Shown in pieces: positions 1 to 64,000 of a stretch of DNA of 64,000 bases. The DNA comes from Neocallimastix lanati (nom. inval.). Its lineage: Eukaryota; Neocallimastigomycota; Neocallimastigomycetes; Neocallimastigales; Neocallimastigaceae. A program made the translations under genes and the position numbers. Below the pieces are notes generated by a model, which saw only the letters and a list, made by a program, of their open reading frames with translations, was not told the origin of the DNA and made no database searches. The DNA is taken from NCBI GenBank assembly GCA_016946835.1, contig JACVTC010000056.1:998001-1062000 (forward strand), written 5' to 3'. Numbering within the stretch: position 1 is the stretch's first letter; every line of letters begins with the position of its first letter.

Positions 1-499
1 ATAAAATGAAAGTATCTAATAAATCTTTGATATCAATTTAGAAAAAGAATTTCTTTAAGTACTTATTTATATATTTTTGACAATAAAGAATAAAATACGA
101 AAGTTTTTTTATACCTCATATATATCTCATTAAATTTAAATTATTTTTTAAGAAAAAAATTTTTTTTCATGAAAAAAAAAAATTAAAAATATTATGTACT
201 TTAATAAATAATATAATATATCATAATATTGATAATATTTATTACAGAAAAATATATAATATTTTAAAATAAATATTCATATATAAAATATGATTTTTTT
301 TATATTTTATATTTTTATCGAATTTTTATTTTAATTTCGAAAATTTTAATATTTAAAAAAAATTAATGCTTTAATAAATGTTAATATTTATGTAATTTAT
401 TTTATTTATTTATAAAAAATTTTTTTGATTAAATAAAAGTAAAACTTATTGTTATTTATTGTTAATAATATGAATATTAAAGTTATGTGTTTATATGAT

Positions 500-590
500 A
501 TTAAGAAGTTTTGTATTATATTTTAATATATATTATCAAGTATATAACCAATAATATATTTTGTGTAACCTTAATAAAATAACTGTAGTG
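500..590 (+). repeat. LTR fragment, same family as the 777-1015 LTR
   Basis: This stretch matches the reverse complement of the middle of the 239-bp LTR at 777-1015, including the shared words TTTTAATATATATT, CCAATAATATATTT and TGTGTAACC. Both LTR ends are missing. Bases 1-499 and 591-771 are AT-rich and I see no gene in them. Confidence 0.7.
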
Positions 591-776
591 ATATCATTAC
601 TATTAGTCAAAAATTTTAATAAATTCATAATTATGATCAATAAAAAAAAATAATAATTCTAATTAAAAAATAAAAATGGCAGTCAATTAATTCATTATTA
701 AACTAAAAAAAAAAAAAATTGATAGAATAGTCAGTTAATATTGAATTAAATTGAAAATGATACTATTGTTAGTTAA

Positions 777-1015
777 TGTTAAAAAGTAAAAGATTCGTTT
801 TATTTATGTTTATAGAAAATGTAAATCTAATTTCATCTGTTTTATTAAAAGGAGTTATTATTGAAGAATTTTATATTATAAAATATTTATAGTTATTTTA
901 TTTAGGTTACACAAATATATTATTGGTCTTATACTTGAAAATATATATATTAAAATATATCACAAAACTCCTTAAGATTATATATATACAAAACTTCAAT
1001 ATTTATATTTTAACA
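777..1015 (-). repeat. 3' LTR of the 777-5337 element
   Basis: 239 bp, bounded by TGTTA...TAACA. The polypurine tract lies immediately inside at 1016-1026. Nearly identical to 5103-5337. Confidence 0.88.
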
Positions 1016-1108
1016 CTCCCCCTCAAGTCTAGCTTTCTATGAAGTTAGACTTGAATTAAGAGTTGCAGCGGAAATAATTATTCCTCATTTAATGCTTTAC
1101 AAATAAAT

Positions 1109-1300
1109 GTGTGGATACTAGATGTGTATTTAATGAAAACGGAGATATCAAACTTTGTATAGATGGACATTGTGGTAGATTTGTAGGAGATCCTTGAACC
1201 ACTGAAGATGAATATGCAAAGGATATTGTGATGGAGAATGCATCTTACCTAAACAACCAGAGAGGGAAACTGACACTGAACATAATCTTGAATTTTTTTT
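1109..1300 (+). pseudogene. Cys-rich secreted-protein fragment, possibly scaffoldin C-terminus
   Basis: One frame reads through two closely spaced Cys pairs (CVDTRC, then CIDGHCGRF) around a short NENGDIKL segment, hits one stop at about 1196, and continues as TTEDEYAKDIV. The dense Cys spacing and short polar linkers resemble the C-terminal part of the scaffoldin-like gene at 63.2-63.9 kb. A poly-T run follows. There is no start codon and the frame is broken. It lies inside the LTR element. The scaffoldin link is tentative. Confidence 0.35.
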
Positions 1301-1584
1301 TTTTTTTTTTTGGTATTCTAGGATTTTTGATTATAATTGAGTTCATTGTATTTTGTATGCTCGTTATAACTCCAATACTAAAGCTAGTGATACTAAATCT
1401 TATAAGCAATTTAATTATATTCGGTGTTTAATATTAATACATTATAATTTTAGTATAATACTATATAATATATATCGAATAAAATGATTTGGCTGATTTA
1501 CAACAAAAAGATAATAATTACTACAAGGATTGTTTATAAATTGTGAATAATAGATATAGATACTTAAAATGGTATTTTTTTCAG

Positions 1585-1920
1585 ATTGCTATAATAGAAA
1601 TGAGCATACTAGTATGAAATTTGTTCCAAACAATAGAGATAACCCTGATGACTTTGACATTAAAGGTTATGTTAATATTAAAAGTAATAAATATTATTTT
1701 ACAAGCAACAGAAGTGGTAATTGCATCTTACAATCAACTGATTGAGTTTAACCGAGTTCGTTATTATGATTGAGTTGTTTATCAAGATCCTACTAACAAG
1801 ACTAATGTTGAAATACCCTTGACTGAATATGGTTGTTGTACAATCGTAAGGGATAATAAAGATACCAAATGGATAGAAAATCTTCCTCATCATATACAAA
1901 TTAACCAAATTAATTTGATA
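1585..1920 (+). pseudogene. Second fragment of a GYxxxxxxYY-type secreted protein
   Basis: One frame reads from DCYNRNEH to KGYVNIKSNKYYF and then GNC. The GYxxI..NKYY core matches the recurring GY(I/V)K...NYY motif of the repeats at 51.6-64 kb. Stops follow at about 1740. A second frame (VVYQDPTNKT...) remains open to 1920 after shifts. It is probably a decayed piece of a related Cys-repeat protein carried inside the LTR element. Confidence 0.35.
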
Positions 1921-1967
1921 TCTAAGTCAAAATCAAAAATTTTAAGATTTAATTAATTTCTTTAGTC

Positions 1968-1970
<3 letters not shown>

Positions 1971-2000
<30 letters not shown>
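1971..2000 (+). repeat. Poly-T run of 30
   Basis: Thirty consecutive T. Equivalent to a poly-A tract on the minus strand, which is the sense strand of the surrounding LTR element. Confidence 0.95.
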
Positions 2001-2001
<1 letters not shown>

Positions 2002-2264
2002 AAATTTAAAGAACTACACTCATTAAACTGTAATAATTAATATTTTTTGTTTCGTTTTTATGATTATTATTTATATATATCTATTACAAGTATTATTGGA
2101 TATTCTAATAAATCTTTATTTCTACAAAATTTTTATTTCAACTTTTACATGCATAAAAAAAAATTGTGTTTCCCTAAATTTATATTCATTATTAATATCT
2201 ACTTCATTGTCTACCAAGAATACAATTAAACTTTTGTTTCCTTATAGTCTGTTGTTCTACGACT

Positions 2265-3330
2265 ATTAAAATTAGTTTCGGTGTAAGTAACAGAATCTTT
2301 ATTACTGTTATTGTCAATAATGACAGAGTATCTACGAGTGGTATCTCCCATATTTAAGTTATTTGTAAAATTGAACGAATAGTATGGCTTGTAGTTATTT
2401 AAATTATATGAAAGTAAATATAAGGATGATTCATCGGTAGATGTTGTAGTCTATCTTGATGATTCCCTGCAATACAACAGCAAGTTCCTGAACCGTTGTG
2501 TGAACATGATCAATTATTATAAGAAGAATATGAAGATGTACTGCATGAAGTGCAAGTACTTGATGTGATGTTGGATTTTTTTTATTATTAGTATTTGGCT
2601 TTTTAACAATAATATTAGAGTTGTCAATGGTAAGATCACCACATTTATTAATAGCTAAAATAAATGTAGTATATGTAGCAAAAATAGAAACTGCGTTAGA
2701 GTTTATGGTTTCACTTAAAAACATTTCTGAGTTAATAACAATTTCTTAAACAACATGTTTAATGATTAATAAATCTTCTAGATTATTATATGGTGGTGAC
2801 TCCTTTGGTGAATCTCTTTGTAAATCTCTATGTAGATCTCTTGATAAACATGGAACTGGTGTGTTTTCAGTGGTTTAGAAAACATCAGAATTTTATTCCA
2901 TGTTGATACATGAACCATCACTTTAGGAAATTGAATAACTAACTTGAGATTGATAATTATTTTGTAAAATCTGAACTGATAATTACGTTTAAAGTCATTA
3001 TTTGAATTAGTCAAATTATCGTGCAATCCACCTACTGGATAGTTTGGTTTTGGGCTAACATAATTTAATGAGCAATATGAAAAATCGATGTTACCGTTTT
3101 ACATAAATGAATTTTTTTTTTATTAGGATAAATCCAATAATAGTAACTAAGGCAAGTACACTTGTACCATACAAAGAGATAATAACAGCATTATTTGTTT
3201 CTTCAGTTGTAATATCGGCTGTACTTTCATTTATTAAAATTTTTGATTTATTATTACCGATTTAACCATTATTATTGCCATTATTATTGTCATTATCATT
3301 ATTGTTGACAATATTATCTCCATTAGTTTT
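2265..3330 (-). pseudogene. Membrane-protein relic, copy A
   Basis: On the minus strand an Asn-rich stretch (about 3330-3250) leads to a hydrophobic segment ending in Lys (VLALVTIIGFILIKKK, about 3180-3110), which looks like a single transmembrane helix. Next comes YVSPKPNYPV (about 3030), then SETINSNAVSIFAT and NKCGDLTID (2720-2620), and a tail with SSRYTTTS-like sequence. The frame shifts several times. The whole relic is homologous to the plus-strand copy at 5485-6530. I do not recognise the family; a type I surface protein is a reasonable reading. It lies inside the LTR element in the element's sense orientation. Confidence 0.55.
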
Positions 3331-3429
3331 GTTTCTTTTATTTCATGATATTATTACAGATATATTAAAGATTATTTGTTTTTATCTTTAAGAATATTTA
3401 TAACAAATATTCTGGCATTTCAATTAAAA

Positions 3430-4087
3430 TGAAAACATTATATATTACTGATGGAACAAAAAATTCTATTATTCAAATTATTTAGATAGTTATGGTATTC
3501 TCTCCTATTCCGTTACATTACCTATTAATTCAATTTATTTAGAAAATGAAAATGGTGCTCTATTTAATTCTATTATTCATCAAATTTTTCTTGTTGAACT
3601 TAAAATACAAATTGAAAATTATCAAAAAAAAATTTCAGAGTAGCATATTTAAATTCAGAACCAGATACTTCAAAGATTTTTCTGATATTACTCAAGTTAA
3701 AGCTACTGTAGGTTCTCAATTAAATTCTGAAGGTAATAATTAGCAGAACAAATTCAAATGAAGTATAAAGATATAGTCTTTGATGTTCCAGATTCCTCAA
3801 CTGATTATAAAGATATTCTTACTTCAATTAGTCATTATGAACTTACTATTTCTGATTCTAAAGCTCTTAAAGAGTTATTAAAATATAATAATATTAAAGC
3901 TAGTTGTTCTGGTGCTTTCTATGATAAAGATGGAATTAATTCAATGTATTTATTTATACCATTTGTTGATAGTGCTGTTGCTTCTTTACTGGTCATTTTT
4001 GGATTAATTGGACTACTTATGATGTTGTTAATGTTTACATTTGGATTAATATATAAATTATTGTTTATATTTACACTATTTTTTTAA
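3430..4087 (+). pseudogene. Membrane-protein fragment with C-terminal hydrophobic segment
   Basis: Frames shifted at about 3500, 3640 and 3740 together give an extracellular-looking domain (YSVTLPINSIYLE, GALFNSIIHQIFLVEL, SDITQVKATVGSQLNSEGN). The intact reading frame 3758-4087 (109 codons) adds DVPDSSTDYKDILTSI and ends in a strongly hydrophobic stretch (LLVIFGLIGLLMMLLMF) followed by another. The layout recalls an ectodomain running into the first helix of a polytopic receptor such as a class C GPCR, but that is only a guess. It is captured within the LTR element. Confidence 0.4.
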
Positions 4088-4350
4088 TAATAAATTACTT
4101 GAATTATTAGATATTAAATCTAAATCAATTGGAGAAAGCAAAACATTGTTCTTATTTTCTATTTCTTCATTTATTTTTCCTTTTTCATCAATATTTGCTA
4201 AAAATGAGCTAATTCTTGATTTTGTTCTTTAATCTTTTGAGCGATGATCACATTATCTAAGATCTTTTGTTGTATTAATTTTTTTTTTTTTTTTGCATTT
4301 TCAGTTTCAAATGGAAATTGTACATGATCGACGTTATTTAGATCCATCCT
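4085..4350 (-). pseudogene. Possible coiled-coil protein C-terminus (decayed)
   Basis: The minus strand reads VDHVQFPFETENA, then a coiled-coil-like segment (LIQQKILDNVIIAQKIKEQN), and after a frame change ANIDEKGKINEEIENKNN...LLLKK before a stop near 4087. The run of As at 4280-4294 probably shifts the frame. No family is recognised. It competes with the exon-like reading on the opposite strand at 4305-4379. Confidence 0.25.
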
Positions 4351-4379
4351 ACAATGAAAGCGAAGCCATAATTGATTCT
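4305..4379 (+). other. Exon-like segment with good splice sites
   Basis: A 25-codon open segment (starts FQMEIVHDRRYLDPSYN) lies between a long pyrimidine tract ending TTTTCAG and a consensus GTAAGT donor. It may be the next exon of the membrane-protein fragment upstream on the same strand. Confidence 0.3.
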
Positions 4380-4647
4380 GTAAGTGGTTTGCATTTTGAT
4401 TAAATTTAAAGTTGTTTTGTTTGTCTAATTTTGAAGTTAAAAAGTTATGAAATCTTTTTCATATATATATATTAATTATAAATATGTTTTTTTTTTTTTT
4501 TTATTTTTAATTATTCAAATTATTAAAATATAAAATCCAATTATATTATTTTTTTTTTCTTTTTATATATAAATAAAATATTTATATTATATATTTATTT
4601 AATTATTTATTTACATATTTTTTAAGTAATAGTATAATTACTATTAT

Positions 4648-4750
4648 CGCTGACTTTTCAGCTCTTTATTATAACGCTGACAATATTCAGCTCTTTATAA
4701 TAACGCTGACTTTTCAGCTTTTTAATTATACCGCTGACTAAATTCAGCTT
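4648..4750 (+). repeat. Four tandem hairpin units, 27-29 bp each
   Basis: Units start at 4648, 4675, 4704 and 4732. Each contains GCTGA-N4-6-TCAGC, so each can fold as a 5-bp stem-loop. AT spacers such as TCTTTATTATAA separate them. The array lies in the interior of the LTR element near its 5' end. Confidence 0.8.
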
Positions 4751-5102
4751 GGTATTTTATTATTTTTTTTTTTATTATTTTTATTCCTAATATTTAATGT
4801 ATTCATTAAATAATATATAAAAATTGATACTTATTTTCGAAAATAATTAAAATTTGTATATATCATAAATATTTTAAATTTATGTTTAATGAATATTTTA
4901 AATTTATATTACAGAATTGTTGATTTGTACATGTTAAGTTTTATATATTTTTAATTATTATTGGAATTGATTTATTTTACAATAAGAATTTAAAATATTA
5001 ATTAATAACTTTAATTCAAAATAATTGTTAAATTTATTTATATAATTTTTCTAACACTTAACTTAATGTTCACTCAATCTGGTGAGATTGAGACTCTTAA
5101 TC

Positions 5103-5337
5103 TGTTAAAAAGTAAAAGATTCGTTTTATTTATGTTTATAGAAAATGTAAATCTAATTTCATCTATTTTATTAAAAGGAGTTATTATTGAAGAATTTTAT
5201 ATTATAAAATATTTATAGTTATTTTATTTAGGTTACACAAATATATTATTGATCTTATACTTGAAAATATATATATTAAAATATATCACAAAACTCCTTA
5301 ATATTATATATATACAAAACTTCAATATATTTTAACA
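5103..5337 (-). repeat. 5' LTR of the 777-5337 element
   Basis: 235 bp. Next to it on the interior side is the motif GATTAAGAGTCTCAATCTC (minus strand), a probable primer-binding site also found after other LTRs in this window. Confidence 0.88.
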
Positions 5338-5484
5338 GTTAATATGCTAATAATTAACATGTTAAACTGAAAATAAATACAATAATAGTCAGGTAACATA
5401 AATGTTAATCTACAAGTAATAAAGAAACCAATTGATCTTAAAATAATAAAATAAATCAATTTAAATAATTAAATAAAATTTAAT

Positions 5485-6530
5485 AGGTGGATAACGTTAA
5501 TAATTTAAATGCAAATAATAATATAAATTCAAACTTAGATAATAATATTAACAATAATAATAGAAATGAAACAAACAATATTAATAGAAATAATGTTGTC
5601 AATAATAATAATTATGACAATAATAATGGCAATAATAATGGTTAAATCGGTAATAACAAATCAAATATTTTAGAAAGCTAAAAGTACAGCCAATATTACA
5701 GCTGAAGAAGAAGATGGAACAAATAATGCTGTCACTATATCTTTGTCTGGTACAAGTTACTTTAGTTGCTTATAGTGGATTTATCTTAATGAGAAAAAAT
5801 CATATGTAAAACTGTGACAATGATATTTCATACAATTTATTAAATTATGTTAGTCCAAAACCAAATTACCCAGTAGATGGATTGTACTATGATTTAACTA
5901 ATTCAAATAATGAATATTAACATGATTATCATTTAAGATTTTTCAAAATAATAATCAATCTCAAGTTAGTTATCCAATTTCCTTAAGTGATGGTTCATGT
6001 GTCAACATGGATAAAAAATTCAGATGTTTTCTAAACCACTTAAAATATTCCAATTCCACGTTTATCAAAAGATTTACCCAGAGATTAACCTATAGATTTA
6101 CCAAAAGATTCACCAAGGTAATCACCATCAAATGATACTCAAGAAGATTTACCAATCACTAAACATGCTGTTTAAGAAATTGCTATTAGCCTAGAAAAGG
6201 TTTTAAGTGAAACCATAAACTCTAAAGAAGTTTCTGCTTTTGCTACAACTGCTTCAGTTACTTTAGCTGTTAATAAGTGCGGTGATCTAACCATCAATAA
6301 CTCTTATATTATTGCTGAAAAGCAAAATACTACTAGTGAAAAAATCCAACATCCCATTAAGTATTTGTACTTCATGTAATAAATCTTCATGTTCTTCTTG
6401 TAACAATTGCTCATTTTCACACAATGGTTCAGGAAGTTGTTCTTGCTCTTGCAAGGAATCATCAAGATATACTACAACTACTATCTTTATTTCAAAAAAT
6501 ATTAAAATAGTATATAAATATAATAATGTA
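5485..6530 (+). pseudogene. Membrane-protein relic, copy B (inverted relative to copy A)
   Basis: The plus strand shows a long Asn-rich stretch (5490-5640), then NAVTISLSGTS and a broken hydrophobic segment ending FILMRK (about 5790), YVSPKPNYPVDGLYYDLTNS (5840-5915), DGSCVNMD, SETINSKEVSAFAT and VNKCGDLTIN (6200-6300). The last part, reading 6312-6554, is Cys/Ser-rich (CTSCNKSSCSSCNNC) and then SSRYTTTT. It is homologous throughout to 2265-3330 but inverted, and lies outside the LTR element. Stops and shifts make it non-functional. Family unknown. Confidence 0.55.
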
Positions 6531-6674
6531 CATTTTTATAATATTTATAGTTAACATAATATGTGACTTATTATTATTATTATTGGTCACATATTTTACA
6601 TGAATATATTAATATATATAAAAATGCTCCTTATATTAATGTAATTATAAAACTTCATATTTATATTTCTAACA
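6500..6674 (-). repeat. Solo LTR-like sequence, second family
   Basis: Matches 13372-13567 in order (TTTATAGTTAACATAA, then an AATTATAAAACTT...TTTCTAA end). No polypurine tract follows the right end, so it is probably a solo LTR. It overlaps the end of the copy B relic. Confidence 0.5.
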
Positions 6675-9056
6675 GATATATTGTTTTATATGAAATTTTT
6701 TATTCTTTTAATATTTGAAATTAATTAAATTATTTTTAATTTATTTTATTATAATATAATAAGTTTTTTTTTATACTTTAAAATCTTTATACTTAAAAGT
6801 ATACATTGTAAAAGTATATAAACAAACGAATAAATTATGATTAATATAGAAAAAGGAATAACTAATAAAATATTTATGAAAAAGATTGATTTTTAAAATT
6901 TTTTCTTTACTATATTTTATATAACTTTTTTACAAATTATTATTACATAAATATAAATAAATATATATTAATATTATATTTAAAACACACCCAAAAATCT
7001 TACTTTCTCAGTAAAAGCTAAGTAATATTTGAATATATTTCTATTTAATTTTATGATATTAAAATTATAAAACATCAGATTTATACAATTATGTATAATT
7101 TTATATTGCTCTTGAATCTATCCTCTAGAAGTTCCTAACTTAAAATTATTTATTTCTATTCAAACTGCTCTAATATTTAATGATTCTCAGAATATTGTTA
7201 TAGCAGATTTTTATAAGAAGTATATAATATAAACTTATTAATATATAATATACAATTAATTTTAAATTATACAAAAAGCATATACTATAAATAATATTTA
7301 GTAAATTTATTAACAAAACTATGACTATTATATTAATAAATTATAATAGAGATAATATTTGTTTCAGTGATAAAATTCAGATAACAGTACCTGATTGTTT
7401 AATTGTGGAAAACTTAAATATAATATTTTAAGATATAACAAAAACTTTTAAAAGTTCATATGAATCATGAGTCATGAAATTCTTAAAAATACAAATTTAA
7501 TGTCTATTGACTCTTTAATATACATAAAATAATTATGAATATAATCAATAACATATATTGATAATACTATTTTATTTAGAAAATAAGATAATTAATATGT
7601 TTTTATTACTATATAAAAATTATCAAGGACCGCTCATAAAATGTCAATAATAGGCATACTTTTTAAAATTGAACTGAATTTCTTTCATGTTCCTGAAAAT
7701 TATTTAATACAATTATAAATAATATTATAATAATAAGTAAATTGATATTGCATTTGGTAATAAATGAGATGTATTAATCTTTTAAAATATCATTTTTGAT
7801 ATTGTTAATTAGATGTTTAAAAATGATAGTTTTATTATATATCTAAAAAAAATTAATTTTAAAATTTTAATCTGTAAAAAAGGTATCTTCAATATCTTTC
7901 AAAATATATACCATTTCACCTTTTTTTATAGATAATAAATAATATAATTTATGTATGTCAAAAAATTATTATAATTATTTTTTTATAATTAACAAATCAA
8001 TTCATTTTATTTCAATAATATTTCAGAATACTTCCTTTTAGTTATGAAAAAATATCAAAAAATTTTAAAAAAAGATCTTGGCTTCTTAAATTTTGTTATT
8101 TATGAAAATAAATCTATTTAGTAATTAATTATTAATAACAATGAAGATATAATTTTAAATTGTTTATATTTAATTGAAGAATTCAATAAGAACCAATAAA
8201 TAATTATATTATAAACTATAAAATAAAATAAGTAAAAAATTTTTTTTGGGCATCTCCATAAATCAAGCTTAAAAATATAAACTAGCGTCCGAATACTAAA
8301 GCAGTGTAAAAAAAACTAAAAATTAGGTCTATGCATGATGGGACTATTATCTATTTCCAACAATTTTACATTTGAAACATATTGGCCATCACAATAATTT
8401 CATTTTCAGAACATTTATATGTCATTACAAAGCTCGAAGTGCCTCCTACATATTTCAAATCTATATAAAAAATTTTATATTTAAAAAGTAATAATTTTTT
8501 TTTTGGTCATTAATAATTTTATTTATATCACCATTTTCATTTATAAGATAAAAATTAAATATTATATTTTAATATCAAAATAGTTTTTCTTTTTATAAGA
8601 ATAATATTATTTTTAATAATTATACTTTAATTACTTTAAATAATTAATAAAAATATTACTAAAATATATAAATAATATTTATGAACAAAAAAATTATTCA
8701 TATATAATTTTATTTTTATTTTGTATTATTTTATATATAATTTTATATTTTTTTTGATTCTTTATTTTTTTATATTTAATTATTTTTTTTATTACTTTTA
8801 ATTATTTTTTATTAATTTATATTAATTCATTCCGACTGTTATTTATTTGTTTATTTAATTTAATCTAAAATTTTGTTAATTATTTTTTATTACTATAAAC
8901 TTTAAAATTGTTATATATAAAGGGTTTAATTTTTTTTTCTAATAATATTATTTATCTTTTATCCGATGTCAATTTTGATTCTTAAAATTTTTAGGTATTA
9001 TATATATAAAATATTCTCTTAATGGATATGTCATAACAATAAAATATTTTTTGAAT
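6675..9056. other. AT-rich interval, no gene recognised
   Basis: No reading frame with recognisable protein signatures. 8230-8460 is less AT-rich than its surroundings and may be old repeat sequence. 6980-7030 has a polypurine-like tract on the minus strand (TTTTTGGGTGTG) that could be the end of another LTR element. Confidence 0.5.
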
Positions 9057-10076
9057 TTAATAAAGAATTTTCATATACGATTTATTGTATTTTTCTTTGA
9101 CATAATTATCTAACATTTTTATATTTTTTTTTAATCTTGAGGGGTAATTTGAATCTTTATAGTTTGAGTATGCATTTATTGTATTTAATTTTGATTGCTT
9201 ATATAACGTATTACCATCTATTGAAAAACATCTTTTATATCTATTACCTGTAACTAATAGTGCATAGGAATATACCATATCACTTTGCCACTTTACATCA
9301 CTTAATGTTGTCAATATTAAATTATTATATATATCATCTAAATAATTACTATAAAATCTTTTACTAGTCAATGTAAATGGTCCACTATGTAAATATAATT
9401 TACTTTTCATTCTATTTGAAAATCCAACAATTGGGAATAATTTATTATATTTAAGATAGGTTTTATACATTTCCTCAATATAAAAATTTGGATATTCAAT
9501 GTCATCATCAATAGATAAAACTAGATCATTGGGAAAACGATTCATAGTTGGAATTATTTTTTTAAAAACTGTAGTATTTTCTTTAATCCAAAAAATTTCA
9601 AATAATTCATTTCTTTTGACTTCCTGCACTAACTCTTCAGGTAATTCATTTTCTTTATTTGGAAATTCTTCTTCTGAAAGATTTAGAATTATTTTTGATG
9701 GCAATAAAGTTTGTTTCATCATTAAGTCAATGGTATGTTTACAATTTTGAATTCTTTTAGTCCAAGATGTAAATGATACATAAATTTTATCATCTAATTC
9801 ATTATTTGTATGAATTTTTCTATTCTCCAAAAATTTAATCTCATTTTCAGAAATTTTATTATTCTTGAAAATTTTATTATCATATGATATACCAAAAGAA
9901 ATACATTTTTTACAAAATTTTTTTAACTTTCCATTTTGGATTGAACATCTTTTTTTACATTGTAATGATAATTCCTGATTGCTTAAATTTTTTTCTGATA
10001 AAGAGTAGTTAAATTTAACAAAAAATATAGTAAAAATTAATATAGTAATAAATGATAATTTATTGTTTATATTCAT
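9057..10076 (-). CDS. Secreted/Golgi GT-A-like glycosyltransferase with Cys-motif leader
   Basis: Intact 339-residue frame. Residues 1-26 form a signal peptide or signal anchor. A four-Cys Lys-rich motif follows (C40, C44, C55, C58; C-x3-C-x10-C-x2-C, core KLKKFCKKC), then a polar linker and a catalytic domain from about residue 98. Features typical of GT-A transferases that resemble bacterial polysaccharide enzymes: VSFTSWTKRI start, QTLLPSKIILNLSEEEFP, and the metal-binding acidic triplet DDD at 190-192 (SIDDDIEYP). The start was chosen because the leader is nearly identical to the SGNH protein at 21889. No intron is needed. Sugar donor and acceptor are unknown; the related domain occurs twice in the gene at 37279. 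It likely acts in the Golgi or outside the cell on a surface glycan. Confidence 0.78.
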   Translation of the reverse strand: MNINNKLSFITILIFTIFFVKFNYSLSEKNLSNQELSLQCKKRCSIQNGKLKKFCKKCISFGISYDNKIFKNNKISENEIKFLENRKIHTNNELDDKIYVSFTSWTKRIQNCKHTIDLMMKQTLLPSKIILNLSEEEFPNKENELPEELVQEVKRNELFEIFWIKENTTVFKKIIPTMNRFPNDLVLSIDDDIEYPNFYIEEMYKTYLKYNKLFPIVGFSNRMKSKLYLHSGPFTLTSKRFYSNYLDDIYNNLILTTLSDVKWQSDMVYSYALLVTGNRYKRCFSIDGNTLYKQSKLNTINAYSNYKDSNYPSRLKKNIKMLDNYVKEKYNKSYMKILY

Positions 10077-10740
10077 TTCGGTTTGTATGTATTATAATTT
10101 AATATTAGGTTTTTTTTTTTTAAATGTAATATGCTTGAATCCATTTGACAATTTATATTTTTTTTATGAAATAAAGTGAATTAAGTTTATAACTGTTTAG
10201 TTTCTAAATTTGAATTTTTTGTAAATTTGTAAATTTATTTTTAACTATGAAATTATAATTAGAACTTTTTGTTAATTTTCAGAATATTAGGTATAAATTT
10301 ATTATTAATTTAAATTAAGATTTAAAACATTCAAAATTTATTTTAATATAAATTATCTTTATTATTTTTAAATAAATTGAATATATTAAATCCATAATTA
10401 TGAAAATGTTTAATTCAAATTGTTTGATTTTTTATTATAGGAAATTTAAATTTTAAATTTAAATTTTTATTATTGAATGTAATTTAAATCATATTAGGAA
10501 ATATTATTCAAAATTTATTTCGTAAGGATAATTTATCTCACTTATATATTTAATATTTCATGATTTTATTCTTCAATTAATATTATAATTTAGATCTCAA
10601 TTTGAGGATTTAAAAATTTCAATTTTATATCTCAAAAAATTTTTTCATATCATTTTTTAACATTAATATTTAATATAATTTCATAATGAATTAATATATC
10701 TTTATTTAAATATTACTTTATTTATTAATATATGCTTTAA
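10077..10740. other. AT-rich upstream region
   Basis: Upstream of the minus-strand transferase gene. Only AT-rich sequence with runs of T; nothing further can be supported. Confidence 0.5.
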
Positions 10741-12290
10741 AAATTGAATGAAGAAAAACATATTCATTTACAAAGCATTTATACATGAATAATATTTATT
10801 AAACTAATTGATTGGTTAATGTAAATAAAAATATGATAAATATATTTTAACACTCCTCCTCAAATGTAACTTCGGTTCAACGTTACATTTATTTAATTTT
10901 GACTGTAATTTTCGGAATTAAAATTTTAAATCCTTAATTTCATATAATAAAGAATTTCTGAATTTTTCCATAAGAGTGTTATTTAAATATTTTGTGAATC
11001 CATCTGCTAAATTATTTTGTGATTGAATGTATTCTAATTTTTTAAAATATTTATTTATTATTTTTCTGATATAAGGAATTCTTATATCAATATACTTTGT
11101 CTTTTGAATAATGGATTGATTTTTGCAGTTGAAAATGGCAGCTTTTTTATCTATTTTTATTTTAATATATTTAATATTATAATATAATTCTTTCATTAAG
11201 TTTAAATACCAAATGCTGTGCTTGCCGCATTCACTTAGACTATAATACTCCGATTCTGTAGTAGATGTTGATATGTAGTGTTGTAGCATGGAAAACCAGC
11301 TAGTTAGTGCGTGGCCCATGGTTACTAAAAAACCAGCCATTGATCTTCTGGTCTTAGTATCTCTTGCAAAGTCGGTATCAACAAAAGCTTCTATTCCTAC
11401 TTTTCTTGTATAGTCTATTCTGTAATTTATTATACATTTTAGATATCTAAGTATTCTAATAACATTATTCCAGTCTTTTATATTAGGATTATTTGCTTTT
11501 CTTGCTGCTTTACTTATTGAAATAAATATCTGGTCTGGTGTATATAGATATATTTAGTAAATTTATTATTACACTTCTGTAAGTAGTTTGATTAAATTTT
11601 ATATTTCTAAGTTTATTGTCTATTATTGGTTTTGTATTTCTTAATGACTTTTTATTTTTCATTTAAATTTTTCTAAAATCTTTTTAATATATCTTCTTTG
11701 ATGTATAAAATATCCGTTTTTGTATTTAATAAATTTTATTTCTATAACGAAACCCTCTTCGCCAATTTCTTTTATTTTATATTTTTTCTTAATATGTTTC
11801 TTTTCCTGCAATAATATATATCATCTATATAAGTACCAACAATACTTAAAATGTTATTATTTTTGTCATTTTTTACATATAAACATGGCTCATTTACCAC
11901 TTATCATTATTCTAAGTATTATTTTTGTTAGTAATTTATTAATTTCTTTGTTCCATTCTCATCCACTTTATTTCAAACCATACATTGCTTTGTTCAATTT
12001 CCAATAGTATTTATTATAATCTGAATAACCTTCAAGGGGTTTCATATATATATCCTCATTTAGTTTGGCATTAAAGTAAGTAGCGTTTCATCAATTTGTT
12101 CTATATTAAACTTATTTTAAGCAGCAATTGAAGTTGATTGAGTCATGCTTTTATGTTGGTACAAAAGTATCATGAAAATCTATTATCAACTCTAGAGTAA
12201 AACCTCGAACTACCAATCTTGCCTTTCTTTTTATTATCTCGCCATTTGTATTTCTTTTATATTTAAAAATCCATGGCATTTTCTGGTATA
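10741..12290 (-). mobile_element. Ty1/copia element remnant A (RT-RNase H and 3' LTR end)
   Basis: Reading on minus, 12290 to about 11350 gives decayed RVT_2-type RT: WIFKYKRNTNGEIIKRKARL, a YIDDI active-site box (about 11830), TRPDIYF. It runs in frame into RNase H (10918-11560) with STTESEYYSLSECGKHSIW, KYIDIRIPYI and ADGFTKYLN. The polypurine tract GAGGAGGAG (10853-10861 on plus as CTCCTCCTC) abuts an LTR start TGTTAAAATATA running left from 10855. Gag, integrase and the 5' LTR are missing; the left end of the nested composite at 12319 cuts it off. Confidence 0.85.
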
Positions 12291-12318
12291 TATTTAATTG
12301 TATTAAATATATTTAAGT

Positions 12319-12528
12319 TTATTAGAAATATAAATATGAAGATATATAATTATATTAATTTAATCCGTAATGATATATATTATTATATTCATGAAAGATA
12401 TGTGAGCAATAATAATAATGAGCTCCATATTACATTAACAATAAATATCATAAAAACGTATAATGTTATATCTAGAAACTGTTCTTATAATTTTATATAA
12501 TAAAAAGAGATTCTTACTTTTCACAGAT
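12319..12528 (+). repeat. LTR (family 2), plus orientation
   Basis: Starts ATTAGAAATATAAATATG, ends GATTCTTACTTTTCACA, and is followed by the probable primer-binding motif GATTAATAGTCTCAACTC. It therefore behaves as a 5' LTR with its body to the right. Homologous to 16255-16435 (same strand) and 13372-13567 (opposite strand). Confidence 0.6.
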
Positions 12529-14279
12529 TAATAGTCTCAACTCAACAGCTGAGTTATCAAATAAAGATAAGTTGAAATAAATAAAATTTAGCATTTTTTT
12601 ATAACTCATTGAAATCAAACTAATAACAATTTATATTTATTATTGCTATCATATCTATTATAGAAACAAAAATAATAATTATTAATATAGTAAATATTAC
12701 TGAACAATTGGAAGAATATAATATTTTATATATAAAATAATTGAATAGAATAAAATATTAAAAACAAATAGAACAAACAAATAATAAAGTAAAACAAATT
12801 TATAAATTTAAAAATAATAATAAAATAAAATCTCAAAATAGAATTAAAAAAAAAAATAATTAAAAAAAAAAAAAAACAAAGAAGTTATAAAATTGCAATA
12901 ATAAAAATAAAACAAATAATAATCAACTATTTAAACTAAGTTGAAAATAATTGATTAAAATAATAATAGTCAACTAGTTTATCTAAATTGAAAATAATTT
13001 ATAATACTAAATAATAAAATTAAATATACAAGAGAATATAAAGAATTATAAATATAATAAAATTATTCTTATTATATTTTCAATTAAAAACTTTTATATT
13101 AATAAAAAATTAAAATTAAATTATTGTAATATTCACACTAATTATAAATATTTAATTAAAGAATTAAATTTTAATACTTATTAATTCTAAAAATTTATAA
13201 CGATTAATTATTATTTTTGGATTGATACATTATAATCCCAGTTAATTCTAACTTTCTTAAAATTAGACTTTAGATAAAGTAAAAATAAACATGACTAAAG
13301 GGAAATATTAAAATATAAATATTTATTAATTTGAATTTTTTATAAAAATATATATTATATTAATTAAATTGTGAAAAGTAAGAATCTTTTTTATTGTATG
13401 AAAATATTAGAACGGTATCTATATATATTTTTGTTCATTTTTATGATATTTATAGTTAACATAAAATGTAACTCATTATTATTCTTATGTCTTATACTAA
13501 TGTATAAAAATATATAACATTACTTCTTTAATTAATATAATTATAAAACTTTATATATATATTTCTAATACTCCTCCTCAAATCTAACTTTAAATGCAAG
13601 TAAGAGTTGAATAAAAATAAAGAAAATATGTTAAAATATATTACAATATAAAATAATATTTTTATTTTTAATGATTATACAAATAATGAATAAGAAAGTA
13701 TATGGAAAAGAGTTATTTTTATTTATAAATTTAATCATTTATTTATATATATTTTAAATTCTAATATTCCTCCTTACTTTTAATTTGGATTGGAGTTATT
13801 ATTTATTACTTTTTTTTTTGTTGACGTAATACTTCAATACCTATAGCATATCATTTTCAACTAGATAAGTAATTGCTATACAAGTAACATCGAAGAAACA
13901 AAATTCTTGTTTCCAACAACAATCAGTCTTACATTAAAATTTTCATATATCTGAAATTAGATTCAAAATACCAAAAGTCTCCTTTCCCGAATTTCCAATA
14001 AGTTATAATTACTAATTACAATTTCGGTTACATTATATGTATATATATATATATATTTTATTTTAAAAATTAATTTTTTTTTATTATTAACTATAATGAA
14101 AGTATTATTATTAAATTCTGTGGTAAAAATTAAAAAATAATAATTTCTAATTTTTATTTATATATTTAATAAAATAAAAATATATTTATTATCAATAGAG
14201 GGAGAGAGAACAATTTTATGAAATTAATAATTTTATTTATTTAAACTTAATAAATATTTTACTAATTTTATATTTCCAT

Positions 14280-15080
14280 ATTATATGCAATTGCTACTAG
14301 TTCGTCTCCATCTTTATTTTTCTTATCAGATGTTCATTCCACAATGAATCAATTTTTTAAATTCTTCATTATTACCTTGTTTATATTCATAGGTTAATAA
14401 GGTCTTATGATTATCTCTTTTATTATTTATCTCTTCCATTGTTCTTCCTTTCTAATTTTTATTTTCATTTTTCTCTTTTATCTTTTTTTGTTATTCAAAT
14501 TCTTTTCTCAGTAATTTAAAGTCTTTTTCTATTTTTTCTTTCTATTTTTTTTCACCTATTCTATTTTCATTAATTCAAAGTCTTTATTTTTTCTTTCTCC
14601 TTAAAGTCTATTTTTATATTTTTTTTTAATTTTATTTCCATTAATTCATTTTCAATTTCAAATACTTTTATCTTCTATTCTTTTATTTATATTAATTTCA
14701 TTAAATATTTTCAAAAAGTATCTGTTTTTGCTGAATATTACTTCAATTATATTTTTCGTATTACAAAATAAATTAATATTATAAATTTAGAATTAATTTC
14801 TGAAATATTATTTAATTTACAATGTGAATATTCTTCCGAAATCACTTTTTCAATATCATTTTCATCAATTATTAATTTTATTCCTTTTTCAATAGAATGT
14901 TCAACCAACAATTTAACTATTTCAATATTTTTTTTATTGAATTAAATATTGGGGTAAATCTTAATATAACTTTATATTTAAATCCAAAATAGTTTTATTT
15001 TTATTAGCATTATCCAATAATAATTTAACCTTTTCAATAGTATTATTATGAAATTTAAACTTATTAGTAAATAATAAAAA
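14280..15080 (-). pseudogene. Ankyrin-repeat protein relic
   Basis: The minus strand reads TIEKVKLLLDNANKNK (about 15040), IEIVKLLVEHSIEKG (about 14920), DENDIEKVIS, then NNEEFKKLIHCGMNI (about 14350) and KLVKYLLSLNK (about 14270). The spacing and the (I/V)VKLL(I/V)(E/N) pattern are those of ankyrin repeats. Multiple stops and shifts. It lies between copies of mobile sequence. Confidence 0.5.
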
Positions 15081-15089
15081 TTATTTATT

Positions 15090-15330
15090 TATATAAATAA
15101 GAATCATTGTCAAAGCCCATTTCAAGATAAGTTTAATAATACTTTTTTGTTAAATACATCCATTTCACACAGGAATTACAAATCTATTATATTTCTTTTG
15201 ATATTTGTGACTTTATATTTTAAATTAGTTTGTATGGATTATCTGAATATAAACTCTCCATTATTGTTATTGATATATAAATAAGTTTTGATATGTATAA
15301 ATACATCATTAAAAAAAATATATATTTTAA
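15090..15330 (-). repeat. Decayed copy of the 41.36-41.52 kb repeat
   Basis: On the minus strand this carries ATAATGGAGAG..., GTAATTCCTGTGTGAAATGG and ATTAAACTTATCTTGAAATG in the same order as the plus-strand words at 41358-41505 (ATAATGGAGGAG, GTAATTCCTAGCGTGAAATA, TTAAACCTAGCGTGAAATGG). Noncoding repeat family. Confidence 0.5.
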
Positions 15331-16435
15331 ATAATATGTTTCGAGATTTAACAAAAAAATAGATTAATAAATGGTAAATTAGAATTTTATAAATATTATA
15401 TATTATTAATAATATAATTTTTTTTTTAAAAAATTTTAAATTATTATTAAAATTGATGGATTGGATTAAATATTATTGATTAAAGTTTAACAAAAATAAT
15501 TAAATTTATATTATTGATTGAATTTAATTTAATTTTAATTTAATAAATCATTAATATTATTTTTAATGAATTGATATAATTGGACATTTAAAAATTATTA
15601 TAAATTAAATTTTGAATTGTATTAAATAAAAATGAATATTATAATAAATTCAAATTTTATTAAATATAAAAGTTCTGTTAAAATAATTTCTTGGATACTC
15701 TTATTTTAATTTATTTGTTGAACCTTATTTGTTAAAGTTTTTGTGTAAAACTTTAATTATTAATATTTTATTAAACACCAAAAATATTAAGAAATTTTTA
15801 TTATAATATTTTATACATAATATTTAATATTTAATTTTATTTATCTTAATTTTATGATTATAAGTATATCAAAATTACATTTTATATTTTTTAATTAAAT
15901 TTAATAATATTCTATTTTATAATAAGCTATATTAAAGTCATTATTAAATTTTTATTTTTTTATATTCTAACAAAATTAAAATAAAAAAATAATGTTGTGA
16001 AATTTCTGTTTTGTTAATTAATTTTAATTAAAAATATAAATACTTGTTTTTTATTTTATTCTATTTATTTGTTTTATATTAAATGTTATATCTTCGCAAT
16101 TGTTCTGTAATATTTGCTTTATTAATAATTGTTAGTATTTTTGCTTCTATAATAGATATGATAAGAATAATAAAAATAATTTGTTATTAGTTTAATTATA
16201 ATGAATTATAAAAAGATATTATATTTTATTTATTTCAACTTAGAGTTTTATTATTGTATTATTATAAGGAGTATTGTTATATATTTTAATATATTCATTA
16301 AAATATGTAACCAATAATAATAATAAGCCATATACTATGTTTAATATAAATACAATAAAAATGTACATCATTATGTAATGATACCATTCTAATATTTTTC
16401 ATATAATGAAGAGATTCTTATTTCTAAAAATTCAG

Positions 16436-17140
16436 GATACTTAAATGTGAGCTTTCAGTAATCTCTAGTTTTTACAAATTTATTTTTCTTATAAGCCTTG
16501 ATTGATTTTCCTACCGTAGTAAAAGTCTGTCATTGCTTTTTTAATAGAAATTTATCTAATTTGTGTGTAAAAATTTTACTTTCTTTATCACATGAATGAC
16601 GATAACCTGATATATCTTTAAATAAAGCGGAGATAATAAATTTCTTTTTTTTTTTTTTCCATTATTCAAAGCACCTTTATTGTGTAATCATATAATTCAC
16701 TTAAAAGTAAGAACGTTAAATTCCTTTGAAACAGAATAAAGGGATGTTAAGCTATTCCCTTTGAAAAATCCCTAAATCTATTATAATCCTGTATTAACTA
16801 GTTATGGTATACTTCTCGTTCTTTCCTTGTTCGACCCATGTAAAGGTGCTTAATACAAAACATGTTCAATTACTACAGAGGAAAATAACATTCTTTTATA
16901 AGGGATTCATTACAACGATAGTATGTAACTTCTGGAAAAACAGTCCATATCATTGGAGATAAATTGAATTAATTAAAAATAAAATGTTTACACTAGTAAA
17001 TAGTAAATAATTAATAGTAAATAGTAAAAATAATAAATAATAATGATATAAATAAAATACAATATTATAGTTTCTTTGTAAAGAACCTTTTGAAATATCT
17101 TTCATATTAAAGAAATTATATTTATTTATATCTAATGTAA
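16436..17140. other. Coding-like but unidentified interval
   Basis: Base composition is less extreme than in the flanks. The minus strand has short peptide-like stretches such as MGRTRKEREVYHN (about 16840) and ISALFKDISGYRHSCDKES (about 16600), broken by stops. It may be an old transposase or retroelement piece; I cannot name it. Confidence 0.25.
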
Positions 17141-17262
17141 GGATTAATTTAACTTATTCAAAAAAAAAAAAAAATACTTATTAAATAATGATATAAAGCG
17201 TTTTATAAATTTATTTAGTAAGTATTTTTTTTTTGAGTAAGTTTCAATTAATAATTAGATTA
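17141..17262. repeat. Long imperfect inverted repeat (hairpin)
   Basis: The left arm (AACTTATTC, poly-A, TACTTATTAAAT) is matched by the right arm (ATTTAGTAAGTA, poly-T, GAGTAAGTT), with about 25 bases between. The arms are roughly 40 bp. It could be a MITE-like element or an intergenic hairpin. Confidence 0.65.
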
Positions 17263-18073
17263 ATCATTAATCAAAAATAATTTTTATATAAAAAAATTTT
17301 TTAATACTAGAAAAACATTAATTGGTAATAAATTTTTTTTAAATAATAATATAAATATTTAAATAATTATATAAATAAACTAAATAAATCTAAGATTATA
17401 ATATATATTCACGAATATATAAATAAATTTTAAATAAATTTAAAAATAGTAAATATACGTATAACTAAGTTTATATTAAATAGATATTAAATAAATTTAT
17501 AAAAAAAAAAATAAAATTTTAATAAATATAATTAAAAAAAATTAACTAATTTTATATTAATATTTAATTTCTTATAATAAATTAAAATTTATTTTTTTTA
17601 TTGGATAAAACAACAATCAGCTCTTTTAAAGGATTAATAAAAATATAATCCTTTTTTCATGAAAAGAATAAATCAATATATTTGTTCTTTTAAATTATAA
17701 GAAAAAATTAAATCGTTCTTTTATAGTAAAAGTAATAATTTTAATATTGTAGTTAAACATACTTTTATTTATTATAATTAAACTATTTTATTATAATTAA
17801 GATTTTCTTAATTCAATATGTTATTTTAATTTTTTTTTTTTAAATTTTTAATTTTTTTTATTTTAATATATATATTTTAATATTATATTAAAAAGTATTC
17901 AATATAATATTTAAGTATTTTGTCTTCATATATATATTATATATAATAATAAAAATACTCCTTAATATATTGAATAAAATTAATATAGAGGTAAACTAAT
18001 TATTTTATTATATACATTTTACATTATTAATATATTAAAATTTGCATATAAATTATTTTATGAATCTAATAAA
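17263..18073. other. AT-rich interval 3' of the GT-D gene
   Basis: No coding signature seen. Many poly-A and poly-T tracts. Confidence 0.5.
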
Positions 18074-19234
18074 TTATTCATTAAGTATTTTCACTAAAAT
18101 TTGATCATAATAACTATTATCTGTAATATCTCCTATGTTCTTACTTCCATCTTTTACTTCATTAACATATTTGTTTTCTATTTTAATTTTATGTGTAGCA
18201 TTTCTTAAAAACCATTCATACGAAATATCTGCATGGCCTATGTCAATAGCTTGGTATCCAACATTATGTAAGTCATAAGCTAATATTGTGGCAGTAGGCC
18301 CTAAAGCTATTAAAATTAATTTATCTTTATTAATTTTTAAAGCTTCATTGTATATTTTTTCATATACATCATATGCATTTATTGCAGGACATAATATTCT
18401 CTGTATTGTTTTTGTATTATTAAGTAAATCATTATTGATTCCGAATCTTGATTTTTCTCCTTCAATTATAACTATATCCTTTTTATCCCAAATTAATTTT
18501 AATTTATCTATATATTTTAATACATCACTACGATTATTATTAAACCAGTAAAATCTTGACATTTGAGTATTACCATAAATTTTATTAAAATTTAATAATT
18601 TTATTAATTTATATTGATACATTGAAATATAGTTTTTCCAAAAATTATTATTATTTTTTACCATTTTTAATTTATCAGGTATTGCAATAATTAAACCTTC
18701 CTTATTACTGTTTAAAATATCTGCCAATCTTTTGGACATATTATTATCAAACTTTTGGAAACGAATCCCTTCGCCAAAAATAAGATTAAATTCTCCATCA
18801 CCGAATCTGGAAATTGATTTGTTATTATTTATAATATAATCCAATGTTTCCTCATTTGATAAAATATTTAATGAACTTAATTTTTTTAAAGCTGGACATC
18901 TACTACTGCAATCTAGTCCTTTCTTTCCTTTTAAATTTAGACATTTTTTACAATATTTGCTATATTTCTTTTCATTTAAAGAATTATTTACTGTATGTCG
19001 TTTATTTCTTGAAATATTATTTTTGTTTATTGTTGATTCAAGATCGCAACATACCAAATTATCACTTTCTAGGCATCTTACATTATTAACAATACTATCT
19101 TTATATTTATTTTTATTAATACAAATTCCTGTATTACCTTTACTATAACATTTATCACATAAAGTTAATATAGGCAACAATAATATAAGAAATTCTAGGA
19201 TACTAAATGCATAAAAATTTTTGTTTTGTAACAT
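18074..19234 (-). CDS. GT-D fold (DUF1792/SP_1767-type) glycosyltransferase, secretory
   Basis: Intact 386-residue frame. Residues 1-25 are a hydrophobic signal sequence. A Cys-rich segment follows (C26, C29, C38, C54, C62, C63), then a second four-Cys segment (C95, C98, C109, C113; C-x2-C-x10-C-x3-C). The catalytic domain runs from about 120 to 370. It has the family's hallmark SRFGDGE at 142-148, thought to bind metal and nucleotide, and the C-terminal block ALGPTATILAYDL...AIDIGHADISYEWF. GT-D enzymes known from bacteria act in O-glycan extension of surface serine-rich repeat proteins and in polysaccharide synthesis. A secreted eukaryotic form suggests transfer from gut bacteria plus an added leader. 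The substrate is unknown. Confidence 0.82.
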   Translation of the reverse strand: MLQNKNFYAFSILEFLILLLPILTLCDKCYSKGNTGICINKNKYKDSIVNNVRCLESDNLVCCDLESTINKNNISRNKRHTVNNSLNEKKYSKYCKKCLNLKGKKGLDCSSRCPALKKLSSLNILSNEETLDYIINNNKSISRFGDGEFNLIFGEGIRFQKFDNNMSKRLADILNSNKEGLIIAIPDKLKMVKNNNNFWKNYISMYQYKLIKLLNFNKIYGNTQMSRFYWFNNNRSDVLKYIDKLKLIWDKKDIVIIEGEKSRFGINNDLLNNTKTIQRILCPAINAYDVYEKIYNEALKINKDKLILIALGPTATILAYDLHNVGYQAIDIGHADISYEWFLRNATHKIKIENKYVNEVKDGSKNIGDITDNSYYDQILVKILNE

Positions 19235-19739
19235 AATGTTTATCAGTTATGAATAATACTTTTTTTATTATTGTTATGTACAAAAATTAAAATTTTATAA
19301 ACACCCATTTGATTCATTGATAATATTTATTGTGTTTATAAGAAATAAAGTAATTTAAATTAATGTTGAATTATTTCTAAAATTGAATTGTTCTGTTTAT
19401 TTTTAAATATAAATTTTAAATTACGTTCCTTTTAATTTAAATTATGTTCTAAAACTTAATTACTAATATATTATCTTGTATTAACTTTAAAGTAATTTTC
19501 TGTGTATTTCAATTATGAAATTCTTATTTAAATAATATTAATTTTCTAAATACCAATATATATTATTTTTTAATTTAGTTTTAAGATTCAAAAATTTCAA
19601 AATCTTAAAATGTTTTAATATTTTAATATAAAATATTTTAAAATTTTTAATGCATTTTAAATTATTTATTTATTTTCTGAATTTAATTTAAAAAATTAAA
19701 TTTAATATAACTTATTGAAAGTAATTTAATTCATAATAG
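19235..19739. other. AT-rich upstream region of the GT-D gene
   Basis: No gene seen. It contains the 5' flank and presumably the promoter of the minus-strand GT-D gene, but no distinct element stands out. Confidence 0.5.
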
Positions 19740-20330
19740 GAATTTAAATTTTAATTTTAATTAATTTTTATAAATCACGAATTTATTTCTTATTACTAAT
19801 TTAAAAATTCTTTTATCGTTGATTATAACTTCAATTTTTAATCCATTTTTGATAAGAGAGATTCCGCAATAGTTATTATAATTTGATGAGATCACACTTT
19901 TTATGTTCAAAATCTATCGATACATTATTCCATGATTTTGGAAAATTACTAATCCAAATATGATTGATTAAAGCGTTGAGACATTTAAAGCCAAATAAGT
20001 TATTACTTTAATTTCATTATATTCTTCTAAATCATCTTTACCTGTAAAGAAAGTTTTGAAGAATCCTTTTTAGTTTTCAGATCCATATTTGTCATCTAAT
20101 TCCTATAAATATTCAGTTTTTTTAAAAGTACCTTTAACTAATTCAGTAAATTTGTTTTTATCATAATAATATGAATAATTCTCATTTCTAATAATCTTAT
20201 AGAGATTTCTTTTAATATTATTATTTAAATTTCTATATATCGTTATTGGACAATATGGACTATTTTTATTAATTGGCACAAACCCAAGGTAAATCATTTT
20301 TAACGCAAGTTTCATATTTTTCATAAGGAC
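19740..20330 (-). pseudogene. Possible non-LTR retrotransposon RT fragment
   Basis: On the minus strand, after shifts, CLNALINHIWISNFPKSW (about 19980-19930), a broken segment and GISLIKNGLKIEVIIND (about 19865-19810) follow the order of LINE reverse-transcriptase motifs (a helix before FPxxW, then NYRGISL). The upstream frame 20103-20324 (73 codons, ITIYRNLNNNIKRN...) may belong to the same relic. Many stops. Confidence 0.35.
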
Positions 20331-20486
20331 AAAAATATTTGAAAGAAAAAATTCTATTATATAAAATATTTTGAAAAATTCTATTAAGAATGAATAAAAT
20401 TATATTACTTATGATTTAAATTATATTAAACTTAATTTAATTCAGAATTATATATAAATTTTTCTAGTTTTCCTTTTTAAACTGAT

Positions 20487-20999
20487 TTATTTATTAATAG
20501 AATTGAGTAAAATATTTATATCCTTTGCTAAGAAAATATTTCCTATTTCCGAAATGTGGGTAAAATCTCTCCAAAAAAATTTTATATTTTCTTTTTTCAT
20601 ATTTCCTTCTTGAGCATTCGTACAGTCATCAAAAGTATTTAATTTACAATATTTCATTATATATGTATAGAATGAATTTGTATCATAAATAATAATATTA
20701 ATATATGGAAATTTATCATAAAATAATTTAGCCTTTTTTTTAATTAAATCGTTGAAAAATGAAATATTATATGTATAATAATTGTGTCTACCTTTTGAAT
20801 TAATAGGTGCATTATCTAATGGTGAAATATTTGATATCAATAAATTTCGAGCCCCAAAATTATATAATTTTTCAATTTGTGCAAACATAGAATCGACTAT
20901 TTTTGTAATAATAATATTAATATTTTCAATTTGATATTTATTAATAATATGAACGTCATTAGAGCCAAACTGAATAGAAAATAAAGTTTTATTTAATAA
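20487..20999 (-). pseudogene. SGNH/GDSL hydrolase fragment, N-terminus missing
   Basis: The open frame starts after a stop at about 21002, with the first Met at 20888. It carries FSIQFGSNDV (block III-like G-x-N-D), a helix FAQIEKLYNFGARNLLIS that matches the other SGNH copies, and the C-terminal block FFWRDFTHIS with the Asp-His pair of block V. The block I GDS serine, the signal peptide and the Cys motif are absent upstream, so this is a truncated gene or one lacking its 5' exon. The closest relative in the window is the gene at 21889, head-to-head about 890 bp away. Confidence 0.65.
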
Positions 21000-21663
21000 T
21001 TATACTTTAGTTAAAATAATTAACATGACTTTTTATTTATTTAAAATTATAATAAATATTTTAATTTTCTTTCTTTAATTAATAAATAGTTTTTAGTTTA
21101 TAATTTTAATAAATTGGTAAAATGATGTATAAAAATTAAATATAACTAAATTATAACTAAATTAAGTATGTACTATTCATTAAATAAATATAATGAAGGT
21201 TAATATTTTTCTTACAAAACAGAATATAAATAAACACATATAATTATTAAAAGTGTAAAAAATTACACTTAACATTTTAAAGTCTAAAATTATTTTTCAA
21301 TAATAACAAAGTCATTTTAAATTTATAATTAAAAAATAAACAAGTAAATATGAATTTAAAACAATTTAAATATACAAATCGGATAAATAAGTATTTTCAA
21401 AAAATGGATATCGAACAAGCAATTTTATTAATAGTAAAATAAATTATTTATAAAGTAAACTATATTTTAAATATTAATATTAAAAAAAATCAAAAGATAA
21501 AAATTATTTTATTTTTTTTAAAATTCAACTAAATTAAAAAAGAATTCTAATAATAATTTTATGGTTAATAAAAAAATTCAAAATAAATAAACATTAAAAT
21601 TTTAAAATAATTCAATAGTTCAATTTTGAAAACAATTAACATGTTTAAATATTTTAAGAAATA
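21000..21663. other. AT-rich interval between two SGNH loci
   Basis: Divergent spacer. No additional gene seen. Confidence 0.5.
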
Positions 21664-21813
21664 AACAATACAACTTTAAAATAAAATGAAATTTAAACTT
21701 CAAAAATTTCATTTTAATGCCTAATATTTATATAAATTAACAATACAACTTTAAAATAAAATGAAATTTAAACTTCAAAAATTTCATTTTAATGCCTAAT
21801 ATTTATATAAATT
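21664..21813. repeat. 75-bp perfect tandem duplication
   Basis: Units 21664-21738 and 21739-21813 start AACAATACAACTTTAAAATA. They end 75 bp upstream of the SGNH start codon. Each unit also holds the near-palindrome TGAAATTTAAACTTCA. It could contain promoter elements. Confidence 0.9.
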
Positions 21814-21888
21814 AACAAAAGGATTCAAAAATATTACTCTATTATACAAATAGTTTTCATTTTGAAGTTATAGCATATATATAGAAAG

Positions 21889-23033
21889 ATGAATATAAAC
21901 AATAAATATTCATTATTTACTATATTAGTTTTTATCATATTATTTTTAAAATTAAATTATGCTTCTACTAGAAATATATCGAAAAACAAAAGACTATTAT
22001 TACACTGTAAAAAAATATGCTCGAACAAAAATAATAATAGAAAACTTAAAAAATTTTGTAAAAAATGTCTTCCTTTAGATATTTTACATAAGAATAAAAG
22101 TCCTGAAAATAATAAAATATTTGAAAATAACGAAAATTTTGAAAATAATAAAATTTCTTATTATAATATTCTTTTTGAGAACAAAAATTCTTCAATAATA
22201 CATTTATCTAATTCAACAAAGTTTGACTACCATAAAATTGAAAATTTAATTGTATTTGGAGATTCAAATTCATCTGTTGGTACAAATTATACTGATATGA
22301 CATACACTGGAGTGAATCATTCTGGCGGTAAAAATTGGCCATTATATTTAAAAGATTTTAATAAAATGAAGTTATGGAATTATGCAACCCTAGAGCCCCG
22401 ATCTATGAAAAATTATTTAATGATTCCAGAGACTTAAAAACGCAGTGTGATTATTTTTATGAAAATATGTCAAAAGGAAAGAAATTTTATAATACATGGA
22501 ATGAAAATAATTCTATATTTGCATTTTGGTTTGGTACAATTGATATAGGATTCAGAAATCATAATTATAAGACAGTTGAGGAACTCGCAAAAAATTTTTT
22601 TAATTTAATTGAAAGGATGTATGATTACGGTCTAAGAAATATATTAATACTTGGAGCCCCTCCTTTGTATAGAATACCAAGTCACAGAAGCTTCACTAAA
22701 TGTAGAGACATTTCGGATGAAAATTGTATCAAATTTTTAAAAAATGAAGTTTTAACATTTAATAATGAAATAATGGCAAAATCGAATATATTTTTTAATA
22801 AACATAAAGATATAAATCTTATTTATTGTAGTACTGTTGATATATTTGAAAATATTATATCAAATTGTAATAAATATAAATTTAAAGATTGCATTAATAC
22901 ATGGAGAAGTAACAAGAAGAATAATGTTAATGACTATTTCTGGGCTAATTCTCATTTATCAGATTTAGCAAATAAAATTTTAGCAAGAGATATTAATGAA
23001 TTACTCAGTTCCTTAAATAAATCGACCTCCTAA
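21889..23033 (+). pseudogene. Secreted SGNH/GDSL hydrolase with Cys-motif leader, one frameshift
   Basis: The first frame (21889-22437) has a signal peptide almost identical to that of the transferase at 10076-9057, the four-Cys motif (C40, C44, C57, C60; core KLKKFCKKC), an Asn/Lys/Glu-rich linker and the catalytic start NLIVFGDSNSSVG (block I Ser at about 126), followed by GKNWPLYL and KLWNYA. The frame is then lost. The second frame continues from about 22396 with APIYEKLFNDSRDLKTQC, FAFWFGTIDIG (block III position), a helix ERMYDYGLRNILILG and NDYFWANSHLSD (block V D-x-x-H region), ending at 23033. One small indel at 22386-22398 would explain the break; it could be a real mutation or a sequence error. 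Likely an acetyl- or acyl-esterase acting on glycans. Confidence 0.72.
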
Positions 23034-24733
23034 TAATTGTAGTTAGGCTGATATTAGTAATTTCTTACACTTCTACTATATTTTAGAATTTCTAATATTT
23101 ACTAACTTTAAAGAATTACAAATTAAATCTACCATCATTGGAAACACACATTAAATATTATTCATTTAATAATTTTAAGAAATCAATATAAATTAGAAAT
23201 TTTTAAAATACAAAGAAAAAATATTTATTATATTACCAAAATACAATAAAGTTTTCAATAAAGTAATAATTAGAGAGAAATTATTCTTCTAACCCGTACT
23301 TGAAATTTTTATTTTTAATTAATTCCCATTTTATAAGAATTATAATAATGATAAATAAAAAGAAAAAAAGTTCATTTCTTTTTTTAAATAAATATTGTAC
23401 ATATAATAAAATAAATAATAGAATAAAATTTTCTTTATGTAAAAAATGAATATTTATATTATATTTTTTGATATTATAATTTTAATTTTATAATTAGAGA
23501 TAGTCGTAAAAGCGATAAAAAGAATATAAAATCTTAATTATAATATAAATATATATTAATTATCGAAAAATAATTAAACAAATTGAAACTAAAAATAAAT
23601 AATATTAATTATTTTAATCTTATTAATTATTATTTAAAAATTATTTATTCCTTTTTTTAATTACTTTTTTAATGTTTCAATAAAGTTATAATTTATTTTT
23701 TGATGTTATTGAATTGCTTAATAAAATGAAAAAGGCTAAACCTTATTAGCAATAACGATATCATAGTTTTATATAGGAGTGATTTAATATAAAAATATTA
23801 ATTTGAATTAGAAATGAAAGATTTAATTGAATAAATAACTATTTAATGTATTTTTATACATTAAATAGTTATATATTAAATAATTATTTATGTAAAAACA
23901 TTTTGTATTGTTAAATTGATATCATAATTTATACAATTCTATTTATTTATATACACATTACTACTGCATTTATATTATTATTATATTATTAAAACTTTTT
24001 CATTTAAATCGCTCTATTTAAAATATAAAATATAATAATTAAAAATAACATTTATAAAATTTTTTTTTAATACTTATTGCTTTTATGTAAAAATAATAAT
24101 ATTTTAAAATAATAATTATTATTATTCAAATAATAATTATACTTTATTATTTAATATCAAAACTCCGATTTCGTAATTTTATACTTGTATTTTTAATGTT
24201 TGAAATTTTAATTTATTATTTATAAAGTAACATTAAAACTAATTGAATTATTTTTATATTTTAAACAAATAAATATAAAATACAAATAAAAGTAATTTTA
24301 TAATTAAAATGTTATTATTACTATATTAAGTATTTTATAATATTTTCAAAATGAATTATAAAAAAAATATGAATTAAAAAGGAACTCTAAATTTCTTTAT
24401 TGAAAACCTTAAAATCTTATATTTTATTTATCTCTAATTAAAAATATATATAAACATTTTAATTCATATTAACCAAAAATGCACAAAAATTGTAAAATTT
24501 AATATTCAGCAAATTAATTTTAATTATTAAAATTAAATATAATTTTATTATAAATTCTAATATTATTATATTTTATAAACAAATTACTAATATTTATAAA
24601 TAGAAAATTTTTTACTGCGTTTAAAAGTTTTGGAATTTAATTTTTCAAATTATTATTTATTTATTTATTAACTAATAATTTCAAATATATTAATATTATA
24701 ATAAAATAAATTTAAAATAATATACTCTTAGTA
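23034..24733. other. AT-rich intergenic interval
   Basis: No gene recognised. 23830-23890 contains an inverted repeat (AACTATTTAATGTATT / ATACATTAAATAGTT) that could form a hairpin. The right end is the promoter side of the UGDH gene. Confidence 0.5.
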
Positions 24734-27327
24734 ATGATTTGTGATTCTTTTATATTTAATGAATATGAAAATGAAAATCAAATAACCAATAATGAACTGA
24801 ATAAATTTTCATTTAAAAAATACTTGAATAGACCTTTAAATGTTTGTTATATAGGAGCTGGTTATGTTGGAGGTACATCAAGTAGTGTAATGGCTTATAA
24901 ATGTCCGATTGATGAAGTAATTGTCACTGTTTGTGATGTAGATACTGAAAAAATCAACTCTTGGAATTCAGATATTGTAAATAATTATAAAATTGAAAAT
25001 TAATATATTATATTTATATAAAAAAAATATATACATTAATATATATTTAAATAAATTTAAATTACTTAATAATATCCTAATTATAACTTATTTTATTATT
25101 TGATATTTATAAGCTTCCAATATATGAACCTGGATTAGAAGAAATTGTAAAAGATAGAAGAGGAAAAAACTTATTTTTTACTTATAACTTCGATAAAGCT
25201 ATTTATTCAGCTGATATAATATTTATTTCTGTTGGAACTCCAACAAAAAAAAGAGGAATAGGTGCTGGTCAAGCAGCTGAACTTTCGTATGTAAAAATAT
25301 TAGAAAAGACTAATAGAATATTTGTTTATTTGAAAAAAAAATTATTTAATTATTATAAAAAATATTTTATAATATTACAAAAATAAATTTTTTTTTAAAA
25401 ATTGTTAAAACTAATTAAACATATATACTAATTAAGTTATTAATTTTATTGTTTAATATATATTAAATAATGTATTTATACTTAATTACTTTTTTATTTT
25501 ATTGATATGTTTTTAAAGGTTTATTGAAAAAGCTGTTAGAAAAATTGCTAGTTTATCAAGAAATTCAAAAATTATTGTAGAAAAATCTACTGTGCCATGT
25601 AGAACAGCTGAACATATTAGAGCTATTTTAAATGCAAATCAAATTAAAAATAAAAATAATGATAGTAATTTTTGATCAATTAATTTAGTAAATAATTTTT
25701 AAAAATTAATAATAAAAATTATTACTAATTTATTTTTTATCTATAATATATATATTATAATTTTATATATTATTAAATAAGATGAAAAAAAACTATTACA
25801 AGAAAACATTAAAAATATAGATATTCATTACTTAAGTATTTCTCGTTCAAGTAGTAATTCTACTTTAAATGAAGAATTTTCAAATTCGGAAAATCAAATT
25901 TTAGTAGATAATAATACCACAGAATCATCTATACATTTTGAAATATTATCAAATCCTGAATTTCTTGCGGAAGGAACAGCTGTCAATGATATTCTTAATC
26001 CTGATAGAATTTTAATTGGTGGTTTACAAACAAAAGAAGGAATTGAAGCACAGGAATTACTATCTAAGCTTTATTCTTATTGGGTTCCTGAAGAAAAAAT
26101 TATAAAAATGGGTCTCTGGTCAGCTGAATTATCAAAATTAGTAAAAATATATATTTATATATTTAATAATTAATATAAATTATAATTTTTATTTTGTATA
26201 AAAAGTGAAATATTAAATATTTGTTTTTTTAAAAAAAAATTATTAAAAAACAATTTATATTCAATTATCTTTAAAGACAGCAAATGCTTTATTAGCTCAA
26301 AGAATTTCTAGTATTAATTCTTTAAGTGCTTTATGTGAAGAAGTTGGATCTGATATTCAAGAAATATCACATGCTTGTGGTTTAGATTCGAGAATAGGAC
26401 CTAAATTTCTTAATGCTAGTGTTGGTATGAATAAAGCTAAAACAAATAATAATAAATAAATGAAAACTAATTATAAAAATTATATAATTTATGATGATTT
26501 TATTTTTAAAAGGATTTGGAGGAAGTTGTTTCAAAAAAGACGTTCTAAATCTAGTATATCTTTCAAATTATTATAAGCTTCCGGAAGTTGCGGAATATTG
26601 GAATCAAGTAATAACCATAAATGAGTATAGAAAGTCAAGATTTGTAAAAAATATTTTTAATAAACTATTCAATACAATTTCTGATAAAACAATAACGATA
26701 TTTGGATTTTCTTTCAAAAAGAATACAAAAGATACCAGGTAAATCAATATGATTATCTTTTAATTTGATTTTATTATATTAAATATTCAATAAAATATTT
26801 AATATTTAAAATTATGATTAGGGAATCTCCTGCTATAACTGTAGTATTATCATTACTAAGAGAAGGAGCTTTCATTAAAATATATGATCCAAAAGTATCA
26901 GAAAAGCAAGTTAAATATGAAATTATGGAAAATTGTGATATTCAAAATTATAATGGTAATTAGTAAAATTAAAAAAAAATATATTATATAAAAATTAAAT
27001 ATTTATATTATTATATATTTTATTTTTATATTAATTTACAAATCATATTTGTAATTGTCTGGTTTTTTCATAAATATTATTATTGAATATAAAGAATATA
27101 TTTCCAGAACTGAAGTTTGTTCATCATGTTATGAAGCTGCTGATTGTTCTAATGCTATAGTAATTTGTACTGAATGGGATGAATTTACTTTAATAGATTA
27201 TAAAAGAATATATAATAATATGATAAAACCTGCATTCATATTTGATGGACGTTTAATTTTAAATCATAAAGAATTAAAGGAAATTGGATTTTTCGTTGAA
27301 GCTATTGGAAAAAAATTAAACTTTTAA
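24734..27327 (+). CDS. UGDH: UDP-glucose 6-dehydrogenase, 8 exons
   Basis: Oxidises UDP-glucose to UDP-glucuronic acid with two NAD+. Exons that keep one frame: 24734-24976, 25114-25286, 25519-25664, 25782-26140, 26277-26424, 26513-26738, 26822-26955, 27095-27327. Total 1662 nt, 553 residues. All introns are GT-AG, 88-232 bp. Motifs: Rossmann GAGYVGG at 41-47, [28 protein letters not shown], the hinge block [12 protein letters not shown], catalytic Cys about 362 in [36 protein letters not shown]. It is longer than usual (animal enzymes are near 490 residues) because of an N-terminal extension of about 35 residues and a Ser/Asn-rich insertion of about 50 residues before LSNPEF, coded at the start of exon 4. 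Cytosolic; feeds glucuronosyl-, xylosyl- or uronate-containing glycans made by neighbouring genes. Confidence 0.93.
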
Positions 27328-27984
27328 TAATTTATTTTGATATTTATTTTAACATTTAAATTAATTGGTCATATAAACAAAAATTGATTGTCTTTTTAAA
27401 TATATATAAATATCAAATAAAACCATAAATTTATATATTTATTTAAAAAAAGAGTTTAATTTATTTAATAACATTCAAAATATTATTGTTTTATACAATA
27501 TAAAAATCTCCTTTTGAATTATATTAATTTTAATATAATATATTATTATTTAAATATTACTTATTTAATACATTTCATAATAAGAAATATTAAGTTATTA
27601 TACAAATAATTCATTATATTAAAGAAATTCAGGATTTTATAAAATTAATAAAGATACAGTTTAATACTTTATACTATTAATAAACATGTTTAAATATGTT
27701 TAATTATATTTGTTACTAAAAATTTTATTTTATTTATTTATTACTATTATATAATGTATATATACTATATTTTACTTTTAATATTTCGCTTCATATCTGA
27801 CTGTGATATCTTTAATAATTAGATTTGTTAGTAGTATTAATTTTCAAGTTTTATTATAAGTGGACTATTATTTTTATTCCTAAATTGTGCATCTAGATTT
27901 TAGTAAATCAATAATCAAGATTATTTTCTGACTTTATTTATTGTTAAGATTTATTAAAACTTAAAATTATTTATGAAAATTTAA
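27328..27984. other. AT-rich interval after UGDH
   Basis: Contains the UGDH 3' flank. No gene seen. Confidence 0.5.
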
Positions 27985-28150
27985 GAAAAAGAATCTCTTT
28001 ATTATATAAAAATATTAGAATTGTATATATGAATATAAAAATGTAAATCCTTTAATTAATATAATTATAAAACTTTATATTTATATTTCTAGCGTTCCTC
28101 CTTAAATCTAACTTTGGATAAATGTTAGAATTGAATAGAAATTTAATATT
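27985..28150 (-). repeat. LTR end and polypurine tract (family 2)
   Basis: 27985-28092 matches the LTR family at 13372-13567 (AATTATAAAACTTTATATTTATATTTCTA). It is followed by a polypurine tract, AGGAGGAACG on the minus strand, then TAGATTTA as in other elements here. It behaves as the 3' LTR of a minus-strand element whose body lies to the right. Confidence 0.5.
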
Positions 28151-28431
28151 AGTATTACAATATAAAATAATGTTTTCATTTTTAATATGATCATACATTG
28201 AATGTATTATAAAGTATGTAAGCTAGAGTTATTTTTACATATAAATTTAAATAAATATTTATAGATATTTTAAAATAATAATAAAGTGTTAAAAGAATTA
28301 AAAAGATTGAAGAATACATTATTTTGAAACTTCATTATTTGCGATTTCAAGGGTACCAAGAGTTGGGTAAGAACATATTTATTAATATTATTTGAAAAAC
28401 CATTATTAAACCTTATTCTTATATAAATCAT

Positions 28432-29465
28432 TTAATACATTATTATAATTATGCTATATATCATAAATATATTTATCATAAATATATTTATATTGAGTTT
28501 ATTTGATTTCAAAGGCTTTTTATTAACATAATGAATTATTTTTTCATTTTTTATTTGTTTATTATTTTCATAAAATACTACTTTCACAGTTTTATAAATT
28601 TTAAATATTAAAGTTACATTTATATTGTTTTCAATGAAATATACTTGCATAATATTTTGATCAGGAAATCCATTATTAAATGGAAATGATTTATTATATT
28701 TATATGTTAAATTTAATATTCCATTAATATGCTCCTTATTTAACATATTTTTATTTATAAATACTACATCATAATTTATTTATCTCCTTTTTTATTAAAA
28801 ATTTTATTCCATATTTTCAACTAAATATTTATGATTTGTAATGTATATTATATTTTCGTTTCTATTAAATAGCTCATATATATTTGATTTCACTAGGGTA
28901 TAAGAATCCAAATATAAAATTTTATCATGATCTATTAAACCAAAAATCTCAAATTTTAGTAAAGGCGGTATAAACCTTCTTGGTTAAAATTTCATAATTA
29001 CTTTATCATATTGACGTATCTATTTTCAAATATTTTACATTCGGAAATTTAGATAAATATTCTTATATTTAATTCATTTGATAAAATGCTCTATTATTCA
29101 TTACATATTATTAGAATATCTCCATTAAACGAATTATTATTTTTATAAAATAAATATTACATTGTTTCAAAATTTACAATGTATTTGTCATTTACTATTG
29201 TATATAAACAATATTTATAATTTATTAATTTAAGTTATACATCCAATTTTTTTTTTTTTTTTTTTTTTTTTTTGAAATCAGGAATTTCGCTAATGAATTT
29301 TTTTTTAAAGTTAAATTGTAACTTTTATCATTATAATGAAATACCATTTGAATCTATAATAATATTATTGAATAATTATAAATTATGAAGGATTGACGTA
29401 ATTTTTTATTTTCAATAATATTAAAACATTTTTGCCAAGATTCATCGGATGAATGTTTACTACAC
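28432..29465 (-). pseudogene. GT8-family glycosyltransferase relic
   Basis: Minus-strand frames in order: a leading segment SWQKCFNIIENKKL (about 29440) and FHYNDKSYNLTLKKN (about 29330); the GT8 start YTIVNDKYIVNFETM (about 29200) with FNGDILIICNE; PNVKYLKID; RRFIPPLLKF; HDKILYLDSYTLVKSNIYELFN (about 28930-28880), where the usual D-x-D has become D-S-Y; and the C-terminal part NGFPDQNIMQVYF and KIIHYVNKKPL (28432-28746). Several stops and shifts separate them. Intact GT8 enzymes are retaining galactosyl-, glucosyl- or galacturonosyl-transferases. The right end joins copia RNase H at about 29465, and a poly-T run (29251-29273) interrupts the relic. Confidence 0.68.
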
Positions 29466-32400
29466 TCGTCTAAACTATAGTATTTTGATTCTGTTGTAGA
29501 GGTAGAAACGCATCGTTGAAGTTTTGAACACCAACTTGCTGGTGTATTCCCTATACTAAGGATATATCTAGTCGTTGACCTTCTTGTTTTTTCGTCACCG
29601 CTAAAGTCTGAGTCAATATAAGCTTCTATGTCTCATTTCCTTGTGTAATTCAGTCCATAAGTGATTGTATCTTTCAAGTACCTCATTATCCTTAGAATAT
29701 TTTCCCAATCCTCCATGTTTGGATTATTTGATTTTCTAGCATCCTTGCTCACAGGGAAAACTATATCTGGGCGGGTACAAATGGCCAAGTAAAGTAGTAT
29801 TCCTATTGCAATTCTGTATAATGTTTCATTACATTTGATACTTCTAAGTTTTTATTTTTATTGGTTTCATATTTTTAATTGAATATTTATTTTTTATATT
29901 AAATATTTCTATAATTTCTAAAATATATCTTTTTTGATTCAAAAAATATCCATTAGTATGTTTTATAAATTTAATACCAAAAATGAATTCAACATTACTT
30001 ATTTCTTTTATTTTAAATTTATTTTTTATTTGTTTTTTAACTAATATAATTTCACCTTTATTTCCTGCAATTAAAATGTCATCAAAATAAACTCCAAGTA
30101 TGCATGTGATAGATTTCCTCTTACTTTCTTTCTCATATAGACATGGTTCGCTAAATAATCTTCTTAATCCAATTTTAATAAAATAATTGTTTAGTTCTTT
30201 AAGCCATTTTGTTTCAATCCATATATTGCTTTGTTTAGTTTTAAATAATTTTTATTGAAATCAGGATGTCATTCTAGAGCTTTTATATATATTTCTTATT
30301 TTAACCTTGCATTGAGGTATGTTTATTGATGTCAATTTGTTTTATATTAAAATTATTTTTGGTGGCAATTACTGTTAATATTCTTATTGAATTGTGATTT
30401 ATTGTTGGTGCAAAGGTGTCATAGTAATCTATTCCTTGCTTCTGAGTATATCCCTTTGCCACTAGTGTTGCTTTTCTTTTTACTATTTTACCTTCTGCAT
30501 TTTTCTTATATTTAAAGATCAATCGACATGAAATTAAGTTTGCCCCTTCTGAAATATTTTTGACGGTTTTGAATACTTCTAAACTTTTCATATTATTTAA
30601 TTCTTCTTTTACAGCATCAATCCATTCCTTTTTATCTGGAAGGTTAAAAATTTTCTTATAAGTTGTTGGTTTAATAATATTTATTTTTGGTCTTTTATTT
30701 GAAATAGTATTATCATTGCTATTAATTTTATTTTCGAATTTATATATATATTTATTTGGTTATTTTTATTAACTTATTACGAAACTTTTTTTGAAATGAA
30801 AAAGAATACTTTACAACCAAATACTTTAAGTTTTGAATAATAGAATTTAGAATTATAAATAATTTCGTAGGGGATTTTATTATTAATTCCTTTATGTGGA
30901 AGTAAATTGTGGATGAAATTTGCAGTATTAATTGCATCTTCCCAGAAGTGATGGCTTAATTTGACATCATTTAATAGTGCTTTGGTAGCATTAAATAATG
31001 TGACATTTAGACATTCCACACGACCATTTTGTTGAGGATTGTACGGTATTGTAAATTGATTATGAATGCCGTATTGTAAACAAAATTCGCTGAAGTATTT
31101 ATTTTTAAATTCAGTTCAATTATCTGAAAGAATATATTTGAATCTGGTATTGAATTGATTCTTAATTTTAGTGAACTAAAAATAAAATTAAGTAAATGTA
31201 TCATTTTTATCTTTTAAGAAAAGAACCCAATTGAAACGAGAAAAATCATCCAGTATAAAAAGAAAATAAGAATTTCCGTATAATGAAGTTGAAATTGGAC
31301 CTACCAAGTACATATGTATGAGTTCAAATATATGTTTTGATTTATTTATAGCTGGTTTGTATAGTTTACTTTTTAACTTGAAACTGCAGTATAATGGACA
31401 TTTGATGTGAATATTAATTTTTAGTAATTTAGTTTTTATATTATCGATGTTGAAATGTGCAGGTCTTCGATGCCACAAGCTGAGTTTTTCAGATGATTTT
31501 AAATTTACGATATTAATTTCATTATTTGATGAGTTAAATATTTGAGTTGAAATCTATACTTTAAAAGTATTTGAATTATTGGAATAAGAGTTATATATTC
31601 TTTTTCTATTTTTATCATAAATTATAGCACATGGTTTATTATTAATTGTATTAAAATTTATTTTATAATTTTGCTGAGTTAGTTGATAAACCTTTATTAA
31701 ATTTTTGTTAATTACTTTTTTATTTAATTTTCTTTTATTTGTGTATTTAAATTTATTGTTATATTTATATTTTTTATATTTATTATTATTGTTATAATTA
31801 TTTCTAAAAAGACATTCATTATAATAATGATCCATTTTCCCACAATAATTGCATCTGCCATTTTTCCTTTTTGTATTATGTTTTTTAATATTTTTTATAT
31901 TATTTTAGTTTTTGTTGATGTTTTTATTTTTGTTTTTGTTAATATTAAATATTATATTTTTGGTGGAGGAAATAATTGATTCTTTAATGTTGGATAAATC
32001 TATTCCTGAAATGTCTCTTTTAATATATTTACTGCAGTCATTCCATGTTGAAAATGAAATACATTAATCCATCTTAAATTTTCTGGTAGGTATCTATTTA
32101 ATATGCTTACTTTAGAACTGTCACTAATTTCCGAATCATTTTTTGATTTTTCGTTGAATAAATTTTGCAAAAAGTTTGCTATAAATATCGATATGTCCTT
32201 ATTGTCGAACTTTAAGTTTTCGATTTTGTTTGTTAATTCGATTTTTCTTTGCTCTTTACTCTTGAGGAACGATTCTTTTAGAAGCTTCCAGATTTCGTAG
32301 GCTGACTTTTCGTTTCCTTCAATAATTGAGTGAGTCTATTCACCAAGGCTATTAATTATTATCAATTTTGTCGTACTATTATTATCAATGTCGTTTATTG

Positions 32401-32755
32401 TAGTTTTTTTTTACCATATACGAAAGTATCATCGAACTAGTCTTTGATGTACTCATTAATATTTCCTTTTATATCTTTCTTTTTTATTTTTTTAATAATC
32501 GGAATAAGGACTTATTTAGTGAGTTTATTTATATTTAAAAAATACAACATGTTCTTCCTCCATGTTGTATAATTTTCTGTGTTTAATTCGGTAACTCTTA
32601 AAGTTTTCCGAATAATTAAAAGTGATTGTATTCCGAATATTATTATTATTGTCGTCAATAGTGATTAGTTGAGGTTGAGGTTAAGATTGATTTTGGATTT
32701 GATTTTGAGTTGAATTTTGACGTAGATTATTAAAGTTTCTTCTTCTCATTTTAAA
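29465..32755 (-). mobile_element. Ty1/copia element B, decayed gag-pol
   Basis: Minus-strand order is copia-like: gag from about 32750 (MRRRNFNNLRQN, then FIANFLQNLFNEKS), CCHC zinc knuckle CNYCGKMDHYYNEC (about 31850-31810), GAG-pre-integrase WHRRPAHFNIDNIK (31478), integrase core ELIHMYLVGPISTSLYGNSY with LDDFSRF (31390-31230), FWEDAINTANFIHNLLPHKG (30940), RT (EVFKTVKNISEGANLISCRL, KRKATLVAKGYTQKQGIDYY at 30591-30301) and RNase H ending in ECSKH at about 29465. Stops and shifts throughout. RNase H is cut off and passes straight into the GT8 relic. Confidence 0.87.
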
Positions 32756-33403
32756 ATAATTTAAATTTTATTGTTAAATATTTAATTTGGTTAAATTTTT
32801 TTTTCTGATTATTTGAGTATAAACTAAATAATATGATTATTATAAGAATAAAATGAAGAATGTTTTCTTTATTTATAGTAGTTTTTAATATAAATTATAT
32901 TATTATTTAATAAGTTATTATATTTATGATCATAGTTTATATTAAAAGTAAATTAATATTTATAGAGTAATTAAATTTAATAATTTATTTATAATCAACG
33001 TAAATATTATTGCTATTATTAGTATTATTAATTTCATTTATAATTAATTTATATAGATTAATTACTTATCTATATGATTATTATTGACTTGCTCTTGCAT
33101 TGATATTATTCTTTTATTTTAATATAACTCACTTTTATAAATATAATTTATATTAAAAAGTTATTTTTATTATTTAAATCAAATGATAATTTTTTTACAG
33201 TTTAAACTACTAGTAAAATATATTTTTATTATTTCAACTTGAAATAAAATATTGGATGAGATTGGTTTATATTATTTTTGTTTATATTATATTTTGATTT
33301 AATATTTATGAATATTAGATGACATGAGTTATGAAATTTAAATTTATAATTAATTTATATTTCGATATATTTATGACTGCTTCAATAATTTCATCTAGAT
33401 ATA

Positions 33404-33435
<32 letters not shown>

Positions 33436-34524
33436 TTAATAATTTATTAATATTTTTTTAATTTTAAACATGACCGTATAAATTTATTATTAGTTGATTT
33501 TTAATTATTTATTTTCATCTCAATATTAATATATCAGTTGACATAGTATTTATTATATTAATTAAATTTAATTAAATGGTTTATTTATGTTTATTTAATA
33601 ACATTCCTCATTGATTTCCTTACTAACCAAATTATTTTGTACAGTTCTTTAGTTATATGAATTTTTATTTGGAGTTTCTTTATTTTAATTATAGAGAAGG
33701 TAATATATATTTAAATATAAAATTAGTATTTTTATATCAATTTTAATTAATATTTATAATAGATGTTATGTTTAATCTTAGCTTTTATTTATGCTCAACC
33801 GAAGAGTTGAGATTCTTAATCTACTAAAACACAAAAATGGAAATTAATTTTAATATATAACAAAGTATTTTATTATAGTAGTATTTTATTATATTTTAGT
33901 AATGTTCATGATGGATATTATTTATTCAGTAAAATTTACATCTTTCTATACTTTTCTTTAATATATAATATTATTAACATATTCATTATAACTATTTATT
34001 TAATTTATATTTAATATAAATAATGTCATGTGTATATTAAAATTTTTATTTCTTTATTTTAGCAATATTTAATTAAAAAATTTTTATAAATCAATAAAAT
34101 AAATTATATTTTTATTAGCATTTATAAGCATTTATTTTTTTAAATATTAAAATTTTTGAAATTAAAATAATTTTATAAAAATATTAGATATAAAAAAATT
34201 ATGTTTATATATATGAATATCTATTTTAAATCTTTTACATATTTTTCTATAATAAATATTTACAATATTATGATATATCATATAATTTATTAAAATACAT
34301 AATATTTTTAATTTTATTTTTTTTTTTATGAAAAAAAAAGTTTTTTTTGAAAAATAATTCAAATTAAATACATTCGATATATGAAATATGAAAAATATTT
34401 TTGTTATCTATTCTTTATGATCAAAAATATATAAGTAATTACTTGAAGAAAATTCTTTTTCTAATCGATATTCAAAATTTATTAGATACTCGTTAACTTT
34501 CATTTTATGACTATAAAAAAATTT
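32756..34524. other. AT-rich interval with possible 5' end of element B
   Basis: 33785-33823 carries, on the minus strand, GATTAAGAATCTCAACTC, the probable primer-binding motif seen after other LTRs in the window. It suggests that a 5' LTR lies to its right, though I cannot match it to 27985-28092. Short hydrophobic frames such as 34162-34362 look like noise. Confidence 0.35.
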
Positions 34525-35398
34525 CTATATATATAATTGGTCTATATGTTTGTAAAACTCCTTTGCTCCCTGAAGTACCTTTAATTCATGTCCTTCTACA
34601 TCATTTTTTATAAAATTTATTGTATCTTCATCTATTCTTATATACTTATCTAATTTCAAATTTCCATTTAAATTTTGTTTTATTTGGGTTACTCCAATGT
34701 TCCAAGGAATATAAAATGAAATAGTTCCATTGATCTTTATATCACTTAATCCTATATTGTAGATTTTCATTTTATTGCTTTATCGATTAGTTCATTAATC
34801 TCTATATTCTTCTTCAAAATCTTAAATGTATCAGGTACTGGTTCAAAGGAATAAATTCGCTTAGGAAATGCTTTTAAAGACAAATAGAATAATTACCTAT
34901 TTTTTGCTTCTATATCTAAAATTATTTCATTTTTATTTATAAAGGATTACAATTCTAATAGAATATTAATTTCATAAAATGTTCAATTATCTACAATGAT
35001 GCGTTGAATAGTATCAACAGGATAATTTAAAATTTTGCATTATCTACGATGACAATTTCATTTTCATTTACTCCCTGAAATTTTTATTCTCATGGTCATT
35101 TTTATTCTCTTTTATTTTATTTTTATTAAAAGCTTTATTTTCATCAGTCAATTCTAAAATAAGGTACTTTTTACAAAATCTTTTTGATTTTACCTTTTAA
35201 AATAACATTTTTTCTTGCATCGTCTTAATAATCTTGAATTATCTACAAAATTATTAATAAAAAAGTTAATATTTATTTTTTAAATCTATTTAAAATATTA
35301 ATTAAATTTTATACCATTAGAAATAGCGTTAGTCATATTTATATATAATATAGAAATAATTAATAATGTAATAATTAAAAATTTATTATCCATATTCA
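34525..35398 (-). pseudogene. FkbM-type SAM methyltransferase relic with Cys-motif leader
   Basis: From 35398 on minus: ATG with a signal sequence like that of the other leaders (MNMDNKFLIITLLIISILY...NAIS), then an apparent intron (GTATAA...TTTTGTAG, about 35317-35240), then LLRRCKKKCYFK and, after a one-base shift, KIKRFCKKY, a decayed copy of the four-Cys motif. A linker follows, and then FkbM signatures: EIILDIEAKN (degenerate SAM-binding motif), NYSIC, KAFPKRIYSFEPVPDTFKIL (about 34870-34820), YNIGLSDIK, and NDVEGHELKVLQGAK (about 34600). Intact FkbM enzymes O-methylate sugars or polyketides. Several stops rule out function. Confidence 0.75.
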
Positions 35399-37278
35399 TT
35401 TTCAATTGTATTAAAAGAAATTTATTCCAATAATAAAAAAATAAAATTAATTTTTGAAAAATATTAAAAAATAATTTGTATTAAAATGAAAATAAATTAT
35501 ATTAAACAATAATATAAATTTCAAGATAAAAAAAAAATTTTACTATTTAATTTTTGATAATGATATATGTATAAAAAAAAATTCTTTTTATATAAAAAAT
35601 AAAAAATACAAATATATTAAACATATTTTAGATTTAATATCCAAACAGTAAGTTTTAATAATTTTTTAACTTTTTATATTTCAGAGACAAATTTTAAGGG
35701 AACATATTAATGATTTCCTATAGTTAGAGTAGAAGAATTATTTTTATTATTTATTTAATAATATTTATTATTAAAAAGAAATATAATATATTCACTAAGA
35801 ATAAAAAAGTTTAAATTTTATTATTAAGAAAAAAATTATATTTAATTTTAATGATACTCAATTATAAAAAAAATTGTATTCAGTACTTAAAAATAGTAAA
35901 TTAAAAAAATAAGAAATATTGAATTATTTTTTAAAAAGTATATTAAAAATATATTTAATATATTTTATGTTTAATAACTTCCAATTAATATATTTTTTAA
36001 AAAATTTTATAATTTTTATTTTTCAAAAAACGACATTTAAAAATAAATTGTATTAATTTAATATAAATAAAATTTATATTTGAAATATCATTGAAATCAT
36101 TTATTTTTTATTTGATTTTATAAAATATATATAATTACTATTGTTAGAGACAAAATTGTTATATACATTTATTTATATTATTAATACATACCAACCAATA
36201 ATTAATCTCTAAGTAAATTAAATAATGTTAACTAAGATATAAAATATGAAATAATTTTAATGTAAAAAATTATCTCTTTGAAAATATCTTTATAATAATA
36301 TAATCTTAATAAACATCTTATAATATTGCTCATAATATAGAATACTTTGTTATATTATTTTTCTTAATTTAGTGTTTTTTCTTAGTTTTATAAGTTTTGT
36401 TTTTAAAAAGTATTTTTAGTTAAATTAATAATAAAAATTTAAATAATATTAATAGTTAATATATTAAATTTTATTATTTAAATTATTAAAAAATTTAAAA
36501 AAAAAAAAAATTTATTTTTATATTTTTTTTAAAAATTTTAATAGAAACTATAGTCTATTTATTCTGAGTTTGTATTAATATATTATTTTAGTAGAAAAAT
36601 AATTTACTCTAAAAATTCAATTAATATTATTATTTTTTTAATAACGTAAAATAAAAAATTTAATATATTTGTAGCTTTAAAAAGTAAAATACAAAAATAT
36701 TTTTATTATTTTAATATTTTATAAAATGAAATAAAGTAATAATTTCGTTATAGTTATAATTCTTTATTTTAATTTTATAAATATGATTAATATAATTTTT
36801 ATATTTATTATAATTTATTTCTTTGAATTCGTTTCATTAAATATTTTTTGGATAAAGTATTTTATTTATAATTATATAATACAAAAATTTACAGAGTCGG
36901 AGAACAATTAAAATTAAATTTATCAATTATTTGTTCTTACTTATTTTAAAAATTAAATTTCGATAAATTATGTTTATTTGTATTTTTAAAAAAGAAAATA
37001 TATAAAAAAAATAAATTCTTTTTAATTTTTTCAAATAATAATAAATAAATAATAATTTAATATTAAATTATTGAAACTTCCAATAAAAGTAAAAAAATAA
37101 TATTGTTATGGTATTTTCATAAAATAATACAGTAAAAATAATAAAAAAATATTATTATGACATTTTAAAAAAATAATAAAACACAAGTTAATTATTTTTT
37201 TTAAAACTATATTTAATTTAAATATATATATAATTAAAAGACATTTATACTATTTGTGGAGACTTCTAATAATAGATA
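35399..37278. other. AT-rich intergenic interval
   Basis: Very AT-rich, no gene. The right end is the promoter side of the tandem glycosyltransferase gene. Confidence 0.5.
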
Positions 37279-39138
37279 ATGAAAATATTTATATTTTTTT
37301 TATTTGTTTTGTATATTAATTTTTATAAAATTGGGAAATGTGAAATCATAAATGAAAATAACAAAAATTTATGTTTTTTAAATAACACTAATTTTTATTA
37401 CTCTGAAAGCATAAGCTTTACTAAAAATAACCCTTTTTTTTTAAATACCCAAAAAGAATGTGTAAATCAAATAGATAAAGAATTTGTTTTTGAAGAACGT
37501 CAAAATAATTTAGAATTAATTCATCATAAATATTTTCAAAATCCTCTGAAAACAATAAAAATAGATAAAAAAAAAAATAATGAATCAATTATTATTTCAA
37601 TGTCAAGTAATAGAAAAAAAATTGATACAATATATAAATCAGTTGAAAATTTATTGAACCAAACGTTAAATGCAACTTATATTATACTTACATTATCTGT
37701 TGATGATTTTCCTAAGAAAGATGAAGAATTACCCAATTCCCTTATTGAATTAACTAAAACTTTTTTAAATTTCAAAATAAAATGGATAAAAAATAATATT
37801 AATGACTATAAACGGATAACTGTAGTAGATGATTATCCTGAAGATGTTATTATAATAGTTAATGAGGAAATTAAATATCCTAAATGGTTTATAAATGAAA
37901 TATATAGTGAATATGTACAATATGGTAGGCAATGTGCAATAAAATATACAATTTCAAAAGAAAATGATTATTCAATTGATATTGATGCATTATTATTAAA
38001 AAAAGAATTTATGGGAAAGTATTATGAAGAATTTATAAAGGAAATTATCGGCTTATATCCTGAAAATCAATATATTGCATATTTATCTTATGTTTTTGCT
38101 ATATATCTTAATGGATACAGAATACGAAAAAATCATAAATTAGAAATGTTATCTTTTAACTATTTTAATAATACTAACAATTTAAAATTAAACAATGATT
38201 TTTCGAATAAATTATATAAATTTAATGAATGTTTTGAAGTTCTAAAAAACGATATTTATAAACGATATAAAATTTCATATTTTGAGATGTTAGATGCCCC
38301 AATTGTTGTCACGATGACAACATATCCAGCTCGCGAAGAAAGTGTTGTAATAATGTTAGAACATTTTAAGAAACAAACTTTGAAACCTGATTTAATTACT
38401 GTATGGCTCTCTGAAACTGAGTATCCAAAAAATATTACACCATCACATCTAAAGCCATTTGTAGATGAAGGTTTCATTGAACTTCATTGGACTCCATTAA
38501 ATACATACGGATCAAAAAGATTTGAAGTAATGAAATTATATAATAATGCATTCGTAATTAGTGTCGATGATGATTTCTACTATCCTGAATTATATATTGA
38601 AACATTGTATATTAATATGATATTAACAAATAAAATATGTATTTATAATTCAGATTATAATTACTTTAAAGGATATAAATTAGAAAAAAAGAATAGTGGA
38701 AAAAATGATTCGTTATATGTTAATGTTTTTGCAGGTTTAATTGGATTTCCTCCTTTTACATTTCCAATTCAAATATTTGATAAAAAATATTTAAATATAA
38801 GAAATAAATATTACCTAACAAATGAAGAAATATGGATATTTTCAGGCTTACTAGAGAATGAAGAAAAAATTCATTCAATTGATGGTATCAATTTTAATTT
38901 TAATTTTATAGAAAATTCTCAAAATATTGCTTTATATAAAATAAATTTAAAACATCATGTTTTAGAATATATGACTTCAAGAATGGTTATAGAATTAAAT
39001 TTAGTAGAAAAATTTAAAAAATTACATCCAGAATTTAACGTTTATCGTAATATTAAATATCATAAATTACTTAATAAAATTAGATATAAAAAAAAATTAA
39101 AATTAAAAATCAAAAACTTAACTAAAATTAATCAATAA
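37279..39138 (+). CDS. Tandem-domain glycosyltransferase, secretory
   Basis: Intact 619-residue frame with signal sequence 1-20. Two homologous GT-A-like domains follow. Domain 1 (about 102-330) has SIIISMSSNRKKI, QTLNATYIILTLSVDDFP and KRITVVDDYPEDVIIIVNEEIKYP, where the acidic triplet is NEE (195-197). Domain 2 (about 340-590) has PIVVTMTTYPAREE, QTLKPDLITVWLSETEYP and VISVDDDFYYP with an intact DDD at 430-432. Both resemble the transferase at 9057-10076. Domain 1 therefore looks catalytically weak or dead and may bind substrate or support folding. The C-terminus is Lys-rich. There is no four-Cys motif, although three Cys (21, 32, 61) lie in the N-terminal segment. Confidence 0.78.
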   Translation: MKIFIFFLFVLYINFYKIGKCEIINENNKNLCFLNNTNFYYSESISFTKNNPFFLNTQKECVNQIDKEFVFEERQNNLELIHHKYFQNPLKTIKIDKKKNNESIIISMSSNRKKIDTIYKSVENLLNQTLNATYIILTLSVDDFPKKDEELPNSLIELTKTFLNFKIKWIKNNINDYKRITVVDDYPEDVIIIVNEEIKYPKWFINEIYSEYVQYGRQCAIKYTISKENDYSIDIDALLLKKEFMGKYYEEFIKEIIGLYPENQYIAYLSYVFAIYLNGYRIRKNHKLEMLSFNYFNNTNNLKLNNDFSNKLYKFNECFEVLKNDIYKRYKISYFEMLDAPIVVTMTTYPAREESVVIMLEHFKKQTLKPDLITVWLSETEYPKNITPSHLKPFVDEGFIELHWTPLNTYGSKRFEVMKLYNNAFVISVDDDFYYPELYIETLYINMILTNKICIYNSDYNYFKGYKLEKKNSGKNDSLYVNVFAGLIGFPPFTFPIQIFDKKYLNIRNKYYLTNEEIWIFSGLLENEEKIHSIDGINFNFNFIENSQNIALYKINLKHHVLEYMTSRMVIELNLVEKFKKLHPEFNVYRNIKYHKLLNKIRYKKKLKLKIKNLTKINQ

Positions 39139-39708
39139 TAAATAATCATTAATATTTCATTTTTATATTATAATTAAATATTATACGATATATAATAAAG
39201 AAATTAATTAGTATTAGTTATTATTATAGTTTTTTTATATATAGTATTTTTTGAAGAAACTAATAGGAGATACTTATGATTAAGAATTAAATATTAATTT
39301 TTATTTTATAATAGTTTTGCTTTATCTACATGAATAAAATAAATATTGTTCACTAAATTATAATTTATTTATTTATTTATTTATATTATTTTATTTAATA
39401 TAAAAATTTATATCAGAAAAGTTTTTATTAATAAAATATAAAACTTTATTTTATAAAAGTTTTTATTAGGTTTATTTTATTATTATATCTTATATAAATA
39501 TATTTTGAATTTTAATATAAATTTTATTTTATATATTTTATAAATTATATGTATTCCTAAATAAAATTATTTCATATTTATACTTTTATTTTAACTTCTA
39601 TATAAATTTAAAAAAATTAAGAGTTATATTTTTTATAAAAATAATTAGTTTTACATCTTTTAAAATAATAAATTTATTCAATCTTTTTTATTAATTATTT
39701 ATTTAAAT
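39139..39708. other. AT-rich interval
   Basis: 3' flank of the tandem transferase gene. Nothing else supported. Confidence 0.5.
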
Positions 39709-39862
39709 CTGTTAAAATATAAATATTGAAGTTTTGTATATATATAATATTAAGGAGTTTTGTGATATATTTTAATATATATATTGTCAAGTATAAGACC
39801 AATAATATATTTGTGTAACCTAAATAAAATAACTATAAATATTTTATAATATAAAATTCTTA
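39709..39862 (+). repeat. Truncated LTR (family of 777-1015)
   Basis: Starts TGTTAAAATATAAATATTG and follows the minus-strand sequence of the 777-1015 LTR for about 150 bp, then diverges at TATAATATAAAATTCT. The 3' part is missing. Confidence 0.75.
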
Positions 39863-40151
39863 TAATTTATATTTAAATAACTAATTTAAATTCAATAAAT
39901 AATACCATTATAACACCATATTATAATTCTGAGTATGAAATAGAAATAAAGTGTAATTAAAAGTAATAATATGAAAACAGACAAACAGTCGGATTTTAAA
40001 ATAAACAAAATATTTTAAATTTAAACATAATAACTTTAATTCTGAAAATAACTATAATATTATATTTTGAGAATTTAAAAACAGTTTTAAAATAGGATTA
40101 TTTAGAATTATGAAAGAAAAACAAGTAGACAAACCCTACTAAATTTTAGAA

Positions 40152-40157
<6 letters not shown>

Positions 40158-40207
<50 letters not shown>
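40158..40207 (+). repeat. Poly-A run of 50
   Basis: Fifty consecutive A, 87 bp upstream of the unknown gene at 40295. Confidence 0.95.
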
Positions 40208-40209
<2 letters not shown>

Positions 40210-40294
40210 ATTAAAATTTTAAAAACAAATATTCAAAATTCAAAATTTTTTTTTATATCCCTAATTTAAATCTAATTATTAATTACATTTAAAT

Positions 40295-40691
40295 ATGAAT
40301 AATTATAATTGGGTTAATAATTTTACTACTTCTTCTGAAGGTAAAGATTCCGATCATCTAAGACTTTGTTATGGGGACGAATCATATCATGGTAATTATA
40401 CTATAAACTTTAGGAATACTGTAAAGAAATATACTAAATTAAGTGGTTCTATTTCTTTTGACTCATGGTTAAACAACGAATATCAAGGTGATGGTATTTT
40501 TATCCTTTATATATCAAAAGATAAAAGAGAATATAAAACTTTAGAAGATCTCAATAATGATGATGATAATGGTGTCATCAAAATTTATTTTTATACAACA
40601 ATTTCAAACTTAAAGTCTTATACTATTGAAATTGAAAATAATCCCTTTGATGACGGCTATAGCTTCCTCGGCTTGTTTCTAGTTCAAAATG

Positions 40692-40730
<39 letters not shown>

Positions 40731-40922
40731 TATAGAGTGTCTTTCAATTTTATTTTTAATAATTCTATTCAAGAATTTAAAATACGTAGAACAAATCTTA
40801 TAAGAGAAAAACTCGTAATATTAGATGGATATGTTCGAGTAACAGGTGGACTTATTGATGCTAATACTTATGAACAAAATACTGTTAGGGTTGTGCAAGG
40901 AGGTCAATGTTTAATCTTGTAA
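40295..40922 (+). pseudogene. Unknown beta-rich protein split by a poly-A run
   Basis: The first frame (40295-40735) starts MNNYNWVNNFTTSSEGK and contains HLRLCYGDES, SGSISFDSWLNNEYQGDG and IENNPFDDGYSFLGLFLVQNE, then runs into 37 A (40692-40728). The second frame continues TYRVSFNFIFNNSIQEFKI and VILDGYVRVTGG, ending near 40922. Alternating hydrophobic/polar residues suggest a beta sandwich. No signal peptide is visible and I do not recognise the family. Either the run expanded by slippage and shifted the frame, or its length is misread; I see no good GT donor to make it an intron. Confidence 0.5.
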
Positions 40923-41264
40923 TAATAAATTCCCAATATATATATACATATATTTTTTGTGATATTAAGAATTACTCATTATGCCTAATTTATAAATATA
41001 GTATCCATTAAAATTACCACACATTTTCACATATATACAAATATTACAAATTTAATAGTTAAGTAAGAAAATTAACACAAATATGATGAAATTATAAAAT
41101 ATAGAAATATTACTTCAATTTATGAAAATCACACTTAAGTTTTAATAAACTATTCTATACTCAAAGAATCTAAACTAAAATAAACTATTCAACCCTATAA
41201 ATATATCAAATTACAATTTATCAATATATATTATAAATTTAGCAATCACAAATTATATAATGGT

Positions 41265-42860
41265 TATCGTCAACCACATAGCATATTATTTAAAGTATAG
41301 TTATTCAAACGCGTATTTAAACATATCAAACGCATATATATATAAATTAACAATAATAATGGAGGAGACTTATGTCAGAGATTCCATATAATATAATATC
41401 CCAAATATTTAAGGGAAATATAATTGAATGGTAATTCCTAGCGTGAAATAGGTGCATTCTAACAATATTAGTATTATTAAACCTAGCGTGAAATGGGTTT
41501 AGATAATAACTAATTTAATATTAATTTAACAAAAACCTTCATAATGAATGGTATAATATTATAAATATAACCAAGAGTTATATACAAACAGATGAGATTT
41601 TTCCATCTACAAGCTATACTTATTGATTGCAAAATATTCATGAAGTTATAATTATTAAACTTATATCATTAAGATTTTAATGATGAGAAAATCCAAATAT
41701 ATAAAATTCTTTAAAAATTCGGATTTTAGGGGGAATAGTAACGTAAATTATTAATGAAAGCTAAAATGAAAGCTAAAATGAAAGCTAACTAAACTGAATA
41801 AAAATTAGCTCAATAAGAGAAATTTTACGAAAATTAGCCTACAAAGAGAAATAAACTAAAACTATGAACCTTAGCAAAATATTATATAATTTACATTATT
41901 TACTAAAGGTCTAAATGGCTAGAATAACATAATTAATTATAAATGAAATCAATTTTAATACCCCAAGATTATAATTAATCAAATACACCAATATATAGAA
42001 ATCAACAATTTTATGTAAAACAAAAAAAAAATAGTTTCATAAGAGATTTCATAATAAATATTTAAAAGCAATCGCAAGGTTAATACTAAACCCACAAAAG
42101 AGTGATAAATAAAAATAATAAATTGGTTACCTCTTACCAACAAAAGTATACCCTGTTGCAAGGTTAATTACTTATCCCATAAAAAGAGATTATAATAAAT
42201 GGTTTCTATCTCTTTATCCAACAAAAGTAAGGTTGAAGACTATAGGTCGAAGATACCACTTTAATAAATTTATTTTTAACAGGTTAATAATAATTTATAC
42301 AATGATTGCAAGTTACTTTAATGTAACAAAACTTAATTCGATGAAGTTTATACAAAACTCATCTAATATAAATCTAGAAACTACAAAACGAAAATATATA
42401 TAAAAGTTAGCGCTAATCTATAAAGCGGATTAAAATTGAAAGTGATGTAAAACCCAATATATAAGAGGTATTCACACAAATTGAGATGGTATAATATCAC
42501 CCTTCAAGAGAAAGGTTTCCATCATACAAATGGTAATATATAAACCATATATTATAAGAGATGTTTTAGATACATCTAATATTAATGGTGTAATAATATT
42601 AAATACTTAGTTTTAGGGGGAAATTATTTGATTACAAATATAATTAAGAAATTATTTTAACAATATTTAAATTGAATTAAAGAAATTAATAAAATGTAAA
42701 AATATTTTATTCATGTAAAATTAAAGGATTATTTTAGAATATAAATAATTAATAGCTTAATAATATCAAGTTAATATTATATACTAGAAAAACTTTATAT
42801 TCACATATTCACCAGTAAACCAATTTATTCATTATAGAATAACTAGGTTTAAGGGGGAAT
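41265..42860 (+). repeat. Noncoding repeat region related to the miniature LTR element
   Basis: No coding frame. Contains TTAGGGGGAA-like purine tracts at about 41727 and 42613, plus AAGGGGGAA at 42852 next to TGTTAC, like the tract before the LTR at 43971. Internal duplications: CCTAGCGTGAAAT at about 41438 and 41484; GCAAGGTTAAT at about 42075 and 42159; three copies of ATGAAAGCTAAA at 41754-41790. It is likely the interior of an older member of the same family, into which the 42896-44156 element inserted. Confidence 0.5.
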
Positions 42861-42895
42861 GTTACAATATGTGAATTTATATATTAAATGAATCT

Positions 42896-43081
42896 TGTTA
42901 GAATATGTGAAATATGAGTTTAAATGTATTAAAATGTAATGTATGTAATGTAATGTATAAGCCACAATATGTTAATATAAAAGCATGTAAATTAATATAA
43001 TTTAATATTTGTAACTCTTTATCATAAAATATATTAATAAAATTGACATAATTATAAACCACAAATTCATGACTCTTAACA
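42896..43081 (+). repeat. 5' LTR of the miniature element
   Basis: 186 bp, identical to 43971-44156. Confidence 0.93.
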
Positions 43082-43970
43082 GATTAAGGGTCTCATCTGA
43101 CTCTTAAAAAGATTCTTAGCAAAAGAATTTTTTGCCGGAAACAATATTATTTCAAGAAGGACATAAAGAAGTTAAAAGAAGAATATTATGATAAAGATTG
43201 CCATTATGTCAATTTTTTGGAATTTAAATCAAAATTGATCAAGATTGAAATTTAGATCACTAAATTTCAAAAATTCTGAAAACGCGTAAATATCTAATAA
43301 CTTAATACAAGAAATTCCCCTACATGAAGTTAACACGCTTAAAAAAAAAAAAAAAAGAAACGTGAAATATATTAAATGAACATATTATTTTGAGACTCTT
43401 AATAAATGAAATTATCATAAGCATTAATTGATTATTATAAATTATTTTTGAATATTACAAACTATTTTATTAAAGAAAATAAAATTTTTAACTAATTAAA
43501 ATAAATAAAATGACGTAAAAACCAAAGAGTTAATCCATGAGTTGTCAAGAGTACGTAAAACCAAAGAGGTAAACCATGTGTTGTCATTATTAATTTGGCG
43601 TGAATCCCAACGAGGTTGCCTTAATATAATATAATAGGATGGTGTAAACCCAGATAGGTGTCCAATCCATATTTAAATAATTTTTAATATTAAAAATACC
43701 CAAATTATAAAGGTTTTAGGCGTTTTAACCACAAAAACGTACAATGGGTAATAATATAAATATCTAAGATAAAATTAGCAAATAATATACATAAAGTATA
43801 TATATAAAATTCAATTAATGATATAATATGAAATAGAAATTTAATAGTTAATTAAAATTTAGAATAATGATATAAATTTCACAAAGTATTATTGTTATGT
43901 ATTGCTATGTACATATTCACCTATAAACCAAAATTATTCATTTAGTAGAATAACTTGGCTTAGGGGGGAA

Positions 43971-44156
43971 TGTTAGAATATGTGAAATATGAGTTTAAAT
44001 GTATTAAAATGTAATGTATGTAATGTAATGTATAAGCCACAATATGTTAATATAAAAGCATGTAAATTAATATAATTTAATATTTGTAACTCTTTATCAT
44101 AAAATATATTAATAAAATTGACATAATTATAAACCACAAATTCATGACTCTTAACA
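43971..44156 (+). repeat. 3' LTR of the miniature element
   Basis: 186 bp, identical to 42896-43081 and preceded by the polypurine tract. Confidence 0.93.
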
Positions 44157-44161
44157 AATCT

Positions 44162-45299
44162 AGAACAATAATAATATAAATTTTAATATAAACATAATAT
44201 AATGTAATTAATTAAAAGTAATCTAGAACAAGCCACATTTTTAGTATAAATAGATGTAAATTTCATTATATAGAACATAGCTAATAACCTATTCATATTT
44301 ATCATAAATAACCTCATTAATAAAACTTCATATAAAATAACAAAAAATAACATTAATGTTTTATTAAATAAAAGTTAAATCAAAAAAAATCCATAATATA
44401 AATTTCATTATTTTTGCTAAACTTTAATTAATAATATTTAATCTAATATATATAAAAATAGAAGCTAGTAAATTAAATGCTGTTAAAAAATAATCGTTAA
44501 TACCAGAAAACCTATAGATGGATTTGAGGGTATCTTATATCAAGTAAATACATTTACCCATAAAAGATTTTTTTGACAAAGATTTATTTATGAATTTATC
44601 TACTTCAACCAATGAATCTTAAAAATGGTATTTTAGAATTATTGAAAATAAGATGTTATGTCAATCCTCCATTATTTATGATTACTCAAAAGATATTATT
44701 ATAGATTCACAATATACTTCATTATATAATGAAGATAATAATAATTACAATTTAATTTTAAAAAAAAAAATAATTTGATTCATTAAAAGCACAAGTAAAA
44801 GATGAATTTGAGAAAAGTAATAATATTAATAATTATATGAATAAAATCAATAATATCAAATTATAAATTGATAATAAAATTATTAGTTTTAATAAGTATT
44901 AATATTCAGAAGTACATTATGAAGAAACCGGTCATCATACTATCTCAACTAACAATAAAAGATTTTATCTATCATTTATTAATAACTATTATATTAATAA
45001 GATAAATAATAAATAAACAAAAAGTATAAATAATGAATAAATTAATAAAAAATCAATAAATAAAACAAAAAATAAAAATAAATCATCATAAAATTCAAGG
45101 TAATAATATTAAATGAATAAAAATATAATAAAAGTAACAATTAAAAAATAAATAAATAAAAAAGTAAAAGAGATAATCATAAGACTTTATTAACCTATTA
45201 AAGAAAAAAAGAAATTACTACTTTTTCATTTTTACAATAGAATTTATTAATAATTCTTTTATTAAAATCATGAATTTAATAATTTAATACTATTTTACT
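44162..45299 (+). other. AT-rich interval with broken coding-like text
   Basis: Short peptide-like stretches (YDYSKDIIIDSQYTSLYNED at about 44690; SEVHYEETGHHTISTNNKRF at about 44910) are separated by stops. A decayed, unidentified gene is possible. Confidence 0.25.
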
Positions 45300-45366
45300 A
45301 TAAATCATGAAGTGATTCACATTCATCCATTGGAACAAATATTACTGATATGTCTTATTCAGGAAA

Positions 45367-45410
<44 letters not shown>

Positions 45411-46040
45411 ATATAAACAATAAAAATATGTATGGTATGGTTGAATATACTAATTATAATTTTATCTTAATAGAATTACTCTCTTGGGAAAAATTGGCCT
45501 TTTCACTTAATAGATTTACACCATATGAAATTATGGAACTATGCAGTGACAGGTTCAGTTGTTGATTTAAAATTGTAAAAATTTACAACCGAAATAATTA
45601 TAAAATATATATATTTTTGTTGAGATTGAAAAAAAAAAAATTATTAAATATTTTTCTAATATAATATTAAAAAAGAGTTAAAAAAAATACAATTTTGATT
45701 TTAAGAAGCAATATTCACATTTTTATGACACTACGTCCAAGGATATGAAATTTTATCAAAATTGGAATAGTATAAATTCATTATTTGTTATTTGGATTGG
45801 TCATAATGATCTTAAATGTCTCTATAGAAAAAAAACAACCTTTGAGATTGACAAAATTACTACAGAATTATTTAATTTGATTGAAAAAATATATGAGGTT
45901 GGAGCAAGAAATTTCTTAATATTGGAAATTCAACCACAGCACATAAATCCATTAAAACAATCGAAAAAGGAAGATATTTTAATGTATAATAATAATATAT
46001 ATATAATTATATATTATTATATTATATTATATATATAATA
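45300..46040 (+). pseudogene. Third SGNH/GDSL hydrolase, intron-containing and decayed
   Basis: Begins with DSHSSIGTNITDMSYSGN (block I region; the Gly of GDS reads as Ser). A GT-AG intron at 45368-45473 contains 40 A just after its donor and a TACTAAT-type branch point at about 45448. Splicing it gives SGN|NYSLGKNWPFHL...HHMKLWNYAV, which matches the gene at 21889 (GGKNWPLYL, KLWNYA). A further gap (about 45575-45700) cannot be spliced in frame, and then KKQYSHFYDTTSKDMKFY, LFVIWIGHNDL (block III) and EKIYEVGARNFLILE follow before the frame dissolves at 46030. Block V is missing, so it is inactive. Confidence 0.7.
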
Positions 46041-46068
46041 TAATAAATAATAAATAATCTTCCATCTT

Positions 46069-46111
46069 ATTTTGTGTAACTTATATATATAATATATAAG
46101 TTACACAAAAT
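46069..46111. repeat. Near-perfect palindrome of 43 bp
   Basis: The arms ATTTTGTGTAACTTATATA and its reverse complement meet with almost no loop, so this can form a strong stem-loop or cruciform. Confidence 0.85.
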
Positions 46112-47900
46112 ATTTAAAATGATAAATTTATACAATTTTAATATATTAATAAATAATAAATAATAAATTATAAATGAATAGATAATAAATAATACATAAT
46201 AATAGAAAGAGTATTTATTAATTAATAATAAATAATAAATAATAAATAATTAAATAATAAATAAATATATAGAAAATATCTGTTATATTATAATAAATAA
46301 TTAAATTTTTAAATAATTTTTATTTAGTTTCAAAATGGAAAAAAAAAAAATTTTTATTATATTTTATTTTTTATTTTTTTTACTTTTTTATTTTTTATTA
46401 AAATATACAAAAAAATTAAATTTTGGTGAAAAAAAATTTCATTTTATAATTAAAAAAATTTTTGTCACCAAAATCTTATAATGAAAAAAAACTTTATTTG
46501 ATAAATATAAAAAAAATTTTTTTTTTAATAAAAATTAAAAAAAAAAATTTCAATTTTGAAAAACCAAAAAAAAAAATAAAATAAAAAAAAAATATTAAAA
46601 AATATAAAAAAAAAAATTTGATAATAAAATAATAAAAAATTATAAAAAATTGAATAATAGTTTAATTTATTTCATTTTTTGTTAATTATTTACAGATTTA
46701 ATTATTTTCTATATTTTTTTTTTAAATATTTTTATATTAAACTTTCTTTATTATTTTCAATTTAACTGTTATTATTATATATATTGATATTGTTTTTAAT
46801 AATAAATTTTTTTTCTTTTCTATTTCTATTTTAATTTATTATATTCTATTTTTTTATGATATTTTTTGTCATTTTATTTTTTATTATAAAAATATTATAA
46901 TATATATATATCAAAATATTAATTACTTAAATTTTTTTATTATAATTAATTGCATATATTATTATTTTTTGTTTTCATTATTAATTTTTTTTTTTTTTAC
47001 TTTTATTATTTTATCTAAAATTGTTTTTTTTATTTTAAAAATTTTTTTTATATTATTCAATTTTTAACTTTTTAATTCTATATTTTTTTTTCTATTTTAA
47101 GTTTTATTTTTTTAATAAATTTATTTTTTTGTTTTATTATGTATGTTTATCAATAGCTTATATACTTTAAATCCTTTTATTTTTCTTAATGACATATAGT
47201 TGATTAAAAGAAAAGTTTTTTACTTATTGAGCTTTTTTTTTTATTTTTTTTTGTCTTTTTTTATAATATTCTAAAAAAATGAATTAAAATAAAATAATAA
47301 GGATATGTTAAAATTCATTTGATATATCTGATTTTTAATATATATTTTGAAATGTTATTTTTTGGTTTCAAAAGAATAAGTCTCCACTCCATCAATGAAA
47401 TGAAAAATATAAAAATAATTACGAAACATATATAATGTATTTAAATATTATAAATTAACATTAATTAGAAATGTTGAAATAGTAATAACAAAAAATAATG
47501 AATAATAAATTAAACAAAGAGGTTAAAAAATTATTTTTTATTTATTTATACTATAAAGTAATTAGCTTTAACCATTCCTATAATGATTACTTTTTATGTA
47601 TATATATTCATAAATTATATCTATTTCGACTGTGATAATTTTTTTTTTTAGTTAAACTATCAATTAATTCAATTACTTTTTTTTTTTTGTAATTTTTTAT
47701 TTTCTTTTCTTTTTTTTTTTTTTTTTTTTATTTTAATATTTTTGTAATTTTGATAATTAAAATAAATAAAAATTTTTTTATTAATATATTTTTTTTTTTA
47801 ATTTTATTTGTAAGTGAAGAAAAAAGGTTGGCGTATCTTTAGATAGAGAAATAGGCATATCTTATCCTTTTAATTTTTTTCATAGGTATAGCTAACTAGC
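46112..47900. other. Low-complexity A/T tracts
   Basis: Long runs of A and T with (AATA)n-like arrays. No coding or RNA signature seen. Confidence 0.6.
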
Positions 47901-49150
47901 TATCAATAGAATATTTATAATTTACAAATATTATTTTTTTTTTTGATAAATTTTTAAGATTAATATATTTTTATTTCTCCCTTTTTTTTTTTTTTAATTA
48001 TATTTTTAATTTATTAAGTTATTTTTTTTACTTTTTCTTTACAATCATGTTTACGTGAGTAGGATTGCTCATTCTGCCTCTTTCATTTACCACTGAGCGA
48101 ATCAAATTATTGTTGTTGAATATCATCTTCATCATCATCCAAATGATGTACCAGAGAATCATCAAAATTAATCTTCAACGTTTTTTTTTTTTTAATATTT
48201 TTATATGGCTTTTTCTTTATTTACATAGGATATTAATGTTGAAAAGGTGAACATTATTCCTTTTTCTATTTTCTATAATTACTAGGGGATTAACTCTATT
48301 GTGCTTAAGTTTTCATTATCGTTAAAACTAATTAATTTTTTTTTCTTGTGTATATGTGTTATTTAGTATACATAGATGTCAATTTTAAAAATGGAACTTC
48401 CTCTTCTTCCCTCTTTCATTTTTTTTTTTGAAGTAAAAAAAATTTTAAAAATCATAAAAATGATGGATGATGTTTTTTTTAAGTGATGAATTAAAATTTG
48501 TTTGTCATTTCTTTTTTTTTTTTAAAAAAAAAAAGAAAAAAATTATAAAGAAACAATTTTTTTTATATATATATAAAGATCATCAAAAAATAAAAATGTA
48601 ATAAAAACATTAAAACTTTATATAGCAAATTCCAATACAAACATTTAAATTAGATAACGCCACACTCCACTACTCCTAAAGGACTACAAATCAAAAAAAA
48701 AAAAAAAAAACATTACCACTGTCAATAAAATAATTACATCTTTATGAAAAAAATTCAAGATAGACACAACCTATGGTATAAATATTTAATTCTTTTTTTT
48801 TTTTTTTGTCATTAAAATGAACTAAAAGTATGAAACACTTAATATACCATTAAAATGATCAATAGGTGTTCAATTGAAAATTAAATACAAAACCTCATCC
48901 CCCCCTAAAAAAAAAAAGTGGACATAAATTGTATCACATATACAATCTTTATTCACATGGGTTTAGTGGGAAACCAATATCTTTTATGGTAATAATTATT
49001 TCCTCCAGGTAAAGTAAGGTATTCTACATTAAAAACAAAAAAATAAGAGAAAAGTATTCTGAATTTTACGACGGGTTCCACTATATCAAAAAAAAAAAGG
49101 TAAATACAATATGATAATATAGGTATGTTCAAAGAATTTATCAACATAAA
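47901..49150 (-). other. Possible intron-dense gene or relic on the minus strand
   Basis: Exon-like pieces with plausible splice sites occur in series. Reading on minus: a piece after a TTAATGTAG acceptor (about 49030-48960) with YLTLPGGNNYYHKRYWFPTKP before a GTGAAT donor; GDEVLYLIFN (about 48900); PLGVVECGVI (about 48680); FNDNENLSTIELIP (about 48325-48280); and an acidic C-terminal piece NFDDSLVHHLDDDEDDIQQQ before a stop (about 48165-48107). I could not join them into one frame and do not recognise the protein. Chance or decay remains possible. Confidence 0.25.
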
Positions 49151-49284
49151 GAATTTAAGAAAAGTAAATTGTATTAATATTTACAAGATAAAATAATAAA
49201 AAGATAAAGTACAAATAAAAATTAAGAAAAATCATTTAATTTTGATGACATATAAAATTTATATGGTTAAACTGAATGATTGGA

Positions 49285-49425
49285 GCCAGTTAATGAAGAA
49301 ATACATAATATAGAATCATTAATTGTCTTTCGATCAGTTGAAAATATCCCTGATGGTTATAACGTCACTGTTTCAAGATGTGTAATCAAATTTAAAATAA
49401 ATTCAAAAGATGAAATTATTAAATA
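49285..49425 (+). pseudogene. Copia RT fragment
   Basis: Reads VNEEIHNIESLIVFRSVENI, then PDGYNVTVSRCVIKFKINSK and DEIIK before a stop. It aligns by eye with the RT start of copia elements A and B in this window (MKSLEVFKTVKNISEGANLI, SCRLIFKYKKNAEGKIVKRK). Isolated fragment. Confidence 0.6.
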
Positions 49426-51400
49426 AATGAATGAATATATAATATATAAAAAATAATAAATAAATAAATATAAATAAATAAAATAATATAGTATTTGATT
49501 AATATTATATATAATATATAATAAATCAAAAAAAGCAAGATCTTTCAATAATAAATAGTAAAAGTAAATAATAAATTTTTTTTATGACGATTTATAATTT
49601 TTTTTATAAATTTATTTAATTAAAAAAGGAAAATTAAAATAACTAACTTTTTAAGTAGAAAAGAAAAGTTGAGTTAATAAAATTTTTTGTAGTTCATATT
49701 TTTTTAATGAATTTTTTAATACACCTTTTCATTTATTCTTTTTAGAGTTGTTAACATTATGATTTGATAAATACTCTAACCCAAAGTCTTATGAAAATTA
49801 AAAAAATACTATTTCATAAAATTGAACAATGATTTTCCTTTTTTTTAATGTTAATTTAAATTCTCCAAATTTTTTATCTCTTTAAATTTAAAAAAAAAAA
49901 TCATAGTACTAGGACGGAGTTTCTATTTATTATTCCTAATCTTTTCATACCAGGAAGGAGGAGGGAATAGGAATTGAAATAAAAAAAAATTTCCGAAATA
50001 TAAATTTTCAAAATATGATGCCATCGTCCCTAACGCATAAGGAAAAAAGAAGGAGATTTTTATTTTTTATGGGAATTTTTTTGATTTTTTTTATTGTATA
50101 ATTAAATAATAAATCTATTAAGTCAATTATTATTATAATTTTTATTTTATATTTTTTGATATTAGTCAAAATAGTCAAAAACGAAATAAACCTAAAAAAA
50201 TAAAGTAAAAAAAAAATAATAAACCTTTATAATTATATTTATTTCAAAAAAAAAAAATACAGTCTTTTAGTAAACTTGAGAAAGCATTTCCAACCTAAAA
50301 ACGTTAAAGATTAATAAAATGTTGGGTTGGAAATATTTCTGGTATGAAAAATAATTTAAAAAAAAAAAAAAATAAATCATTAAAAATTTAATTATAAGTA
50401 CTTCTATGAAAAAATTCGTTTTTATTATTAATTAATTTTTATTTCTGGTATGAAGCAAATAAAATAAAAAAAAAAAGAGATATATTTATTATTTTATAAT
50501 TATATATTAATAGTATTTTATTCTATATTTCTTTTTGATTTAAAGTTTAATAAAAAATTTTAAAATTAGTAAGATTTAAAATAAAAATGAATTAAAAAAG
50601 AATAGATATTTAATTGAAATGAATAATTGTGGACGAATAATAAAATTATGAATAATCATAAATAGTATTACATAATGTGTAGATTAAAAATAACAATAAT
50701 TAAGAAAAATAATAATATAAATGAATAAACAAATATAATATAAATAAATTTAATAAATAATATAAATGAATAACAATATAATTTTAATAAAATTATTAGA
50801 TAAATGAACAAATAAATAGGAATTTAATAAATATATTAAAAAATAAAATGAATAAATAAATAAAAATATGATAAAATTAAAATTATAATTTAAAAAAAAA
50901 TTCATATATAGATATATATAAATAATAATAAAAATAATAAATTTAATAAATAATTTAAATGAATAAATAATTATAATTTTGATAAATTTTAAAAATTTAT
51001 AAATGAAATAGTTATAAATATATAAATGTATGAAAAAAAAGAATTTTAATAAATATATTAAATTATATTGATGAACTAATAAAAAATAATTTAATAAATT
51101 TAAATAAAAAAATCAAAAAATAAAATCAATGAATATATTAATATAATTTTAATAAACACAACATATAATTTAAATGTATAAGTAAATAAAAATTAAATAA
51201 ATAAATTTAATATACAATATAAATGAATAAACAAATAGATATTTAAATAAATATAATAAATAAAAATAAATAAATAAAAATTATTTAAATAAAAGATTAG
51301 ATATTAAAAAAAATTGAAATATTTTTATTAAATAATTATTTATAAAGTATTATTATTAATCATTATATTTATTTTGTACTATATATATATATATAAATAG
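49426..51400. other. Low-complexity AT region, promoter side of the scaffoldin-like gene
   Basis: (AATA)n and poly-A tracts. The first exon of the scaffoldin-like gene, carrying its ATG, must lie in this interval, but I cannot place it. Confidence 0.4.
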
Positions 51401-54400
51401 TTTATATTTCATACTATTACTATATCAATTGCAAGATGTTTTAGCTGGTAAATAATTGACTTTTTTTAAAATAAATATATTATAAAAATTTATTAATATG
51501 AGTTTTTTTCAACTTATCTATTTAAAAAAATTATATATATATATAATTTAAATCTTCATTAAAAATATACTATACAATATGTATAAAATTAATATAGAAT
51601 TAGAACAATGTAGTAGTAATATAAATCTCACTAATTGGACGTCTGAAACCGATGAGTCAAGTGATACTATTTATACTCTTACAAATTGTATTTCTGGTGA
51701 TTTTATATATAGAATAACTGATGAGAACACATGCCATTCAAAATTAACTTCGGGTGTTCATGTATTTGTTCCAGTTAAATTTAAAATAAGTGGAGAAGTA
51801 AAAATTAAAAATATAGAAATAGATCCAACAAGTGATAATACAATTAATCATGAAGAAGTTTTAAGTGGTAGTATATATATTTGCTCAACTTTGGGATGTA
51901 CTGAAACTACTGGTTATATTAAGATTAAAGCAGTTTATATATTAACAACAGAAGAACCAACTGATTGGGAAAATGAATATAAAAATAAGTATTACACGGC
52001 TGGTGTAGGAAAAAAGCAATTTATACAAAATGATACATTTGATTCTGATAATTGGACGAAAGGTTTTATTTATAGAAAAGAGGAAGAAGTATTTTATTCG
52101 GTAAATAAAGACGGCAGTATTTCCAAAATAGATAAAGATACTAATGAGTTATGTCATAAGAACTCAATAGGTAAACTTGATTCAAATGGGAGTGTATGTT
52201 TAGGAATGAATCCTTCTGGATCATCAGTAAGTCTTGCATTTGCATCTGGAAATGATTTAGAATATATTCTAACTAATCCATCATCTGATTCGATATTTTC
52301 TATTTCATCAGAAAATGATGGTATTATATTGAAACAAACTCCTAATGTAATATATCATGATATTTCCCAAAGTGGTAAATTAAATTTTATTATTATTATT
52401 TTTTTTAAACTAATAATATTAAAAAACTTTTTAAAAGATTTTTTGTTAATTATAAAATGTTTTTCATTACCAATATATAAATTTATTTATTAGTTTTTTA
52501 ATTTAATTATTATTTATATTATACTATATTTTTTTTTAATATTCTCTCTTAACTAATAAATTATTTTTTTATTTAAAAATATATATATATATAGTTGAAA
52601 ATACAGTAATAATAGATACAGACACTAAAAAAAAAGCTACTCCATTAATTGATATTAATTTAAATAATTCTGAACTAAGTAATTATTATATTTATAAATG
52701 TGAAGGTGGCTACTGTAAAAAAGTAACTGGACATAATGTTGTTAATGTCATTACTATGGAAAGAATTGATCTTGCCCTTACCACAACAAACTCTATTGAT
52801 ACAATAATAAAATATTTAGTAATACTGAATTGTGATAGTAATTCTTGTAAAAGAACTTTTGGTTATTTCAAGATAAATGGTGATAATTATTATTCTATTC
52901 CATATACAGGATTTAAAGACAATGATAAATATCAATTAATAAGTAATTGTGTAGCAAATATCGGTGGACTCATGACTGGAGAAAAATTTTGTCAAGGACT
53001 TAATGAAATTGATCAAGCAATGACAGATGGACAATCATATATCATATCAGCGAATTCTCAAACTATATTTTCTGATGAAATAGAAGGAAAAAGTTTAGTG
53101 ATTTCAGCAACGTCCAATACTCTTATCTATAATGGTCTCAGTGCAAATGAGGGAATACAACTATTTGGAAGTGGTGTATTGATTTCAACTGCAGAAACAA
53201 TTAATACTAAAGACGAAGAAAAATTAGTACTTTATTACTGTAATACAAATGGTATTTGTCATTCCTTAAAAGGCTATATAAAAGATAGTCAAAATAATTA
53301 TTATAAAGTTGAAGGAAATGAATCAGAAAAAATCGATGTTGACGATAATGATTATGCATATAAGGAATGTACCAAAGAAACTGCGGGTAATTTAATTTCA
53401 GACAAGAAGTTATGTCTAGGAAATGAGAGTGTTGATTTTATAAATGAAGATACTAAAATAGAATATTATATTTATAATAAAGATGACCAATATTTATTTG
53501 TTAGAGGAGTAAAGAATATGTTTACAATAGAAGAATTTAATGGTTCAGGTAAGCCAGAATAAATAAGTAAATAATATATGTAAAAAATGAAAAATCATAA
53601 TTTTTAAAATAGAGCAATTAATAAATTCTATTAAAATATGAAAATAAAAATTAGAAAGGAAACGTATTTGTAGTAAAAAATAATTAAAATAAATGAAAGA
53701 AAGAATTTTGAATATATAAATAATATTATATTATATATTTTTACAAAAAAATAAAAAGAAAAGTAAAATATAAAAAAAAATTGAAATTAGTTATATATAT
53801 AAATATAAAGTTATATATAATATAGTGAGTAAAAAAGTCAGAACGAAAGTGAATTTAATAAATTTTTAAAATTAGATATAAAAATTAGAAAAAGAAAGAA
53901 AAGAGTTGAATAAAAAAATTATAATATTATATAGAATTAAAATAAGGAAAAAAGCGAAAAAAAGAAAAAATTGATTAAAAAAAATTAAATAATTATTATT
54001 ATATTAAAAATAGTAAATTTGAATATACAAATATATACATATATAATATACTTATAATAATATCATTTTTATTTTTAGAATTTTTTTTAGTAAAAATTAA
54101 TAATATTAATTATTCTTTTGTACTTCTTAAATATTATATCTAATTTCAATAGTTCATCTTGAAAAATTTAATGCTATCAATACAGAAGATGTAGCAAGAA
54201 TAGCTATAGAAAATAAAAATGCTAATGATTTAGCAAGCATCATTACAAATTTAACACTTTTCAATTGTGATACCGAAAAAGGAATTTGTAGACAAACCTA
54301 TGGTTATATTAAATCAACGGATTCCAAGTACTTTTCATTTGATGTAGATGAATCAAATGCTAATACAGAAGTTGTTTTCACTTCATCAAAATGTAGTGAC

Positions 54401-57400
54401 TCTTCTGATATAGGAACATTGCAATCCAATGGATATTTATGTCTTATTAATAATTCCAGTGATCCTAAAACAGATAGTATGACTAATAGTAGTAAATATG
54501 TTATAAGTGTCAGTGCCAATAACATTTTTTCAGCTTCTGCTGGAAATATTGTTATTAGTGCAACCAATTATGCCTTTTACTATGATAATCTCTATGATGT
54601 AAGCGATGGCAAAAATGTAGTACTCACTGATGCGGATACAAAAATTACAGAAATTACAGAAATTACTGATGTAACCAAATTGAAGGCTTATCTTTGTAAT
54701 ACTTTTGGTATATGTTCTCAAGTTGATGGTTTTATTGAAAAAAATAACAAATACTATGAGATAGGTAATACTGGTACAAATGAAATTGATTCAGGAGATT
54801 TGAAAGAATCCTGTTCAACTAATATTAATAGTTTACTTAAAAGTGGAAAGCTTTGTATTACTGAATCTAATAATGATGTCATTAATTTTATAAAAGATGA
54901 CACTATTAATTATTATATGACTTATGATGGAACAAATTATAAATTAGTAATTGCTAAAAAGAATTTATTTATAGTAGCCCCCACTAGTAGTAATATATTT
55001 TAATATTTTATTTTTTATTTTAATTAGAGCTTATTAATTATTTTAAATAGAATTTTTTTTCTTTGAATTAATATACATTTTATTCATAATAATTATAGTT
55101 GATAATCTATATATTATTTTTTCTTAATTATTATTAATTACTTGATAATAAATTAAACCAAATCCTAGATATATTATAAATAATTTTATATTCTATCTAA
55201 TCTTTTCTTTTTGTTAATTATAATATATTTTAATAATAATATATAAGGCACCGGTGGATCACTCAATTTAATTAATTTATATGAAGCTGTAATAACGGAT
55301 TTAACATCTGATACAATAACATCAGATGATATTTCATATTTAGTCCTTTTTAATTGTGATACCAACAATAAAATATGTAAAAGAACATATGGTTATGTTA
55401 AAGATAATTCTAATAAATACTATGAAATTCATTCTAGTGGTGTTAATGGTAAAGTTGAAAGTGTAACTTCATGTATAGAAACTGATGTTGGAAAGTTAGA
55501 CATATCATCAGGAAATCTTTGTCTTAAAGACTCTAATTCAATTGGAACATTAACAGATTCAGAATCATATGTTATGTCCAATGGTAGTGGATCTGTATTT
55601 TCCCAAGAGCAAGATATAAATATCTATATTTCTTCCACAGCTAATGCTTTTTATCATGATAAATTTGTAGATGGTAAGTTTATATATTATTTAATGTCCT
55701 TTTTTTTTAAAAAAAAAAAAAAACTTTTTGCTCTACATATTTCTTACTTTTTCATTTTTGAAAGTAATTTAATAATAAAATTATAGTATTAAATTAAAAA
55801 AGAATTATTGAAAACAAATTATAAAAAAGTATTTTTAAAAAAAAGAGTTAGATAAAAAATAAAATTAAAGCTAAAATCAATGTTATAAAAAGATTTTATA
55901 AAATAAAAGAAGGAAATTAAGAGATTTAATTATAAAAATATTAATAATTAAAGAAATAGTATATGGAATTATTTGAAATAGAATTAAAAAAAATAAGAAA
56001 AAAATGAAATTAAAAAAATAAAGCTAAAGAAAAAAAAGAATTAGTAATGATAATAATAAAAAATAGACATAAAAAAAAAAGAACTAGTATTAATAATAAT
56101 AAAAAATAGACTTAAAAAAAAAAAAAAACAATTAAAAAAAATTAATATGAAAAACAATCATATAAAATAATTAAGTAAATAGAAACAAATAATAGATAAA
56201 AATAGTTAGAAAACAATTTTAAAAAAAAAAAAGAGTAGAACTAAAGAAAAAAGAAATAGTAAAATAAATAAAATAAAAAAAATTTAAAGGAATTAAAAGA
56301 TAGAATTAAGGAAATAAGGACTAAACAAAATAATTAAAAATAAAGATATAAAGGACATAAAAAATTTAAAAATATTAAAAATTATTAAAAAAAATTATGT
56401 CCATAATAAAAATGAGAAAAATGATTAATTCCATTTTTGTTTTTGAAAAATTTTTAATTAGTTATTTTTAATTAATATTAGATATAATAAATAAGAAATT
56501 AGTTCCTTTTTTTTTTTCATCAATTTCTTTATTGTTTAATCTATTATTTTTTAATAGTAATTTATTTGAATTTTTGTTTAATAAATAATTTAAAAAGTTT
56601 TAAAAGAAATTATAATAATATTTTTATTTTAATTTTTTATAATATATATTTTTTTCCGAGTAGTTTCAACAGATGGTGGTGTAAAATTATTCCAATCTAA
56701 TAAATTAATTAGCCCCAATTCCATTAGTAGTAATGAAGTGTTATCCTTGTACATCTGTAATACAGAAGGTATATGCTTTTCAGCTGATGGTTATGCAAAA
56801 AAAGATAATGATTATTATAATATTGGAATTAATGGCTATGATAAAATGGATGACAGTCATTTTGTTGATGAATGTTCACAATCGAGTATTGGTAAATTAA
56901 ATTCGAATCAAAAATTTTGTACTGGAGGTACAGATAGTGAAAATTACCCAGATGAAGTAAAAAATTACATTATTTATGAAGTTGACACTAAACCTATATT
57001 AGTGAAAACTGCATCAGGACTGATCGCAAAAGTAGAAATAACAGGTAAATGAGATGTAATATTAATAAAACATTTATTTATTTCAAAATTTATAAATACA
57101 AGAAAAAATTAATTTTTAACAATTATTTTTCTTTTTAAGAACACTTTTATTTTTATAATTAGTTATTTTTTTATATTTCATTAAAATTTTATTTTCACTA
57201 TATTTTATTTTAGTTATTTCAGATATTTTAAATATTTTAAATATATTACATTTTATAAATTATTATTTTTATATTTTATTTTTTAATTTTCTAAAAAGTC
57301 CTTTTTAATATTTAATATTTTGTAATTACAATTCCAATCACATTAATTAATTTAATTATATATCATTAATTTATTTTTAAATGTTATTTAGAGCACCCTT

Positions 57401-60400
57401 ATGATGGTCTCAATATTTATTTGATCGAAAGTACGATATCGAAATTTAAATCTTTTGATAAAGAAATAGAAACAGAAACTCTGACAAATCTCTATTTTTT
57501 CAATTGCAATCTCAATGGTACTGTTAAAAAATGTCAACAAACCTATGGTTATTTGAGAGGAGCAAATACCATTTATGAAATAAATTTCAATGGAACTAAA
57601 TCAGCTATTACATCAGAAAACTGTACTTCTGGAACAATTGGAAGCATTGCTTCTGAAACAGTCAATAATGCTACATCAAATAAATTTTGTCTAAATACTG
57701 AATCCAAGAATGTTGATTTCACAGATGAAGGTATATATGTTATTGATACCGTTGCTAATAATGTATTTACTGATAGTACTAATAATTCGATTGTAACCAA
57801 TTTCACATCCAATGTTATCTTCTATGATAATTTCTATAGAGGTAATGAAATTTTACTTACTGCTTCCAATATTGTTATTGAAGTTGGAGATATAACTACA
57901 GAAAATGATACAAAATTAAAAGTTTATAGCTGTGAAATTTCAGGTATTTGTAGTCTAGAAGGAGGTTTTGTTACCAATGGAAATGGAAACTACTATTCCA
58001 TAAGTAAAGATAGTCAATCCAATAAAATTGACCAATTAAAAAATTCTTGCAATGGCAATATTGGTGAATTAATCACAGAAGGAAAACTATGTATTAATGA
58101 TAATGACAATGAAGCTGTCGCATTCTTAACTAATATTAATGAAAAAAAAAATTATATTGTTAAAGGAAAAGAAGGGGAAATAAGTAATTTAAAATTTATT
58201 ACTTCAATACCAAATATGTTTTTGATAAGTAGTATTGAAGGTAATTATTTATTTAAATTTTTATTATTGACTAATATAAAAGAATTAAAAATACCTTTTT
58301 ACATAATATTTGAAATTAATGTTAAATTTTATTTTTATTCAATTTTTTTTATATGCAATTTTTTTTATAAATAATATAACATTTAAAAATCCAAGGTCTT
58401 ACGAAAGGAGTAAATTTAGTGAATAATAAAATTTCAAAGAAAGTGGAACCAACTGATGACAATTTAGATATACCAAATCTTGCACTATACTATTGTATTG
58501 AAATTAATAATAATAGTTCAGATTTATCTTGTAAAAAAACTACTGGCTATATTAAGATTAATGATAATGGTAATCAAAATTTTTATTCTATTGGATGGAA
58601 TGGTAATAATGATTTTGTTACTCCAAACAATGTATGTTCACCTGGTTTAGTTGGGCAATTAGGACCTTCAGAAAAACTTTGTCTTGGTAGTTTTGAAGGG
58701 GAATTAAGCCAAACAGATCAATCAATAACTTATATAATAAAACCTCCCATCTCTGGTTCTGTATTTGCGAACATATCAGATGAAAATATTTTAATTTATG
58801 CTGATACCAATTCTTTTGTTTTTGAAAATATTGTTGATAGTAAGTCCTTTTTATTTTTATATTGCTTTTTTCAATTTATAATAATTTTATTTTTATTTCA
58901 ATTTCTTATAGTTTTAGTATCTTTTTATTCAAAACAATTTAAAAAAAATTAAAATACGAAATAGTTAAAAAAATTAAATAAATAAGATTTAAATATTTTT
59001 AAAAATATAATTAAGTTTTTGTTTGATAATACTTATTATATTAATAATCTTTATATATACATATATATATTTTTAATAGTTTCAGACAATCATGGTGTGA
59101 AATTATTTGATTCCAATAAATTAATCGACACTAATGATACTCCTTCTTCTGAAAGTGTCTTATCTCTTTATATTTGTAAATCTGAAGGTGTTTGTACAGG
59201 GGCGGAAGGTTATACAAATATTAATAGCAAATATTATAAAATTAAAGCTTCAGAGTCATCAGAAATGATTGAGAGTGATTATATAGATAGTTGTTCATTA
59301 AGTAATGCTGGTAAATTAGAAAAAACTGAAAGAAAATTTTGTATTGGTGATATTGATAGCATACCATTCCCAACAAGTTATAAAAATTATATTATTAACG
59401 AAGATGGAACATATAAATTTGTCAAAACGATAGAAAATATAATTGCTAAAATATCATTGAAAGGTAAATAATATTTATTTTTACATATATGATATTATAG
59501 TACTAATTATAAATATTAAATATACAAATAAAAAAGTATTACTTTAAGCTTAGAAAAAAGAAAAACAGAAAATAATTATTATTGTTATTTTTTTAAATTA
59601 TCAAATTTTATTATAATTAAATAATAATAATAATATGAAAAATAGTCAAAAATATAATAACTTAGAATTTTGATTTATATTAATTTTTATTTTTAATTTT
59701 ATTTTCTAAACTTTTTAAAAATTAATGAACATTGTCAACATTTTAATAATTAACAATTAATATTATAATATATTATAATTTAATAGATAACGATGGCACT
59801 AGTATTATAGATGAAAGTCATCTAGAAGATTTAAATTTGATTGATTGTGAAAAAGCAAAAATTATTAACATATCTGATGATAATTTAAAAGCTTCTTTAT
59901 TAACTCCCAGTATTAGTAATTTGGCCCTTTTTAGATGTGAAAATAATGATAAAATATGTAAACAAACTTATGGTTATTTGGTTTCTAGTGATGTTGATGA
60001 TGAAAAAATATATTATTCTTTTGCTGTTGGTGCTGCAAATGGGATTACCTTAGACAGTTTTGCTTCAGAACCAACCTGTGGTGATACAGATTTTGCAAAA
60101 ATACAAAAAAATGGGGGAGAACTTTGTCTTAATAGTAGTATTAAACTTTCAATAAATGATAGTAATATTTATTCTATATCAACAGAAAAAGAAAGTATAT
60201 TTTCCAAAGCAAGTACTACTAAACAAAGTGTAATTGTTAGATCAAATGGTAGAGCCTTTTATTTGGATAATTATTACAAAGAAAAAGGTGTAAATCTTTT
60301 TGTTTCCAATGCTAAAAGTGAAGCATCCTTGGTGACTGATGAAAGCATTAATAATGCTTTACTTTGTACATGTACTAGAGAAGGTATTTGTACGAACATT

Positions 60401-63400
60401 GAAGGCTATGTCAAACATGATAATACATACTATAAAATTGTAGATAGTAATCAATCAACAAAAAATGGTCTAGTATCGGATGATAATTTTGGAACCAAAT
60501 GCTCCACTAGTAATGATGGCTTAAAATTACTTTCCTATGGAAAACTTTGTCTCGGCATGGAAAGTATAGAATTCTTTTCGGAGGATAAAAAAGGATATTA
60601 CATCGGTTTTTCAGGTGGTGACGCTAAATTTATACGAGCTATCAAAAATATATTTACAATAGAAGCCTTGACTGGTAATTAAATGAAAAATATATTTTTA
60701 AGCTTATACTTATTATTAGAATTTTTACATATTAAAAAAAAATGTTTTTAATAACTTCATTTAATGAAAAAAAATTATGGATAAAAATAATTTTTTATTA
60801 TGATTAAAAATTCATATTTTTATATATATAACAAATAATTAATCAGAATTAATTTATTAAAAAATAAAATATATTATTATAATTTATTTATTGTTTTAAA
60901 TTAATAAATAATAGATAATGCTCTTTCGGATGGTGCAAATTTAGTAAATGTGGAGACTACATCTATTGTGACTACACTTGCAATTGCTGATATTACTCCA
61001 GTATTAAAGAACTTGTTGTATTTTAATTGCGATATGACTAATTCAGTTTGTAAACAAACTGTGGGGTATTTAAAAGCTAATGATGCTACTACTTCTAGTG
61101 GTTATTACGCTATCTATAATTCCAGTGATTTTAATGATGAAGTTGCGTCGTTTTGTACATCGAATAATATAGAAGAAAACGGGAAGTTGACTAATGATGG
61201 AAAACTCTGTTCAGGAAAGGTTTCGATTGAATTGAATACATCAGCTTCAAATTATATTATATCTAAACCAAATGATTCTACTCCATTTAAAAGTAATAGT
61301 GGTGAAATTATTATAGTGAGTGCCACAAATACTAATATTATTCTAAATAATCTTTATGGCGATGCAGGACCAAATCTCATTGACAAAGAAAAAATGATGG
61401 TATATAAATTACCATCAAGTATTGATGCTGATATAGTTGAAAAATTATTGCTATTCAATTGTGGAAGAAATGGTATATGCCTTTCTAATACTGGCTACAT
61501 TACCGATGGTAATAAATATTATGAATTAAAAAATAAAATTGAAGATAACCCTTCTTCTCTTAATAAAAATAAGGAATGCACATTCAGTGAGAATATTGGG
61601 GAAATTAATAGAGGACATGAACTTGTCATCGATAATGATGAAAGTATACCATTTCTTTCAGATAATGAAAAAGCTGATTATGTTATTAAAGAAGGAACAT
61701 TATTAATTCGTGCAATTCCTGGTATTTTTTCTATAGGTAATATTATCAATCCTCTAAATGAAATTGGATTATATGGGGTTATACGTGATAGTGCAACAGC
61801 TTTCAAATTACCAACTATCTCAGATGAAATTGAAGAAGGATTAAGTAGTCTGGGATTGTATGATTGTGACGAAAATAAGATTTGTAAACAAACCTATGGT
61901 TATTTAAAATTTACCGATAATGACCCTGGTTATTATTCTTTAAGTATTAATGGTACAACTGAAAGAATTGTACCAGATAGTACTTGTAATGAATTTGGTC
62001 TTATCAAGGATTGGAAACTTTGCTTAAAAGATAATGATTCAATTGAGGTAACTAATGGTAATATATATATAATTGATGCCACTATAGATAGTGTATTCAG
62101 TGAAAGTACACCAAATTCATATATCATGTTGAAAGCAAAGTCAAATTCATTGACATTAAAAATTATGGATAATAGTTACCATGTCAGTAAAAATGATGGA
62201 AATGTTATCACTGCAGCCAGTGGAAGTGATCTCGAAAATTATAACGGAAGTATTGGTATTTATGGATGTGAAAGAAAGTCAAGTACTTGTACATTGGTAT
62301 CTGGATATGCTATATTTAACTCAAAATATTATATTTTTAAAGAAAATACATTAGGAGCCACTGAGTATACGGCCATAAGTGAGATTGATTCTATAAAGCC
62401 TAACTACTGTCAAAACAATATAGGACTTATTGTCACAGAATCAAGAAAATATTATCTTTGTTTAGGAGATGAAATTAGTGTAGAACTTTCTCAGGGTAAT
62501 AATGGAAATTATATTGCTTTTGAGGCTGTGGTAACTGGAAGTCCATTAGAAGCTAAAAAAATGATTAAATATTCAAATGAAAGTTCTGTTAGTTATATTG
62601 TTAATGATAAATTTTTTGAAGGAAAGGATAGAAATTACGTAATTAAAGTTCCAAATTCTAATATTAGTCCTCAAGAAAATTACTATATCTACCTTTCAGA
62701 TAATGGTAGCTACTCTCTTAATGATGAAAGAAGTATTGGAGCATATAAACAATTGAATGAAGGAAATATCTATGAAGATATTTCTTCAGAACTTTCATGT
62801 GAAGATAGCGTTTATCTCTTCTTTTGTGAATCAGGAGAATGTATTGAAACTATTGGTTATATGAATATTGATAGCATAATGTATACAAATGATAATACAT
62901 CTGGAGAATGGAAAGAAAGAGAAAAAACAAATAATTGCTCACCATCAGAATATAATTATGTTAGTTATGATGGCTCACAACTGAAGGTATGCATGAAAAA
63001 TGATAATGGCAATGCATATTCGGTACTGGATCAAAGTAAGGATTATATGATAGCTATAGGATCAACGAATAGTTATCAAAAATTCATTGGTAATTCCGGA
63101 TCATCAATCATTGGAAAACCAGATGAAAAGGATGGTTATTATCTTATAAAAGAAAATATTATAATTACTGATACAAGCGAAGAAAGTAATATTATTGTCA
63201 TATGTCAAAATTCAGAATGTACTATCATAAAAGCTGAAGATGGTTATTATCCAGATGCTAATGGAAATGCTGTTATCCATTGTACAAGCGAAGGCGAAAA
63301 TATTACCTGTAAATTGGAAATAGTAAATAAATCATCTACATTTATTGATGCAGGCGACACAAGTCATTTAATTTATTGTGAAGTGGATACTGATAATAAA

Positions 63401-64000
63401 GTTTATTGTTCTTCATTTGAAAGTAATGCAAGTGAAGAAAAGCAGGAACATTATGTAAGCGGTGATGAAAAACTTATAACCTGTACTTTCAATGGAGAGA
63501 AACCGGAATGTGTCATTGAAGGTAGTACTTTTAATGGATACTTTATAGATTCTGCACCACAACAAAGTACAGATAAAAAAATTATTAGATGTGCTGACCT
63601 TATTTGTGAAGAAATAAAAATAAGTGAATTAAATTTAACTGGACCTGGAAGTCTTAAAAATGATGCTGATGGTATTTCAATAGAAATCAATAAAAGTACT
63701 TCTATCAAAGTAGAAATTGGATGCGAAACAAGTTATCAATCCATTGATGTTGAAGGTAATGTATTCCCGGGGGTCCATGAAAAAAGTACAATTTCTGTTA
63801 AAATTGATAAAGACGGTAGTATTATTTATCTTGAAGATACTTCATTGGAAACTTGCGAAAGCAGTTGCACAAATGAAGTTTATTGTTGGGATTCTCAAAA
63901 TAATAAAATTCAAACCGAAGTTAATCAAGTTTGTGAAAATATCAATGGAAAAAATCATGTAGAACTTACTGAAGCTGGAAAAGCCATTCTATTTTATGAT
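51401..64000 (+). CDS. Scaffoldin-like Cys-repeat surface protein (partial, 3' end beyond window)
   Basis: Probable structural scaffold of a gut-fungal cellulosome (ScaA-type), inferred from size and repeats. Exons: signal-peptide exon about 51401-51447 (LYFILLLYQLQDVLA), 51598-52374, 52595-53548, 54153-54989, 55248-55673, 56664-57044, 57392-58240, 58396-58839, 59080-59463, 59787-60674, 60915-64000 and beyond. Every listed GT-AG junction is phase 1 and the frame stays open for about 3,000 residues. It is built from about 17 four-Cys modules of roughly 140 residues, alternating in two types. Alpha modules read (N/D)CD...CKQTYGYLK...YYS...C...IG.L...KLCL; beta modules read L.LY.CN..GIC....GY(I/V)...YYKI...C...GKL...KLCLG and end in an I.N(M/I)FTIE-like strand. 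The last part (63.15-64 kb) is a different, denser Cys region (CQNSECT, DGYYPDANGNA, CEVDTDNKVYC). The ATG exon and the C-terminus, where an anchor would be expected, are not visible. Confidence 0.8.

Follow-up and report, generated by a model that had tools for sequence, protein, structure and literature searches.

In Neocallimastix lanati (nom. inval.), a basic segment roughly 30 residues long with four cysteines, C-x3-C-x10/12-C-x2-C, proves to be a genuine transferable module that matches no Pfam family. Its copies are homologous, mobile, found at both protein termini and clustered in the genome. We examined a 64,000-nt stretch of assembly GCA_016946835.1 (contig JACVTC010000056.1, positions 998,001–1,062,000; hereafter the window), where a four-Cys leader had been noticed on several glycan enzymes. 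That observation is partly confirmed: it is real, and larger than first described.

Module-bearing genes in the window

A 339-aa GT-A-fold glycosyltransferase-like protein is encoded at 9057..10076 on the minus strand. As the original prediction had it, a signal-peptide-like leader is followed by C-x3-C-x10-C-x2-C, which can be read directly at residues 40–58 (9903..9959, minus strand). The protein is a GT-A-type enzyme without a Pfam family; in Foldseek, its low-confidence AF2 model (mean pLDDT 54) matched GT-A enzymes with an E-value of 5e-5 and a weak TM (0.24–0.36 of the query). The stretch upstream of this gene (10077..10376, minus strand) resembles the DNA 5' of several SGNH and GT92 genes, with scores of 92–131 against 63–77 for shuffled sequence among the matches listed (40 of 73 rows). 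Compared window by window with locus L014, its upstream similarity covers roughly the nearest 150 nt.

The SGNH hydrolase gene was likewise correctly described. Its first part (21889..22437, plus strand) comprises a signal-peptide-like start, the module in the form C-x3-C-x12-C-x2-C (22006..22068, plus strand), also read directly, and the beginning of the catalytic domain. The remainder of that domain lies in another frame (22374..23033, plus strand), and there is one frame change near 22374–22437.

The FkbM methyltransferase relic (34411..35399, minus strand) matches the protein of locus L060 in two pieces (E 8e-51). It starts at 35399 rather than at the predicted 35398, and has a putative 72-nt phase-1 intron (35243..35314, minus strand) at the junction of signal peptide and module. 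The claim that it has the common leader holds through the first two cysteines, where it scores 109 against the L060 leader (500 shuffles: mean 25, maximum 45); the module as a whole (35164..35219, minus strand) is broken, with a frame change inside and Tyr in place of the last Cys. The relic was not among the results of the PF05050 search and was returned by none of the genome module searches.

The fourth gene encodes a GT-D glycosyltransferase (PF08759, SP_1767 family; 18077..19234, minus strand) with a long N-terminal addition that contains C-x2-C-x10-C-x3-C at residues 95–113 (18896..18952, minus strand). Its catalytic part scored 297.3 bits with TIGR03728 (cut-off 290.75) and 278.9 bits with PF08759 (cut-off 27), and the alignment to the GT-D homologue 4pfx starts at residue 114, right after the module ends. 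This segment had been taken for a mirrored form of the module. However, its relatives align in one order with all four cysteines in register: L092, L093 and L094 read C-x2-C-x10-C-x2-C, while the window copy and L090 have x3 in the second pair. This is spacing drift, and a mirrored or circularly permuted module is excluded. A MAFFT alignment of three rows gave GT-D a different register, so we base its link to the other modules on the larger alignment together with the module's position. A single-protein scan for bacterial GT-D relatives returned none, a result of little weight given that the chosen patterns were poor and the PDB holds such relatives.

Similarity between families and searches for known domains

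We compared 14 leaders across families, among them L033 and L034, each with two of its cysteines missing. Over the segment behind the signal peptide, 45 cross-family pairs had a mean score of 110 and a minimum of 64; 900 shuffles gave a mean of 32 (sd 7) and a maximum of 62. Residues 1–26 also scored higher in cross-family pairs (73, minimum 54) than when shuffled (24, maximum 44). Leader similarity is nearly as high between families as within them (54% and 58% mean identity), which makes "near-identical" too strong a term for the signal sequences; between families, the remainder of the protein is at noise level. The enzymes had also been called unrelated; they do belong to different families, but several have the GT-A fold in common.

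The original prediction had assigned this form to no named domain, and a composite module peptide indeed matched no Pfam family up to E 10; native proteins gave no Pfam match above cut-off over the module. Against PDB sequences, one module profile had no matches and the other's sole match was a 12-residue piece of ribosomal protein L40e (E 1.9). Contig searches of limited sensitivity, with a 37-aa query, confirmed none of 123 prokaryotic and none of 212 viral pattern matches, so that no prokaryotic or viral origin was confirmed there. Titles and abstract openings yielded no published description of the module; subscription literature lay mostly outside this survey, and absence from print is not implied.

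Genome census

Counting broken copies, the module occurs at 33 places in the 199-Mb genome: 16 SGNH, 2 N-terminal GT92, 5 C-terminal GT92-GT8 (one of them, on C114, known from a 189-aa piece alone), 1 C-terminal GT-A-GT8, 1 GT-A, 2 PF11316, 3 FkbM (the relic included), 2 FkbM-like and 1 GT10. N-terminal GT92-GT8 versions and GT-D versions stand outside this number, as do L089, which has a single Cys and matches by chance, and a broken FkbM-like piece at C390:873419. It had been anticipated that a transferable module would be attached to many different catalytic domains, and within this one genome it is found on eight enzyme families: SGNH (PF00657), GT92 (PF01697), GT8 (PF01501), GT10 (PF00852), GT-D (PF08759), FkbM (PF05050), PF11316 and the GT-A enzyme without a Pfam family. 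It occurs at either terminus, the C-terminal copies being those on GT92-GT8 and GT-A-GT8 proteins. No module was found at 21 of 37 joined SGNH places (several truncated or distant) or at 2 of 8 GT92 places. Module places are clustered: 30 pairs lie no more than 60 kb apart, where chance would give 0.32; recent duplicates (C75/C649, C102/C212, C114/C212 and C212/C511) inflate both the clustering and the counts.

Transfer of gene heads and of the module part

Window-by-window comparison of four cross-family pairs shows a DNA match that begins 150–450 nt upstream and stops at about +225 or +300 nt, near the end of the module. The SGNH gene L019 has a head that is 77–93% like that of L033 and a body that is 96–98% like that of L014, with the changeover falling between about +225 and +375. 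Judged by its sequence, this recombinant gene is a visible head swap. The two PF11316 leaders have little upstream similarity to the others (88–94 against 70–78 shuffled, among the matches listed).

A second unit may be defined by an exon boundary between signal peptide and module. In all five genes read as spliced, a phase-1 intron falls at this junction, and the GT10 gene carries its module on a 127-nt exon, with splice sites placed by GT-AG and reading frame. The C-terminal copies mostly begin after the signal peptide. When L028, L030 and L035 were compared with intronless leaders, 13 of 18 comparisons began at nt 75–105 and five fit the boundary less well. All three comparisons with L060 began at the first base of its exon 2; two of three comparisons with L064 fit the boundary less well, and none with L065 fit it cleanly. 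We looked behind the C-terminal modules for remnants of an SGNH domain, and none was convincing: in L028, similarity to leaders runs out no more than about 25 codons from the stop, and only weak pieces (E 0.001–0.006) lie behind the modules of L030, L031 and L035.

Form and predicted fold

Among 27 modules compared (L033 and L034, which lack two Cys, and L091, which has a stop in place of its first module Cys, were left out), 20 have the spacing C-x3-C...C-x2-C, six start with C-x2-C and one (MT_L064) reads C-x3-C...C-x3-C. Net charge averages +8.7, with a range of 2–11. Conserved columns in alignments A1 and A2 (the latter also without L091) are Cys, Lys and Leu, with exactly four Cys columns and no conserved Gly or Pro column. 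There is usually a single copy per protein. An uncertain AF2 model built from two sequences (mean pLDDT 58) has helices at 5–20 and 27–39, with pLDDT 68–77 across residues 11–40. The module is probably a helix-loop-helix held by four cysteines.

Possible selection on the module

Between families, module codons have a pN of 0.21 and a pS of 0.42, and in 143 of 158 pairs pN is the lower of the two. With Cys codons masked, the values are 0.25 and 0.38, and 123 of 158 pairs have the lower pN. These modules were chosen by their four-Cys pattern (L033 and L034 again left out), which favours low pN. At the level of codon comparison, the data suggest purifying selection on the protein, less clearly so without the Cys codons.

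Proposed function

Our best explanation, to which we give slightly less than even chances, is that the module is a lumenal retention or docking device for glycan-modifying enzymes, spread by head or module transfer. We infer its lumenal location, its partner and its role. The signal peptide would carry the enzyme into the ER, and the module would then bind a partner shared by all these enzymes, which could be a receptor or scaffold or else the anionic surface of a membrane or glycan. This binding would keep glycosyltransferases, methyltransferases and SGNH hydrolases that are otherwise soluble in one compartment, and the enzymes held together would build or decorate one glycan class. By one route, a whole gene head (some 150–450 nt of upstream DNA, signal peptide and module) is transferred onto other coding sequences, so that enzymes newly fitted with it would share one expression pattern and one address. 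By another, the module part alone has reached the C-terminus of GT8 fusions; this route may also explain a module before bacterial-type domains such as GT-D. In a bolder version, which we consider doubtful, one address code in the lumen would serve a whole glycan assembly line, as a Golgi counterpart of dockerins: a basic four-Cys hairpin, moved in a head with its promoter, would leave any captured enzyme immediately co-expressed, secreted into the lumen and docked to one receptor or scaffold.

Heads might instead be copied for their promoter and signal peptide, with the four-Cys segment hitchhiking and doing little itself. The upstream DNA does travel with the leader, and several copies on intact ORFs lack some of the cysteines; relatives of the GT-A protein (L097 and L099) have half-modules only. 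The pN/pS contrast also shrinks when Cys codons are masked, and for this reason we slightly lowered our confidence in retention or docking and slightly raised it for hitchhiking. Nevertheless, pN stays below pS in most pairs even then, the C-terminal copies have no signal peptide or promoter at that position, and the diverged GT-D, FkbM, FkbM-like and GT10 copies retain four Cys. We regard hitchhiking as unlikely.

Less likely again is a substrate-binding role resembling that of a CBM, in which the basic patch would bind an anionic or other glycan and bring the enzyme to the growing chain. Net charges of up to +11, and Pfam-named partners that plausibly act on glycans, agree with this; however, it is Cys, Lys and Leu that are conserved rather than an aromatic binding face, and the module has no Pfam match.

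That the cysteines form a structural zinc knuckle is improbable. Three GT-D copies do have C-x2-C-x10-C-x2-C. On the other hand, L033 and L034 each lost exactly the first and third cysteines on intact ORFs and kept the second and fourth. These losses seem independent, since the changes differ and the nearest heads of the two (L019 and L026) have all four Cys; a lost metal site should not retain the same two residues twice, though there are only two cases. Disulfides rather than metal are suggested. The losses hint at pairing of cysteines 1–3 and 2–4, whereas an antiparallel hairpin would pair 1–4 and 2–3.

Finally, chance likeness of Lys-rich low-complexity tracts behind ordinary signal peptides, a concern in an AT-rich genome where Lys and Asn codons are common, can be practically dismissed, because the lowest cross-family score lies above all 900 shuffles, ruling out low complexity for intact copies, and DNA homology reaches into the upstream region. 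The original prediction had named this, or a profile finding paralogues alone, as its possible undoing; neither is what we found.

Little is understood about how the eukaryotic secretory pathway comes to position soluble enzymes that were newly acquired. With one small portable segment on eight enzyme families and a recombinant head swap, the retargeting of captured enzymes becomes directly testable. Any protein bearing the module is a candidate member of a glycan pathway, and the module itself might serve as a short tag to bring enzymes together in the lumen.

Comparison with known systems

Dockerins of anaerobic fungi are non-catalytic modules, with another Cys pattern, that occur on different plant-wall hydrolases and gather them. 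The present module is likewise a non-catalytic addition to different enzymes, but those enzymes are others, its Cys pattern differs and it has no Pfam match.

Plant alpha-hairpinins are antimicrobial peptides with the pattern C-x3-C-xn-C-x3-C (C-x3-C-x4-20-C-x3-C; PMC11591084). They too have four cysteines and are basic; they form a helix-loop-helix with two disulfides, a shape that the two predicted helices of our module may share. In contrast, our module is fused to enzymes and its second pair is mostly C-x2-C; one of the 27 modules (MT_L064) fits the hairpinin pattern.

Rusticalin-type repeats are almost only eukaryotic, with a case in Neocallimastix californiae; of 124 proteins in which a further domain was predicted, 98 join the repeat to prokaryote-typical domains (PMC7379824). 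A small Cys-rich module fused to such domains is the point of likeness. Those repeats, however, have conserved Gly and Pro, are usually multi-copy and accompany bacterial cell-wall hydrolases in about half of those proteins, while ours is Lys-rich, usually single, without conserved Gly or Pro, and found on glycan transferases, methyltransferases and SGNH hydrolases (as judged without rusticalin's own profile).

The Tox1 (ShK/BgK-like) domain of plant type 2 prolyl 4-hydroxylases is a Cys-rich domain that localizes these lumenal enzymes to the Golgi in a Cys-dependent manner (PMC11275109). On these descriptions the two are set apart: Tox1 has six Cys and is C-terminal in one family, whereas the module has four conserved Cys columns and occurs on eight families at both termini. 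Both are small, Cys-rich and non-catalytic; the enzyme that carries Tox1 is lumenal and has a signal peptide but no membrane anchor.

Module in the Window Genes

The window (contig C511, 998001-1062000; 10–30% G+C in 2-kb steps) belongs to a genome of 199 Mb in 762 contigs, which by these traits is probably that of an anaerobic gut fungus. As originally noted, its GT-A protein (10076-9057, minus strand) and SGNH ORF (from 21889, plus strand) start alike, both opening with a signal-peptide-like stretch followed by a four-Cys segment, here called the module. The same leader had been claimed for the FkbM relic (34411-35399, minus strand). Its layout does agree (a signal peptide, then a presumed phase-1 intron of 72 nt, then the module), but the module is broken, with a frame change and the fourth Cys gone. 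The relic's body matches the FkbM protein of locus L060 in two pieces (E = 8e-51).

In the GT-D protein (18077-19234, minus strand), a module version occupies residues 95-113, directly ahead of residue 114, at which the alignment with residue 4 of the 4pfx chain (GalT1 enzyme, presumably streptococcal) opens. This segment had been thought to be mirrored. Our larger alignment of 16 sequences, in which the four Cys never vary and each pair encloses 2 or 3 residues, instead aligns it in the same order as the others. A smaller alignment placed it in a different register; the same-order reading is simpler because the relatives L092–L094 read C-x2-C-x10-C-x2-C. The GT-D protein contains a second Cys-rich stretch (residues 26-63; window 19046-19159, minus strand), which by eye looks like a rusticalin-type repeat and which holds seven Cys in L090, a related copy; Pfam gave no family above cut-off for it.

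Two other window features were recorded. An SGNH fragment without leader (20487-20888, minus strand) is nearest to L011 by eye. A 619-aa protein (37279-39138, plus strand) has two GT-A-like halves and a signal-peptide-like start, and neither the module nor a Pfam family was found in it.

Spread over Enzyme Families

This one genome has at least 33 module places, 32 from protein queries and the FkbM relic added by hand, a lower bound that includes broken copies and omits the GT-D versions and the N-terminal GT92-GT8 versions. Frames read and Pfam on a selection of places identified the partners as SGNH hydrolases (PF00657; L019, 2.8e-11), GT92 (L012, 9.7e-17; L020, 4.4e-16), PF11316 (L024, 4.9e-9), FkbM (L060, 2.7e-21), an FkbM-like enzyme (L064, 6.5e-6) and GT10 (L065, 5.7e-42), besides the GT-A enzyme of the window. 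The partners had been called unrelated; since several of these families have the GT-A fold in common, "different families" is the accurate description.

The module is C-terminal in the GT92-GT8 proteins L028–L031, in L032 (a 189-aa piece only) and in the GT-A-GT8 protein L008/L035. Pfam found GT8 in L008 (1.7e-12) and GT92 only in L030, where the GT8 part was assigned by eye from likeness to L008. GT92-GT8 proteins whose start was read carry an extra, more diverged N-terminal version behind the signal peptide (five places listed; C-x2-C-x11-C-x2-C in L096, without the first Cys in L095). Among 12 GT-D matches, the window copy and five more long relatives have versions; in one of these (L091) a stop codon stands in place of the first module Cys.

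The module lies upstream in 16 of 37 joined SGNH places and is present in 6 of 8 GT92 places and 2 of 3 FkbM places found, the third being a short fragment by the left edge of the window; this search missed the window relic. It was not detected at the GT92 places G000:C75:224825-225475, part of an 834-aa ORF also matching the GT-A enzyme, and C390:707764-708378. L016 (C102:109299-111287) and L017 (C212:216688-218676) have one leader before two tandem SGNH domains joined by an Asn/Glu-rich repeated linker. Two half-modules in tandem (HCLKC and YCLKC) open the GT-A relative L097 (C90:840050-840650) and could illustrate growth or decay of the module.

Transfer of Gene Heads

Chance likeness of Lys-rich low-complexity tracts is dismissed by cross-family scores above all composition-preserving shuffles. 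The module is almost certainly a real transferable unit. For 73 cross-family pairs, scores over the upstream 300 nt averaged 94, compared with 70 for shuffles; downstream, pairs and shuffles scored alike (95 against 93). Upstream similarity was strongest for GT92_C90 and the window GT-A gene (up to 172), and PF11316 genes barely exceeded shuffles. In four cross-family pairs followed window by window, similarity begins 150–450 nt upstream, spans the signal peptide and module, and past +225 to +300 nt drops to the 48% (at most 54%) of unrelated sequence.

The SGNH gene L019 shows head swapping directly. Its head is 77–93% like that of L033 from -600 to about +300, while its body is 96–98% like L014 from +375 onward; in the SGNH tree, L019 sits beside L014, and L033, L026 and L034 fall together.

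Module places also cluster, with 30 pairs within 60 kb where 0.32 were expected (at most 4 in 5000 random draws over a single line as long as the genome), and 24 of 33 have a neighbour; tandem and haplotype-like duplicates add to this clustering. A fragment that we take to be of Copia type (RNase H-like; 10918-11340, minus strand) lies about 840 nt upstream of the window GT-A gene, and a retroelement this near a captured head could have helped transfer. Collection scans, which are weak for 37 residues, confirmed no module homologue in prokaryote genomes or viral contigs.

Exon Boundary and C-Terminal Copies

With splice sites deduced from GT-AG and reading frame, every one of the five genes taken to be spliced (L060, L061, L064, L065, L069) has a phase-1 intron precisely at the junction of signal peptide and module. 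A second intron in the GT10 gene puts the module on a 127-nt exon with the frame preserved. When the C-terminal copies L028, L030 and L035 were aligned with intronless leaders, 13 of 18 alignments began at nt 75–105 after the ATG and five reached further upstream. Against L060, all three began at the first base of exon 2; two of three reached further upstream against L064, and two of three began inside the exon against L065. Most simply, then, the part moved to the C-terminus would be the module minus its signal peptide.

Selection and Cysteine Chemistry

Across 20 modules chosen by their four-Cys pattern, pN lay below pS in 143 of the 158 pairs drawn from different families and in 30 of the 32 drawn from one family. 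In a further comparison of 15 loci, codon position 3 was the least conserved. Masking the Cys codons lowered the pair counts to 123 across families and 29 within them (cross-family means: pN 0.25, pS 0.38), on a basis of few sites (about 27 codons) and non-independent pairs.

In L033 and L034, whose SGNH ORFs are open, the first and third Cys are gone and the second and fourth kept, by different changes in each; the nearest heads, L019 and L026, retain all four. These two cases give a weak hint that disulfides link Cys 1 to 3 and Cys 2 to 4, and that the module is no metal site. AlphaFold2 predicted two helices joined by a short loop for two window sequences; an antiparallel hairpin would favour disulfides 1-4 and 2-3.

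Possible Function and Precedents

Pfam-named partners of the module are glycan transferases, methyltransferases and SGNH hydrolases. Because no hydrophobic run exceeds 16 residues in the five leaders examined, they fit a putative cleaved signal peptide better than they would a type II anchor. If the tagged enzymes shared one lumenal partner, this would account for the same tag at either end of so many soluble proteins. We propose only tentatively, at slightly under even chances, that the module serves lumenal retention or docking of glycan-modifying enzymes.

The closest tested precedent for such a role is the plant Tox1 domain, which directs GFP to the Golgi and fails to do so once its Cys have been mutated (PMC11275109). 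Another parallel comes from the rusticalin-type repeat, which is fused to prokaryote-like domains, with one case in Neocallimastix californiae (PMC7379824).
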